A DNA stretch of 64,000 nucleotides from positions 1 to 64,000 of the forward strand of contig BDIU01000021.1 of assembly GCA_002118135.1 (NCBI GenBank), read 5' to 3'. The position numbers and the translations under genes are program-made. This DNA is from Trebouxia sp. TZW2008. Its lineage: Eukaryota; Chlorophyta; Trebouxiophyceae; Trebouxiales; Trebouxiaceae. Position 1 is the stretch's first letter, and every line of letters begins with the position of its first letter. The notes below the pieces were generated by a model. That model was not told where the DNA came from and searched no databases. It was given only the letters and a program-made list of their open reading frames with translations. This document shows positions 1 through 64,000 of this stretch, piece by piece.

Positions 1-5
1 CAGGG

Positions 6-45
6 CGAAAGCTTTCGGCCCCTTTCGCTGCCGAAAGCTTTCGGC
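6..45. repeat. two tandem perfect palindromes at the left edge
   Basis: CGAAAGCTTTCG at 6-17 and GCCGAAAGCTTTCGGC at 30-45 are perfect palindromes sharing the core CGAAAGCTTTCG and separated by 12 bases. They lie outside any recognised gene. They could be a protein-binding site or the end of a repeat that continues to the left of the window; no function can be assigned. Confidence 0.8.
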
Positions 46-56
46 TACCTGCCCGC

Positions 57-584
57 TCACTGATGCTGATCAATGCATGGCGGGCTCAAGCCACTTGCGA
101 TTGTCTTCGAATGCTTGGCAACGCAAAAAGCATCTTCTGCTGAGGCCGCCTCTGCATAGCCGCCTTGCCAGCTCATCGCAATCTCGCACTTGCTCGATTG
201 ACAAGATTCGCCGAACTTGCACCCTTCAGTGTCAGCGCAGTGCGCCTTGTCTTGAGCCCGAACAATGGCCTTTGGTAGGCCGCCTAGATATCTGCCATGT
301 GCTTCTATTTTGGCACATTGTGTGTGTATTTGCAAGATGACCGCAGCACTTGAGACGCAGTTCTGGGCTGCATTGTAGGCCTTTGACGGCTGCACCCCCT
401 CGCAGCTGATCGCTCTTTTACTGAAGCCCTTAGACTTTCTGGTATGTCTTCTGTTTCTTTGCCATGTGCATTGCTGCGTGGGGCCTCTGAGTTTTGGTCT
501 TCCGACTGTCTGATCTGATTGTCCTGAGATGTACGGAGTACAATCTGCTGTACCTGATGATGCACGTGACCATCCAAGATGCAA
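57..584 (-). CDS. unidentified open frame, possibly an exon
   Basis: A 175-codon open frame on the minus strand. It has no ATG near its 5' end, so if real it is an internal or terminal exon of a gene, not a complete gene. The C-terminal half contains a cysteine cluster (HCADTEGCKFGESCQ, then CEIAM and a final PPCIDQHQ). No family is recognised. An opposite-strand frame of 87 codons overlaps it. It may be chance; the only support is length and non-repetitive composition. Confidence 0.25.
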   Translation of the reverse strand: MHLGWSRASSGTADCTPYISGQSDQTVGRPKLRGPTQQCTWQRNRRHTRKSKGFSKRAISCEGVQPSKAYNAAQNCVSSAAVILQIHTQCAKIEAHGRYLGGLPKAIVRAQDKAHCADTEGCKFGESCQSSKCEIAMSWQGGYAEAASAEDAFCVAKHSKTIASGLSPPCIDQHQ

Positions 585-1579
585 ATCTTTGATAGCTGTG
601 AATCATTGTGCTTGTTGTAATACATACACTTCAGCCTTGTGCCATGTGCAGATGCCAGTATTTTACATTATATGCTACTGCAAATCGACAAACAGGTCAG
701 CTGATGCCTGTCATCCGGCTTATGGTTGTGTTTGTTGTCTCAAGCAGTCTGTTGCCTGTTTGGCTTCACTTACCATGTGTTCGAACAGATTTGCAGCTTT
801 GCAGGCAGAAGAGGTTGCAGACAGCAACACTTCCTTCAAATCTTAGCCTGGTGTCATCCAAAATCAGACACAGAGTCTGTCCACCGGTATGCTGACTCTG
901 ATTGATGTGCAGGACTATCATGGTAATTATGGGCATGCAAGGCAGAGCTGCAGGCCATTTTCACTTGGGATGTTCTGTGACTGTTTCTGCCTGAAAAGCA
1001 TAGGCTTTGACCGTTGCCAATGCTGTGTACACATGGGTTGTGTAGATTGCCATGACTGCTTACCACCACCAAATTGTCTTCATAGTGTACTCAAGAGCTG
1101 TTAGTCCAATCTCATGCCATCATATGCTGCATTCAGGGTCTCGAGAAGCAGCTTTGATATGTTTTCATGCAACTATGCTGATGAGATCTAGCAGATGCAA
1201 ATTAATCAAGAATTTGATTTATCAAGCCTCAACAATCATGGCAAGATTTGGACAAAGCACGGCATGCATGTACTGTGGGCAGTTGAATGCATTTTGGATA
1301 TGCAAGACATCCTCCATGAATGATGTCAACAAAACTTAGAACTGTCAGCCTTTGCATGTGCCTTCTCAAAACAAGTATGCATGTTGTAACTAATCGTAAT
1401 GCCAGCTGACGCTGTGAGATTGCCAAATATTCAGATGTGTTTCTGCGGACAACAGTGCAGACCTACGGTGGCTCAAGCCTTGACACTTTGATGCGACGAA
1501 AAGTGTGCGGACTGAGAGGAGGAAAAGAGCAAGGTTGACGCCTGATACAACAACACATGCATTCAATGAAGTCCCCAAG
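585..1579. other. intergenic, no gene recognised
   Basis: About 1 kb 3' of CFAP91. It holds only short overlapping open frames on both strands without splice-linked continuity or recognisable motifs. It presumably includes the CFAP91 3' UTR at its right end; no TGTAA-type signal was seen close to the stop codon. Confidence 0.5.
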
Positions 1580-4500
1580 CTATACATCAGCGCTGCGCTC
1601 ACCGACAGCATTGCTGTCATGACCACCAATGGCTGCATCAATGCTGCTCTCATTGTGTGGCTGCAATGGCTGCCCTGGTGCCTTCACTTCCATGACATTT
1701 TGCAACAGCATGTGCTGATTTTGATCCTCATCTGCGCTGGGTGGCACTTCTTGCAGCTGATCCTGGACTGAGACTATGGGGTCGTCAATGTGCACTACAG
1801 GGCCTCCTGTTTGCTCAATCAGACTTTGCTTCAGAGACTCAGCTGTTGTGCCACTGAGCTGACTTGCATCGTGCTGGTGGGCAGTGACAGCTTCAAAAGC
1901 AGTTGGTCGACCCTGAGCAGCATCTGCCAGGGTTTGATCATTGCTGGGCTCAGACTCCACGGCATGTGGCTGAAGGCTATCAGCTTCTAGCCCAGCTTCT
2001 CCTGCCTCAGATGACTCACCAGCTGCTGCAGCGGCTGTTGCTGGTGCCTCAGGTGACTCATCAGCTGCTGCAGTAGCTGCCACTGCCTCAGATGACTGAA
2101 CAGCTACTTCAGCGAGTTCTGGCTGCTGCAAAGGCTGAGTTGGCTCTGGGTGCAGCCCCTCTGCATTCTTAGCAGGATTTTGCTGAGCTGCTCCAGTGTC
2201 CAACTCTGGGGTTGCGGGTGCACTAGGGCTTCTGGTCAGCATAGGGTTTGCATTGACTTGATCCATGTCTGCATCTTCTTCTGCCTCAGAATCGACCTGC
2301 AGGTATTCAAAAGTCGTTTACAATCACTGTCTCGGCTAATTTGACTCGCTTTGGTCTCCTGCGCTACACTGCTTCACACATTGCAAGCCTGTCTCATGTC
2401 ACATATACACTACTCCTGAGGAGCAAGCTAGGCTGTCAGTTACCTCCCAACAGTTTGCTGGAATAACCACTTGCACTGCCATGGCCTTCTGTACTGCTGT
2501 TGAGTGCATGCCAATATGACAATCACATGCCGAAATGCCTTGCATGGCATGCTTGTGGAACGTGTGTCAGCTGAATACAGGTGACATTGCTGCAAAGCAC
2601 CTACAGCTCCTTCAGTAGCAACATCCAACTGCCTGCTTTTCTTTGTAAGCAATTTCTAGAAGACGCTGAGCATGACATAAGTGACAGGAGACATGCCTTC
2701 TGCCACAGGTGCCTTTGCAGCATGACACAGCTCCACTGAGGGGGTTCAGCTACTGTGTCTGTGCAGCAGCTGAATGCAAATCTCATTGTCCAAGAGTTTG
2801 TCAAAAATGTGGCTTTCTCAGCTTGAGCGCTGAGAGGTCACTCAAGCTGCTATTGCAATATACTAGACTGTTCGAGATTTGACCTGTGTGGCATTGCGTT
2901 CAAGCTTGTATACAGAAACGACTAGCAGCAATTACGAGAAACACAACATGCCCATATACAAACTGGACTTTGCGCTGAAATGAAATTTGACAACCTCATG
3001 GTTGGCATGCAGTGCCTCAAAGCCTCACCTTTGTCAGGAGGAGCTTGCTGTCAAGATTCAGACCTTGAAACAATTGTTTCTGGGGCAATTTGCACTCAGA
3101 AAATGCATGTGGTAGCTCACCTCATCTGCTGACTGTTCTGATGGCCTGGATAGGCTAGCACCGCGGCGCGTGTCAATGGCAGTCATCATTTCTGTCCTCC
3201 TCTCAGGATCTTGCTCTGCCAAAAGCCTGCACACCCATAGTAGAAAGGATCAGCAACATGCAGTGACAGCAGTTGGCAGTAGTGCAGCTGTGAAAGCATT
3301 GTGTCGATGCTATCTAGCAAACATGGCCTAGAGTGGCTAGCACTGTGGCGCTTGTCAATGGCAGTCATCAGCTCTATCCTCCTCTCAGGATGATGTTCTG
3401 CCAAAAACCTGTACACAGACAATAACAACAATAGGAAATGATGATCTTGATATTTTCTGGCACATGTGCAAAAGTGACTGAATCAACAACATGCACAAAG
3501 CAGCGCAACAGTCAGCAAAACCACTGCAGGAGCTGATGACTGCATTCACAATGTAAGGACAATGCAATTCAGAACTGATCACTGCATTCTGACCGCAGCG
3601 GTACCACCAAATACAAATATCTCAATGGAATCAGAAACTTTGTGGTGATCCAATCAATATTCTGGAGACAAATTACTGCAGCTTACATAAGGATCTCTGA
3701 AGTAGCACTGCCCACAAGGTTATCTGCAGCCAGCTCCTCCTTACTCCTGGTCTCAGGGCGGCTGAGAACTGCCCCTGCCTCTGCCCCACTGCCCAATTGC
3801 AGCTCCTGTAGCAGGCAAAACACTCATGAATGGACGAACAAACACATGAGTGGATGAATGATGAATCATTCAATCTATGCCTGGTCTCAGGGCGGCTGAA
3901 AACTGCCCCTGGCTTTGTCCCTGCCCCACTGCCCATTTGCACTTCATGTAGCAGACAGCACAGAAATGAAACGAGTAAATGAACGGGCACATGAACAAAC
4001 AAACAAACTGATGAGCGAGCACTGAACATACGAGAAGGACTCAAGGGCAAGTATACTCAGCGAGCTGCCAAACATGCATAATGCAGTCTTTGCGTATAGT
4101 TGTGAAGAAGTGACAATACTCGTATAGACTCCGCTATTTTCAGTCTGCAAGCTCTCACACATGCATGACTCTGTCCTTGTTCAGAAAAAATCGACAGACT
4201 GACAATGCTCACCCTGATCAAAGCAAGTCTGGTCTGCAAGCCCTCATACATGCGGGTCTGTGCCGCTCGGCCTCTGAGCAGCCTCTGCAGCACTATTGCT
4301 GCTGCATCCATCTTGATCTTGACTGGGTCAGCTGTCAACAGAGCTGCCATGGGCGATGCAGTGCCGGCCCTGGCTGCACATGCACAAATTCACAGTCAGA
4401 ATACATCATTACGTCCTTGGAATACATCCTCACACTGCAGGTGTTAACGCTTCAGTGCTGCCATCTAGTGTAGCAATCAGCAATGAGTCACATACACAGA

Positions 4501-7500
4501 CACTTGCTGTCTACGGGAAGCTTTCAGGCATGCATACTAGCTGCTTGTGTTGCAGGCATATGTGCATTTGCATCATGGCATACATTGCTGACTGCATTTT
4601 GTGCATCTGCTTATCTTGACAGCGAATTCAAAGCTGCAATAAGTAGATAATTGGCAAGGAAACAGGGATAGTAGAGAGACATAGGGAAAGTCCCAATCTG
4701 GTGAATGCATGCATGGACACTTGTATGATGGGTAACAAATCGCTCAATCTGATGAGTGTTTCAGCAGAGACCAGAAGCCGCAAAATAGTGTTATGCATAG
4801 AGCAGCAAGCAAGTCAAGTGCTGGTCAGCTTGTAAGATGAAAGACAATACATTCAGCAAGACTCACTTCTTTACATCGGTGTTGGTGTTCTGGTGTTGGG
4901 CTACCATGCTTTCAGGCAACTCAGGCTAAAAACAACAATTATTGACAGGAAAGCGAGATTTCAGATGAGCTGGACCACTCTCCATGCTCTGACACACTTA
5001 CACTTGGTCCTGGACATGCGCTTGAGCCTAAACGTCGACCTCATGGTGGCTGCCATGGTTTTAACATCTGCCTTGGCCGAACCTGACAATCAACAACAAA
5101 AGACAAGGCAACAAATACTGACCCAGCAATCTGGCACACTTACATTTGGTCCTGGACATGCGCTTGAGCCTAGAGGTTGCCGACATCTTGGCTGCCATGT
5201 CCTTGGCATCTGTCTTGGTTGAAACCTGGGTGTTGTAGGACGCTCCCATATCCCCAATGGTCCCGTTCTGGCGGCTGGCGTCCAGCAGGTTGGCGATCAA
5301 GGCTAGGTCTGCTGCAACCTTCTCCTCTCTGTGCTGCAGATAGTTCAGCTTGTGTGTACTGCCAGGGGCCTGCGGTAAGAGGATCCTTGTGTCAATGGGA
5401 GCCAATTAGTGAGATCTGAGACTCAGCAGATTGGCAATCAACGCTAGGCCTGATGCAACCTTTCGCTCCCTGTGTTGAGGTAGTTCAGCATATGTACACT
5501 GCCAGACGCCTGTAAAGAGCGCACCCAGTCAGTGCATCCTGCAGCTTGTCTGTGCAACAGGTAATTTTTACCTGCCCAATTTGTTTGTCTCTGGAGAAGT
5601 TGCACAAGTGTTGCACAGTCTAAATGCTTGACCAGCTTGCAAAGAAGTCAAACACAGGTTTGATCTGAGACTGCATGCCATGTGCAATAATGCAAGCCAT
5701 GAAAATGTCAGACCGTCGAAACAACATATCAAAGCAATGGCAATGCACCTAGACTTTTGACCTCAGCTGTCTCTGTGGCAAGCTCGCTTCCAAATCCAGC
5801 AGCTCAGCATATTTGCTGGGCTGAAAGGGCCTGGTGTCAATGCGCTGCAGGTGATAAAGTGAACATCCCAAGACGATGAACGCGACAACGCACCTGAACT
5901 TTTGCCATCAGCTGCCTTTGTGGCAAGCTGGATTCCAAGTCCAGCAGCTCAGCATACGTGCTGGGCTGAAAGGGCCTGGTGTCAATGCGCTGCTCCACAG
6001 GGCGAGTGTCAGGGAACCTGCCCTCCCTTTGCATGGGTGCATACACCCTGCTGCTATACTGACTGTACTTGTCAATGATGTCAGGCTTGTAGGCCTTGTC
6101 CGGGCTGCGCTGGGACCTTTGAGCATCCTCAATATGCAGAATGGTGCTGACTCTTTGCCTGTGAGCAAGAGAGCCATGTGGGCAACAAAATTGACTTGAA
6201 GACTCTCTGCATATTGTCAGCTCACATTGGATTGTGCGCCTAGCAGAACAATGGCACAGAATACTGCGCTGCAACCTTGAGGCTCAACTCAGACATCAAA
6301 GCTGGATTGACAACATGAAGGGCATCAATGATGGGGTAAAGCGGCTTGTTGTGATGAGGCACGGAGGTGGCTGCATGACATCACATGCAACAAAGCAGGG
6401 CACACCAAGCCAAGCTTGTCATGAGAGGCAGCATGATAAACACAAACAGCACAAGTGTCTCAGCACAAGGCATGGCTGTAACTTGACGCACCTGTGTAAG
6501 TAAGCAAGCTTCTGCTGGACCTCAGCTGATCTACAAGCCCTGAGGGCAGCAATGCGCTCACTGTGGTGGTTCTCAATTTGCTCTTCCCTTTGGTGCAAGC
6601 TCTTCTCAAGCTTGACCAGCCTTGCATCCTGCAGGCAACAGCATCAGCACTGTCAGGAAGTGGCTGTCAGGCTAATGCACGTTGTTTACCGAGGGTCTCA
6701 CAGCATGGTCAAAATTTTGTAAGGCACACAGGCCAAGACACTGGTGCAGCATTGCATGTGGAGCGAGTGTTTGCACTATATTGTGATGGGCTGCAGTGCT
6801 GAGGCGCTGAGTGTGTGCACTGTATTCTGTTGACCTGCAGTGCTGTGGTAGGCCATAAAATTGGCAGCTTGAGTGCGCGCTGTCTGCTGACAAGCTGCAG
6901 TGCTAGACATTCCGCTTTTACTGCTACAACAGGGCATGCAGCACCTGTGTGGCTTGCAAAGTTGCCTCCCTGTCTGCCCATTCTTGAGCCTCCCATGCCT
7001 CTAGCAGTTGCTGCCTCAAAGGCAGGCGCTGCAGGTCATCCAGAGGGGGCAGGGCAGCTTCAAAGGCCCTTTTCACCCTGCGCTTCTCAATCTCCTCAAC
7101 CTCACTGAGCCCCACAGGCAAGCCATTACCAAAGCTGAGGTCCTTCAAGGCCAACAGCTCAGGCCCTTGACAGTGGTGCCTAGCAGAAAGGTACTGCTGC
7201 TTGGCAGATGGCTGATCAGGCACCACATGCTCCACATCCCAAGGCGTGGTCTGTGCCTCGCTTTCCCTGTAATCTGACTGTGTGCCGACTGTGCGTGAGG
7301 GTGGCTCTTCCTCCTCAGGCTGTGCAGTGTCTGCATCTGCTTCTGCAGCTTCTGGTAGCATGTGCAGGCTGTAAATGTCTGGGTGATAGACTCCAGGAAC
7401 CAACAAAGGTCTCCTGCTGTACAGGTAGCGCTGGTTCCCAGACACAGCTGTTGACAGGCTGGCTGCGGCGAGCTCGGCCTTGCTGCTGTGGTGCTCTGCA

Positions 7501-8346
7501 TAGCCTCGAGGGACATGACTAGGCAGCTTGTCATGTGTCTTGTACCTGCGCAGGATAGGTAAGATAAAGCAAGGTAACTTGCAGTCCAGGAAGTGTAGCA
7601 TGTGAAAGTAAGATCGCTGAACCGACCGTACCTGAATGTCTGCGCTGGGTGGTGACCGAGAGCTGAGAACAGGTTGTCATATTGTGGTATACGTCCTAAT
7701 GAGATGCCTCCAGCTCTACTTTGCTCCCTGTAGTGGTCTTGTTGTGCCGAGACCGTGTACGTGCTGTCTGCAAGTAAGCAGGGTGGTTGATGAATAACAA
7801 GTCTTCACTATTCTTCATGCCTATTTGCACGCCCATCAGCGTGAACAGTCGTGGGTAACTTGAAGTAGTATACACTTACCGTACAAGGCATCGTACGCTC
7901 GAGTTGCCTGCATGCTCCTGTGGAAGTACTCTAAACTTCCCTGCCTTATGTCATTGCTCCCATTGTCCAGTCAAAGAAGCGCAACCAGGTGTGCGAGCTT
8001 GCAAGTTGAAAGCCTTGCAACACAGAGCTCAATGGGCAGGTGTCTGTGCGTCAGTGCGTAATGGTGATAGTAATGGTGCAGCCATTGCAGCTTTGCCAGT
8101 GCATCATGCGCTTGAGCCATCCCCAAACACATGACGTCCCGTAAATGCCACTGATTTGCTTGTGTATACACACGAGCACAATGCTGCTTGATTTACCCGC
8201 ATCGGCGTCGGTGCCATCCTGAGCTGCCCCGGCATATATGCATCTTTCATCAGCGCGCAGGCGAATGGACCTGTGATGAGCGATGCTGCATTCTGGGGCT
8301 GTTTGCTGTTGGCTGCAGCTCCACCACTGGTCCTATTCTGCACCAT
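1580..8346 (-). CDS. CFAP91: CFAP91 (MAATS1/FAP91), ciliary radial-spoke base protein
   Basis: Axonemal protein of the calmodulin- and spoke-associated complex at the base of radial spokes, needed for ciliary motility. Eleven exons give 881 aa with all phases closing: 8197-8346, 7880-7907, 7632-7767, 6945-7545, 6492-6628, 5894-6158, 5144-5369, 4213-4373, 3687-3805, 3121-3226, 1580-2296. Family hallmarks are the YDALYDSTYTVSAQQDH block (exons 2-3), TVGTQSDYRESEAQT and GNGLPVGLSEVEEIEKRR with EAWEAQEWADRE (exon 4), DIIDKYSQYSSRVYAP (exon 6), and an IQ-like calmodulin-binding segment AAAIVLQRLLRGRA (exon 8). The last exon is a low-complexity Ala/Glu/Pro tail that looks lineage-specific. The helical segment usually found between the IQ region and the AERQRR-like motif is short here, so one exon may be missed around 3240-3680. 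Start chosen: first ATG after the divergent promoter. Several exon edges are duplicated in the introns. Confidence 0.9.
3310..3415 (-). repeat. acceptor-side copy of CFAP91 exon 10
   Basis: On the minus strand this stretch repeats the start of the real exon at 3121-3226: the codons for FLAEHHPERRIELMTAID parallel LLAEQDPERRTEMMTAID, preceded by a similar acceptor region with GTACAG. It lies upstream of the real exon in transcription and is truncated after the TAID(K/T)RR region. It is read as a tandem duplication of the intron-exon boundary. Confidence 0.75.
3553..3600. repeat. dispersed repeat family 2, copy 1
   Basis: Contains AAGGACAATGCAATT followed by GATCACTGCATTCTGACCGC. The same block recurs at about 47956-48000 and, diverged, inside the MITE at 40430-40606. 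It lies inside a CFAP91 intron. Confidence 0.7.
3755..3985. repeat. tandem duplication over CFAP91 exon 9
   Basis: CTGGTCTCAGGGCGGCTGA recurs at about 3757 and 3879, each followed by AACTGCCCCTG, CCCCACTGCCCA and TGTAGCAG. On the minus strand the lower-coordinate copy is real exon 9 (encoding ELQLGSG and LSRPETRSKEELAADN). The higher-coordinate copy is an acceptor-side duplicate encoding VQMGSGAGTKPGAVFSRPETR. AATGAATGAACG-like tracts follow each unit. Confidence 0.8.
5010..5512 (-). repeat. both edges of CFAP91 exon 7 duplicated
   Basis: Real exon 7 is 5144-5369. Upstream in transcription, about 5424-5512 repeats its start: the region encoding APGSTHKLNYLQHREEKVA is recognisable but has lost its frame. 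Downstream, about 5010-5080 repeats its end, encoding AKADVKTMAATMRSTFRLKR against TDAKDMAAKMSATSRLKR, with the following RMSRTK and donor region retained. So one exon has an acceptor-side copy on one side and a donor-side copy on the other. Confidence 0.8.
5748..5855 (-). repeat. donor-side copy of CFAP91 exon 6
   Basis: Repeats about 100 bases of the 3' part of exon 6 (5894-6158). The coding stretch for IDTRPFQPSTYAELLDLESS reappears with scattered substitutions downstream of the real exon in transcription, inside the following intron. Confidence 0.8.
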
Positions 8347-8429
8347 AATCGCCAAAAAGTCTTTTCTGATCTTACTCTCGCTTGCTAGGTTGGTACATGC
8401 GTTTCTAATTCGAACTGACTGAGCAGGAA
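8347..8429. promoter_or_regulatory. 83-base divergent promoter between CFAP91 and APH-1
   Basis: The two predicted start codons face away from each other with only 83 bases between them. The interval must contain both 5' UTRs and any shared core promoter unless one start is wrong. No clear TATA box is visible; it includes TTCTGATCTTACTCTCGCTTGC. Its existence is an inference from the two gene models. Confidence 0.45.
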
Positions 8430-10425
8430 ATGACCCTGTACATTGCTCCTGCAGCTCATTTTATTGGTTAGTGGTCTTTCTTGGGATAACTATCGTGCTT
8501 CGAGGCAAAACCTTCTCCTGACTCTCTGCTGTTACTTGTTACAAGCAAGCAAGCGTCACCTGACAGCCTGTTTCGGCTTTCACAGGTTTCCTCCCTGTCA
8601 CTTCTACTGCTGGCTTTGTTCTCGTGGTCTTGCTGGCTGTCTGCATTCAGGAAGCAGCGCGCTATGGACTCTGGCAAGTGCACAGGTGCGCCATTGTGCA
8701 AAGTAGCTGATCTACAGCACAGAATGTTACAGCATTTGAGGCAACAGATACGTGCACCTACATAATTTGCACATAGCATGCGTTCGTCCTCAATCAACCC
8801 ATGCATGCAAGGCAACAAAGCAAGACAGTATTTGCCTTCAGCCCGGGCCCGCTTTGCAAGCCGTGATAGCATCATTGACCGTGAGTAGACTGCAGACATC
8901 AGGTTTACGTGCTGGCTGCAGAAGGACAGTGCTTGCCCTGGAGATGATAGCACAAAAGAAAGCAGATGCACAGCTGACGCTTGACAACAAGCATGCTTTG
9001 GCACTCACACATGGATTTGCTCATGGTGTTGTGCAGTCGATACTGTTTACCATCAGGTAAAGCGCATCTCTGCTACGTGTCTTGCCCCAGCAAACAACCA
9101 GCACAAATTTGTGCAATTTGCACTTTGCTACCATGGAGTATATCACAGGACTGTCTGTGACCATCAAGAAAGCTAAGCTTGATACAAGCCATCTTGCCTT
9201 GAAGTCGTTCATGCCAGGATGTGCATACATATGGTCTCTGCAAAACAAGCTGGCCTAGGCAGACAGGATGAGAGCCATGCACGCCTACCACCTGTGCAAA
9301 CTGAGTTCAACGCAAATTTCACTTGATATTAGTTTGATCGTGAAGTATGTAATACTATGGTGATGCTGATGTTTGCTGATACTGTTATGTTTATGTGATA
9401 TTTCTGTCATTGTTGTCAACACCTTTGTTTGTTTTCCACACACTTTAGTTATGTAAGGATGCTGAGCTGGCTGCAGATGCTGTGCAGTTGGCTGCCTGAA
9501 TCCCTAGATGGCGCAACCTACTATGTCCCTGCTTGCTCAAGCATGTCCTATTTCTTAGCATCAGGTAGGATTTGCAGTGGTGTCAAATGCAATCCTTACA
9601 ATTCATTACAATCTATCAGCGCAATGGTTGTTGTGAGCAGACTACAGGTTTGCAGGTACCTGTTCAAGACATCACATAACGAGAGGCTGTTGTGCATACT
9701 GCAAACATCTGGCCGTTGCTTCCCAAGCCTAAATATGTTCACTGAGTAGTGGGTGAATAGCCTAGGAAAGGCGCTTGCTGACTCTTAGAGCAAACATTAA
9801 ATCTGCTTTGCTGTTGCAGCATTGTTGTCCCTGGGCTTCTTCTTGCTTCATACAGCATCAATGGTCTTGTCCTTTGAAGGCTTTGCGTCTGGTGACTGGA
9901 CAAAGGTTAGTGGAGTTTCAGCGCTGCATCTGGCAGCAGCCTTGCTGGTAAGTCCGTCAGCATTGCTGATCAGAGTAAAGTAAAATAAAGTGAAGCTTGG
10001 GCATTAGTTGCCATGATGGCAGACCTGTGAGCAGAAGCAGTTGAAGTAGCATTGTTTCTAAGCCTGTGAGCAAGAGATACCCAAAGTGCATAGTTACTAT
10101 CCTGTGAGTAACAGCAGACCGGGATGCATTGCTACCAGAGTTGAATTATTGCAGGCACAGCCTATACAACACCATGTGACACTGTGTTGATGCATGAGGC
10201 TGCCCTTTCATTGGTTATCACTGTGGGCAACCAGGCCTTCCAATTTGCCACTGTGTTGTCATGCAGACGGTGGCCAATCTTGCGAGGCCAGCTTGTGCTG
10301 TTGTTGTCCCAGTGATTCTTGCAACTGGTGTTGCAACAGCTGTATGGGCAGCAACATCCTGGTGGAAGATTTCGACCTCGGGTTATGCGAACCTGAGTAG
10401 TGCTCAGATGGATGCAGAACCTTGA
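8430..10425 (+). CDS. APH1: APH-1, gamma-secretase subunit
   Basis: Multi-pass membrane scaffold of the gamma-secretase (presenilin) protease, acting in endomembranes. Seven exons with closing phases: 8430-8466, 8586-8685, 8825-8880, 8930-9056, 9449-9564, 9820-9947, 10267-10425, giving 240 aa. Recognisable blocks are the hydrophobic segment ending AVCIQEAARYGLW (compare family QEAFR), HGFAHGVVQS with the GxxxG motif of TM4, LLHTASMVLSFEG with the conserved TM5 histidine, and SALHLAAALL with the conserved TM6 histidine. Only about 25 residues precede the QEA helix where animal and plant APH-1 have about 65, so the usual first two membrane helices are missing or lie in an unrecognised exon. Exon 3 (RQYLPSARARFASRDS) is the least certain. 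Confidence 0.85.
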
Positions 10426-11059
10426 CATATACGTGTGATGATGCTCTATTGACCGTTACATGCAATACATGTATATTGTGTGCTGTCAATTTCACAAGTT
10501 CCAAAGTTTGACAGGCAGTGATTTTCGTCCTGCCAGACCATGATGTTGACTTTGCGGAGTGGACATCACGTCTGAAACAAGGACCACTTTGACATAATGA
10601 AAGCTGCATTTGGTTTGGGCTGTCTGTGTGCTGCAAAGCTGGTATGGTGTCTGATGCTTATGCTTGAAGTTGCTCGACTAGTCGCGGGGGCGCCCGTTCG
10701 AACGCCCAACGGCGCAGACTTTTCTAGTTTCTTACCTGGTTTCTTACTCAACTGGCATCCTAAAGCCCTGGTTTCAGAGCCATTCGGGTTCGACTTTTGA
10801 TGACATCAATCGTGACATCAACCCGAACGTCAACGAACTCGAGAGCTGATGCAAATTCGCTCAAAGATGGTGACGATCGCAGGCGTATCCGGTCAAATTC
10901 CCACATGCGCTGCTCTGCTCTGCAGTGCACACTCGGCGTCCTTGACAACGACAGAGGCTGGTGACCTGCAACTGCCTGCCGTGCAGTTCGATCTCAAAGT
11001 CTTAATTTACGTTGACCGAGTACAGGCCTTGCGTCCGCCATATCAGCCCATCTTGCAGC
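10426..11059. other. intergenic between APH-1 and P450
   Basis: Holds a 67-codon open frame at 10597-10800 with a hydrophobic start (KAAFGLGCLCAAKLVWCLML) that I do not accept as a gene. There is also a GC-rich patch at 10680-10720 with a small hairpin (GGGCG and CGCCC around CCGTTCGAA), and a short run of GACATCA/AACGTCAAC words at 10800-10835. It presumably contains the P450 promoter; no TATA box was recognised. Confidence 0.5.
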
Positions 11060-14000
11060 ATGTTGGACCTCACAGCAGGCACCGTGTATGCAATCGTGCT
11101 GTTGGTTACCCTGGTGAGGATCGAGTCTGTCTTGTACCCAGCACTTAGCGGATTCCTTGTTCTCGATTTGTGCCGAGTCACGTTCTTGACCTGCTTGCAT
11201 GCCATAGCGAGCGTTATGAAGTGCCATCTTCTTGCCTTCTGGCAGGTCGTCAGCTGGTGTAGCAACTGGGAGAACCGCTGGAAGTACAGGCATATCCCTG
11301 GACCAGGCTACAAGTTTCCTTTGGGAAACATGATCACCATCCGGAAGAAGATGATGTACAGGGCAAATGCTGACTGGCATGCTGAGTATGGCGATACTTT
11401 CAAGCTTTTCTTTGCCCGTCAGCCAATGCTGGTCACTTCAGGTCAGCCTCTGTGCAATCATTTGCTTTTGTGCAAAGTGACTTGCGACAGCAAGCTTATA
11501 TTTCTTCAACTGGATGTGCTCAAGCACAACTGTGCGTCTCAAAGACATGATGACCATCAGCACAGTCAAGCCTTGTTGTTGTGGTTAGCATGCCTAGCAT
11601 CACTGCAATCATTAGCATTATTGTCAAACATATCACAAAGGAATGCTTTGCTATTTGCTATGAAGACCATAACTTGCTTGTGGCTGCAGATCCTGCCCTT
11701 GCCCGGCAAGTCACCGTCAAGGACTTCAGCAAGTTCCACGACAGGTTTCTGCTGAACATCAAGAAGTCTCTGTACACAGGATCGCGCCTAGAAGCTGACA
11801 AAGCCAGCATCATTGCAGCAAAGTAAGACAACGTGTTAGCGCTGCATGTTGCGTCAGGGTCTGAAGACTGTTGGGTCATGCTGTGTGCCCAGTGCCTCTT
11901 TTGTCAACACCTCTGCCCTCTCTGCATGACAGTCACTGGTAAGTGGATGGCATGGGCCCAATTTGTTGTTCACGATGTTGTGTCAATGTTGATTAATCTC
12001 GACGTCAGCTTTTTGTTGAAGAATATGCTGTCATTAAGAACTGCAGGTGCAACAGCATACACTTGTGTTGCTGCGTCTCTGACTGTCTTGTAAGCACTTG
12101 CTGGGGGTTCGCCATGCAGTATTTTTATCTCACCAAGTCTCCAAAAGCCTTTACTCACAGTGCAGTGTTTGCAGGGGTGCGTACTGGGGCAGCCTCAGGG
12201 CCGGCATGCAACCCATGTTCCATAACGTCCACCTGGCAGCCTATGCAGAGGTCATCAACCAAGCAGTGACAGACCTGATCGACAACCTGCAGCCTTTTGC
12301 CAAGTCAGGGGAGCAGGTAGATATGCACCGACAGCTGGGACGTATGACAATGCAAGTCATTGGAGCTGCAGCATTTGGGTAAGACGTTGCCCTCTGTATT
12401 TCAGTTTGTGGTTCAGTGTGTGGTTCAGTGTGTGGTTCAGCGTTACAAGACAGGAGAGCATATGCACTGCCACTTGGAGCATATGAAAATGCAAGTCATT
12501 GGAGCTGCAGCATTTGGGTAGGATCATCGCTTCTGCAATTTAGAGTGTGATTCAGTGTTGCAAGATGGGGCAGGTGAACATTCATCAACATTTGAGGCGC
12601 ATGGAAATGCAAGTCATTGGTCCTGCAGCCTTTGGGTAACATTGCTAATCATGACAGGTTCAGCACTTTGCTGCAGCTGCATGTTGGTTTGTCAATTGCT
12701 GCAGCAACAGCAAGCGTTGGCGCTTGCATGTCAATATTTCTGCAGTGTTGTTGTTTCCATGTCATGTGCCACCAGGCTTGTTGGTCAACTTCCTTGCAGT
12801 TTCGGTGAATATGGTCCAATTTTAAGGATAGCATGCATGTCTCTCATGTTGCAGTTGTTTACATCATGCAAGACACGATAGTTTTGGATGCAGGGTCAAG
12901 TTTGACACTCAGACTGCAGCAACTGGGGATGACGTGAATCTGGTGAAAGCAGCAAAGTCCTTCTTTGAGAACAGCAGGCCTTCATTCTGGAACCTGTTGG
13001 CTTTCATCACGCCACAGTGGGTTTTGCCTCTGCTCAGAGTGCTGGCGCAAGCATTCCCCAGCCAACCACAGCTTGGAAGGGAGTTCTCGGTTGCTACCAT
13101 GTTTGAAGCTTCAGACTGCTTGATTGAGGTACGGTGCGCTGTGCTGTGCTTTGCTGTGCTGTAAAACATGCTCACATTGGCATGTGCTGCTGCAATTGCA
13201 TCTTGTCAAGTGCAGTATCAGACAGACGTTACTTGAAACTGACGTGCAGATTGTCCAGATAACAGCACTCGATAGCTTCAGTATTGCAGAACACACAACT
13301 TGGCTGCCTGTCCTGTTTATCCCTTGCACATCGCCTCATGGCAGCCACGTTGTATCATACTCGGAACATGACAACACCATCGGTACCATGCATGGTCATG
13401 TGGAAACCATCAATGTTTGTGTTGACATGATGGTCAATGCTTTGCTTTGAGTCATTGTAATATTACGAGTTGATGTGTTGACTTGATAGTCAATATGTTG
13501 CAGAATGCAAGGAAGAAGTATTTCAAGGGCAGCAAGGCGCCAGCTGCTTGGAAGTGGTTCAAGGATGACCCACGCAACCCCCTCAAGGTTTGTTAACACT
13601 CTCTGTAGAGAAATCTGGAAGGTGTATGTGAAACCTCTGCAGTCTTGGGTGGCATGGAGTGGCATTGCATAATTGTCAGTATGAGCCATCCTGTTGTTTT
13701 TCTGGCCAAGGGCATTTTCACCAGCTTTTAGCATCTTGGACTTGTCTCTTCTTGCCATCCCAGTCTGCTGCATCACCCATCATCCAACAGCGCACTGTTG
13801 CCATAGTGCTTGCATATACATGGCAGTTGCACCTTTTGTTATGTCCAAACAGGCAGAAAAGTGTGACTCGTCTTGTGCCCCATTGTAGGATTCAGTACCT
13901 GCAGAGAGCAGCGTCATCTCTACACTGATGAGGGCCAACAACAAAGCCAGCGGAACCAACTTCACTCACATGTAAGGCCACACTCAGTCACTGACCACGA

Positions 14001-16556
14001 CTGCTTGATGCCCACCTGAGTGCCTGCACAACTCAGTTGTACAGTTTGGCATGCCTGCATTTGTGTGTACAGTTACTTTCTTCCAAACAATCGCACAGGT
14101 GCAGCATGAAATGTCCCTTGTTGCAGCATTACTGCTATCAGAAGCAGCAGCATGAATGTCTCAACTGTACAGATGTGCTGACAGTCAAAGACTGCATGCT
14201 CAACTGAGAGTGTTGACGGTGTGCGCAGACAGATTGCTGGGCAGACAAGTGCAATGATGCTGGCAGGGTACGAGACCACAGCCAGTGCTTTGGCTTTCAG
14301 CATCTTCTTGCTTGGCAAGCACCCTCATGCACAGAAGCAGCTCCTGCAGGAAGTGGATGCATTCCAGGTACCTTTTAACACATCGTACCATAATCACATT
14401 ATCATTTGTTCCATAGTGCATAAGGCTTTGTTACATCCTCATAATGCGCCAACCAGCCCAGACGCTGCGCTTTCTAGAGTGTATGCTCACCCCATGTACA
14501 TGTTGCATGCCAAAAGCATGCACACATAACAGTGCATCTACGTCAAGAGGCATCAGAGGGCTGATATTGTGCAAAGCATGGCTTGTACATGCATGCTGTT
14601 GTCCCAGTGCGCCTTGGGACAATGCTGCAGCAGTTGCTTGATGCTGCTCACATAAGACCCCAAACCACACAAAGCACAGATCAGATTAGGTCATAGCAGT
14701 GTGTGAAGCACAGCCCGATATCTCTGTGCAAGTGAGATGCATGGCAAACATTACTGTCTGCTCAAGCTTTGTGTTTGCCTACCAGGGTGTGCTAGGGTAT
14801 GACAGCCTGTCTGAGTTCCCATACACGGCGGCAGTCATCAATGAGACGTTGCGCTTGTTCCCTCCACTGCCCGCCTTGCTGCGTGAATCATTGCAAGATA
14901 CTCAGGTGACTTTTGCTGCATCATCTTTCTTTGCGTATTGGAGCTGCCTAGTACTGAAGTGAAGCAATGCATTCATTTTGATCTCTTTGTGATCAAGTTG
15001 GTGTTCCTGCATTGACTTGGGCATGCGACATGCCAGCTGGCTCTGTTTTACACTGTGTATGTCTGGATCTACAGCTGATCCAAGGCCTTGTTCATGAAGT
15101 AGTAGCAGCTGAGGCTGCGTTCCGATGTGATTCAAGTATGGGTGCATATTTCCTAGACTATGCTTCACAGTGGGGGCTGACCACATTCCATGGGGCGTCC
15201 TAGTGCAGATCAATCTGTGGACTCTGCATCGCAATGAGAAGCAATGGCAGGAAGCAGCACAAACAGAGGCCAGTCTATACCTGGTGCAGTATATCTGAAT
15301 CAGTTTATATCTGGTTGACATATATATAGTGATGTCGACAGTTTTCACAAGGCAAAATGAGCTTTGATGTGGTCTGTCAAGTCTGTCAATGGTGTGCTTC
15401 ACAGGTGGGAGAGTACTACATTTTTGATTTGCCTCCAGTAAAGATCAGTTTGTGGGCCGTGCATCACACCGAGAAATAATGACAGCGTGCAGAAGCATTG
15501 CAATCAAATTCGGTGTGGCATGTCCAGTCTGCGCTTGTCCACTCTGTCGGTGTGTTTCACAGGTGGGGGGATTACTTGTTCCTAGGGGCACTCCAGTGCA
15601 GATCAGTCTGTGGGCTCTGCACTGTCATGAGAAGTAGTCTGTAATGAAAAGTAACGACAGGGTGCAGAAGCTTTCACTGCAGAACGAGGTCTGGTATGGT
15701 CTGTCAAGTCTGCGCTTGTCAACTTTGTTGATGTGATTCACAGGTGGGGGATTACTTTATTCCCAGGGGTACTCCAGTGCAGATCAATCTGTGGGCCTTG
15801 CACCGCAACGAGACGTACTGGCAAGACGCAGAGGCTTTCAAGCCTGAGCGGTGGCTTGGGGACAAGACAGGAGGGGACAAGAGCGGAGGCATGGCTTACC
15901 TGCCCTTTGGTGCAGGGCCTCGCATGTGCATTGGCATCAAATTAGCAGGTGAATCTGATTGGACTTTTCATGTTGCTGTCATGCATGTGTGCATGCGTGT
16001 GTGCAAAGTGAGGTCTGTTGCATGGGCATTGGCATCAAGCTAGCAGACAAGTGACTGAGGCTACCTATCGCTCTGTGTTGCATGCATGTATCTGCTTTTA
16101 GCATGTGCTGGTGGAACTACCCACAGTACTGTTGCGCACGCATACCTCCAGCAGCACCTTGTGCCGGCTGCATCTACACTGACTGTGTTTGTACTGCCAC
16201 AAGGACTGTCCTTAATGCACGCATAGATCGCTAGCTTGCGCTATTGAAACATGCATTGCTTTAAGCTAGTAGGCATCCTGGCTGCAGTAGGGCTGTCAAA
16301 TAATGCCTCCAGTCATGCTGCAGTCATAACTTAGCTGACCTTTGCACAAAATTGCCACAAAAAAGTATGCTGTACTCAAGGCAGTCTATCTGTATGCGCA
16401 GTTGAAGAAGCAGTCATAGCACTGGTGCGCCTGTACCAAAGCTACACTTTTGAGCTGACAGATGACCTGTTGACGAAGCCTGTGGAGTTGAAGCAGACTG
16501 TGACATTGACGCCCATGGATGGTGTCAATGTCACTGTGGTACAACGCAGGCAGTGA
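11060..16556 (+). CDS. cytochrome P450 monooxygenase, complete
   Basis: Membrane-anchored haem-thiolate monooxygenase; the substrate cannot be told. Eleven exons with perfectly closing phases give 535 aa: 11060-11113, 11246-11441, 11690-11822, 12175-12378, 12894-13128, 13504-13587, 13889-13971, 14229-14367, 14786-14905, 15744-15948, 16402-16556. An N-terminal hydrophobic anchor (YAIVLLVTL) is followed by the proline-rich hinge HIPGPGYKFPLGN. The I-helix has AGYETTA, the K-helix ETLR in INETLRLFPP, the meander FKPERW, and the haem loop FGAGPRMCIG with the ligand Cys. All catalytic signatures are intact. Overall it resembles the CYP711/CYP3-clan type (inference). Exon 10 has three upstream partial copies and exon 4 two downstream ones. 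Confidence 0.95.
12407..12442. repeat. 12-base tandem repeat, three units
   Basis: TGTGGTTCAGTG repeated three times (last unit ends CG), directly downstream of the exon 4 donor of the P450 gene and just before the donor-side exon copies. Confidence 0.85.
12485..12645 (+). repeat. two donor-side copies of P450 exon 4
   Basis: The last about 35 bases of exon 4 (encoding MQVIGAAAFG and then GTAAGA) recur at about 12489-12523 followed by GTAGGA, and at about 12606-12640 (encoding MQVIGPAAFG) followed by GTAACA. Each is preceded by a version of GGAGCATATGAAAATG or GAGGCGCATGGAAATG. Both retain a GT at the homologous donor position. Confidence 0.85.
15125..15640 (+). repeat. three acceptor-side copies of P450 exon 10
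   Basis: Three partial copies precede real exon 10 (15744-15948), with starts at about 15171, 15405 and 15563. Each carries about 45 bases of intron ending in TTCACAG plus about 75 bases of exon start. Translations run VGEYYIFDLPPVKISLWAVH and VGGLLVPRGTPVQISLWALH, against VGDYFIPRGTPVQINLWALH in the real exon. The second and third keep acceptor and phase and end at a stop right after a Glu-Lys pair. The first has lost one G at its acceptor, which shifts its phase. Confidence 0.9.
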
Positions 16557-17409
16557 ACAACATTCAAAATGGGTGTCAGTGTCACTGTGGTATAGCACAG
16601 ACGGTGAAAAACAATCAAGTTGATATGTCAGGATGCAACATACATCGTCAGGCCACACAGCCTGCTTTGACAGCATTACTGCAGCAAATCAGTGAGGAAG
16701 CCGTCAAGCTCAGTAGCTATGCTCTTGGTGCCTCTCAATGGGAGTGACGAGATCACCGAAAGCAGCTCACAATCCAGTGCAGCTTGCCAGCATGACAGAA
16801 CAATGTTGGAAATCAGCACCAGCCCTCTCAGCTTGTACGCCTTTTTCTGCTCAACATGCATGCGCGCTGTGTTATTTTTGATGTCCTTTCTGACTTTGAA
16901 TGAAATGCTGTGAGTAGGCTCGGCCATATGAGTCTGTACGGAACAACAAGTATGCCTGTTTGTCAGTTGTACCGGCTCGTTGAACAGACTTGGTATGACC
17001 GATTTTCAGTCTACTTGTAAGCCCCTAGCTATGCTTAGCATATTTCGTCCATTGCACTCAAGTTCTTCGAGACGCACCTGCACACTTCAGAGCTGCGGCA
17101 GCCACATTAGATAGCCTCAAGAGGATATACAAGCATGGTCCTCAACAAAGCTAACAACATGCGTTTCTGGGCAAATGTTCACCTCAGGGCTAGGCCTGCG
17201 TGCGACAGGTTCAGAGCTGAAGTGATAGTGTGAAGCAAAGGGAGTGTGAGGGGGTCTTGCGAGGGGTTCTAGGTGGGTGAGGAGGGGTCTGAAACAAAGG
17301 CTGGCAAGTTGGCAAATTCAAACTTGGTATGTCGAGTCGTCTGAGTCGATGTCACCTTCTAGTTGCTCACCGTGCGGACGCAATGCTGCATGCTCTGTAG
17401 CGTAAGGGC
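16557..17409. other. intergenic between P450 and ABCG gene
   Basis: Begins with a degenerate copy of the last P450 codons (about 16565-16600, repeating the GTGTCAATGTCACTGTGGT block). Nothing else coding is recognised. A purine-rich stretch of GGGAGTGTGAGGGGG type at 17235-17290 precedes the transporter start. Confidence 0.5.
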
Positions 17410-20400
17410 ATGCCGAGCGCTTTGCAGCGCAGTTGCCTGCTGCTTTTTGCATTGTGCTTTGCGTGTGCTGCTCCTGATCCACCCATACCAGAGGAGCAAG
17501 CTGCTCGTGACAAGTGGGCTGAAGTGTTGGACACAGTCTGGAGCACGGCCAAACCGCACGTTGCCTTTTGCCTCGGTAACAAGGAGGCTGGGGTTGTGAA
17601 AACAGTGCTCAAATCCTTCCCAGATCCACTGCCTACAGAGTCAGCAGCAGAACCAGTGTGCAGCAATGTTTCCCAGCTCGCCAGACAGTTTTGTGGTCCA
17701 AAGTCTCTTATGGAGTATTACAAGGTAGCGTCGCGCATGGGAAACCTTTGCATGCACTGGCGTGGCAAATTCGCGGGAGTAAAATGCTGACCAGGAGCTT
17801 GTAAATCGCAACCTACTCTGACACTGCATGTACACACTGCAGTACCTGCTGCTGACCGACAACGATGAAAAGGTCCCTAACACAGCAGCCTGCCCTGCTG
17901 GCACCTCCACGCCACAATGCTCACCAGGTCAATCAGCTATCTGCCAGCTGCGCCAGGCCTGCTGGCAGGAGCTTGTCAGTTCTGCATGCATTGGCTTTCA
18001 AAACTCTCGTAAAGCAGGAACAGCTCAGACAGACTTGTAATTATCGTTGACCTAAAAGGACAATGTCCTGTGCATGTCCTGTGTGTATTGTGACTGTTCA
18101 GCTGACACATTGGCCTAAGCCTTGATGCCTGTATTGCAGGTTTCTTTGATGCAGCAAACTTGCCGGACCTGCCGCCAACTGTAGATGCTGCCCCTCATGC
18201 TTGCTGTCCTGGGTACTTTTGCCCGCCATCCCTGACATGCATGATCCCATGCCCCCTGGGATCTAGCTGCCAGAGGTGAGCTCATGTCTTTACTGTCCAC
18301 ATATGTTGTCTTCACCACTACGAACATACTTGCATGGGGCTCAAATGCTGACTCAAACAAGTAGTGTTGCCAGCGACCGACAACAGTCAGTGAATGGGCA
18401 CATTCGGTCAAACAAGACCGCTTTATGATGTATGCCTAGCAGGCTAATTCCTCACAGACACTCACTGTCAGCCAGATTGCTAGGCTGAGCGTCTGTATCA
18501 TTCTTGATGACATGCATGCAGATGAATATCATGTACCTGGTACCTCCTGTCTTTTTTGAGAATGGTCGTGGCCTGCAGGGCTGTTTCAGCGCCACCTCCA
18601 GAGCACTACACAGGGTCATCTTTGGACCCTCTGCCTGCCAAACATGACAACAGGTACATATGATTGCTGCGCACGCTCTTGACTGTGAGGTGCACCCTGA
18701 AGGTCAGCCTGCTCAACTGCAGACATTTACAAGCTTACACAAGAGGGTCTCTGCATTCAAGAGCTTAGACTCAAATACTATCTGCATCATGAATACAGCC
18801 TAGTAGAACAGGCGCCAAAAATGCAATGGGCACCATGCAGGTGGTGTGCACCCTATGCTTACAAGCTACGGCCAGAGGTGGGCTGTGGGGGTGCAGACAA
18901 ATGGACAGTCATTCCCAGCGGCTCCTTCCCAGGCTACTGGTGGGCATATGGCTCAGGCAGCATGTTCTGTGAGGCTGGGCATTACTGCCCAAACACCACC
19001 TCGCAGGTGATGCTCAGCCTTGTGAGCATGGTCGATGCAACATGTTTGTGCCTGTGCTGCTGACGGGCTTATGGCTCTGGCAGCATGTTCTGTGAGACTA
19101 GGCACTATTCCCCAAGCACCACCTCTCAGGTAGCAGTCGATCAGACCAGCATTGCTGATCAAGGGCACTTGTGCCCATGCAAGCCACTGTCAGGCATGCA
19201 GGGCTTCAAAGGTCAGACCGTCCTGCTTGAGCTGTGTCCAAGAGGTGGCAAGCTTGCTGATTTGTCAAAATACCTTGCAGCTAAGAAGTGAAGATCTTGT
19301 TTCAGGAGGCCTCAATGAAAGCCTTGTAATACACAGCAGAAGTGAGAAGTGTCAGCTTGCTGCCGTCCTACGATTGCCCTACAAGCAAGTTGCGGCTGGC
19401 TCCTGGCTGGATGCATATGAACAGCGTGTGAGCTGTGCAGCGCTGTCTCAAATGTGGCTGCAGAACAGCGTTGATGACTCTTCTTGACATATCTGAGCAT
19501 TCAACTGACATGCAATGCTGCACAGAAGTCGTCCGCTCTGCAACAATACACAATCGTTGCCAAAGCACGACTTGACAAACCTCGACAAGGCTGCTCGTGT
19601 GCAGATGCCCAGCTCTGCCTTCTTGACAAGCATGCCATCTGGTCATGCTTTTGGCGGAGGCACATCACACAACTTTGACGCCATGATGCTCTATGCCACA
19701 GCTCAAGTGTGCCCTGATGCCCTTCACTTCAATGCAGATAGTCTGCCCCAAAGGGCATTACTGCAAAACAGGCAGCACAAAGCCCACCAAATGCCCTCCG
19801 CTGATGACCTGCCCCGAGCGCTCAGAAGTGCCCTCAGACAACTATGCTGGGATGGTCCTGGACTTGCTCATGTTTCTGGTTCTTTGGATTGTGTGGATGC
19901 TGTATAGATGGTGAGCCTATCGCATCATTGCAGGTCATGTTGCTGCAAACAGCCAATGCACATCTAATATGAGGGTATAGCTGCCAAGTGCCACATGGTA
20001 ATTGTCTTGATAGCTGCTTGTTGTGAAACAGCAACCATTGGGCATGCACGCTATATGCGCAAGGACTGCATGATTAGTTTGTGCAGCACAGGTTTCCTTC
20101 ATCAAATGGTGCTGACTTTTGCGGCTGCTCTGCAATTTCAGAATCTCTGCACCTGAACCCCAAAAGATAAACCAGTCAAAGCAAAGAGTTTTGCGAACCC
20201 TCACCTCACCACTGCAAACAAGTGTACATTGTTTTCAGGAGAGAGGATGAAGATTCTCAAGTCTTGTGCCTTGTACAGGTACCACAGGCTGCTTCGCAAG
20301 CTCAGCAAAAAGCAGCGGCTCAGAATGAATGGCGAGGACTACAATGCACCAAAGCATATCTTTGGGCAGCCAAGCCAAGAGATGACACATGCTGTGTCAG

Positions 20401-23400
20401 CAGAAGCATCAGCTCTGGATGCTGCAGGTGGATATGAAGGTATGCACAATGCAACTTTTGGCACACCCCACAGCTGGTGCCTCAAACATACATCAGAGAA
20501 AAGCATAGGTAGCGCGTCTTTCAGAAGCTCAACCCCCACCATGCCCAGACAGCTCTTCAGCATCAGCTGAAAGCCATGTTGTTGACAGCATGTGCATAAC
20601 GCAGACAGCTTGTCGTGAGTGACCTTGAGACTTCTGTATTTTCATTGTTGTATCAGGCACGTATGCTGTGCACCCAAAGGCTGTCCACCAACACCAAGTC
20701 CTGAGGCATCTGCAACTTCTCCATCATCATGCTTGTCGCACACTGCATGTGTCTGCTTGTCTCGCTTTGGGGCTTGTAGTCAATTGCGTGTGTCATTGCA
20801 TATCATAGCTTGGGTCTGCTCCAGCGCATGCTTGTGTGGAAACAGCACCAGCATGCTGATCTGTGCAACCTTTGCACTGTTGAAAACAGCCACTCAGTGT
20901 ACAATTGCAGCACCCTCTGGCCACGAATGCAGAGTGCTGTTTGAGCTGTGACAGCTTTGCACCTCATTGCGCATGCCATTACAATCCTGTTGCAGCTTCA
21001 GATGCACTCCTGTCACAGATGAGCGTCTGGTGCCTGAGAGATGGTGAGAGTGTAGTACGCTGTGCATTCTGAAGCTGTATCAGGATGACTGAGCATATGC
21101 GACGCAGCATGCACTTTCTGGCTGTGCTTTGAACCACAGGTCTTGAGGTACAGAGCATGTTGTCAGAGTTTGGTTTAGGCAATGCAGGCTTGATTGGGAC
21201 AGAGCCACACTTCAATTCATAGCTGCGCTTGAACGCTTGAGACCGCCACATGTAGCTATGTACATGCAGAGACAATGAGTTGGTCAGCTGTCATGAACAT
21301 TTGGTTGCTCTGGCATAAACAGTATGACTGAGTCCTTGTTCTGAGTGATGCTGCCCTCTGAAGTCCCAACATGGCTTGCTGATTGATGCTGTTAGAGCAG
21401 CTGTCCTGCTTCCACATACAGAGACTCCCTGAGCACTTCCTTGAGGCAGAAACTTTTTGATTACCTTTCTGGCTAACAGCGCCCAACTGCCAATGCAGAT
21501 CAGCAAGCAGCACAGGACCATGAGGGCACAGATCAAATAGAAGGCACTGGGGCTGATAGCAACTCAGATGCAGAGCTCCAGGATGAGGAGCAACAGGCCA
21601 GGCAGAAGCCAAATGCTGGGGCGCTTGCTCGGCTCATGCAGAGGTGGCCACATCTTCTGCAGACTACAATGGACATCTTGATGGCTTGATGTCACGGCTT
21701 GCAATGCTTTTGAAAGTCTAAATCACAAAGCAAAAAAGGATCCCACAAATTGGAACCCTTGTCCTTACACAAGCTGCAGAGAAGCTTGAGACTGGCTGTG
21801 TCAGGCAACGAAAGCAGCTCTGCTTTCAGCAAGCTGTATGCACCACTGCAGGCTTGACTGACACATGTGCAGCACAAACGCTCAGAGCTAGTTCTGCTGA
21901 CAGCATGTTGTGTGCATCAATGCAAGCACGACCGCTGCCCCTGCAGCAGGTACCCAATGAACCAGCCCTGCTTTCAGAAAGCTGTACAAATCACTGCAAG
22001 CTTGACTGTTGCACTTGCAGCATGAGTCCCCAGAAGAACACCAGGCAGCCAGCCAAAGAGGGCTCCTTGCATGTGCCAGTCTGGGCAGCGTTCAACCCCC
22101 CTCCCCCCTCATCAGAAGACTACGCCCCTCTTCCAGGCCATGACCCCCTGTCACCCCCTCACGACCCTCCACAGGCAGGGCAGGGCTTGTTGACCAGCCC
22201 CAGATTTAGCAGTTCTGGCCACCAAGAGCCAGCTAGGCCAGTTCTGGATGTCGAATTTGTCAACATGGGCATGAGGTTGAAGGGCACTGGCAGAAAAGTG
22301 CTGGCTGGTGTGACTGGCAGGCTGAGGGAATCGCACCTGACTGCAATCATGGGCCCTTCAGGAGCAGGTCAGGGGTTCAGTTCTTGCTAGGCAATGACTG
22401 AAGTTTCTTTTCTGCTTGCCAGGCAGTGCAGACTTGGGGCTGCAGCATCTGTGCCAAGGGCAAGCAGGAAGGCAGCACTCTTGCAGTCACATACAGTAAT
22501 GGCAGGCCTGTTGGTGGCAACACAAGTGAGCAAAGCATGCACATCATGCGCAGCAGTTGAAGCAACGCTGCACAGCACCAGCAAGCAGCGTGAGCACACC
22601 AGCTTGATACCGCAATGATGACTTTACGCATGCAGGCCCCATGAAGCAGGCAATGGCAGGGACACGCAGCAGCACTTGTTGTTGTAGACTGATATGGAGC
22701 ACTGTGCAAAAGATGACTTTGTTGCAGCAAGCATAAAGCCCTGCACCAGGTCCATTGTACGCAGTAAGTTGCAGGCAGTGTGTTTATGTTCCAACAGCAA
22801 TCACGGCTCCACATGTGATCCATATTGCAAAGAAAATTTAGGCTGTAACCTGACATGAGTGTAACCACTGTGCACAGGTGATTCTTGATGTGAAACACCT
22901 GCCGTGTATTGTAGGCAGGGGTATAGCTGGCGGCAAGCGCAGCAAGCACAGTCCCTTTGGCTGACATATGTCATGTTCTCATTTGGCACTTTGGTACCAA
23001 CTCAATTGTTGATGAGTAAAACACATGAAAGAGTGAATTCCTCCTTGCTGACTTTGGCTGAAGAACAGTACGTATGCAGGCAAGACTTCCCTGATGGCTG
23101 CCTTGGCTGGCAAGGCTGCTTATGGTACTGTCACTGGCAGTGTGAAGATCAATGGAAGGTCAGACAAGCTGCTGAGGTACAAGAGAGTGATGGGATTTGT
23201 GCCCCAGGTCAGATTCAGTGCACACCACAGCACAATTTTTTCAGTGGGGCACTTTGTTTTGCCGCCATTATATATTCTGCATTTAGGCCAGTCGACATCA
23301 ACATATGACAATTTGGCCGAGTGGTCTAAGGCGCTGGATTTAGGCTCCAGTCCGAAAGGGCGTGAGTTCAAATCTCACAGTTGTCATGTAGTTCTTTTGG

Positions 23401-26400
23401 CGGAGTTGCCCATTTTGGGCAACGCGACATTCAGCGCAAATACTTTGAGGCACTGCGACAGATCTGAGAGCTGCTCTGGGCATGCACAGCCCCGCCTGTG
23501 TGTTCACAGTGTGTATCATGCTACCTACGCTTGCACTTGGAGGGCTCATTTGGTTTCACAAAGTGCATACTTTGGGCCATCATCCTCATATCCTGCATTA
23601 ACTGCTCAGTAAGCATGCACACTTGTCCAAGGCATGCACTTGTAGAACAAGGCTGCAGCAGGCATGTGACCATGCCACCATGCACAGAGGCCTCCTAACT
23701 GACTGAGCTGCTTGTTGCGACAATGTGAGCAGAAGACTGTTTTGACTGTCTCACAACAGTAATCTACTCCAGCTGCCGGACAGATCAAAACTCTTCTGCG
23801 CGCCTGATGTCACACCCCAGCGTCATAGCAGGCTGATTTCACCCTATGCTCGTTGCAAACAGTTCTCATTGGTCGCTATGATCACAATGTTGTCTTGTGA
23901 CAGGCAGCAACCTTTTCGACCACAGCGTGATGTGATCAGCTGGTTCACACCTTGACAAGTTGTCGACTATATCTGTCTTTGATATCAGGTTCAGTTGCAT
24001 GCACGTCATACTCAAGTGTCAAGCTTCATGACAAGTCAGCAAGCTTCATCCACAACTCACTTTGCTTGCCAGAGTATGACTTTCATCAGTGCAAACAGTG
24101 AATACAGCATACAGCGCCTGCTTAGTCAGCATCTTCACCTGCTTGGTCAGCAGCATTGTTCAGACTGACTTGAATGTCAGCATTGCACCTGCACCTTCAC
24201 ACCTCTGATGAGGAATTCAGCATGATGTTGAAGCAGAAGGCATGCTTACAGGTTGTACTCTGTGATTGCAGGATGACATTATGTACACAAACTTGACTGT
24301 GGAGGAAAATCTGATGTTCAGCGCAAGATATCGGCTGCCTGTCCATTACACCCATTCCCAGCACATTTACTATGTTGAGCGGGCAATTCAGGTTAGCTTC
24401 ATGCTCTCGAGCTTTGTCAATAGTACACACTCAAATGCAGCAGTGATGCCCGCTCTGCAGTCTGCAGTTTTGATAGATCAGCCAGACATTATGCATGCTA
24501 CGCTCGTCTCCCAAGTCATTGTGCGCAAGATGTATGCAATAACGCCACTTGCAGACCCCTGAATCACGACAGCAACATTTCAGGCAAGCGCACAGGCTTC
24601 AGCTTGCAGGTCTGCAGATTGTGGCATTAAACAAGATCAAGATCTTTGTGTGTAAAGCTGCCAGTTGCAGACACCTGATCCCTGCAAGCAAGCTCACAAG
24701 TTCCACCCCGAGTCTGCAGATTCTGGCATTGGATGACATCAGGAACGAGATCATTGGCGATGAAGAGGTAAGGGGCATTTCTGGGGGTCAGCGCAAGAGG
24801 GTGAATGTGGGTCTGGAGCTGGTGGCTGACCCTATCATGCTTTTCTTGGATGAGCCAACAAGTGGACTGGACTCCACCTCTTCCAAGATGGTGGTCTCAG
24901 CCCTGCAGCAGGTGCAATCCACAACTGCTGCCTGTGACAATAAATCCAGCTTTTGCTATAATTGTGTACAAGAGATGTGATGTGTTGCTCTCATTGCTTG
25001 CGTTGTCAAGGCAAACCAGTGATTAATGGAGCACTTTCAATTTGGTTGTTAAGCGGCAAACACTGACAGGAACTACTGCGGTGTTTCTGAGCACAAACAG
25101 TGATGGGTTCTGCAGTTTGCTTGTTATCAGTTGCAGTGCAATATGATGGCAGAAAGCTTGTGGGCATAACTGAATGCGGTGCAGGTGGCGCACATAGCGG
25201 TGACGATTGCAGCAGTCATTCATCAGCCCAGCTATGAGATCTTCCATATGTTTGATGACATCTCGCTGCTGGTCAGATGGGGTAGAACAGCTCAAGATAC
25301 CAGTGTATGATGCCACTGCTCACAACATTAATGCATCTGATATCCATAGCCATTCCTGATGACACATTTGCATGTGGTACAGGTAGCGCACATGGGTGTG
25401 ACCATTGCAGCAGTCATCCACCAGCCCAGCTATGAGATCTTCCAGATGTTTGATGATATCCTGCTGCTGGCAAAAGGGGGCAGAACAGCCTTCTATGGGC
25501 CTGAGGGTCAAGTCCAGGGTTACTTTGAGAAGCTAGGCTATGCCCTGCCTCAGAAGACCAACCCGGCTGACGTCTACATGGACATCATTGCTGGCATCAA
25601 GAGCAGGGTGAATGGTCCTCCACAAACTCCACAGGTGAGTTTCTCTTATCTGGGTTGTCCTCATTGCTCTGGACAAATTCAAGCATTCAGCTGGATGTGT
25701 TCAAGAGCATCACCTGTTGCCTAAGCAAGACATTGTCATCCTTGTGTTGATAAGCTTATTTCGCGCATGTACAGCAGTTGCTGCTTGCAAAAAGAGCAGG
25801 GTTGATGGCCATCCACAGACTCCACAGGTATTTCATGCTTTGTGTCCCTTCACAAGCTGACACAGCGCCAGGACCGTGCAAATCGTGTCAGCTAGCGTCT
25901 CGCCGCCTTCTCACATAGCTGTCCCCTGGACCTGTCTGGATTGTGCTTGTCGCAAGCACGCAGAAAATAGTCTTCACCGAGCAGGCATCATGCACGTTTC
26001 TTGCAGGCGTGCCGCACGTTTTGTTCATTGCAGAATCCTTGACCACTTCAGACATGTATGCATAGCTTTGTTAATCCCTTTCAACCCATTCTCCACTGAA
26101 TTTGCAGGATCTGGCAGCATGCTGGGATGACCACAATCTACCCCCTGACCAGCCCCCAACCCCCCGCCCCCTCCCTGATGATTCAGATTCTGACTCAGGC
26201 CAAGCTGAGAGCCTCTCAGGCTTTGGGCCAGCCGACCTGGCTGAGTACTCCATACCCCTGCCTGGCACCCCCTTGACCCCCCACCAGGGCCCACCCCACA
26301 GGCGGGCTGTCATGTGGGTCAGGAGGAGGTGGAAGAAGGGCGTCATGCTTGCAGCCTACTTAGGCAAGGAGTGGAAGGAGCAGATGATGGCTTGCAGGTG

Positions 26401-29400
26401 CTCTTGCGCATGGTGTTCCTTTGTTTTGCCAGTTGCAAGCATGCGTTTCGCAAGTCCATGGAAGCTCACCAACACGTGGTGTCTTGGCACATGCCGTTCT
26501 GTCCCCTTGCTACCAGCATGCACCTAGCAGAGTCATTGAAACCAGCTAGCAAGCATGCAAAGAATGAGGCATGGTTGCAAGTGGTAGGTTGATTTGCCTG
26601 AATGTGATCAAACAAGGTCGTGTCAGTAGCCTGCTTTGTCTAGACTTGAACACATGGGTGTAACAGAGTGCCTGCCAAGCTCGCAACTTCAAGGATGCTG
26701 CTTGCACAAGAAGGATGACAACTCTGCTGTGTGTGAGCTAAAGTTGCCCGGCAGTGAACTGCTGGTTTACATGCGTGCAAAGATGACTGCTTGTTGGAAC
26801 TGCTGACAGAGCTGCAGTTATGGTCTTCTGCTTTGACAGACCCTGGAGTCATGCGCTGTGGGATTGCCTGTGTACAGGTTTGCAAGTATATATCCAGTAA
26901 ATTTTCGCTGGCTGTCATGGTTTCATGGTGTAGTCGGTTATCACATTCGCCTAACACGCGAAAGGTCTCCGGTTCGATCCCGGATGAAACCATTGGATTT
27001 TGCTTTTTCGGTTCGTTGAGTGCCTCCAGCGAAGTTTTGCTTGATGGCCGCCCAGCTTTTTTTGGTTCGCTGAGTGCCTCCAGCGAAGTTTTGCTTGATG
27101 GCCGCCCAAGTGCACCTGATGCTTGTCTGTTAAAGTACATTAGTCAGTATGTCCGATAAAGAAGTTCAAGGAGCTTTACACCGGCAGACATTTAAAATGG
27201 CCGTTTTAAATGTCCGATAAAAGCCAGATGGCAAGACCCTTGTTTCAGCATAAACATGCATGCGCAACTGTTCACGACTCAGAATCAGCATTGTCTGTCT
27301 GTGAGACCTTGAGGCATTCGCAGCAAGTATCATGTGTCGCAGACCTCTGTTACTGGACAGCACTGTCAAAAATGCAGGACTGGCCAGCTGGCATCACAGC
27401 CCACCTGAGCTGTACTGACTTGCTAACATTGTAGCGCCTCATGAGTAATTTGCCGCTAGTCTCACTCTAAGGCTTTGCAAAAACAACTGGTATAGTGTGA
27501 GGCAGATGACCACTCGTTTTGTGAAAAGCTGGCATAGTCTGTAGCAAGCGCAAAAGGCTCCCTAGCATGTCAGGCGCAATGATGACAACTTTAAATTTGT
27601 TTGTCATCCTTTTCCAGTTTGTTTCCAGTGCGCTGCTAGGATAATTAATTTCTTTCTTATACCTGCCTGCTATGAGTCAACAGATGCTACCTGTCATCAT
27701 GACTGCCTGGCATGCAAGCCTAGCCCATCATCCCTGTGCCTTCAGGCTCTCTGCTGCAGAACAGACCAATGAGACCTTGTTGTGCTTTGTCAGGTGCTAC
27801 CTGTCATCATGCAATTCTGGCATGTGAGCCTCAAAGACACAGCCATCACAGACAGATACACTGTGACACCAAAACAGTAGGGCATCTTACTGTTTTGGAG
27901 AGACCAATGACTGCTTGCAGTGATCTGCCAGGTGTTACCTGTCATCCTGGAATCCTGGCAGGCAAGCCTCACCCAAGGCTCAGCCATCAGAGGCAGACGT
28001 GCTATTACGGCAGGGCAGTAGGGCATCTCTGCTGTCCAATGAGGGCGGAATGGCGTCCCTGACCTAGCAAAAGATCTGCTTCTAGCCTCACCGTGCTGTT
28101 CTGAAAAGATCAGTGATTGCTTGCTGTTTGCTGCCAGGTGTTAATATGTCATCATCATTATCTCCCTAGCAGGCAAGCCTCACCCAAGCCATCGGAGGCA
28201 GACATGCTGTCATGGCTGGGTAGTAGGGCATCTGTTCCTCATTTTGTCTTGTCTTTCTTGCTGACCGTCTGAAGTGAATGATCAGGTGTTACCTGTCATC
28301 CTGGGTCCCTGGCAGGCAAGCCTCGCCCAAGGCTCAGCCATCAGAAGCAGACGTGCTGTCACGGCAGGGCAGTAGGGCATCTCTACTGTCCAATGAGGGC
28401 GGAATGGCGTCCCCAACACAGCAGGATAGGGCTGGTTTAGCTAGGGCAGGATCAGGCAAGGCGGCTAAAAGATCCAAACGCCCCACTCCAGGGTTCAGAC
28501 GGCAGTTTGGCTGGTGCCTAAGCAGAATTGCCCTTCAAAGGACCAGGGAGCCTCTCATTGTGGCCACTGACTATGCCATCTTTGCTTTGACAGGTAAGAA
28601 GTTGCCACCATTCATACCGTTTTGTGGTGTTGTTTCTGGCATGTGATGAAATGATGCGCCAGGGCATGCTTGACACAAACAGCATACTGACAGATATTCA
28701 CGCATGCTTCTTTGTCTGTTCGCAAGCCTGCCAATAAGCAGCTTGCAATGTCGGACAGAATAAATTGCAGCTTTGTCTGTCTTGCTGGCAATCTATTTCA
28801 TCATTCATTCATTGTAACCGTGGGCTAGGCAGGCTCAGCAGGCCCATCTAGGTACGTACAGAATCTATGGAAGTATGGTGTTTTGGCAGGCAGCGCATCG
28901 CTTCTCAGAAAGCAATAGATAGCACATGAAAGTCACAAGCAACGAATCATTCCTCAGAGTCACCAAAGTGTTATGCAGGCTTGACATCACTAACTAGCTA
29001 GCTCAAAGGCCCTCAGGGTATCATTCAGTGCATCTCCGCTGGCTAGGGAGCACAGCGAACAGAACACTCAGTCGTTCACTTTGCAATGCAGGCTTGGCGT
29101 TGGGCAGCATCACAGAGCGAGGCAGGGGCAACATCCTGCGCTTTGATGTGGACAGCCTGTACAACAATGTGGCCTTGGGTCTCATGACCACAGTGTCAGC
29201 GCTGCGCACCTTTGGCGCCCACAGGGTGGTGTTCTACCGGGAAGCTGCTTCAGGACTCAACAAGTAATCACCTTGCTTCTGTTCACTGATCACTGCTCTT
29301 CTTCACTGCTTCTGTATGCACCAAGCAGGGCTGTGCACACTCACTAGCAAGCATGGACGTGCAATGATGCAGTATGTCAGTATGCTGTGTTGAAGGTGGT

Positions 29401-31702
29401 AACGAATCCTGCTACAATGTGTCATGTAGGCTGTACCTGAGACACAGGCATCAAAGCAACAATTTGTGCGGTAGTTTGCAACACGAGTCTTCTGCGCATC
29501 AGATTGCAAAACAAATTAAGGCATTTTTATGTATCTAGGGTGGATTGCCTGTGCACGCGCAGTGTCACATTGAGTACTTGTACTTGTTGACAGATGTCTG
29601 ACGGCCAATGAAACAAGTACCAACACTGCCCTGCAGGCCTGCCTTCTTTTTAGCGCTGGACACCTTCGACCATACAGGCACCCTGACAGTTTTCACCATA
29701 GCAGGGTTCTTGCTTGTTACAACGAGCAGCAGGTGTGCTCACAAGCACATGACAGGGTGCACTGAACAACACGTAAAAGCCACTGAAACATGCTCTTCAC
29801 AACTTGCAGGTTTGCATGCTTTTTGGCGCTGGACACCTTTGACCACACAGGCACCCTGCTGAAGTCCCTGCTGTACATGGTTGTGTACAACTCCTTTGCT
29901 CAGCCCACGGCAGTCATCTGGCAGTTGTCAGCTCTCATGCTTTGTTGCAATGGGCAGAAGTTGTGTTGACATGGCCGATCATTGATATGTTGGAAGCAAC
30001 TTGCAGGTTTGCCTTCTTTCTGGCGCTGGACACCTTTGACCACACAGGCACTCTGCTGAAGTCCCTCCTGTATATGGTCATGTACTACTCCTTTGCTCAG
30101 CCCAGAGCAGTCATCTGGCAGATGTATCTCTGCACTGCTGCCATCGTGTATGCCTGCACTGGCACAGCCTACCTTCTGTCCCAGGCAAGCCACAATGTTG
30201 CTTTGGCTGGTCTCCACTCGGCTGCTTGTTGCAGCTTGCTGTTGCTGTGTATTGCATGCCTGCACATGGGCACTTAGGCGCCATGTGGCCATTTCAACTC
30301 ATTCATATTGCACTGGCACAGCCTTTTTTTCATCTTAGGCAAGACACAAAGTTATTGCCGGTGTCTCTGATGCTCTGTATGATCATTGTATTTGGATGTT
30401 GCTGTGTAGAAAGACAGTTGTGGCCTGCCCATTTGGGGCAGTCAAGAGTTACCAATCGCAATCGCTCAGGCTGGAGTGGCACAGCTTTTCTTATACCTCA
30501 GGCATGCCATGCAACTGTGACAAGAGTGTCTGAGCTTAGTGCTTGCTGTATTGTGTTGAGTCGTTGCTGTTGATGTGAAACTTATGGCATGTCCCAACAG
30601 GGACATCCAAGGACCATGTCACCATCTCCACATTTCCATGCTGCAATAATACCTGACTTGCTTTTTCACATGGTCCACAGATCATGGAGGCAGCTTCAGG
30701 GCAGCTAGCTGCAGCCATCTACTCCCTCATAGCTGCCCTTCTGGGGCGTCGCCATGACGGCCCTTTGCTGCTGTGGTGCATCTACAACCTCAGCTTTGCA
30801 CGCTGGGGCCTTGAAGGTATGTACCACCATCAGACAGCAACATCCTGCCTGCTTTGTTACCTGTATCACATCTGTGCTTTCAAGCTGAGAAGAAGTCATG
30901 TCTGACTCTCTACCCCAGACTATACATTCTGTTCATTGCAAACTCTCAGCAGGTGCAGCTTTGGTCATCTGCTGACAAACAACTGTACAGACCTCTTAGT
31001 CAGCACTATTCTGCCTGCTGTGACATGAAGGCTGTGCACTCCTGATTGCCGTGTGCTGCTGTGAGTTTGCGTCTGCTTCTGGTCACATTTGCTCCCGTCA
31101 TGGTGCCATATGGCCTAGAGCCTGCTGCTGTTATTGCTTCTGTCGCCATCATATGTGCACAGACTTTGCTTGCTTGTCTGGACTGCTGAGCTGCAAAAGT
31201 TGCTAAATGCTATCATACTGTCTCTGCCAGCGTGGTTCATGGCATGACAGGGCCAATGTGTGTAGAGGGCACTGTTTGTCATGCAGCTTCCATAGAAATG
31301 CATACATGAATGCTTTCAGCTATTGTATTGGACTGTCATCTTGATGCAAGGCAGCAGCAGCAGCGTGATGTGGCCTTCAGCAGTTTCACTGCAAGTCAAA
31401 ACTTTGTAGCCATACTCACGTTTGAATGCGTTCACCTCATCTTGAGCAGCTTGACACCACCAGGTGGCATATTGTGCGAAGATCACTAAATGTGATGATT
31501 GCTGCCTGCAGGCTACATCATTTCTGAGGCCAACAGACTGAATGGAGTTTGGCTGCTAGCTCGCTGCGCAGACTTGAAGCAGCTCAACTACAGTGTTGCT
31601 GAGTTCCATCTCTGTCTAGGAATGCTGATTGTGATTGGGCTCATCTTCAGGGTGCTTGCGCTCATAGGCATGTACAGCTTGAATAGAGGGCGGCAAACGT
31701 AG
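17410..31702 (+). CDS. ABCG half-transporter, plant ABCG24/28 type
   Basis: ATP-driven membrane exporter, probably for lipidic compounds (family-level inference). About 19 exons, roughly 1200 aa. A signal peptide ([14 protein letters not shown]) leads a Cys-rich ectodomain ([48 protein letters not shown]), one membrane helix ([16 protein letters not shown]) and a basic/acidic linker. The ATPase follows: Walker A GPSGAGKTS split across 22367/23080, Q-loop VPQDD, signature ISGGQRKR, Walker [10 protein letters not shown]-loop VIHQPS. The C-terminal membrane domain is in exons 28286-28593, 29092-29263, 30007-30184, 30681-30816 and 31512-31702. Other exons: 17410-17724, 17843-17927, 18140-18275, 18579-18653, 18841-19006, 19738-19910, 20239-20439, 21499-21643, 22021-22367, 23080-23207, 24272-24391, 24720-24911, 25383-25634, 26108-26397. 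Phase does not close between 19910 and 20239, so a boundary or small exon there is wrong. A GC-AG intron follows 30184. Confidence 0.95.
19060..19130 (+). repeat. donor-side copy of ABCG exon 5
   Basis: Repeats the end of exon 5 (18841-19006): the segment encoding [20 protein letters not shown] returns as [20 protein letters not shown], with CAG/GT retained at the donor position. Two of the cysteine-motif residues are altered in the copy. Confidence 0.85.
23307..23386 (+). tRNA. tRNA-Leu (anticodon UAG)
   Basis: An 80-base tRNA with a complete cloverleaf. The acceptor stem GACAATT pairs with AGTTGTC. The D-arm A box is GGCCGAGTGGTCTAAGGC. The anticodon stem CTGGA/TCCAG holds the loop TTTAGGC (anticodon TAG). 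A type-II variable arm and the T-arm GTGAGTTCAAATCTCAC follow. No intron. It lies on the same strand inside the ABCG intron between exons 10 and 11 and decodes CUA. A T-rich run TTCTTTTGG about 10 bases downstream may serve as the Pol III terminator. Confidence 0.97.
25185..25310 (+). repeat. acceptor-side copy of ABCG exon 13
   Basis: Starts after TGCAG and reads [20 protein letters not shown] and then HMFDDISLL in the phase of real exon 13 (25383-25634, [20 protein letters not shown]). It includes the H-loop histidine, then diverges and stops at TGA 25308-25310. In the first 28 codons third-position changes predominate (GTA/GTG, ACC/ACG, ATC/ATT, CAC/CAT). If spliced in place of, or before, the real exon it would end the protein after the H-loop. 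Confidence 0.85.
25790..25830 (+). repeat. donor-side copy of ABCG exon 13
   Basis: AAGAGCAGGGTTGATGGCC and then ATCCACAGACTCCACAG/GTA repeat the last codons of exon 13 ([11 protein letters not shown]) with the donor position retained. It lies about 160 bases downstream of the real donor at 25634. Confidence 0.85.
26919..26992 (+). tRNA. tRNA-Val (anticodon AAC)
   Basis: A 74-base tRNA: acceptor stem GGTTTCA pairs with TGAAACC, the A box is TGGTGTAGTCGGTTATCAC, the anticodon loop is CCTAACACG (anticodon AAC), and the T-arm is CCGGTTCGATCCCGG. It lies on the same strand inside the ABCG intron between exons 14 and 15. T-runs downstream (GCTTTTTCGG at about 27002) are suitable Pol III terminators. 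A 54-base tandem repeat follows directly. Confidence 0.97.
27002..27108. repeat. 54-base tandem duplication 3' of tRNA-Val
   Basis: Two near-identical units of GGTTCGYTGAGTGCCTCCAG followed by CGAAGTTTTGCTTGATGGCC and GCCCA, at 27010-27054 and 27064-27108, each preceded by a GCTTTTT run. Only one or two differences in 45 bases, so the duplication is recent. Confidence 0.9.
27187..27214. repeat. 11-base perfect inverted repeat
   Basis: GACATTTAAAA and TTTTAAATGTC flank a 6-base loop TGGCCG. The words GTCCGATAAA occur at about 27150 and again at 27212, just outside. Together with the neighbouring tandem repeat this suggests a small element next to the tRNA gene. Confidence 0.8.
27681..28240 (+). 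repeat. four acceptor-side copies of ABCG exon 15
   Basis: Units begin at about 27684, 27794, 27932 and 28138, each with CAG(G/A)TG(C/T)TA and then CTGTCATC or a variant, ahead of real exon 15 at 28286. The 27932 unit is nearly identical to the real exon over some 130 bases (RCYLSSW(N)[21 protein letters not shown]) and keeps acceptor and phase, but ends at TAG 28065-28067. The others are more decayed; the first has AG followed by A at the junction. Confidence 0.88.
28801..28880. repeat. dispersed repeat family 1 (GTACGTAC core), copy A
   Basis: A CATT tetranucleotide run, then GTGGGCTAGGCAGGCTCAGC and TCTAGGTACGTACAGA. Shared with copies at about 35571, 43615 and 48290. It lies in an ABCG intron. 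Confidence 0.8.
29637..29969 (+). repeat. two acceptor-side copies of ABCG exon 17
   Basis: Real exon 17 starts at 30007. Copy 1 starts at 29637 (reads [15 protein letters not shown] and then diverges). Copy 2 starts at 29820, reads [20 protein letters not shown] and [12 protein letters not shown], and stops at TGA 29967-29969. Both start after TGCAG and keep the phase of the real exon. Copy 2 is nearly as well conserved as the real exon over about 100 bases. Confidence 0.88.
30300..30530 (+). repeat. two donor-side copies of ABCG exon 17
   Basis: CTGGCACAGCCTTTTTTTCA with TTAGGCAAGACACAAAG, and GAGTGGCACAGCTTTTCTTA with CTCAGGCATGCCATGC, repeat the end of exon 17 (ACTGGCACAGCCTACCTTCT with CCCAGGCAAGCCACAATG). 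The repeated unit runs across the GC donor into the intron. Confidence 0.7.
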
Positions 31703-31739
31703 TCTTGACTATGCTGTGTTTTGTTCTGGTGGGTGGTCA

Positions 31740-31744
31740 TGTAA
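31740..31744 (+). terminator. TGTAA polyadenylation signal of the ABCG gene
   Basis: TGTAA, the usual poly(A) signal of green algae, 38 bases after the stop codon. Position and motif fit; short motifs occur by chance. Confidence 0.45.
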
Positions 31745-32248
31745 CAATTGTCAAGGGCAGTACACAACTTCAGCTTCGTTTTGATGTTTTTGTGAGCAAG
31801 ACCTGCGCTCAATGGCATGCAAATTGCCGCTGCTGCATGGCAAGGTTGCTCAAAATCTTTTGAAGTCAATTATCCATTCCCAATCTTGCTAGATTTGTGT
31901 TTGCTATAAGGCTGCTGAGTGCTGATGGATGGGTGCAGAAAAATGAGTAGTAAGGTTTGTGCATTGATAGTTGTGTGCTCCAAAGCGCGCGCATGCAAAA
32001 CCACACAGCCTGCATGAGCTTGGAATGTGACAGCACTCTGCGCCAAAGCGTGGCGCATGCAAAGTATTGGTAACAACAGCGGACTCATATGCATGTGTGC
32101 ATGAACTTCTGCATGCATGCAGAAACGCATTGTGCAACGTTCGCCTTTGCTTAGATGCTGAGCCGGGCAAGCAACACGCGGTTGATCTGTCGCATCGTTG
32201 TCTAGGACGTCTGCAAGTCGTCCGCTGCCCCGCTCTGCTGCAGAGTCG
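31745..32248. other. intergenic between ABCG and Nudix genes
   Basis: No gene recognised. Contains TGCATGC-rich sequence typical of the whole window and the presumed promoter and 5' UTR of the Nudix gene. The upstream reading frame of the Nudix protein stays open for 17 codons before the chosen ATG but has no ATG of its own. Confidence 0.5.
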
Positions 32249-33143
32249 ATGCCAGCTGATCAGCGCAGTGAGCTCCTTGAGATCGTAGACGATCACAACG
32301 AGGTCATTGGCCTCGAAACCCGAGCAAATGTGCATTCCAAAGGCCTGCAGCACCGAGCAGTGTACTGCCTAGTATTTGACAGCACAGGCAAATTGTTGCT
32401 ACAGCAGCGATCTCGAAAGTGTGTCCCTTGCAGCAGCGCATGCAGGCACCCTCGTTCATGAGCTCAGTGCTAGGCTTGTCACAGGAAACAAATTGGTCCT
32501 GGGCAGTGGGACCTTAGCATAGCTGAGCACCTGTCACCCGGCGAGACCTACAAGCAGGTATAGCTTCTGCCTCGCAAAAGCCTGCTGTGACAAATCGCTG
32601 ATGCCTGTAAGCTCATACACCTTATGCTTTGCTGTACACGGTGAGCATTGCAATTGGGTGACTGTTCAATGTACAAATGAAAGACATTGGTCAACTATGC
32701 AGGCTGCTGCAAGAGGGCTTGCTGAAGAGTTGGGCATTGAATGCAACATTGAAGAGCTTGCAGGCCCTTGCTCGCCAAATCATGCACGTAAACTAGAAGT
32801 TCCTGGGAAATTTTGTGATCGTGAGTTTGTTGAATGCTACAGGTATGTGTCTGAATGACAGCTGACAATGCAACCTGTCATGACTCAGCACTGTTTGTTA
32901 GGACAAACACTGTCAAGCAATTGTTGCAGGCTAGATGCGTATGATGGCCCTTTAGATGCTGACGCTCAGGAGGTGCATGACCTGCAATGGGTTGATGTAG
33001 CGCAGCTGATCTCAGATGCAAAGGCAAACTCAGAGAGATACACGCCTTGGTTGAGAGAAGAAATGCATCGGATGCATTGGTTTGGGGACCCGTACTGTCA
33101 GCATCCGCAGCTTGCGATGGGTCAGTTGCAGCCTTCGCCTTGA
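32249..33143 (+). CDS. Nudix hydrolase, IPP-isomerase-like
   Basis: Nudix-fold enzyme of the type that resembles isopentenyl-diphosphate isomerase (ELLEIVDDHNEVIGLETRA, QHRAVYCLVF, GQWDLSIAEHLSPGE). Four exons with closing phases, 198 aa: 32249-32418, 32485-32557, 32703-32842, 32930-33143. The Nudix box, normally G-x5-E-x7-R-E-U-x-E-E-x-G-U, reads EHLSPGETYKQAAARGLAEE and then LGI. The first Gly is Glu and the Glu after Arg is Gly, while the EE pair is kept. Whether it is catalytic is therefore uncertain. The C-terminus has the conserved EVHDLQWVD. Start chosen at the ATG giving MPADQRSELLE. Substrate unknown; cytosolic or plastid location not predictable. Confidence 0.88.
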
Positions 33144-33882
33144 GGACACTCACGGCTTTGGCTCTATCATGATTTTTATAGTGATGACCCATTTTTGGCA
33201 AATTTACTTGGCTGTTGAGAGGCTACACAAAATTCATTACAGACAGCATCCCTGGTCATCACTGCATGTTGCCAAGTGATTTGCAGTTGCTTCCGATGAA
33301 AGTGTTACGGGCCAACCACATGCAACAGCATACCAACCAGGTTGGGCATGGATTCAGAGGTTGAGACACTTTCACTATATTTGATGCGACTGCCATTGAC
33401 ACTGGGCTTTTCCTATGATCAGATCATCCTGCTCAGAAACTGCCGAAAAGCAGTGCTGGGCTATGTGGTGTGCTGCTGATGTTCACGCTTGATGCTGGCA
33501 CATGGCAGCTTGCCGATTGAATGCAAGGGATGTTGAATGGTAGCGGTTGAGTTGATTGTGTGGCACTGCCACGAAGGTCACCCATTTGCAAGTTGTGACA
33601 GACACAAGATGCCAGCCATTGGCTTACTCAAGCCCCCACCGACTGTCCTAATTTAGTCCCCACATTCATGAAAGACATGGAACAGCACCAGAGGTGGCTA
33701 TATGACTTGCTGTCGCAGATGCAAGATAGCGCCAGTCTGCAAAGCAACTGAACCCATGCCAGAGGACAAGCTTTAAAATTAAAAGCAGAAACTGTTCAGA
33801 TCAGCTGTCTTCCTACACTGCATGCATGCTCATGCCTGGCAATAACCAAGCAAACGGCCTCCCTTCCCTCCTCAAATGTGAA
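33144..33882. other. convergent intergenic region
   Basis: Lies between the 3' ends of the Nudix gene (+) and the LRR-like gene (-). Only short open frames; no repeat or RNA recognised. Confidence 0.5.
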
Positions 33883-35065
33883 TCAACCTACTTCATCATC
33901 AAAGTGAACCCGTACATGGAATTGGTGTTTTGCCAAGCGGTACATCAACAAACACATGTACTTGCAGGTGGGCGTGTAAGGCTGAGGCCGGCAGCTTTCA
34001 AACGTTAGATGCTGTAGATTTTGCAGGCGACTGAGTCCCAACAAACTAGAGCAGCAAGACAAAAACCCAAAATTAACAGCAAGGACCTCAAGTGCATGCA
34101 TATGCTGCCATTCCACATCTAATGTCAACAGTGTCTGTTGAGTCTGATTTCTGCCAGATGACACAAAGAGGGACGTAAGGCTCTGCAAAGCAGTCAGTCC
34201 ATCCCATATACGCAGAGGAGCTTTACGCACAATTAACAAAAGATCCTGCAGCCCTGTCAGGGAGTAAATGCAGCTCATGTCCAATGGCCCTGGATCTGCC
34301 CCTGACAAACGTGGACAAGCATCTACTATAACTAAGCTTCTAAGACTGGTCAAAGCAGCCAGACTAGGGAAAACGCAGCCTTTCTGCAAAGGGCATACTG
34401 AGAGAGGTGTCTGTTACTTTAAGCTTTTGAAAAGAAGACACGCAGGCACATGTCTTCTGAACGTCCACTGCACAGTCGTGTAACATCAGATTGGTCAGCT
34501 GCGAGGGTAGTTTTAGAGCTGCGTAATGTCCTCCTGTCAAGCACAGCTTGGCTAACTTGGGTAGCTGGTACAGGGCAGTCACATCCAACATACCGCTGTG
34601 AATAGGCTCAGGTTTTGTAATTTCACAGCAGGAAAGAGTTGTGAAAGGCAACAACCACTCAGGATGTACGTCTGTACTTGAGAGAAAAATTTGGCGCAAC
34701 TTGCTAGAGACAACGCAAGGAGAGCTGCCTTTGTAGCTGACGCAGCGTCGTTGTATGCTGCCAAGATCTGAACGTGTTTGCCATGTACTCCCAGCCAGGA
34801 GATAAAACTTGAGAAGCGTTGATCGGACATTTGCAGCAGCAACATCAAACCACGGGAAAGCGACCCTTCCGTTCGAAAGACGAAACTTCCGACTGATTGT
34901 GCGCAACTTAAGAAACTCAGCTTGGCCCTCCAACAGCCTGTCAGGTTCGGTGTGACCAAGATCAATGCCGTCATTCACGCCCAGATCCAAGTGCAACCAA
35001 ATCTGAGCCCATAGCTCCGAAGACAATAGGTCAGCGTAGTTGATGCTCAGGGCTGCACTCGACAC
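33883..35065 (-). pseudogene. F-box/LRR-like gene, frame broken or 5' exon missing
   Basis: The first part (34364-35065) starts with an F-box-like helix pattern (LLSSELWAQIWLHLDLG, LRTISRKFRL) and continues into leucine-rich repeats (LPKLAKLCLTGG, LPSQLTNLMLHDC). The second part (33883-34389), in another frame, carries on the repeats (LAALTSLRSLVIVDACPRLS, LTGLQDLLLI, LSRLQNLQHLTFESC). The two frames overlap at 34364-34389. Joining them needs either a one- or two-base indel or an intron of about 34 bases ending TTTGCAG, which is far shorter than the others here. The first part has no ATG, and an in-frame TGA lies just before it, so a 5' exon is missing. Either a recent pseudogene, a sequencing error or an unusual gene model. 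Confidence 0.5.
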
Positions 35066-36056
35066 TCACCGGCGCCTATCTAGAACCGTTGCCGCTATTT
35101 ACGCATGGGTCGGACATTTAGTGCAGTCAGCTATTTCAGCGACAACAGCATTTTAGGCCACACCGCCGCTACAGAGACTCGTCCACTGAAGGCGATCGCT
35201 CCACAGCTGACTGACCGGTGCTCCGACCAGTCTCTGGTCACCAGTTGACCTGGTACAATACGTGACTGCCGTGATCAGTAAGCTCGGAAGGCAAGCTGGG
35301 CTGCACGGCAAACTTGTCAAATGGCTTGCGAGACCAGAGCCAACCCTCAAGACATGGGTTTTATGAACTCAGGACAAATTTTGAACCACAGTATGTTGTT
35401 GCATGCTGGGGACAATTACAGCTTGACTCAAATGCTAAGCTGCATGTCTGTGGCGCATTTGCTGTGCATCAGTTTGCTTGACCAGCCATCTATGACAGCA
35501 GACCGCACCTGTAGTAACAGTCCAGACATAGCTGCTCACATTAGTCACTCCAAAGCATGTCCTCATTCCATTCACTCATTCATTATAAACGTGGGCTAGG
35601 CAGGCCCAACAAGGTACGTACAGAAGCAGTCAACTGTCTCCAACGTCCTCATTTGGCAGGTACCAAGCCAAGCAGTACATCACGAATCCTTCATGGCAGT
35701 CGTGTATTGAATGACATGTCAGTTGTGTACTTTACTGCTGCAAGTCAGTCCTCAGTGCTGGCACAATGCTTCTGCATCACGCACTCTCGTGCAAAGACCA
35801 CTGTTGCAACTTTCATGAACATTTTGAATGGGAGTGGAATGTAGATGTTATTGAGCTGCTTCATTGCAGACTGGCATCAGCAATATGTTTCTTCTGCAAT
35901 CTCGGGATTTGCTTCACTCAATAAGTCACTGCTGTAATTGGTATAGATGCAGTACTGGTACACCTGCAGGCCCACAGACGGCAATCATGCATGGAGGCAC
36001 TCAAACAACTATTGCCAATTGAACACGCACACGTAAAGCCAATAGCATTTGCAAGT
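35066..36056. other. intergenic with a dispersed repeat
   Basis: Holds a short GACCAG/CTGGTC hairpin near 35228-35242 and a family-1 dispersed repeat at 35571-35650. Open frames of up to 95 codons show no family resemblance. Confidence 0.5.
35571..35650. repeat. dispersed repeat family 1, copy B
   Basis: ATTCACTCATTCATT run, then GTGGGCTAGGCAGGCCCAAC, AAGGTACGTACAGAAGCAG and ACTGTCTCCAAC. The flanking ACTGTCTCCAAC is shared with copy D, so the unit extends at least 30 bases beyond the GTACGTAC core. Confidence 0.82.
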
Positions 36057-37256
36057 CTATTGAAAGGGTAGACCAGCATTCATGAGCCAGCTGCCAAACA
36101 CGCTGTAGAGGATGATGACGGATATGAAGCTAATCATGAGGAAAGCACGTACCAGGTGCGGCACAGATGGCTTGAACTTCTGAGGCACGACGTCCAAGAG
36201 TTGTTTCAGGAAAGTTTGGTTCTCAGGGATGGTGCTGAGCACTATGTGGCCTACATTTCCAGCGGCAAACTTTGACGAGAACTGCAGGTATTGGATGATC
36301 TTGCATGGACATGTGGCGGAGATGCATGGCATTTGTAGTCAATTGCAGGTACTCTGTGTGACCACTCGACATACTTGACCTACGAGCCCATGCGGAGCAG
36401 TACTTGTACAGCAGTAAACTAATGTTCGCAAACAGTTTGAATACACTTGTAGGCTTTATGCCTGCAAGGGGCAAGTATGGTCATGCAGCCTAAGTTGGTG
36501 CTTGGCCTCCTCAGAGCGCTCGTCAACTTGTGCTTGGAAAAGACATCATGCAAATGAATGCACTGGCTTGACGTGTTAGCACTGCAAGCAGTCCTGCATG
36601 CAGGTGCGTGGATGAAAACTATCATCAAACGCTGCTGACCTTCAGGTGCCAGAAGAAGTTTGGTTGCTGCTGCGTACAGAGTCCATACCTCCTCTGTAAT
36701 GAACGGGGGATCTATGACAACACAATCAAAGGTTTGATGGATGTTTGCAGGAATGTCTTCTGGGTTGTTGAAGTCATATAGCACAAAATTGCGCTCTTTG
36801 CTCCATTGCTTGTCCAGGTCAAACAGAGCACTCTGCTTCCGCAAGCTGGAACTCTGCATAGCATGCGCATCATTCTGTACAAAGAATGCTGACTGATGCA
36901 CCGTGGTCCTGAGACTTGGGTCTTGCTCTGCATGACATGCCCTCATGCACTCATTGCAGTAATGGTGATAAAGCAGGGCATGCACTGCTGAACACATACC
37001 TTGGGCAGGGAAAAGTAAAGGCTTGGCGTGGACAAGAAAGCAGCTCTTGTAGAGGTGCTCAACAGCTCCTGCAGTGGCATGGAGTCGTGCATGTCAATTT
37101 TGGGCCCCCACAAAAATGTGACACATTGTATGAGAACTATTAGGATTCATAGAGCAATGTGCAGGATGTGAGGGACAATACCTTGACAAGCACCTCGATT
37201 GTAGCTGGTGAATACCAATACTGGTTTAGGTCCTCATTTTCAGGGTGCCTGCTCAT
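36057..37256 (-). CDS. EFM5: EFM5/EEF1AKMT1-type lysine methyltransferase
   Basis: Seven-beta-strand SAM-dependent methyltransferase whose family methylates eukaryotic elongation factor 1A. Four exons, phases close, 183 aa: 37182-37256, 37000-37068, 36640-36853, 36057-36250. Evidence: NEDLNQYWYSPATIE (family QLSQFWYS), AAFLSTPSLYFSLPK, then NFVLYDFNNPEDIP, the DPPF catalytic motif in CVVIDPPFITEEVW, and IVLSTIPENQ. The N-terminus is short relative to human (214 aa), and a stop 9 codons upstream makes this ATG the first available in the exon. The C-terminus reads through into a hydrophobic stretch (FLMISFISVIILYSVFG) unlike the family's usual end. A missed small intron there is possible, though none fits the phase. 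Confidence 0.85.
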
Positions 37257-37908
37257 ACGATCAAGTATTTCGACAACACTTCAACAGGAATCGGCTTCTG
37301 TTGGCTTGCAATCACTTCAAGCGCAAAAATCTTCGAGGCGCTGAAACCTTTTTGTGTGCACCTTGCTAAGAAGCGATTCCCAATTTCCATCCCAGCTTCT
37401 CAGGCTGCTGAAGGGACACAGACAAATGTCGATGCCCGTGAACGCCTCGTCCGGGTCAATTCAGCGCGTTCCAGACCAACATGTCGCGGCTACAGGGCAT
37501 CAGGTTGTGGTGATCAGCATGACAATTCTTCTCATGCAAGTGCAGGGTTTTCAGGCACTCTGCACTAATCTGCAGACGATTTCAGCTGCCTGAGATTGCG
37601 GTTAGCAAATGCACGGACCTTTTGAGGTCGCCGCCGCGGAACAGCGACCAGAAGGCGATCTACATGAAGCGCATCGATGCATGCAAGTTGACTTTTGCAA
37701 GGCATTCAACGATTTGAATTTGCCTGATCTCATGCCAGGCAAGATGCCTCATGAGCGTCTATCCTTTGATGACGGTTTCTATCAGAAAGCGAGGTGTCAG
37801 CGGCTGCTCTTGATCAACATTTTTTGAGTGAAATAAGGCAGCGGGAGAGTCTGCTGTTCAAGGCATGCGCAGTCTGCGCAAAGTACAGAAAAGTTGATCT
37901 AGCTGAGC
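37257..37908. other. divergent intergenic region with minor open frames
   Basis: Separates EFM5 (-) and the CRAL-TRIO gene (+). A plus-strand frame of 72 codons at 37609-37827 starts with ATG and ends in LLLINIF. It matches nothing known and may be 5' UTR or an upstream exon. No repeat recognised. Confidence 0.45.
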
Positions 37909-39428
37909 ATGGCCGTCGCTGCCGCGCTGGGTCGGTCCTGTCATGCGACCCTGCTCAGGCCAACAGCACCGCAACGGGCTTTCAGGCATTCAGCGTTCAG
38001 AAGCGTATCGCATTCAACTCCCAGAAAGCTTGAACGACGCATTCGTAGTCAGCAAACAAGCACTGCTGCTCCGCCAGCTGGCTTGGCAATTCCCCCGTGG
38101 AAAGACTCTACGGAACAAACACAGGCAGGATCGCAGCTGCTACCAACCTTCTGATGCAGGAGGCTCTGCCATGGCACAGTCATAGTATCACCCCTGCTGC
38201 TGCTGCTGCAGGCACTGCATCAATTGCAGGATAAAATGAATGCATGTTCCTACGGCAAACCAGATGAAGACACACTAAAATGGTTTTTGCGAGACAGAAA
38301 ACTAGATGTGGATGAAACAGTAGACAAGTTGACAAACATGCTGAAGTGGCGGCAGGACTTTCAGTAGGTGTCAAAGCTGACAAATGCCATGCCCTGCTGC
38401 ATCATCAATGGCCCTCTTTACACATACAGTGTAGGTTTCAGTGCTCATCTTAGTGTCTGCATGCATGACGCAGTGTCAAGTCTTGGACTGGTGGAGTTGC
38501 AGCCAGAACGTGTGGTGCTTCCATGACTGAAATGAGTCACTCAATTGCTTATTTTGGCATGCAGTGCTGATGATCTCACTTGGGAGATGGTAGCCAAGGA
38601 AGCCTCAACTGGCAAAGCATACTTGCATAAACATAAGGATGTCAGCGGGCAGCCAGTCATAGTGATCAGGTCATCCCTGCACAACACAGGTCAGTACAGC
38701 AGGCTGCAAGATGCTGAACCTACCAAGCAAACTTCATGCAGACCAGTGCAGTCACCTGCCAAACCTGATGTCAGTAGGGACAATAAGCTCTTTGTGACTG
38801 TGCAGGGGAGTTTTCTCTGGATGACAGCAAGCGGCTGTGTGTCTTGATCTTGGAGAAGGCTCTGAAGGAGCTGCCTGAAGGTCAAGATACTGTCCTGGGC
38901 ATTTTTGACCTCAAAGGCTTCAAGCAGAAGAATGGAGATCTGGGCTTTGCTAGGTTTCTGGTCAGTCACTTGACATTGATGTAGTGCAAACGGCACGTTT
39001 GCTGCCATTTGGTTGTAAAAGAAGAGGATGCTCTGCTTTTGACCTGACGAAGCTGCACCTGACCTGTGTATGGAAGCATGCCACTGCCTGCGACAGCGTA
39101 CATGTATGCTAGACATGAACATGTTTGCCACAACATCAGCAAATGCCGCCAGGCAGCTTGCCCTTGGAATGCTATCAACATCATGGAATAGCCAACGCAT
39201 ATTAAAGGTTTCTCGCTGATGCAGAGGGAGATCTTCTTCACATACTATCCCAAGCGGCTAGGTCAGGTGCTGTTTATAGATGCGCCATGGATATTTCAGC
39301 CCAGCTGGAACCTATTTAAGCCTCTTTTGGGCAAGTATGCTGGTTTGGTGGCATTTGTGAACAGAGAAGAACTGAGAGCCAATTATTTCACACCCGAGAC
39401 TGTGCCAGAGGATTTCAAAGAAGCCTGA
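37909..39428 (+). CDS. CRAL-TRIO (Sec14-like) lipid-binding protein, probably plastid-targeted
   Basis: Binds and transfers small hydrophobic ligands such as phosphoinositides or carotenoid-like compounds (family role). The N-terminal helical region is GKPDEDTLKWFLRDRKLDVD with TNMLKWRQDF. The CRAL-TRIO core is LCVLILEKALKELPEGQDT, FDLKGFKQKNGDLGFARFL, FFTYYPKRLGQVLFIDAPW and LLGKYAGLVAFVNREEL. Exons 38230-38363, 38565-38689, 38806-38960 and 39225-39428 close in phase. The first exon (from 37909) encodes a Ser/Arg/Ala-rich, acid-poor leader (MAVAAALGRSCHATLL) typical of a chloroplast transit peptide. Joining it at 38124 requires a GC donor (CAG/GCAGGA), and in-frame continuity supports that choice without proving it. 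Confidence 0.83.
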
Positions 39429-40226
39429 AAGCGTTCACTGTTTACTTCTCAAAGGCATGATTACGAGACAGCTACAGACTGACGAGTTTGGTGGAACAGA
39501 GGTGCACAAAAGTCGAGAAAGTTTTTGAAAGAACGAATGCTATTTAAGGACTGGTGGCTGCCCGCACGCTGTGTTGATGCTTCCAACTTTGTCTGACATA
39601 CATACCTCGCTGCGTGAGTCATACGTTAAAACATACAGAAGACCGCCCAGTGCAGTGACCTGGTCATTGCAGTATCTGTGCTTTCAGCACCTGCTCGACA
39701 TGATGACATACAATAACAATGTTAAAATTGCCCTTGACACGTCACACCTGCTGTGCTGACTGCACCCAAATGCAATATGTAGTCGGCATGTCCTGCTACA
39801 ACACACGCGTTTGTAATGACGGCATTCAAGCATTTCACGAAACCCCATCTGACAGTACATCTCTAATGCAGTCAATGGACAAGCCGCTGCGTGACACTAC
39901 ATTCGCCATTGGAGCGCCTTCAAAAAGTTTTGCTACCCTACTGATGCATATTGTGACTCAGCCCATCCCATCATCTTTCGTTGACAGCGCTTTCAGTGCT
40001 TCTGAGATGTCTCCTTCAGACACAAGAGCTGCATCATGCAGCACAGATCGGAGCGCCTGGACAAAGCTTGAATCTATCCAGCCAATGGCCTGCACCAAGG
40101 ATCACTTGCTGCTATCAGAATAACATCAACCGAAAAGAAGGAATTGCTGGCAACAGCTTATTCATCACCCACACAGCCATGATTGCCTGTGTGCTGCCTC
40201 TCAGTGTGACCTGACACACTCCAGGG
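39429..40226. other. convergent intergenic region
   Basis: Between the 3' ends of the CRAL-TRIO gene (+) and importin-11 (-). A plus-strand open frame of 134 codons (39719-40123) has no recognisable domain and no ATG-centred context; regarded as chance. Confidence 0.45.
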
Positions 40227-43200
40227 TCAAGCATTCTGTAATTCAGCAGGTAATTGAACATCCAGCCTGCTAGGCATGATGAGGACCACCTCTGCACATG
40301 GAATCAGCCAGGGAACAAACGCTGCCCTCACACTGCTGCCTGTTCCCAGGTGTGTCCATGCGCAGAGGGCATCAGCTCACCAGCAACGCATGTGCACAGC
40401 GCAGTGAATACATAGAAGTGCCAAGTCAATACAGTATTCATTTGATTTAAGGACACTTGATATAAGGACGTTCTCGATGCAAGGACAATGCAATTAATAA
40501 CCAATCACTGCGGTTTGACTGCTGTGGCACCTAAGTAAGGACTTTTCAATATAACGGCAACTTTCATGGGAATTAAAAGCAGTTGTTACATAGGAATGTC
40601 ACTGTAGCAACAAGCAAACAGCAAGGCAAGCACAGCAGCCCTACCTCTATCAAGGCCTCTTGGCCAACAACTGATACAGCCTTCTGTGCAGCAGCGCCCA
40701 CAGCTGTGTGAAGGTCCAGGCTTCTGGGAGCGGACTGTATAGACAGCCCTGTGCGGCGCAGCTTGATCTTGTCATGCTGAGTGTCATTGATGTCCTTGTT
40801 GGCTATCAGAGTTCGCCGCTCAGCTTCTTCTTGCTGCAATAGCCAATGAAGTCACTATATCAAGCCTGAAGAGACTTGCAGCATGTTTTGACAAGCAAGG
40901 AAGAAACCAAATCTATTGCTTTAGGCGTCATAATCGCAGCGTCAATGAGCAGAAGCAGCCAGGACTCAGCTTTTGACATGAGCACCAGAAAACTTGGCAA
41001 ATATTTGCGGACATGTGCTTTGCGTCAAGGCCTTGGCAGAACGTACCAGAAACTTGTGCAGGAAGAATATCTGAGGGCTGGCATCACATTGGGCAGGGTA
41101 GACGAAGTGCAGTCTGTCACAAGAATGATCAATGTGGAGCATTGTGAGGGCATTTCCGTCAGACGTGTGCTGTGATACTGCTTTTGTTGTGATTGATGCA
41201 ACTTGCGAACAAAGCCTCCATTGGGTTTGTGATCATGCCTGTGGAATTTTTTGTGAGCGTGACTTACGGTAAACACTTTGGACTCTGCCAGGGCCCGCAA
41301 GCACACAGCCAGGATCCTTGCCAAGCGCTGTACAGCAAACATGGGAGCAGTGGCAGCTGACACCAGCAGGGTTGAGAGGCCTGCAGCGGCCATGTGCCTT
41401 TTCACCCTGCCTTGCAGCGAGCCTACTGTGCCTAGGCCAAGAATCTCTTCTAGATGCCTGCATCATGAGAGAGCGCAGTGAGAAGTTGAAGAGACGGACA
41501 GACATACCGCCAGACAGGCAAATGGGCAGCTGCCATGAGCCCTTCCGCTCTGCCATGCAGCGAGCCTACTGTGCCCAAACCGAGTTCCTCTTCCAGATGC
41601 CTGCATCATCGCAGGTTGCTGTTACAGCACGACAAGACAGATAGGCGCTGCACGGCAAACATGGGGGCTGTGGCAGCTGACACCAGCAATGTAGAGAGGC
41701 CTGCAGCTGCCATGTGCCTCTTGACCCTGCCTTGCAATGAGCGCTTTCAAGTTTTGCTGTGGGGACTTCTGGCAAGCCTGTACCCTCAGATCTTATGTGG
41801 CACAGCCCTACCAGTCAGGACGCCTGACCAGGTGGAAGCAATGGCGCCCCAGCAGTCCAGTAAACAGCCTGCAGTGTCTTGGCTGTGCTGCCTTTGCCAG
41901 GCAATGAGCAATACTGCCACGTTGAATAGCTTCATGTTTACAACTGATTGCGCACTTGGTTAGAGGAACTGACCTGGTGGAGGCAATGGCAGCCCGGCAA
42001 ATCAGCAAGCACCCTTCTGTGTCTTCGCTGCTGCTGCCCATCAGGGCGAGAAACAGCATGACATAGCATCAGAAGTAGTACATTGACAGCATATGTATTT
42101 TACTTTGGACTTGCCTGGTGGAAGCAATGGCAACCCAGCGGTCCAGCAAGCGGCCTTCTGTGTCTTCGCTGCTGCTGCCCATGAGAGCGGGAAACAGGCC
42201 CGGCGCTGTGCACGCTATGACGGCTAGGGCTTCCAGTAGGTTGTCTGCCACAGTATGCAGGTGCATGGGTCCTGAGGGCTGTGTGGCTGCCACTATATGC
42301 ATTGCAGTCCTGCCACGAGCATACACCATGCTGATCATAATCCAATGAAAGCATCATCAGTGACAATGGTGATGCTAATGTTGATACTGATACCGAGCCT
42401 GATGTTGATAGTGGTGGTAATGGCGGTAATGATGCTGATCATGATAACAACTATGGCATAGTAGACCTATATATGTATGTCACACTCCATCACAAGTGCT
42501 GGGTATGTGTGGCTGAAGCCTGGTGTTGCCGAACTGGCTTGATTTGCGCATCACGGCAAGGGTGTACAGTGTGCATGTGATAGCGATAATGATGGTAGCG
42601 ATGACAGATTCAAGAACAAGTGCTAGGCATGTGTGACCCAAGTGCTCTCTTGTTGAGCAAGCTTGCTCTTGGACAGCAGGTCCATCTTCAGAGCAGACAC
42701 ATCTTGCTTGACAAACCAGGCACCTCTTCAGTACAGGCACACTTGTAGCGCAGGCAAATCTTCATGAGCAGGCGCATCTTGCTTCATATCTTGGCCTTTG
42801 AGCTGATTACAATTGACCAGAATTCAGCATCAGGACTCAGCACTCACCTCACAGCAGGAGCGAGCTGAGCCTTCTGAGTCTCTGGCAGGTCATGCTCAAG
42901 AAGAACAGTCAGCAGGGAAGCAGCAGCACTGGCGTCTGAGAGTGCGTCCATGTCCAGCGAGGTGCTTTCCTTCTTGTGCGCTGCCTTGCTGACCCTGTGT
43001 CTGGGATGGTAAGACAGCTGAATGCCACCCAGTGGTGACTGCTGCTCCTGACCTGATACAGCACAAAAGGAGTGGTGAACACTAATCCCAATTCAACTTC
43101 TCCTGATTTGTGTCTGCTGTGCAATTTGCGGGTTAGTTTGCAATGGTGAAGAGCGACTCGATTGCCTCGTCTGAACATCGGAAAGATAGTTTCCGGGCGG

Positions 43201-46200
43201 TGGTGCAGGGAGGCCGCTATTAGAGGCATTTGGCTGTCCAGTATTCGGTTATGGAAGATTCAGCTATTACAAAAACAGCTTCCAGCACTTGACAAACGGG
43301 GGTATCATAGTAGCTTCCAAGCTACGGTAAACGCAAAAAGCAACCCAACACTTACCTGTTTGGGTCTTCTGCGCATTGCAAAGGATAGTTTCCAAGCTAT
43401 GATGCAGGGAGGCAGCTATATGGGGCATTTGGCTGTCCAGCATAGCTGGTAGGGAGGAGTCTGCTGTGACACAGTAGGCCTCCAGCACTTGGAAGATTGC
43501 TGTGTTGTCTTTGCCCCTCTGTAGGATAGCCACAAGGTTGGGCAGGAAGCCCTGCACCGCAGTCAGCTTTGTCATGCAGCATGAATAAACATGTCTAGAT
43601 ACAATGCGCCTTAGCATACATACATACATACATACATAATAATGCATGCTAGTTGGGCTCAAAGGCCTTGCTAGGTACGTATAGTCACCAAGCGGCTGTC
43701 TTTGAGCAATCAAGTCTTTTCACAAGCTGGACCACTTCAAAAGCACTGATCAAAGGTGTCAGTCCTTGGCATGCTTGCCAAGTGAGTGATTGAAAGGGGT
43801 GTGTGGGTGACCAGCACTTGGAAGATAGCTGTTCGTCCTTGCACCTTTGTAGGACAGCCTCAAGGCTGGGCAGAAACCCCTGCATCACACTCTACCAAGT
43901 CATATGCCCAGCATCTATGAGTGTCAGGGTGGCTTGATTCTGCAGCCTGCCCGTGATGTGTGCGCAAAGTGAGTGAAAGGGTGGGTGCATGGGTGGCTGG
44001 GTGGGTGGGTGTGTGCGTGAGTGAGTGAGGCAGAGGATGAGTGAGTGCGTGCAGAGGTGGGTGAGTGAGTTGGTGGGTGGGTGAGCGAGTGAGAAATAGT
44101 GTGCATGTGAGCGGACGAGCAAGTGAGCAAGCAATGAAGTGAAGGAGCTAAGCAGCCAGCAATGAAGTGAGCTTGCTGATGCTTGACTGGATTTGAGATG
44201 GACATCTGGCCAGACGCTTTGACAACCACTTTGGGCAGCAAAGCTAACACAGTTCAATGCGTTCACCTGTAAGGACGTGCTCAGGCTGCTGCTAGCAGCC
44301 AAGGTGGCATTCAACAGTTTCACTGCATCTTCAACCAACACTTCCTGCTGTGCTGGGGTCCCACCCAATCCCCGCTGAAGTAAAGCATAAAGAACTGCCT
44401 GGATGTTGCGGTCCAGAATAGCCATGGCCCCCAAGCGCCCTACCATGTGGGTCAGGACGGCCATGAGGGCACTGTGGAGCCTTGAGGCAGGCCCAGAACT
44501 GCCCTCCTGGGTTGCAGCATTCCAGATCTGCAACAACAGGAACTCAGGTTTAGCACGACAGCTTGGTCCGGCATGCTGATCTGTGGCAGTGCAGCGGTGC
44601 TGGCAGCAAAGTGGCCCTGAAAGAGACTTCAAAGTATGCAGCATGTTCACCTGCAGCAGACCAGCTATGATGGCAGCAACACTGAAATCTCAGCCTGAAA
44701 ATGACAAGCTGGTGCAGCATGTTCCCTGTGCTAGCTAGTGCAGCTGTAATGGCAGGCAAATGGGGCTGAGCGTTGAGTCCAAAGCCTTCAGAACCACAAA
44801 TACCAGGTTCAGCATGTTGAAATAGCAGTCAACAAAAGCAGGCCTCAAACTAATTGAACTCAGCTGCATACACCCCTGTACTCATACAACATGCTGACCT
44901 GTGGCAGTGCAGCTGTGATAGCAGCAAACTGGGGCTGAGCTTTTGGTCCTAAAGCTTTCAGCATCACTGTCACCAGGTGCAGCAATGTCAGCCAGCAGTA
45001 AGCAAAAGCAAGCAGCACAACCAAACAGCATCAATCACAGACAGCCAGCGGGTCTCTGCACCACGACATGATGCTGACCTGTGGCAAAGCGGCTGTGATG
45101 GCAGCAAAGTGGGGCTGAGCTTTAGGTCCTAGCGCCTCCAGCATGACAGTCACCAGGTGCAGAACCCGTACCATGCTGTCCACCTCGCTCACTCTTGACA
45201 GCATTTGGAAGCAGGCACTGAAGACGTGACCGGCGTGAGCCTCTACAACTGCCATGTGCGCTTGGCAGTCTTGCTGCAACCCATATTGCTGCTGCTGGTG
45301 TGCCTGTCAAAAAGACACATTGCACTGTTGATCTACGTTGAGAGAAGAAGAGGGAAGGATCAGAGAGGATGACAGCATTTGGAAGCAGGCATTGAAGACA
45401 TGACCAACATGAGCCTCCACGACAGCCATGTGCGCTTGGCAGTCTTGCTGCAATCCGTACTGCTGCTGCTGGTGTGCCTGTCACAAAGGCACTCTGCACT
45501 TGGTGGGCAAGAAGAGAAAGGCCGACAGATCAAGCAAGGGAGATCTAGGCAGTGTAAAGTGGACAGTGAAGACGTGACCAGCGTGTGCCTCCGCAACTGC
45601 CTGCAACCCATATTGCTGCTGCTGGTGCGCCTGTGGAGCACATACATAGCAGTTTTGCATGACGGAAGAAGAACGGACAAGAAGGAGAGCAGATGGCAGA
45701 AAGGATGGTCAAGCAGGCATTGATAACAAGGCCAACAGGTGCCTCCGCGACTGCCTTGTGAGCTTGACAGTCTTGCTGCAACCCATATTGCTGCTGCTGG
45801 TGCACCTGTGAGGACCATGACACAGCGCTTCCAGGCAAGAGGAGGAAGCAGAGGACAGGGGGAGAAAATAGTGAAATGAACAGATTATGAGTCAGGAGAC
45901 TTGACCAGCTTGTGTCTTCACAACTGCCATTTGGATCTGGTAGTCTTGCTGCGACCAAACTTATGACTACTGACGCCCAAATGGAAGATGCACAGCGTTG
46001 TTTAAGGCAGCATTGAAGGAAGGGAGATGGAGGAAGTGAGTGAGAAAAGGTGACGTCAAAACTGACAGTACTTGCACGACAACTGAGGCTGCTTGCAAGG
46101 GATGTATGCCCACAGGTGATGTGTTTCACACTTGAAAATCAGCAGGCTTCATGCCAGCACAATCATGCTTGAATTCATGACAAGGCAGGCACTAAGCTCC

Positions 46201-48924
46201 TCCAACGCTGACAACACTTGGGGGCTGCAAATCCATACACAGTTGTTGTTTTGAGCGACACTGACTCAGCCAGTCAGTCATGCCAAGTTGTCATGCCAAG
46301 TTGTCGTTCCAGCACCATGGCTCAGGGTGTGAGTAATCTGAGTCATGGCTGACCTGCAGATCCTGCTCCTGTTCTTGCAGGAAGTGGGCCTGCTGCCAGG
46401 GCAGTTCCCGCAACAGCCCTGCCCCTGACAAGCCCTGCCCTTGGCCCTGATGCTGCTGCTGCAGCTGCCGGAACCTCTGAATCTGGCGCTGCATGTGTAA
46501 CTCAGCTTCTTCTGCCTGTTCCAGGGCTGAGGCCTCTTCTAGCACCACAGCAGTCATAGCCAGAACAGCCCCTAGGGCAGTGAGACTTAGCACCAGGTCT
46601 TGGACAGACATGTAGTGCACCAGTAGTGCGTATGCTCCTGGCCAATGCTGGTTGGGTAGGTCTGTGCCGCACACTCCCACTAGCCACAGCGCTCTTGCAC
46701 ACAGCAGCTGCTGCTCTGGTTGTGTTTCCTGCAGCACAACCGCATTGAGCATCTCAACTGTGACAATGCTTGTGCACACAGCAGTTGTTGCTCTGGTCGC
46801 GTGTCCTACAGCAGCAGAGCATTGGGTGCTGGACAAAGTTGTAGTGCACCAGTAGTGCGTATGCTCCTGGCCAGTGCTGGTAGGGAAGGCCTGTGCCGCA
46901 CACACCCACTAGCCACAGCGCTCTTGCACACAATAGCTGCTGCTCTGGTTGTTTTCCTGCAGCAGCATAGCACCAAGTCTTAGACAGACATATAGTGCAC
47001 CAGTAGTGCATATGCTCCTGGCCAGTGCTGGTCGGGAAGGCCTGTGCCACACTCCCACTAGCCACAGCGCTTGTGCACACAGCAGCTGTTGCTCTGGTTG
47101 TGTCTCCTGCAGCAGAACAGCATCGAGTGTTTCGACAGGCGCACTGCTGCTGCACGCAACAGTTGCGGTGCTATTTGTGTTTCCTGCAGCACAGCCAGCT
47201 CATCTTGTGGCTGTTCTCTAAAAGCACTTGCACATTAGTGCTATGTGTAGGTTAACACAGCATTCAGGAAGGAAGCATGTGCTCCTTGCTGCATAGTCCA
47301 TGCAGCTGAGCTACACATCATGCAACAAGCCACACGCAGCACACGAGGCAGGTCATTGTCAGGCCCTGTCTAGAGGCCCATGCAGACGTGGGCTACTGAT
47401 TGTTTATGTGGCAAGGATCAATCCCATGATGACTGGGGAAAGGCTCCCACTCCACAGAGTCACCTTGCCAATTAGAGTGAAGTTTCTGTTTTCATAGGAT
47501 GTTTGTGCTTCTCTATATCATCACATGACAGAGCTTTAGTAGCAAAGCAAGCAGCCAGGGCAGCTCACCGCGAGGCCCCTTTCCAGCAGCCCTTGCAGCT
47601 CATTGACATACCAGTCTGTGAACTGGATGTGCTCGCTAACATGCGCAAAGCCCTCACCAACTGCTCTATAGCAGGCCTCCCTCAACAACAGATTGGCAGC
47701 TGATGCCGGCTGTGCCTGCACACATCAATGGAGCAAGCAGTTTTAGTCTTGCGGGAAGGGAAAATGAACCCATCAAAAAGGACAGTGTAGTGCAGGTCTC
47801 AAGGGTCAAAAGTCTATGACGGTGGCACGATTGTATCAGAGTGTTGCAGGTCAACCTGCAAAGTTGCAGTGTACCCTCAACACTGTCAGGTTGGATCCAA
47901 CATACATGCAATTGTAGCTGGTACAATGTCACTCAACAGGGCTTGCTCATTGTTAGGACAATGCAATGGAAAAGCGATCACTGCATTCTGACCGCAGCAA
48001 CGCCTTTTCGAGTGGCAAATGTGACAGACACAACAGAGTCTTGCCGACCAGTGCAGTCATTCTGCAAAGCGATTGCTGTACCCGTAATTGTCCAACATAT
48101 TGCAGCATGGCATCTGCCACATGACCAGCCCCCTTCCTCAGCATACACAGCAGCAGGGTCACCCCGCACGCCCTTGGATTGTCAGCATCTGAGCCTGTGT
48201 CTGCATCCAGAGACCGTATGAAGCCCTCAGGGTCAGCCTGCAGCACATTGGGCACCTGTCAGATGTCTTCATTTGTTTGTTCACTCAAGCATTCACTACC
48301 TTCCTCCCTCCCTCCCTGGCTTTTGTGCTTGCTCACTCACTCGCTCACTCACTCGCTCCCTCACCAAAACTTTGGCTCGCTTGCTCACTCACCCACCCAC
48401 TCACCCAACCACCCAATTGGCCCACTCTCACATCGAAACTGCATGCTAGGGAGGCTGAGGAGTCCCAGCTAGGTACGTACAGGAGCAATGGACTGTCTCC
48501 AACCATTACGGTCATCAGCAAGTCTGGACCATCTGAAATCGGTGCAGAAATTGGTCATGATTTGTACATCATTGTCTGCCAGAGGTTTGCAGCACTCTCT
48601 CGGATTTTGCTTTTGTCACCCCAAAATCAAGAGCATCGCTTGAAGCACACCTGGATTGAGCTGTTCAGCAGTAACAAGCAGGGAGCTTGCACAAATTTGT
48701 GACCCTGAACTTCACCTGCCACATTTGCTTTTCTGGGAATCAGAATGTGAAGATGAGGCCAGGGTCACAGGTGTGAACAGGTTGCTTGCTTGTCACTGCT
48801 GCACAGCTTAAGACGCGCATCAACAGCGGCCTGGATGGGTACAGCCATACAGGCAGGTAGGCAAACAGACAGACAGACAGACAGACACAGACAGACACAG
48901 ACAGACACTGACAGACAAACAAAC

Positions 48925-48991
<67 letters not shown>

Positions 48992-51900
48992 GGCAGACAG
49001 GCAGACAGACAGACAGGGGCATGGATGGAAATGCAATTTTTGAAAGATGTGACAAAATTTAGCATGCTTCAAGCTCTAGTCCTGTGAACAACAACAGATA
49101 CGACACTGCATCTGCATTGTTGTCCTACAGGTGAACACCTCTAGTAACAGCCAAGAATTGAAGCTGCCAAATGTGGATCTGAATGTTGACAGTCAGCATG
49201 ACCTTCTGAAGCTGACACTTTCAGCAGGCAAAACGATGACAACCAAAGCCAAAGTTGCTGTTTGTGCGTCCATACTTGCAGCAGGACACTGCATCTGCAA
49301 TTTGTGGTGGTCCAAAGTTACATCAGCACCAAATTAAAAGAGTGGCGAGTGACAGCTAAAACCGTACCTGCCATTCATGAAGCTCCTCTGGTGTGAGTGC
49401 AATGTATTTGGAGATGACAGCGCTGATCAGGTGGGGACAGTGCTCTGGTGAGAGCCACTGGGCCAAGGCAGCGCTTGCTTCCTCCAGCTGTTTGCTGTCT
49501 TCCATCCCATCTGCAGTCACAAATGTTGACTAAACTTCCATACAGCTGAGAAAGCATGTCATGTAGGGCAGGGCAGGGCAGGGCAGGGCAGGGCAGGGCT
49601 GGGCAGGGCAGGGCAGGGCAGGGCAGGGCAGGGCAGGGCAGAGCGGGGCAGGGCAGCACTTCAAGTTCAAGCTAGGGCAACACTTGCCTCCTCCACCTGA
49701 TAACTATCTTCCATGCCATCTGCAGTCACGTTAGTCAACCAAATTGCCATAGCCAGCTAGGTTTGAGAACGGTGGATGATGCAACAGGTGCAGCAGTGGT
49801 CTCTGGTCACCAGTAAGCTTCAGTGCTCGTTACGTTCCACAAGCCACTGGTAATCCTCGTCTCTAGAAAAGAGTCCACACCATTGGCTATCTGCATCTCA
49901 ACATTCTGGCCAAGCACAGTCAACCTCTGCTTGAATGAAATTTGTGCAACTATGTGAGTACATACTACGTGCTGAAAAAAGCAGAGTACAAGGTCTGAAA
50001 ACCCCAGCCACAGCAGTGCCATTGGAACAGAGAGCAATGACAGCAGTGCCATTGGAACAGAGAGCAACACCGTGCTGAAACGCAAAACAGCTTTCAACAT
50101 GATGTTGTCTCACCGTATTGCAAGCTGTCTCGCCTTTCATTACAATGTTGCCTTGCTCTGTTTCAATGGCACTGATTGTGTTGAGGCACCAGGTAGCATC
50201 ACCATACGCAAGTTGCATTTGAAGTTGCGAAGCATCTCAGAATGCAAAAACCAGACAGCTTTAGCTCTCCGCTGTCATCTTGTGCTCTTTTGATGGCACT
50301 GGTCATGTTCAGGCACCAGGTAGCACCACCTCAACCGAAATTGCCTTTGAAGTTTCTCGACGCGTCGGAAGGAAAGCTGAGACAGCTTGCAATCTGCTGC
50401 TACCTTGCGCTCTTCTGATGGCACTGGTCAGGTTCAGGTACCAGGTAGCATTATCTTTGACACAAATTGCCTTGAAAAGAGCCCAATGCCTCAGGCCGAA
50501 AGACGAGACAGCTTTCAATCGGCTATTACCTTATGCTGTTCTGATGGCATATCAGGTAGCACTACATCAACACAGATCGCCTTGACAAAATTCTCAGTGT
50601 TTTGATTTTGATGAATTCTGTTGTGGACACCAAACTGCAGTCTTAACGCTCTGCTGTTGTGCCAGTGCTGTTGTACAGGCAGGAACCTGGGCTACCAAGG
50701 ATAAGCATTGAGCGTGTGTCTCTCAAGTTGTCATGAGTCATCTCAAAAACAGTTGTAGCATGGCGTCGCAAGCCTGCTTCTTGGTTTTGAGCAATTTGTT
50801 GCTGTGTCAAGCGTGCTGTGTTTGGCTGGCAACAGGTATAGCACAAGGCAAAACACCAGACACAAGATAAGGTGCATTAAACGAGCTTAGATGAACCCCA
50901 TCTCGCATCTGATGGCTCGCCTTGTGCTATATCTTGGAGCAGCTCCGGCACAAGTGGTGTGCACAGGCTGAGAGTACGGCAAACCCTGTTCTCCAGCTTT
51001 CAAATTCAAAAAACGATGGCAAAAAGCAGAACAACATGTGTCATGCAGTGTCACAATGGGAGCCTCTGTTCTTGCAAGCAGGGCAAGAGTGACACGCTCA
51101 CCAAAAAAATGGCAAAAGGCACAATGGACTTACATTTCATCCTGAGATACTTGAACTTGTCAGGCTCATAATGAGCGCTCACAAGGGCTCTTGCCAAGAA
51201 TGTGGTCAACAACACTCGCCGTTTGGCAGGAAGCGCATTCACTCCAGCAGCGTCTGGTGCAGTAAGGGCATTAGTACTGTATAGAGCCAAGAAGGGGGGG
51301 AGGAAGGCAGCAAATTCCACTGGGTTTCGGTCCAAAGCCATGATGACGCATTGCAGCATGCGCACTCTAGCTTTATTGGCTGTGCTGATGCGCTGCTTGT
51401 TCTCACTGCCTGCATACCAGCAATGCACTGTTGCTCACTGCTTGTGTATGTACCTAGCAAGCTAGGAAGTCTCACTATTGAGCAAGTGCATGCCGTAGAT
51501 GCCGATCCATTAAACCAGGCCAGGCACTCACATTGCCTCAGATGGGCTGCAGTTGAATGATGTCTCAGACCGCATTGCGATAAGGCAGAAGGGCATGGCC
51601 GTAGGTGCTTAGCCTGTTGTCTGATGCTAAACAAAACATCTTCAGCTTCATCAGTCATGAGGCGCTAATACTGACGCACTGCTGATGAAAGCAGGTATGC
51701 AGGGCTTACTGATAGCCATGGTGCTGATGGCAGTGGTGGCTTGGTAGATGCCCTCCAGGAACTCTCTGATCTGGCTGCCCAGCTGGTTCCAGCTGTCTGC
51801 CAGCATGTGCAACAGCTCTCGCAATACTCCTAGGCACCGATTGCCCAGGGGACCCCTCACCTCCCCCATAGACCTGTGTGCCACCCCACATTGATAAATT

Positions 51901-54657
51901 TGCTGCTCTGTGCAAGTGAATACTGTCAGCACTCTCAATCTCAAGATCAGACCACCCTAGACTTCTCTGTCTGCCTGTTTGCCACCTCACAGCAATCACA
52001 ACTGTTACGCTTTACAAGTGAATGCTATGAGGACCCCAGGCAACAGCTCCCCAGGGGACCCCTCACCTTTCCCATGGACCTGTATACCAGCCGACAACAA
52101 GAACATGCCATCTTCTTGTCCCATCAGGTCATGTTTGTCATTTTCATGTTTCAACATGTCCTGATGAGACAAGACGCTGTAAGTAAGACCTTTCAGAAAC
52201 TGGGCATGCATACATACTGCAGCCAAATGGTTGCGCAAATCAGCATAAATGATGTCCTGCACCATGAACTCCACAACTCCTGACAATCACCAAGGGTCCG
52301 TACAAGATGGCTTTAGCAAGCTGTGCTTCTTGACTGCAACCCTTTCTGCATGGCATCCAGTGCAGGCACATCACTGCAGCAGACTTAAGTGGACATCGGC
52401 TGAATTTTTGATGATGCTGCGCTCAACAGAGATACTGCGTATGTGCTGTGGTCCCAGGCTTTGTCGTTTTTTTTCACGTTTTCTAATCTGCAGCATGTTG
52501 CTGAGTCAATGTACAGCAGCTGCAAATGTTGAGTGCAGGCAAATCAGAATGTCAGCAACTCTGGGCTATACTGAGCCTGTTGAGGCAAATCCCAGCAAAG
52601 GCTGTGGAATCAACTGATGACATACACTACCACTGACGCTGATGTCACCAGACCATATACAGCCTTTGCTGTTTCCAGCCTGAATAAGCTTCAAGACCCA
52701 GAAGTAGCAACATTATATGCAATCCACACCCAGCCTTTGCAAACACAGGGCGTATCAATGCAAAAATGGAAGGTCCCGCTGTCATTGATCTAAGCATTGA
52801 AAAGCTGCTTCCAGTGCTCTTCTACGTCAACCAAAATGTAGAAGCCTCACGTGGTGTTGTGCAGGCGTGAACTGCTGCTGCCACTGCTGTTGTTGCGTTG
52901 ACATTGATTGTGGGCCAGCCTGTTGTCTGTGTAAACAGTACCGATCAGAGCCAACTTGTGCCAACGCAAAGGTTGTAGAATCACCCGCTGGCCATCAAAG
53001 ACACAAAGACAATGCAGTACTGCTGCCACTGCCGTTATTGTGCAAACCCAAACACTGAATCTCTTGTGCACCTCTTGTCCATGAAAGCAATGAAAGTGCT
53101 GCTGCCACAGCTGCGGTTCTTTTACTGTGCCAGTATGAAAAATTAGTTATAGTCCGTCAAAGCATTTCTGATCAAGCCACTTTGCGCCATCGCAAACATT
53201 GAAAGCCCACCTGTTGTCCATGAAAGCAATGAAGTGCTGCTGCCATTGCTGCCGCATAATGGGGAAGATCTCCTCCGCCTTGGTGTTCAGCATTTTGCGC
53301 TCATGTGCAATCTTGTCTGCTAAAGGCTTCAGCTCTGCAGCAGCAGTCACAATTTTTTTTTGGGGACTGGAATCAGAAACTGAGACCAACAGCTTGCAGC
53401 TTCATAGGGTGTCCTTGTCATAACGCTCTGCACAAGCTGGCCTGGCAAGACAGGACTCCAGCTACACACGGCTGGCATCTGTGCTGGGCAGTATCATGAT
53501 TGTTATTGTGACGATTATGAGCATGGTGACAATTTGAGCCCATGAAGCTGCAAAGGGTACTGACGTGGGCCTTTGCCCAGTGTTCTGTTGATTGCCAAAT
53601 GTGACACACACATTGCAAGCTGGCCAGATCGACAAAGGCAAGCCAGACAGCACTTATGTTGATGCCATGCAGATGCCTGGCAAGCATACTGACCTGCCTG
53701 ATGCATGTAACGATGCCTTTGGTCAAATATGGCAGCATGATGCAGGCAAACTGCTGTGTTTCCTGTGAATGCACCAAGCTGCCTTGACAACTCAGCTTAT
53801 GATCTGACTGTCTGCCGTCATGCGTTTGATTGATGATGTCCTATGCTGATACATATTATCGTGATGTCCCATGATGCACATTGTGAACACTGGTATGCCT
53901 CAGCGAATGACTTCATGTGTTTGAACCAGGGCGCACTACACACCTGCAGTAGACACGCTGCCACCAGATGTTCCAGCAGTCTCAACTACAATACGTTTGG
54001 ACTTGACTGCCCTGACAACATGTTTCAGGGTAAACAGAGCCCGGTCGTTTTGCTCTGTAGCTGACACGTTTGCGCCGTCTTCCGGCCACAGCCCTGCTGT
54101 TGTCAGGTCTGACAGCAGTGTTGGCCATTTGGCAGGGAAGTCAAAGCGCGCTATATTGGCAATCAACAGGCCAGTCTGTGTGGCCACTCTACGCTGTGGT
54201 TCATGCAGCAGCAAATGAGCTGCAGCTGAGCGGACATGTTCCTTCTCTGCATCTGGTATGCGGGACCACTCCCTGGTGCCAAGGGTCTTTCGCCAGGAGC
54301 TGCCAACAGCATTCTTGGCAAGAACAGTAGTCAGCAATCTTATATGCTGCAGGACAAGCACAACTCCTGCAGCTTTGGCGATAATGTCCAGGTCCATCAG
54401 CTGTGCGCAAGCACCCATTTTGAAGATAGTTGCCTAATGAGCAGGTGTACCTCGGCCACAGCGGTGCTTTCGCGTGCGATGTCTAGCAACGCCTGTAGAA
54501 AGCCAGGTGCAGCGTCTGACTCCCAGTTTCTCAGCGCTGCTTCTGCCTCTGCGCGGGCCTGCGGGTTATGGCTGTCCATCGACATCTGGACGGCATTGAG
54601 GACAGTTCCCGCTTGTATGAGCCTCTCCCCCCGGTCAAGCTGCTGTGGTTGGTCCAT
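40227..54657 (-). CDS. IPO11: importin-11 (karyopherin-beta nuclear transport receptor)
   Basis: HEAT-repeat receptor carrying cargo through nuclear pores with Ran. Segments appear in the order of the family. N-terminus: ARAEAEAALRNWE (54451-54657). Ran-binding region: WSRIPDAEKEHV with RVATQTGLLIANIARFDFP, KWP and a KHVVRAVKSKR motif (53944-54346). Then QWQQHFIAFMD (about 53240), CVIMALDRNPVEFAAFLPPF (about 51330), HLISAVISKYIALTPEELHE (about 49400), ADPEGFIRSLD (about 48220), REACYRAVGEGFAHVSEHIQ (about 47650) and RALWLVGVCGTDLP (about 46680). Next come HLVTVMLEALGPKAQPHFAA (about 45120), SALMAVLTHMVGRLG (about 44450), FLPNLVAILQR (about 43540), LFPALMGSSSEDTEG (about 42180), AAAGLSTLLVSAATAPMFAV (about 41370) and LRRTGLSIQSAPRSLDLH (about 40750). 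The proposed last exon, 40227-40289, ends LDVQLPAELQNA. Most internal boundaries are approximate and several exons have duplicated edges. Confidence 0.87.
40430..40606. mobile_element. 177-base TA-flanked MITE, Tc1/pogo-like
   Basis: Begins TACAGTATTC and ends GTCACTGTA, giving inverted ends TACAGT/ACTGTA with a TA target duplication, in an importin-11 intron. The interior is AT-rich with four TAAGGAC/CAAGGAC words and TTCAATATAACGGC, the type of sequence found in pogo-like terminal repeats. No coding capacity. Its inner block AAGGACAATGCAATT is shared with the repeats at 3553 and 47956. Confidence 0.7.
41260..41745 (-). repeat. importin-11 exon with an acceptor-side copy
   Basis: The real exon (about 41275-41400) encodes RHMAAAGLSTLLVSAATAP and MFAVQRLARILAVCLRALA. 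About 41640-41745, upstream in transcription, encodes the same RHMAAAGLSTLLVSAATAP then MFAVQRL and ends. A third partial unit at about 41535-41600 repeats the CCATGCAGCGAGCCTACTGT segment next to the acceptor. Confidence 0.8.
41985..42250 (-). repeat. duplicated importin-11 exon end
   Basis: FPALMGSSSEDTEGRLLDRW (about 42120-42200) is echoed downstream as FLALMGSSSEDTEGCLLICR (about 41985-42060). Both are followed by (A)IAST and a CAGGTC/CAGGTG-type splice region. Donor-side copy. Confidence 0.75.
43180..43560 (-). repeat. repeated edges of an importin-11 HEAT exon
   Basis: MPHIAASLHHSLETILCNAQ (about 43370-43430) is repeated downstream as MPLIAASLHHRPETIFPMFR (about 43160-43220), both followed by RTQTG/RGNR-type intron sequence. 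A further acceptor-side copy of FLPNLVAILQR lies at about 43800-43880 (FLPSLEAVLQR). Confidence 0.75.
43615..43690. repeat. dispersed repeat family 1, copy C
   Basis: A CATA run of six units (43615-43638), then GCATGCTAGTTGGGCTC and TTGCTAGGTACGTATAG. One base of the GTACGTAC core is changed. Confidence 0.75.
43970..44130. repeat. GTGA/GGGT-rich simple repeat
   Basis: About 160 bases of interspersed GGGT, GTGA and GAGT words, interrupted; it lies in an importin-11 intron. Long open frames across it are repeat artefacts. Confidence 0.85.
44560..45180 (-). repeat. donor-side ladder of an importin-11 exon, five units
   Basis: The full exon end (about 45070-45180) encodes HLVTVMLEALGPKAQPHFAA and ITAALPQ/GTCAGC. 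The unit at about 44895-44990 is almost identical (HLVTVMLKALGPKAQPQFAA, ITAALPQ) with the same CCACAG/GTCAGC donor. Units at about 44725-44815, 44640-44690 and 44560-44610 are increasingly decayed but still end at a CTGCACTG or CTGCTGCAG junction. Confidence 0.85.
45195..45970 (-). repeat. acceptor-side ladder of the same importin-11 exon, five units
   Basis: The real start (about 45195-45305) reads HQQQQYGLQQDCQAHMAVVE and AHAGHVFSACFQML after GACAG. Units at about 45370-45490 (AHVGHVFNACFQML), 45555-45635 (seven codons deleted in frame) and 45710-45812 (CQAHKAVAEAPVGLVINACL) keep an AG acceptor and an open frame. A fifth at about 45890-45965 is decayed. Period 150-185 bases. Confidence 0.87.
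46570..47205 (-). repeat. acceptor-side ladder of another importin-11 exon, about four units
   Basis: The unit around CARALWLVGVCGTDLPNQHWP and YALLVHYMSVQDL is repeated at about 46600-46760, 46830-46985 and 46990-47145, with fragments at 46760-46830 and 47145-47205. Only the lowest-coordinate unit continues into downstream coding sequence (EEASALEQAEEAELHMQRQ), so it is taken as the real exon. Confidence 0.85.
47954..48000. repeat. dispersed repeat family 2, copy 3
   Basis: TAGGACAATGCAATGG then CGATCACTGCATTCTGACCG, closely matching the copy at 3553-3600. Lies in an importin-11 intron. Confidence 0.7.
48290..48510. repeat. dispersed repeat family 1, copy D, with CTCC/CTCA tract
   Basis: CTCCCTCC and CTCACTCGCTCACTCA-type tracts (48300-48420), then GCATGCTAGGGAGGCTGAG, CAGCTAGGTACGTACAGGAG and GGACTGTCTCCAACC. 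This is the longest of the four copies and shares its 3' flank with copy B. Confidence 0.82.
48865..49016. repeat. (ACAG)n microsatellite
   Basis: About 150 bases of CAGA tetranucleotide with a few ACAC interruptions, in an importin-11 intron. Frames of 80-110 codons through it are repeat artefacts. Confidence 0.97.
49565..49656. repeat. (GGGCA)n pentanucleotide repeat
   Basis: About 18 units of GGGCA with three point changes, in an importin-11 intron close to the TPEELHE exon. Confidence 0.97.
50030..50600. repeat. degenerate ~115-base tandem array, about five units
   Basis: Words such as TGATGGCACTGGTCAGGTTC, ACCAGGTAGCA, AAATTGCCTTGAA and GACAGCTTTCAA recur about every 110-120 bases. On the minus strand a splice-like CTGCAA or GGTGCC boundary sits in each unit. 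It may be the ladder of an importin-11 exon not recognised here. A 26-base sub-duplication (CAGCAGTGCCATTGGAACAG then AGAGCAA) lies at about 50016-50068. Confidence 0.75.
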
Positions 54658-55454
54658 GACCCGATCAGTGTCCGAATATCGCTGTTGCAAGCTTGTTTAC
54701 TTTGCAGCGCGCTTATCTTGTGCTGTCACATGGAAAAGTGCATTGCAGCAAAGCCCTTGCGACGCGAACAACGCGTCACACGCCAGCAACGATCCCGCGC
54801 CTCTTGCCGTGCATGCACAGGCTTGGGTCGGCAACAAGGTACACCAGAATCTGCTAGTCACACCAAGAGTGTTCGTCTTAAACCTTCCGATCGTTACTGT
54901 CATGCAACCTTTCAGGCAGAACGCAGCATGCCTTGCTTTGGCAAGGTAGGTGGCAGAGTACTTGTCGCACGTGGCATACAGACTGCCTGTTAGGGCAAGA
55001 TTTTAGTAAACTGAGCCAGCTCAAGACGAGCCTGCAGCAGCTTTCCCCTTGCAGCTACAATTCTTTGCTTTCGCAATGCAGCAGGAACTGAGCACACATG
55101 CCAGCAGGCAGCCAGCTGCTGATGAGCTCAACAAGTATTTACAGACGACATAAACCTGATGCAAACAATGGCATGCTCATCAAGATCTGGAGATTCCGAG
55201 ACTGTGCAAATTGGCAGTGTGGACAAATTTTGCAGTTTGTCGCTGTACAATACAATACCATACTACGATTGTCAGGTCACAAAGACTATTTCACACAAGT
55301 GGCTTATGCCAGCATGCTGTGCCTGTGCAACAGCATCACATGAGATCATGGTGCAGCTGTACTTCAGCGCACCCAGTGCATCACACCAATTCCATCTACA
55401 AAACGCCATATGAAGCATGGATTCATTCTTGGTCATGATACTGGTAACACGTCA
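54658..55454. other. intergenic between importin-11 and the coiled-coil gene
   Basis: Presumed promoter of importin-11 (-) and 3' UTR of the coiled-coil gene (-). Open frames of up to 237 codons on the plus strand at 54236-54949 run antisense to importin-11 exon 1 and are rejected as genes. Confidence 0.5.
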
Positions 55455-58400
55455 TCAGATGTACATGTCCTCATGGTGTGCTGTGCTTGGAGTATACCCA
55501 TCATCTGACCCTGACCCAGAAGATGAGCTGGCATTGACTGCATGACTGCTGAGGGGCGTTCTGCCTGTAAGCAGCTGGGAGTCTGAGTCACTGCTTGCTG
55601 CTACAGCATGGCTGCTCAGCGGTGTCCTACTGGTGTTGAGCGCAGAGGCTTGGTTCTCAGCGTCACCTGGGAATGTGTCCCCTCCATCTTCTGCCTCAAA
55701 CCCACCTGACTTGTGCGGGCTGCGGGGAGAGTCAACCCCATCCATCTTGTGCAGATCAAGCTGAGGGACAGTCACCCCAGCTCTGTTGCCCACAGATCCA
55801 ACTGAGCTGACAGGGCTGCCCAAGTCATGATTGATGGCAAAGCTGGGAACGCCATCGTCCTCAACAGGGTGGCTGTTCATTGGGCCTTGAGGGCTTTCTA
55901 CAGCGTGACTGGCCAGGTCTGAAGGGCCCCTGAGGGCAAAGCCTGAGGGACCTGGGCTGCCAAACTGTGAAAGACTGGGCAGACTGACAGCAGGTGATCC
56001 AGGTGCCTGCAACACGGATCACAGATCTCAATACTGCTGCATGTCTGCAACCAGAGTCAGTGAATGCTAGTCACTGCCAACACAAAGTCATTCTGGTTGA
56101 AAAGGCTGACTGGCACAATTGGCAACACAATTTCCATAACCTTTTGCAAGGGAAAGACTACCAGTAACCGCAGCTGATGCCAACATTGCACCAGAACCAA
56201 GCAAGTTGCCAAAAACTGGTTGCAGCAGGTGGGCTTGACATTAGCAAGCACTATCATGATGCGCCTAACAAGGCAGCAAGGTCCTGAAGGATTGGACTTT
56301 TCTGCCTTGTTAGGCTCAGAAAATTCTAAAAAAAGCATGTCTGATATGAGCAAAAAGCACCGTGACAGCAGTGAGATGACCGCATAACAAGGTCACCCAG
56401 AACAAATCTCTGACAGCAGAATGCTGTACAGATGTCTTGTCAGAACATATTGATAGCTGCAAACCATGACATTAAGGAAGCCTGCCGCAACAGGTGACGC
56501 TGTATATACAAACACATCTGGCAAACAGACCAAACAGAGCATATGCAACACTACGAACTGAAAAAGGAGCGCAAACACAACACAACTCAGACCAGCATCA
56601 CAGAAAACTTGCATAGCAGCAGAACTGAAAATCGAAAGACAAGAGGATCTGAGCAGAGGAAACACTGAGTAAAAAGGGAGCACATACAACACAACACAGC
56701 CAACCTTGCGAGATGAGCCACCAGAGTGTGTGACGAGGCTGGCAAAGGCGTTAGATCGCACTTCATTGTAATCCCCAGTGGCTCGCCAGCATTGAGAGTA
56801 TCTGCTGGGGCGTAAGCTCCTCTGACCCAGAACCTCCCGAAACACAGGTGCCATTGCAGCGCATCTTGGGCATGATCCAACTTGTGCTTGCAGCTGTGCA
56901 TCAATGATCTGCTGCTTGGATGCTATGTCTGCCTCCAAATCCGCAATGCGCTGCTGCACGTCTGAGTGCTGTGTCTGCAGACAGAGCAGATCATAGCTGC
57001 CACCGCCGAGGATGCACTGCCTTCGCACAACCACAAGCCATGTTGCGCGTTTGCAGGAGGAGAAGGAGGCTTGCTGATCGCATGACCAAAGAGAAAGCAG
57101 AGTAGAGATGCATGCAAAGATACAGCAACTTGCATGGCATCAAGTAGCATTGCAAGGTGCTGCATAGAACAGTCTTTTGTGCATTGTGCAAAGTGTCAAG
57201 AACAACACATTGAAGAAAAACAACCATGACACAGGCTAGCCAGCGACACAAAGCTCACACTGCAACAGCCAGCACATTGGCAGCATGAGCTTCATGCAAT
57301 GCTGAGAGAGTATAAGAGCTGCTGCAAGCGGTAGTTGCTTGCTCACCGGAAATGAACCGGGTGGCTTGCTAGCACGTGAGGTGCCGCTGGACTCGCTGGA
57401 GCCTGAAGGAGACCTGGGGCTGCGCATTGACCTGCTCAGGCTGCTATTGCTGGTCAGAATGCGCAAATCTTGACCATTCTGGGATCTGAGAATCTGTTGG
57501 CCATCAGGTTGACCCTGTGCAGATTCAATGTAAGCCTGAGCCCTGTTAAGCTCTGTCTGAAGTGACTGACTACGGCGCTGTTCACTTCGGAAGCGTGCGT
57601 TGAGGTCATCAACTTCAAGTTGAGACTGAGCCATGTATGAGTCGTAATCTCTTGTTGCCTGCTGTCTAAAGTCTGCAAGCTCAGCACTCTTCTGCCGCTT
57701 CAGCTTTAGCAGGTCATCATGCTGTTGCTCAAGCGCATTGAAGGAGTCCAGTTGGGACTCAAGGTCCTGAATCTGGTCGGCAAGCTGTTCGTTCAGATCG
57801 TGGGCAGCATTCAGATCTTCCTGCAAGTCAGGCAAACATGTACAGACATATGCGCACACACATATGCATGCAACAGTATTGATGACTGTCTGACAGTCTG
57901 ACTTAAACATTGCAGACAAACAAATGATGTGTTTTGAAAATAGATTGTGTGCCCTGACATGAGCAAATTGGGCAAGTGCCAAGATGCATCACAAAGCGCA
58001 GCTGTCATCACACACAGCGACAATCTGTCATGTCAAATGCTTTGATATGATGTTACTGGTGTCAACATGAGCAAATCACGCGCAAGAAATATGACAAACA
58101 ACAGAAGCAAATGTAATGTGCAACAGGCAATTGCTGGAATCCATCAAGTTGTACCTGCAGTGTGTTGACGCTAACCCAGGTCTCTTGTAAGCCCTGCATC
58201 TTCTGTTCTGCGTCCGCAAAGGCTGAACTGGTCTCCTCCAACAGCGTCTGCAGAGTACCGACCTGGCGCTGGCTCTTCTTGAGTTCAGCCTCAGTCTGAG
58301 ACTGGGCTGACAAGGCATCTGTGGCTTCTGAAGTAAGACGAGTGCATTCAGCCCTAGACTGCTGAAGGGCTTCTTCTGAACTGCCCTTGCCTGAGGCCGC

Positions 58401-61400
58401 CTCTGCCAAGTACTGCCGCTGTTTGTCAGCATCTGCCTTTGCCTTGTTGAGGGCAGACTGGAGAGAGGCATTGCTGGCAGTGACATCATCCAGCTTCTGC
58501 TGAGCATCTGACTTGGCCTTTCTCAAAGCAGCTTCTGCAGACTCTTTGGCTGACACTGCAGCTGTGAGCTCTTGCCTATGTCTTAGTGCATCTGCTTGAG
58601 CCTGTTCAAAGGCAGACTGTGCAGCATCTCTGGCTGCTGTAGCCTCTGTCAGCTGCTGTTGCTGCTTCTTGGCATCTGCCTGCAAGCTGCACATGGCCTG
58701 GTCATGTGCAGCTTGTGCGGACCTGTTTGCTGCGTCAGCATCTGCCAGCTGATGCTTGAGCTGGCTGATGTCTGCCTTGAACTGCTCATTGTCTGTCTGT
58801 GCTGAGTCCTTGAAGGCTGCCAATTCTTGTTCAAGCTGCTGGACACTGGCCTGTGCTTGCTCAAGCGCTGTCTCAACAGATTCCTTGGCTGAAGTGGCTG
58901 CTACAAGCTTGTCCTTGAGCTCGTTAGCGTTTGCCTGTGTCTGCTCTAGACTAGACTCTGTGCCTTCCATAGAAGAAGTGAGATCACTGATCTCATGCTG
59001 ATAGCGCTGAGCGTCTGCCAGAGCCTGTTCCAGGCTTGTGTCTATGGCCTGCTTCTGCAGCCAGGCACCAGACAGCTCTTGTTTCAAGCTCTTGAGCTCT
59101 GCCCGGGTCTGCCCAAGGATGGCCTCTGCTGACTCCTTGGCTGACGTGGCTTCTGACAGGGCTTGGTCTTGCTGCTCGGCGTCGGCTTGAGCTTGCTCCC
59201 AGTCAGCATGCAGCTGCTGAAGGTCAGCTTGAATCTGGTTTAGCTCTGCTTGCACGCTTTCCTTGGCTGCTGCAGCATCTGCCAAGTCTTGCTTCAGCTC
59301 ATCAGCATCTGCCTTGGCCTGTTGCAGCTCTGCTTGAGCGGTGTCACGACTCGCAGTCATGTCTGCCAAGTGCTCAGCCTGGAGTTCTGCATCTGCCTTT
59401 GCATCATCTAGACTGCTCTTTGCTGCTGTGAGCTGCTGCTGTTGCTTTTCAGCGCCCACCTGAGCTTGCTTGAGGGCAGTCTCAGCAGCTTTCCTTGCAG
59501 TTTGGGTGTCAGCGAGTGCCTTGCTCTGCTTGCTGAGCTCAGCCTGGGCTTGCTCTAGACTGGTCTCTGTATCACCCCAAGCTGTGGACGCAGCTGACAG
59601 CTGCTGTTTCTGCTGTTCAGCATCTGTTTGAGCCTGTTGCAAGCTTGCTTCAGCAAAGTCTCTGGCTGCAACTGCATCCTGAAGCTGCTGCTGCAACTGC
59701 TGAGCGTCCGCCTGGGCCTTCTGGAGACTTGCCTCTGCTTTGTCTCTGGCTGCAGTTGCACTGTCAAGCTGTTGCTGCTGCTGCTCAGCCTTAGACAAAG
59801 CCTTGCTGAGGTCCTCCTCAACAGCTGTTCTGGCAGATTGTGCATGCGCCACGTCCTTGTGAAGAGCACTGACTTCTGCTTGAGCCTGATCTGCAGCAGT
59901 TTTAGCGTCTGTAAGCTGCTCTTCCTGCTGTGCAATGTTGGCTTTGAGCTCCTTCACTGCCAGCTGTGCAGCATCCCTGGCTGACGTGACATCTGCTAGA
60001 TTGATTGCCTGTTGCTTGAAGTCAGCCCTGGTCTGCTGCTGAATGGCCTCTGCAGCTTCCCTCTCTGAAACAGCCTCGCTCAAGTCATGCTGCACCTCTT
60101 CAAGCTCAGACTGCTTCTGTTTCAGTGTCTGCTCTGCAGCACCTTTATCTGCTGCGGCCTGATCCTCAAGTGTCTGCATTGCACAATGACATCATAGTAA
60201 GTGACCTGTCAACAAAACTGTAATGCATCACGCATGCATTTCATGTCAAGCAGGAATCACCATTTGGTCAAAACCAGCCACAAGACATCTTCCAAAAAAA
60301 ATCGGCCACAGCCTCCACACAACCCAATCCCGAAACCCTATATAATGGGCTGCAAGCAGTGTTGTGGGCCGTCAAATATGCTTAATACAAATACGCAGAG
60401 CAAAGGCTGTATCGGGTTGCTGCTGTCCATGCAAATGCTGAATGCAGACATTCCATGGCACCAATGCTGATGAGGTCCAAAGCAATAGTAGATGCTTTGA
60501 GGGCAGCAACTTTGCCTTGTACTTTCAGCAAAGAATGCCCACCTGCAGCCCACTGGCATGTTGCTCCTGTAAGTCTTTCACAGCTTGAGCATGGTCAGCC
60601 TTGGCTGACTCCAAGCTGTCACCCAGGTCCGCAGCTTTGGCCTCTGCAGCCTGCAGCTTGTCTTTAGCTGCATCAGCTTTGGCTTTGGCCTCTGCCACTC
60701 TGCCTTCGTGCACTTCTAGCTGACTCTGCAGGTCTGCAGCTTGCCCAGTCTGCTTGGACAGCTCTTGCTCAGCAGCATGCAAGCTTGTTGTCCTGTCTGA
60801 TAGCTGTGTCTCAGCTGTTGACAACTCTGCCTTGGTAGCCTGCAAAAAAGTCACGACCAATAAGTCAAATTTGCACGCAATTGCTGAGGACATCAGCATG
60901 CTGTGGACACCAACTGCAATGCACAGCGACGCTTTCTGACTTGGTTGATCACGACAAGACGATCAAATGGCAGAGGCAACAGTTGAACCAGACACACCCG
61001 TCACTAACAGCTGAGACCAGCGCATGCCAAGAGCAGACAAAAATGTGCGTAACAGAGAACAGGCTACCTGCCGTTCACCAATCAATGACAGGTGACTGCA
61101 CATGCCATTGAGTGCACAAGCTGTCTTGCAGGCATGCTCAGTCCAAACACAGGTGGGCCATCATGCATGTCATGTCACAAGCCCAAAGCATACCTTGAGG
61201 TCCCTGGCGAGGTTGTCACGCTGCTCAGCCAAAGCCTTGAGAGCCCGAGTCTGCTCCAGCAGGTCAGCCTCAAGCTCTGATGCCTCTGACTGCAGATTGC
61301 GGGGAGTCGACGGTTCAGACAATCCAGTGACTGGCGATCCTCTAGCAGACGATGCTTTTGCTGGTAATGTCTTCTGCCCTCCCTTTGCCTTAGCTGGCGG

Positions 61401-63061
61401 TGACTGCTGCTTGTTGCCGTTTTGTGGAGCTGACTTGGCATGGTCCATAGAGTCTTTCCAGCTCTGTTGCAGGTGAGCATCTGAAAGGCTCTCCATCAAG
61501 CTGTCCCCACCGCTGGAGGTGTTGCGGGAGACAGTGCTGTCGCTGGTCATAGATGCTGAAGACTCAGAGATCTTGCGGCTGACTTGCTTGAGCGTGCTTC
61601 TGGGCCTGGACAATGCCTTGAATGGCCTGGTGGCAGCCTCAGGAGAGTACAAGAAGCCCAGGAACAAAGCGTTGACAGCAGCCAAAGCACCAAGAAGCCA
61701 GCCCTGAAAGTGCACAAATCAAAACAGATCAGACACATGCGCTTACAAATATTGCCTCCAATGCATAACCATAATGCACAATATATACCCTCACATGTTG
61801 CGTAATGATTTGCTGGCACCATCCTTCAGCAGCAAGTGTCTAGCATGCCAGCTCACGCATCTTAGTCACATATCAACACCAATTGCACTGATACGGCAGT
61901 GCTGTTGTGAACAATGGCAGAGAGCCAGTGCATACCTGGCTGCCAAAAACACCATACAGGTCAGAGGAGCACTGTGTCTCCTCAGATTTGGGACAAGGCG
62001 GGCAGTACTGTCCTTGCTGACTGGCTGCCTGAGACCTGCTGATTGCATCTTCCAAAGCTGAAGCTTTCTTAGCTAGGCTAGATCTGTCACCCTCAAGCCT
62101 CACCCTGACGTCTTCAAGGGTTGCAACCGAGGCCAAAAGCTCATGAGTATGCGCTTGAGAGGCAGTGAGATCAGCTTGAGACCGCTTGAGGAGTTCCGAC
62201 AACGCATCATTCTGCTTGTAAGCTGCTTGCGCTTCATTCTGTGCTGACTGCAAAGCCTTCTTGGCTGAAGAGACCTCAGTTCCAAGCTGTGCTATCTTGG
62301 CTTTATCAGCCTTGCTGACAACTTCAGAGATAGCGGAAGGCGCTGTTTGACGGTGAATCAAGCTGGGGAAGGATAGTCCTGAATTAGCAAGATGAAACAA
62401 AGCCTGCTGACTGCTGAGGCTGAGTTTGTCAAAGCTGTCACGGACAGAAGATCCCTCAGGCACTAATTTTGAGCCTTGAGTGACAAGCTGCTGAAATGCT
62501 TGTTGGCTGTTGCTACTGAGCTTGTCAAAGGCTTCTGAGAATGGACCATTGAGTGATGGACCTGTATGACGCAACAAAGTGTCTACGCAAGCGCATACAT
62601 GACAGGTTGCAACAGTCTTTGTGCGTGTGTAATAACGCAGTGAAGACAACAGCAAAGATCAATAGCAAACTACAGTGCATGGCCATACCTGAATGATATC
62701 TTATGGTTTGATAGCCAAGAGCAGAAGCAGTGATACTCAAAGCTATCAGAGCTACTGTAAAGAGACGCTGCCAATGGCGGACTTTGCTGTGAAGCTGATC
62801 ACCCCAACGAGCAAGCTCTGGACTGTTTGCTAGACCGGTCAAGGCTGCTGTGGTTGCTTGCTTTCTCCTGCAGACCAGATGTCAAAAGCTAAGCTGAAGC
62901 AAAATTTGAACTGCACTTGCTAGCTGGTAGCTTGCACATGCCTATTTCCAGGGCAAACACAGCGACAAGCACTGGTACCTAGCCACATATGAGTCTACGC
63001 TCTGCTGGCCTGGAGAAAATGCTAACTCCTCCCCGGCCGCGGGTCGCCTCCGTGGAGGCAT
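55455..63061 (-). CDS. 1669-aa two-helix membrane coiled-coil protein, function unknown
   Basis: Nine exons with closing phases: 62979-63061, 62689-62867, 61936-62561, 61194-61703, 60543-60839, 58155-60173, 57347-57820, 56705-56974, 55455-56006. The short N-terminus leads to helix 1 (LFTVALIALSITASALGY). About 210 residues of mostly helical sequence end in a Cys cluster (QYCPPCPKSEETQC). Helix 2 is GWLLGALAAVNALFLGFLY. Beyond it lie a disordered Ser/Pro linker, about 770 residues of continuous Ala/Gln/Lys/Glu-rich coiled coil (exon 6 alone is 673 codons), a second coil with GSCPRCAAM, and a Ser/Pro-rich tail with two RTPLSSHAV repeats. The layout resembles membrane-anchored tethers of the golgin kind, but no family is recognised. 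Expected topology: the segment between helices on one side of the membrane, the long coil on the other. Confidence 0.87.
58155..60173 (-). repeat. intragenic coding repeat, heptad-type coiled coil
   Basis: Exon 6 repeats a unit of about 35 codons built on A-x-A-x-x-A-L-x-Q-A-Q-A-D-A-x-Q-x-Q-Q-L, such as ASLQKAQADAQQLQQQLQDA and ASLQQAQTDAEQQKQQLSAA. Roughly 18-20 degenerate units; the similarity shows growth by internal duplication. Confidence 0.75.
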
Positions 63062-63844
63062 GCTTCAAAGATCTACCTGCGGCCAGCGCAATGTATCAGT
63101 TGCTGTTCTGTCGCACTGTATTTTGTGCTCATAATGTGTCGCGGATGAACGACAAAGCAGCTTGCAACTTGCTGTTATGCGGCACTAAAGCGGCGAACTT
63201 TCAAGATCTAAGTTTCGCATGCCATGTACCAGTGACTATGCTGCTTCGAGGCGTCACTGCTGAACATTATTGCCACGCCGGCAGCGGAAACACTTGTTGA
63301 CACAAGTCCCGAGCTGATCCGCACGGACAACTCAAATTGCTCGCCCTGCTCAGCCTGGACAAGCCTCAAGCAGGCCTGAGCTCAGCACGCTGATGTCCGA
63401 CAGGCATGCTGCGCTCTCATGTCGTGCTCAAGTACGCTCAACACGTCTGCAGCGGCTTTCTCACAGAACAAAGCTTCCGCCTGCGTGGCCCTCTGTCGTG
63501 ACTGAGGTTTGAGCTTGCATGCGTCGAGACGGAAACACGCCACAATTCGTACTAACAACAAGGGCGCTAATCAAGAAGGCAGGGCCTGCATTGAGAGCCA
63601 GTTTGACCCATCCCCTGCCACTCCCCCTTGGCCCCTAGCAACCCCACCACCACCTGAACGCTGAGGTAAGGCTCCTTGCGCTACCAGATCGAAGACTTTT
63701 GCTGCCCGGCACAGTTGCTGTATAGCCCTTTTCGTCTAAAAAAGTACAACAGCTGTGCCGGGCAGCGGTAGCGCTCGCCATAAGTCGACCAAACAGCTGT
63801 GACCACACTGATCAACATTATCAGTCTATATCAAGGTCGCCACG
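63062..63844. promoter_or_regulatory. divergent intergenic region, probable two-way promoter
   Basis: Separates the start codons of the coiled-coil gene (-) and the FAD oxidoreductase gene (+). A plus-strand open frame at 62989-63300 overlaps coiled-coil exon 1 and has no family match. The right half carries the long inverted repeat at 63678-63774. No TATA box is evident. Confidence 0.5.
63678..63774. repeat. long inverted repeat with 22-base arms
   Basis: GCTGCCCGGCACAGTTGCTG (63701 on) is answered by CAGCTGTGCCGGGCAGC (ending 63766). The 22-base arms differ at two positions and the outer 14 bases are perfect. Outside them GCGCTACC (63678-63685) pairs with GGTAGCGC (63767-63774), leaving a 15-base bulge on the left. 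The loop is 22 bases (TAGCCCTTTT to AAAAAG). It lies 71 bases upstream of the next start codon. Confidence 0.9.
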
Positions 63845-64000
63845 ATGGTGCACAAGCTCGCTGTGGTATCGGGCGGAGGACCCGCCGGTGCAGTGACGGC
63901 AATTTTGCTGGCAAAGCAAGGCTGGCAGGTTCAGGTACTGCAGCTGCCCTTGGCAACTGCTTCAGAGATCTCTGCTGGCTATGCTTGTGCACAACTGGCC
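63845..64000 (+). CDS. FAD-dependent oxidoreductase/monooxygenase, first exon (runs off the window)
   Basis: Exon 1 (63845-63934) begins MVHKLAVVSGGGPAGAVTAI and ends QGWQVQ at a CAG/GTACTG donor. The GGGPAG motif followed by small residues and an A-x-x-G-W-x-V strand is the N-terminal Rossmann dinucleotide-binding fold of the kynurenine-monooxygenase/geranylgeranyl-reductase group of flavoproteins. The rest of the gene lies beyond the window, so substrate and subfamily cannot be told. Confidence 0.75.
   Translation, partial: MVHKLAVVSGGGPAGAVTAILLAKQGWQVQVLQLPLATASEISAGYACAQLA

What the first reader, a model, noticed from the sequence alone, without database searches (positions are those of the whole stretch)
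3121..47205. Exon-edge duplication ladders across four unrelated genes
At least twelve exons of CFAP91, the P450, the ABCG gene and importin-11 are accompanied in adjacent introns by one to four partial copies of themselves. The rule is constant: upstream copies carry acceptor plus exon start, downstream copies carry exon end plus donor. That is what a 100-250-base tandem duplication with one breakpoint in the exon produces, so the geometry alone is not mysterious. What is unusual is the frequency, the iteration (up to five units) and that many copies keep splice sites, phase and open frame. Each gene thus contains a store of alternative, decoy or poison exons. I know of no described genome-wide system of this kind (inference).
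Basis: partly seen in the sequence, partly recalled or inferred. Interest (0 to 1): 0.87.

Follow-up and report, generated by a model that had tools for sequence, protein, structure and literature searches.

The report
Decayed exon-edge copies in algal introns
In the sampled parts of this green-alga genome there are many old side-by-side DNA duplications of about 150 bases; where one crosses the edge of an exon it leaves a mostly dead partial exon in the intron, and these copies seem to have decayed less than chance predicts.

Summary
In CFAP91, a P450, an ABCG transporter and importin-11, 19 of 50 exons carry 41 partial copies close by, 40 in an adjacent intron. Twenty other loci of this 68.5-Mb genome, from an alga near Trebouxia, hold 187 direct and 3 inverted pairs; shuffled sequence none. 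Non-exonic DNA is about as affected and holds many weaker duplicates, so random tandem duplication plus purifying selection suffices. Most copies look dead: 54 of 108 have a gap that breaks frame, stops are not depleted, and the homologous proteins compared use each exon once. A functional exon store is not supported. Two things are unusual. Units are narrow (52 of 63 distances 120-210 bp; 56 of 70 with the replicate), near nucleosome size. And copies show fewer nonsynonymous differences (dN/dS 0.41; neutral 0.57-0.66), and their intron flanks more divergence, than neutral decay predicts. A small replicate did not show the codon bias. That anomaly is unexplained.

The parts
3121..3226 (-). CFAP91 exon with one upstream copy
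   Evidence: gene model; copy
3323..3406 (-). upstream copy of exon 3121-3226 (acceptor + exon start), 86%
3880..3941 (-). upstream copy of CFAP91 exon 3687-3805, 95% over 56 bp
5004..5085 (-). downstream copy of CFAP91 exon 5144-5369 (exon end + donor), 80%
5424..5505 (-). upstream copy of CFAP91 exon 5144-5369, 85%
5753..5848 (-). downstream copy of CFAP91 exon 5894-6158, 91%
11060..16556 (+). P450 gene, 10 exons, 579 aa
12446..12635 (+). two downstream copies of P450 exon 12175-12378
15170..15636 (+). three upstream copies of P450 exon 15744-15948
16020..16046 (+). short downstream copy of P450 exon 15744-15948, 89% over 27 bp, donor lost
16572..16607 (+). copy of the end of the last P450 exon, past the stop codon, 83%
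19056..19129 (+). downstream copy of ABCG exon 18841-19006, 84%
25185..25291 (+). upstream copy of ABCG exon 25383-25634, 85%
25766..25827 (+). downstream copy of ABCG exon 25383-25634, 84%
27685..28233 (+). four upstream copies of ABCG exon 28286-28593, 74-94%
29640..29941 (+). two upstream copies of ABCG exon 30007-30199, 89-90%
30309..30353 (+). downstream copy of ABCG exon 30007-30199 (exon end uncertain), 78%
39958..54657 (-). importin-11 gene, 17 exons
41526..41742 (-). two upstream copies of importin-11 exon 41277-41457
41828..42056 (-). two downstream copies of importin-11 exon 42104-42309 (exon end uncertain)
43167..43291 (-). downstream copy of importin-11 exon 43356-43551, 76%
43811..43879 (-). 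upstream copy of importin-11 exon 43356-43551, 86%
44581..44982 (-). three downstream copies of importin-11 exon 45079-45303
45370..45956 (-). four upstream copies of importin-11 exon 45079-45303
   Evidence: period-174 array
46773..47106 (-). three upstream copies of importin-11 exon 46354-46728, 85-92%
   Evidence: period-151 array
49676..49719 (-). upstream copy of importin-11 exon 49368-49510, 80%
52050..52083 (-). upstream copy of importin-11 exon 51709-51882 (exon edges uncertain), 91% over 34 bp
53072..53114 (-). downstream copy of importin-11 exon 53211-53334, 93%
50122..50588 (.). intron-only tandem array, unit about 126 bp, no exon involved
21812..22017 (.). tandem array ending at an ABCG acceptor, units 74 and 148 bp, essentially intronic

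Best explanation
The genome has undergone much local, direct tandem duplication of segments of roughly 120-210 bp, without regard to gene structure. A duplication inside an exon tends to survive only if in frame; one covering a whole exon is rare by geometry; one that crosses a single exon edge survives because the true exon stays intact, so the extra piece falls on the intron side. That alone yields upstream copies with acceptor + exon start and downstream copies with exon end + donor, and repeats yield ladders. The copies then decay as non-coding DNA. Exon-edge cases stand out because the exon partner is conserved, whereas intron-only pairs decay on both sides and soon fall below detection. 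Shown: direct orientation, spread over the sampled genome, edge rule, in-frame bias inside exons, decayed non-exonic duplicates, stops and frameshifts in copies. Inferred: the birth mechanism, most likely fill-in and end joining at staggered single-strand breaks about one nucleosome apart (Ku is encoded). Not explained: why exon-derived copies appear to have decayed less than expected.
For: Direct against inverted: 55 to 0 near pairs in the window, 187 to 3 in 20 loci, 46 to 0 in 5 further loci; none in Markov-shuffled sequence. Edge rule: 41 of 41 window copies without the opposite edge; in 20 loci up-start 28, down-end 19, interior alignment 9, whole exon 2, down-start 1; replicate 5 anchored copies as expected, 3 interior. 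Exon-internal duplications: 8 of 9 pairs in the loci, from 4 loci, and 2 of 3 in the window have a spacing divisible by three. Random placement on the four genes predicts 55% intron-only, 32% one edge, 10% exon-internal, 2% whole exon, so the 2 whole-exon copies of 59 are about what geometry gives. Weak intron/intergenic duplicates at 60-300 bp, score 12 or more: 67 segments against 6 and 13 at control offsets; 23 merged places at 13 or more, a few of them low-complexity or flanks of known copies. Coverage of exonic and non-exonic DNA alike. Unit size: 52 of 63 nearest-copy distances in 120-210 bp (window and 20 loci; replicate 4 of 7), P 2.8e-6 against the most favourable of four broad nulls. 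Two ladders searched against the 68.5-Mb genome match only their own place on C21 (that search scores only the best candidates). Ku matches at two loci.
Against: Pure neutral decay of the copies is rejected in the main sample. Pooled dN/dS exon against copy is 0.414 (bootstrap 0.363-0.477), neutral-copy simulations 0.57-0.66, with non-exonic pairs calibrating at 0.97-1.16. Intron flanks of the copies look 1.5-2 times more diverged than predicted. By my count, not simulated, high-identity intron-only duplicates in the four genes (two places) are rarer than the 55:32 ratio predicts. Near-identical copies are scarce: of 30 TRF rows with period 100 or more none reaches 95%, and among 108 exon-edge copies I see only three at 95% or more, over 30, 56 and 64 bases, so constant-rate birth does not fit. 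The replicate (8 copies, 104 substitutions) shows a third-position ratio of 1.44, near neutral, against 2.10 pooled, so the codon signal is not independently confirmed. The nick/fill-in mechanism is not tested by any junction.
Confidence: 0.75

Rival explanations
1. The copies are a functional store of decoy, poison or alternative exons kept by selection.
For: dN/dS 0.414, below the neutral-copy expectation; copy-against-copy dN/dS 0.571 (0.45-0.68, 48 pairs from 20 exons); acceptor AG kept in 18 of 18 and 25 of 27, donor GT in 7 of 9 and 13 of 17 anchored copies of window and 20 loci; replicate 1 of 2 and 3 of 3; exon parts better conserved than flanks.
Against: Stop codons 20 against 20-24 expected; frame-breaking gaps in 18 of 41, 31 of 59 and 5 of 8 copies; only 12 of 110 gaps are multiples of three, though 80 are single bases, some possibly alignment artefacts; AG identity (0.89-0.91) no higher than that of the neighbouring exon bases; most partial copies reach only one exon edge; the homologous proteins compared lack them. 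A coding-blind function is not excluded.
Confidence: 0.08
2. The two halves of each duplication came from already diverged alleles or strains (unequal joining between homologues, or later exchange with a diverged haplotype), so part of the difference between exon and copy is older than the duplication.
For: One model gives low dN/dS with normal stop counts: simulated 0.441 and 20.4 stops against observed 0.417 and 21 in 92 copies. Close pairs have lower dN/dS than far pairs in a split-half test, 0.342 and 0.465, difference 0.027-0.224. It would also explain the scarcity of near-identical copies.
Against: By my own estimate, not simulated, it accounts for only part of the excess flank decay and does not explain the lack of high-identity intron-only pairs. 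A uniformly slow copy (0.464, 18.1 stops) is not far off. The replicate does not show the codon signal.
Confidence: 0.2
3. Assembly artefact: diverged haplotypes or unmerged contig ends placed in tandem.
For: The genome is in 527 contigs; one of the first 20 loci holds 110 N; near-identical tandem copies are scarce, as collapse would make them.
Against: Copies carry stops and frameshifts that real exons of another strain would not; one exon has seven copies; window copies are 5-26% diverged; 24 of 25 loci outside the window hold at least one direct pair. No reads were available to test it directly.
Confidence: 0.04
4. Intron gain by tandem duplication of an AGGT-containing exon segment.
For: Tandem duplications beside splice sites; the process is documented (PMC4974935, passages seen).
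Against: None of the 14 best-scoring of 184 introns, which include all 8 above the 99% null, has its donor region aligned with its acceptor region as that model demands. Copies lie inside introns with their own splice-site remnant.
Confidence: 0.03

Closest known systems
Short tandem duplications from end joining of staggered breaks (Ku- and Pol alpha-primase-dependent in mouse embryonic stem cells: PMC5730883, PMC8355091, passages seen; rice and Arabidopsis work cited there, not read)
   Same: Local, direct duplication, iterated, indifferent to genes; Ku is encoded here.
   Different: PMC8355091 calls small tandem duplications the commonest short (under 100 bp) insertions in the human genome; here the exon-edge class is 120-210 bp and detectable pairs cover about 14-16% of the sampled sequence. 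Junction microhomology could not be read at this age.
[quoted passage not shown]
   Same: Tandem duplication next to splice sites.
   Different: No new intron is made; the required geometry was not found among the best of 184 introns.
Tandem (mutually exclusive) exon duplication
   Same: Exon sequence repeated in an adjacent intron.
   Different: Copies are partial and reach only one exon edge; whole-exon copies are 2 of 59 in the 20 loci, 0 of 41 in the window and 0 of 8 in the replicate.
Introner elements (PMC9860276, seen only as a search listing)
   Same: Repeated sequence associated with introns; nucleosome-related lengths of introners are recalled, from no call.
   Different: Copies sit beside their own exon; two ladders searched match only their own place in the genome.
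Trebouxia and Asterochloris genome papers (PMC12712428, PMC11523091, PMC6652019; passages seen)
   Same: Trebouxia genome size (63-74 Mb) and GC (about 50%) as here; repeat content 9-16% reported. The Asterochloris paper mentions an array of 141-bp units at two scaffold ends.
   Different: The word 'tandem' occurs in none of the three main texts; no passage seen describes intronic exon-edge copies.

Membership tests
Local tandem duplication by break repair | copies in direct orientation and close together | tested here: met
   55:0, 187:3 and 46:0 direct to inverted pairs
Local tandem duplication by break repair | whole unit duplicated, including the intronic part | tested here: inconclusive
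   flank homology above the 95% null in 40 of 72 copies, but weaker than predicted
Local tandem duplication by break repair | junction microhomology or filler | not testable with these tools
   no TRF row of period 100 or more reaches 95%, so junctions are blurred
Local tandem duplication by break repair | end-joining machinery present | tested here: met
   Ku domain at two loci; CST and polymerases not searched
Functional exon store | intact reading frame under selection | tested here: not met
   stops not depleted; frame-breaking gaps in 54 of 108 copies
Functional exon store | copies spliced into RNA | not testable with these tools
   no RNA of this organism held; homologous proteins compared lack them
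Tandem-duplication intron gain | exon end + intron start matches intron end + exon start | tested here: not met
   no such case among the 14 best-scoring of 184 introns
Introner | family dispersed over the genome | tested here: not met
   2 of 2 ladders searched match only their own place; the other ladders were not searched
Mutually exclusive exons | complete exon copies with both splice sites | tested here: not met
   2 of 59 copies whole, 0 of 41 in the window, 0 of 8 in the replicate

The most novel reading that the evidence does not exclude
A nucleosome-sized tandem-duplication process, genome-wide in a Trebouxia-like alga, whose exon-edge products are protected from decay: coding-dead yet evolving at about half the rate of synonymous sites and of their own intron flanks. 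Either the copies have a non-coding role (splice-site choice or chromatin at exons), or each duplication joins two already diverged alleles. Either would be new to me as a genome-wide pattern.
Probability: 0.2. Interest if true: 0.8.

Novelty: new variant of a known kind. Interest (0 to 1): 0.5.

Why it matters
If tandem duplication of about one nucleosome length really touched a quarter to a third of exons in this alga (19 of 50 in the window, 30 of 123 and 6 of 25 elsewhere), it is a main source of intron sequence there, a hazard for gene annotation, and a natural experiment: many partial splice sites of graded age beside working ones. It makes two questions testable with published Trebouxia genomes and RNA: what keeps splicing off near-identical decoys, and whether duplications form on nucleosome-spaced breaks.

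Tried and rejected
Exon-specific generation: not needed once decayed non-exonic duplicates were found, though not excluded. Intron gain: no case seen. CpG hypermutability as the cause of the third-position excess: leaving out CpG-linked changes gives a ratio of about 2.05 (my arithmetic from the counts). Gene conversion between exon and copy: rejected by reasoning only, since it should raise and not lower dN/dS. Relatives' proteins carrying mis-annotated copies: 0 of 13 Trebouxia, 0 of 4 Logan and 0 of 23 other algal proteins have an internal repeat. Apparent lack of units under 60 bp in BLAST: probably an artefact, because BLASTN drops hits near the self diagonal (recalled); TRF does find short young units. 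Dropped rows: in the flank analysis, copies not aligned to within 3 bases of the edge, copies of exon 51709-51882, and the downstream copies of three exons with uncertain ends or a stop codon were left out, leaving 72 of 100; the flank simulation used 38 and 29 of these. The split-half test used 92 of 100 copies, those with at least 12 codons. The 8 replicate copies are not in the pooled dN/dS. Exon ends of ABCG 30007-30199 and 30682-30816, importin-11 51709-51882 and 42104-42309 are uncertain by some bases. Exons in the other loci come from a gene finder of mine trained on the P450 and then on its own output over the window and 20 loci, without outside proof. The 120-210 bp interval was chosen after seeing the data.
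Full report
What is there. The window is the first 64 kb of contig C21 of a 68.5-Mb genome in 527 contigs. Best protein matches are Trebouxia species and unnamed Logan contigs at 62-75% identity, so the organism is an alga close to Trebouxia; I did not test this with ribosomal DNA. I built gene models for the four genes: P450 by hand, the others with a gene finder seeded on it, checked against homologous proteins and against solved CFAP91 chains. The importin-11 homologue P0222, from a 5.5-kb contig that I take for a transcript, covers the whole draft protein and uses every exon once.

The copies. Aligning each of 50 exons to its flanks gives 41 copies on 19 exons, 40 in an adjacent intron and one past the last P450 exon. 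Upstream copies carry the exon start, downstream copies the exon end. None carries the other edge; 33 of 41 are anchored within 8 bases of the edge. In 20 other loci 59 copies lie on 30 of 123 strongly predicted exons, with 28 up-start, 19 down-end, 9 interior, 2 whole and 1 down-start. In 5 further loci 8 copies lie on 6 of 25 exons, 5 anchored as the rule says and 3 interior.

Chance and orientation. Direct near pairs outnumber inverted ones 55 to 0 in the window, 187 to 3 in 20 loci with none in shuffles, and 46 to 0 in 5 loci. The density varies from 0 to 30 pairs per 10-kb locus, and the window (53 in 60 kb) is not special. Pairs within one array are not independent.

Why the edges. Random units laid on the four gene models fall 55% in introns, 32% across one edge, 10% inside an exon and 2% over a whole exon. 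Inside exons, 8 of 9 pairs, from 4 loci, and 2 of 3 in the window have a spacing divisible by three, as a purifying filter predicts. After masking exons, known copies and short-period repeats, the window still holds 67 weak direct similarities at 60-300 bp against 6 and 13 at control distances. Duplications thus also hit introns and intergenic DNA, where both halves decay. Detectable pairs cover 15.8% of strong exon bases, 15.2% of weak ones and 13.9% of the rest. No exon-targeting is needed.

Are the copies alive? Frame-breaking gaps occur in 18 of 41, 31 of 59 and 5 of 8 copies, some of them single-base gaps that may be alignment artefacts. Stop codons number 20 where a neutral copy predicts 20-24. 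Yet the pooled dN/dS is 0.414 (0.363-0.477) against 0.57-0.66 for a neutral copy beside a constrained exon, with a third-position ratio of 2.10 against 1.39-1.57. The method gives 0.97-1.16 on non-exonic pairs, and 1.37 and 1.82 on the copies in the wrong frames. Copy against copy gives 0.571 (0.45-0.68; 48 pairs from 20 exons). Ungapped identity next to the splice site is 0.88-0.89 over the first five exon bases and drifts to 0.63-0.72 at 40 bases; on the intron side it is 0.84 (up) and 0.69 (down) over the first five bases, then 0.60 and 0.44, falling to 0.32-0.43, with 0.26 expected at random. 40 of 72 flanks are above the 95% null, but overall flanks look like 1.5-2 times the expected divergence. 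So exon parts of copies seem to change at about half the neutral rate (my estimate), without respect for the reading frame.

Reading the anomaly. A neutral copy predicts dN/dS 0.607, a uniformly slow copy 0.464 with no trend, pre-duplication divergence 0.441 with a trend; observed is 0.417 with a trend from 0.342 (close pairs) to 0.465 (far pairs). The last fits somewhat better and also fits the scarcity of near-identical copies, but by my estimate it accounts for only part of the flank result. The replicate is too small and leans neutral (ratio 1.44). I leave this open.

Unit size. The distance from exon to nearest copy, in the window and 20 loci, has median 154 bp, and 52 of 63 values lie between 120 and 210 bp; the replicate adds 4 of 7. 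Four broad length distributions filtered through the same geometry put at most 55% there (P 2.8e-6 for the most favourable). The interval was chosen after seeing the data. A nucleosome-spaced origin is inference.

Literature. Ten paper searches, of which I saw the listings, and passages of six papers gave no description of such ladders. No whole paper was read, and most subscription papers are not in the library.

Noticed in passing
window 23306-23387 and 26918-26993, + strand: tRNA-Leu and tRNA-Val genes lie inside introns of the ABCG gene, on the same strand (ARAGORN; Rfam lists only the first at its gathering score).
   Followed up: partly
window 27004-27108: A young 54-bp tandem duplication (96%) directly after the tRNA-Val gene; with 50010-50067 (30 bp, 100%) one of the few young units seen.
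   Followed up: no
26 loci incl. window, 306 kb: TRF rows with period 100 bp or more number 30, none at 95% or above, while shorter periods include some: activity looks episodic, or young copies are collapsed in the assembly.
   Followed up: partly
window: Strong CpG depletion (observed/expected 0.38) with TpG and CpA excess (1.66, 1.65), which may point to CpG methylation.
   Followed up: no
window 48865-49016: Long ACAG microsatellite in an importin-11 intron.
   Followed up: no
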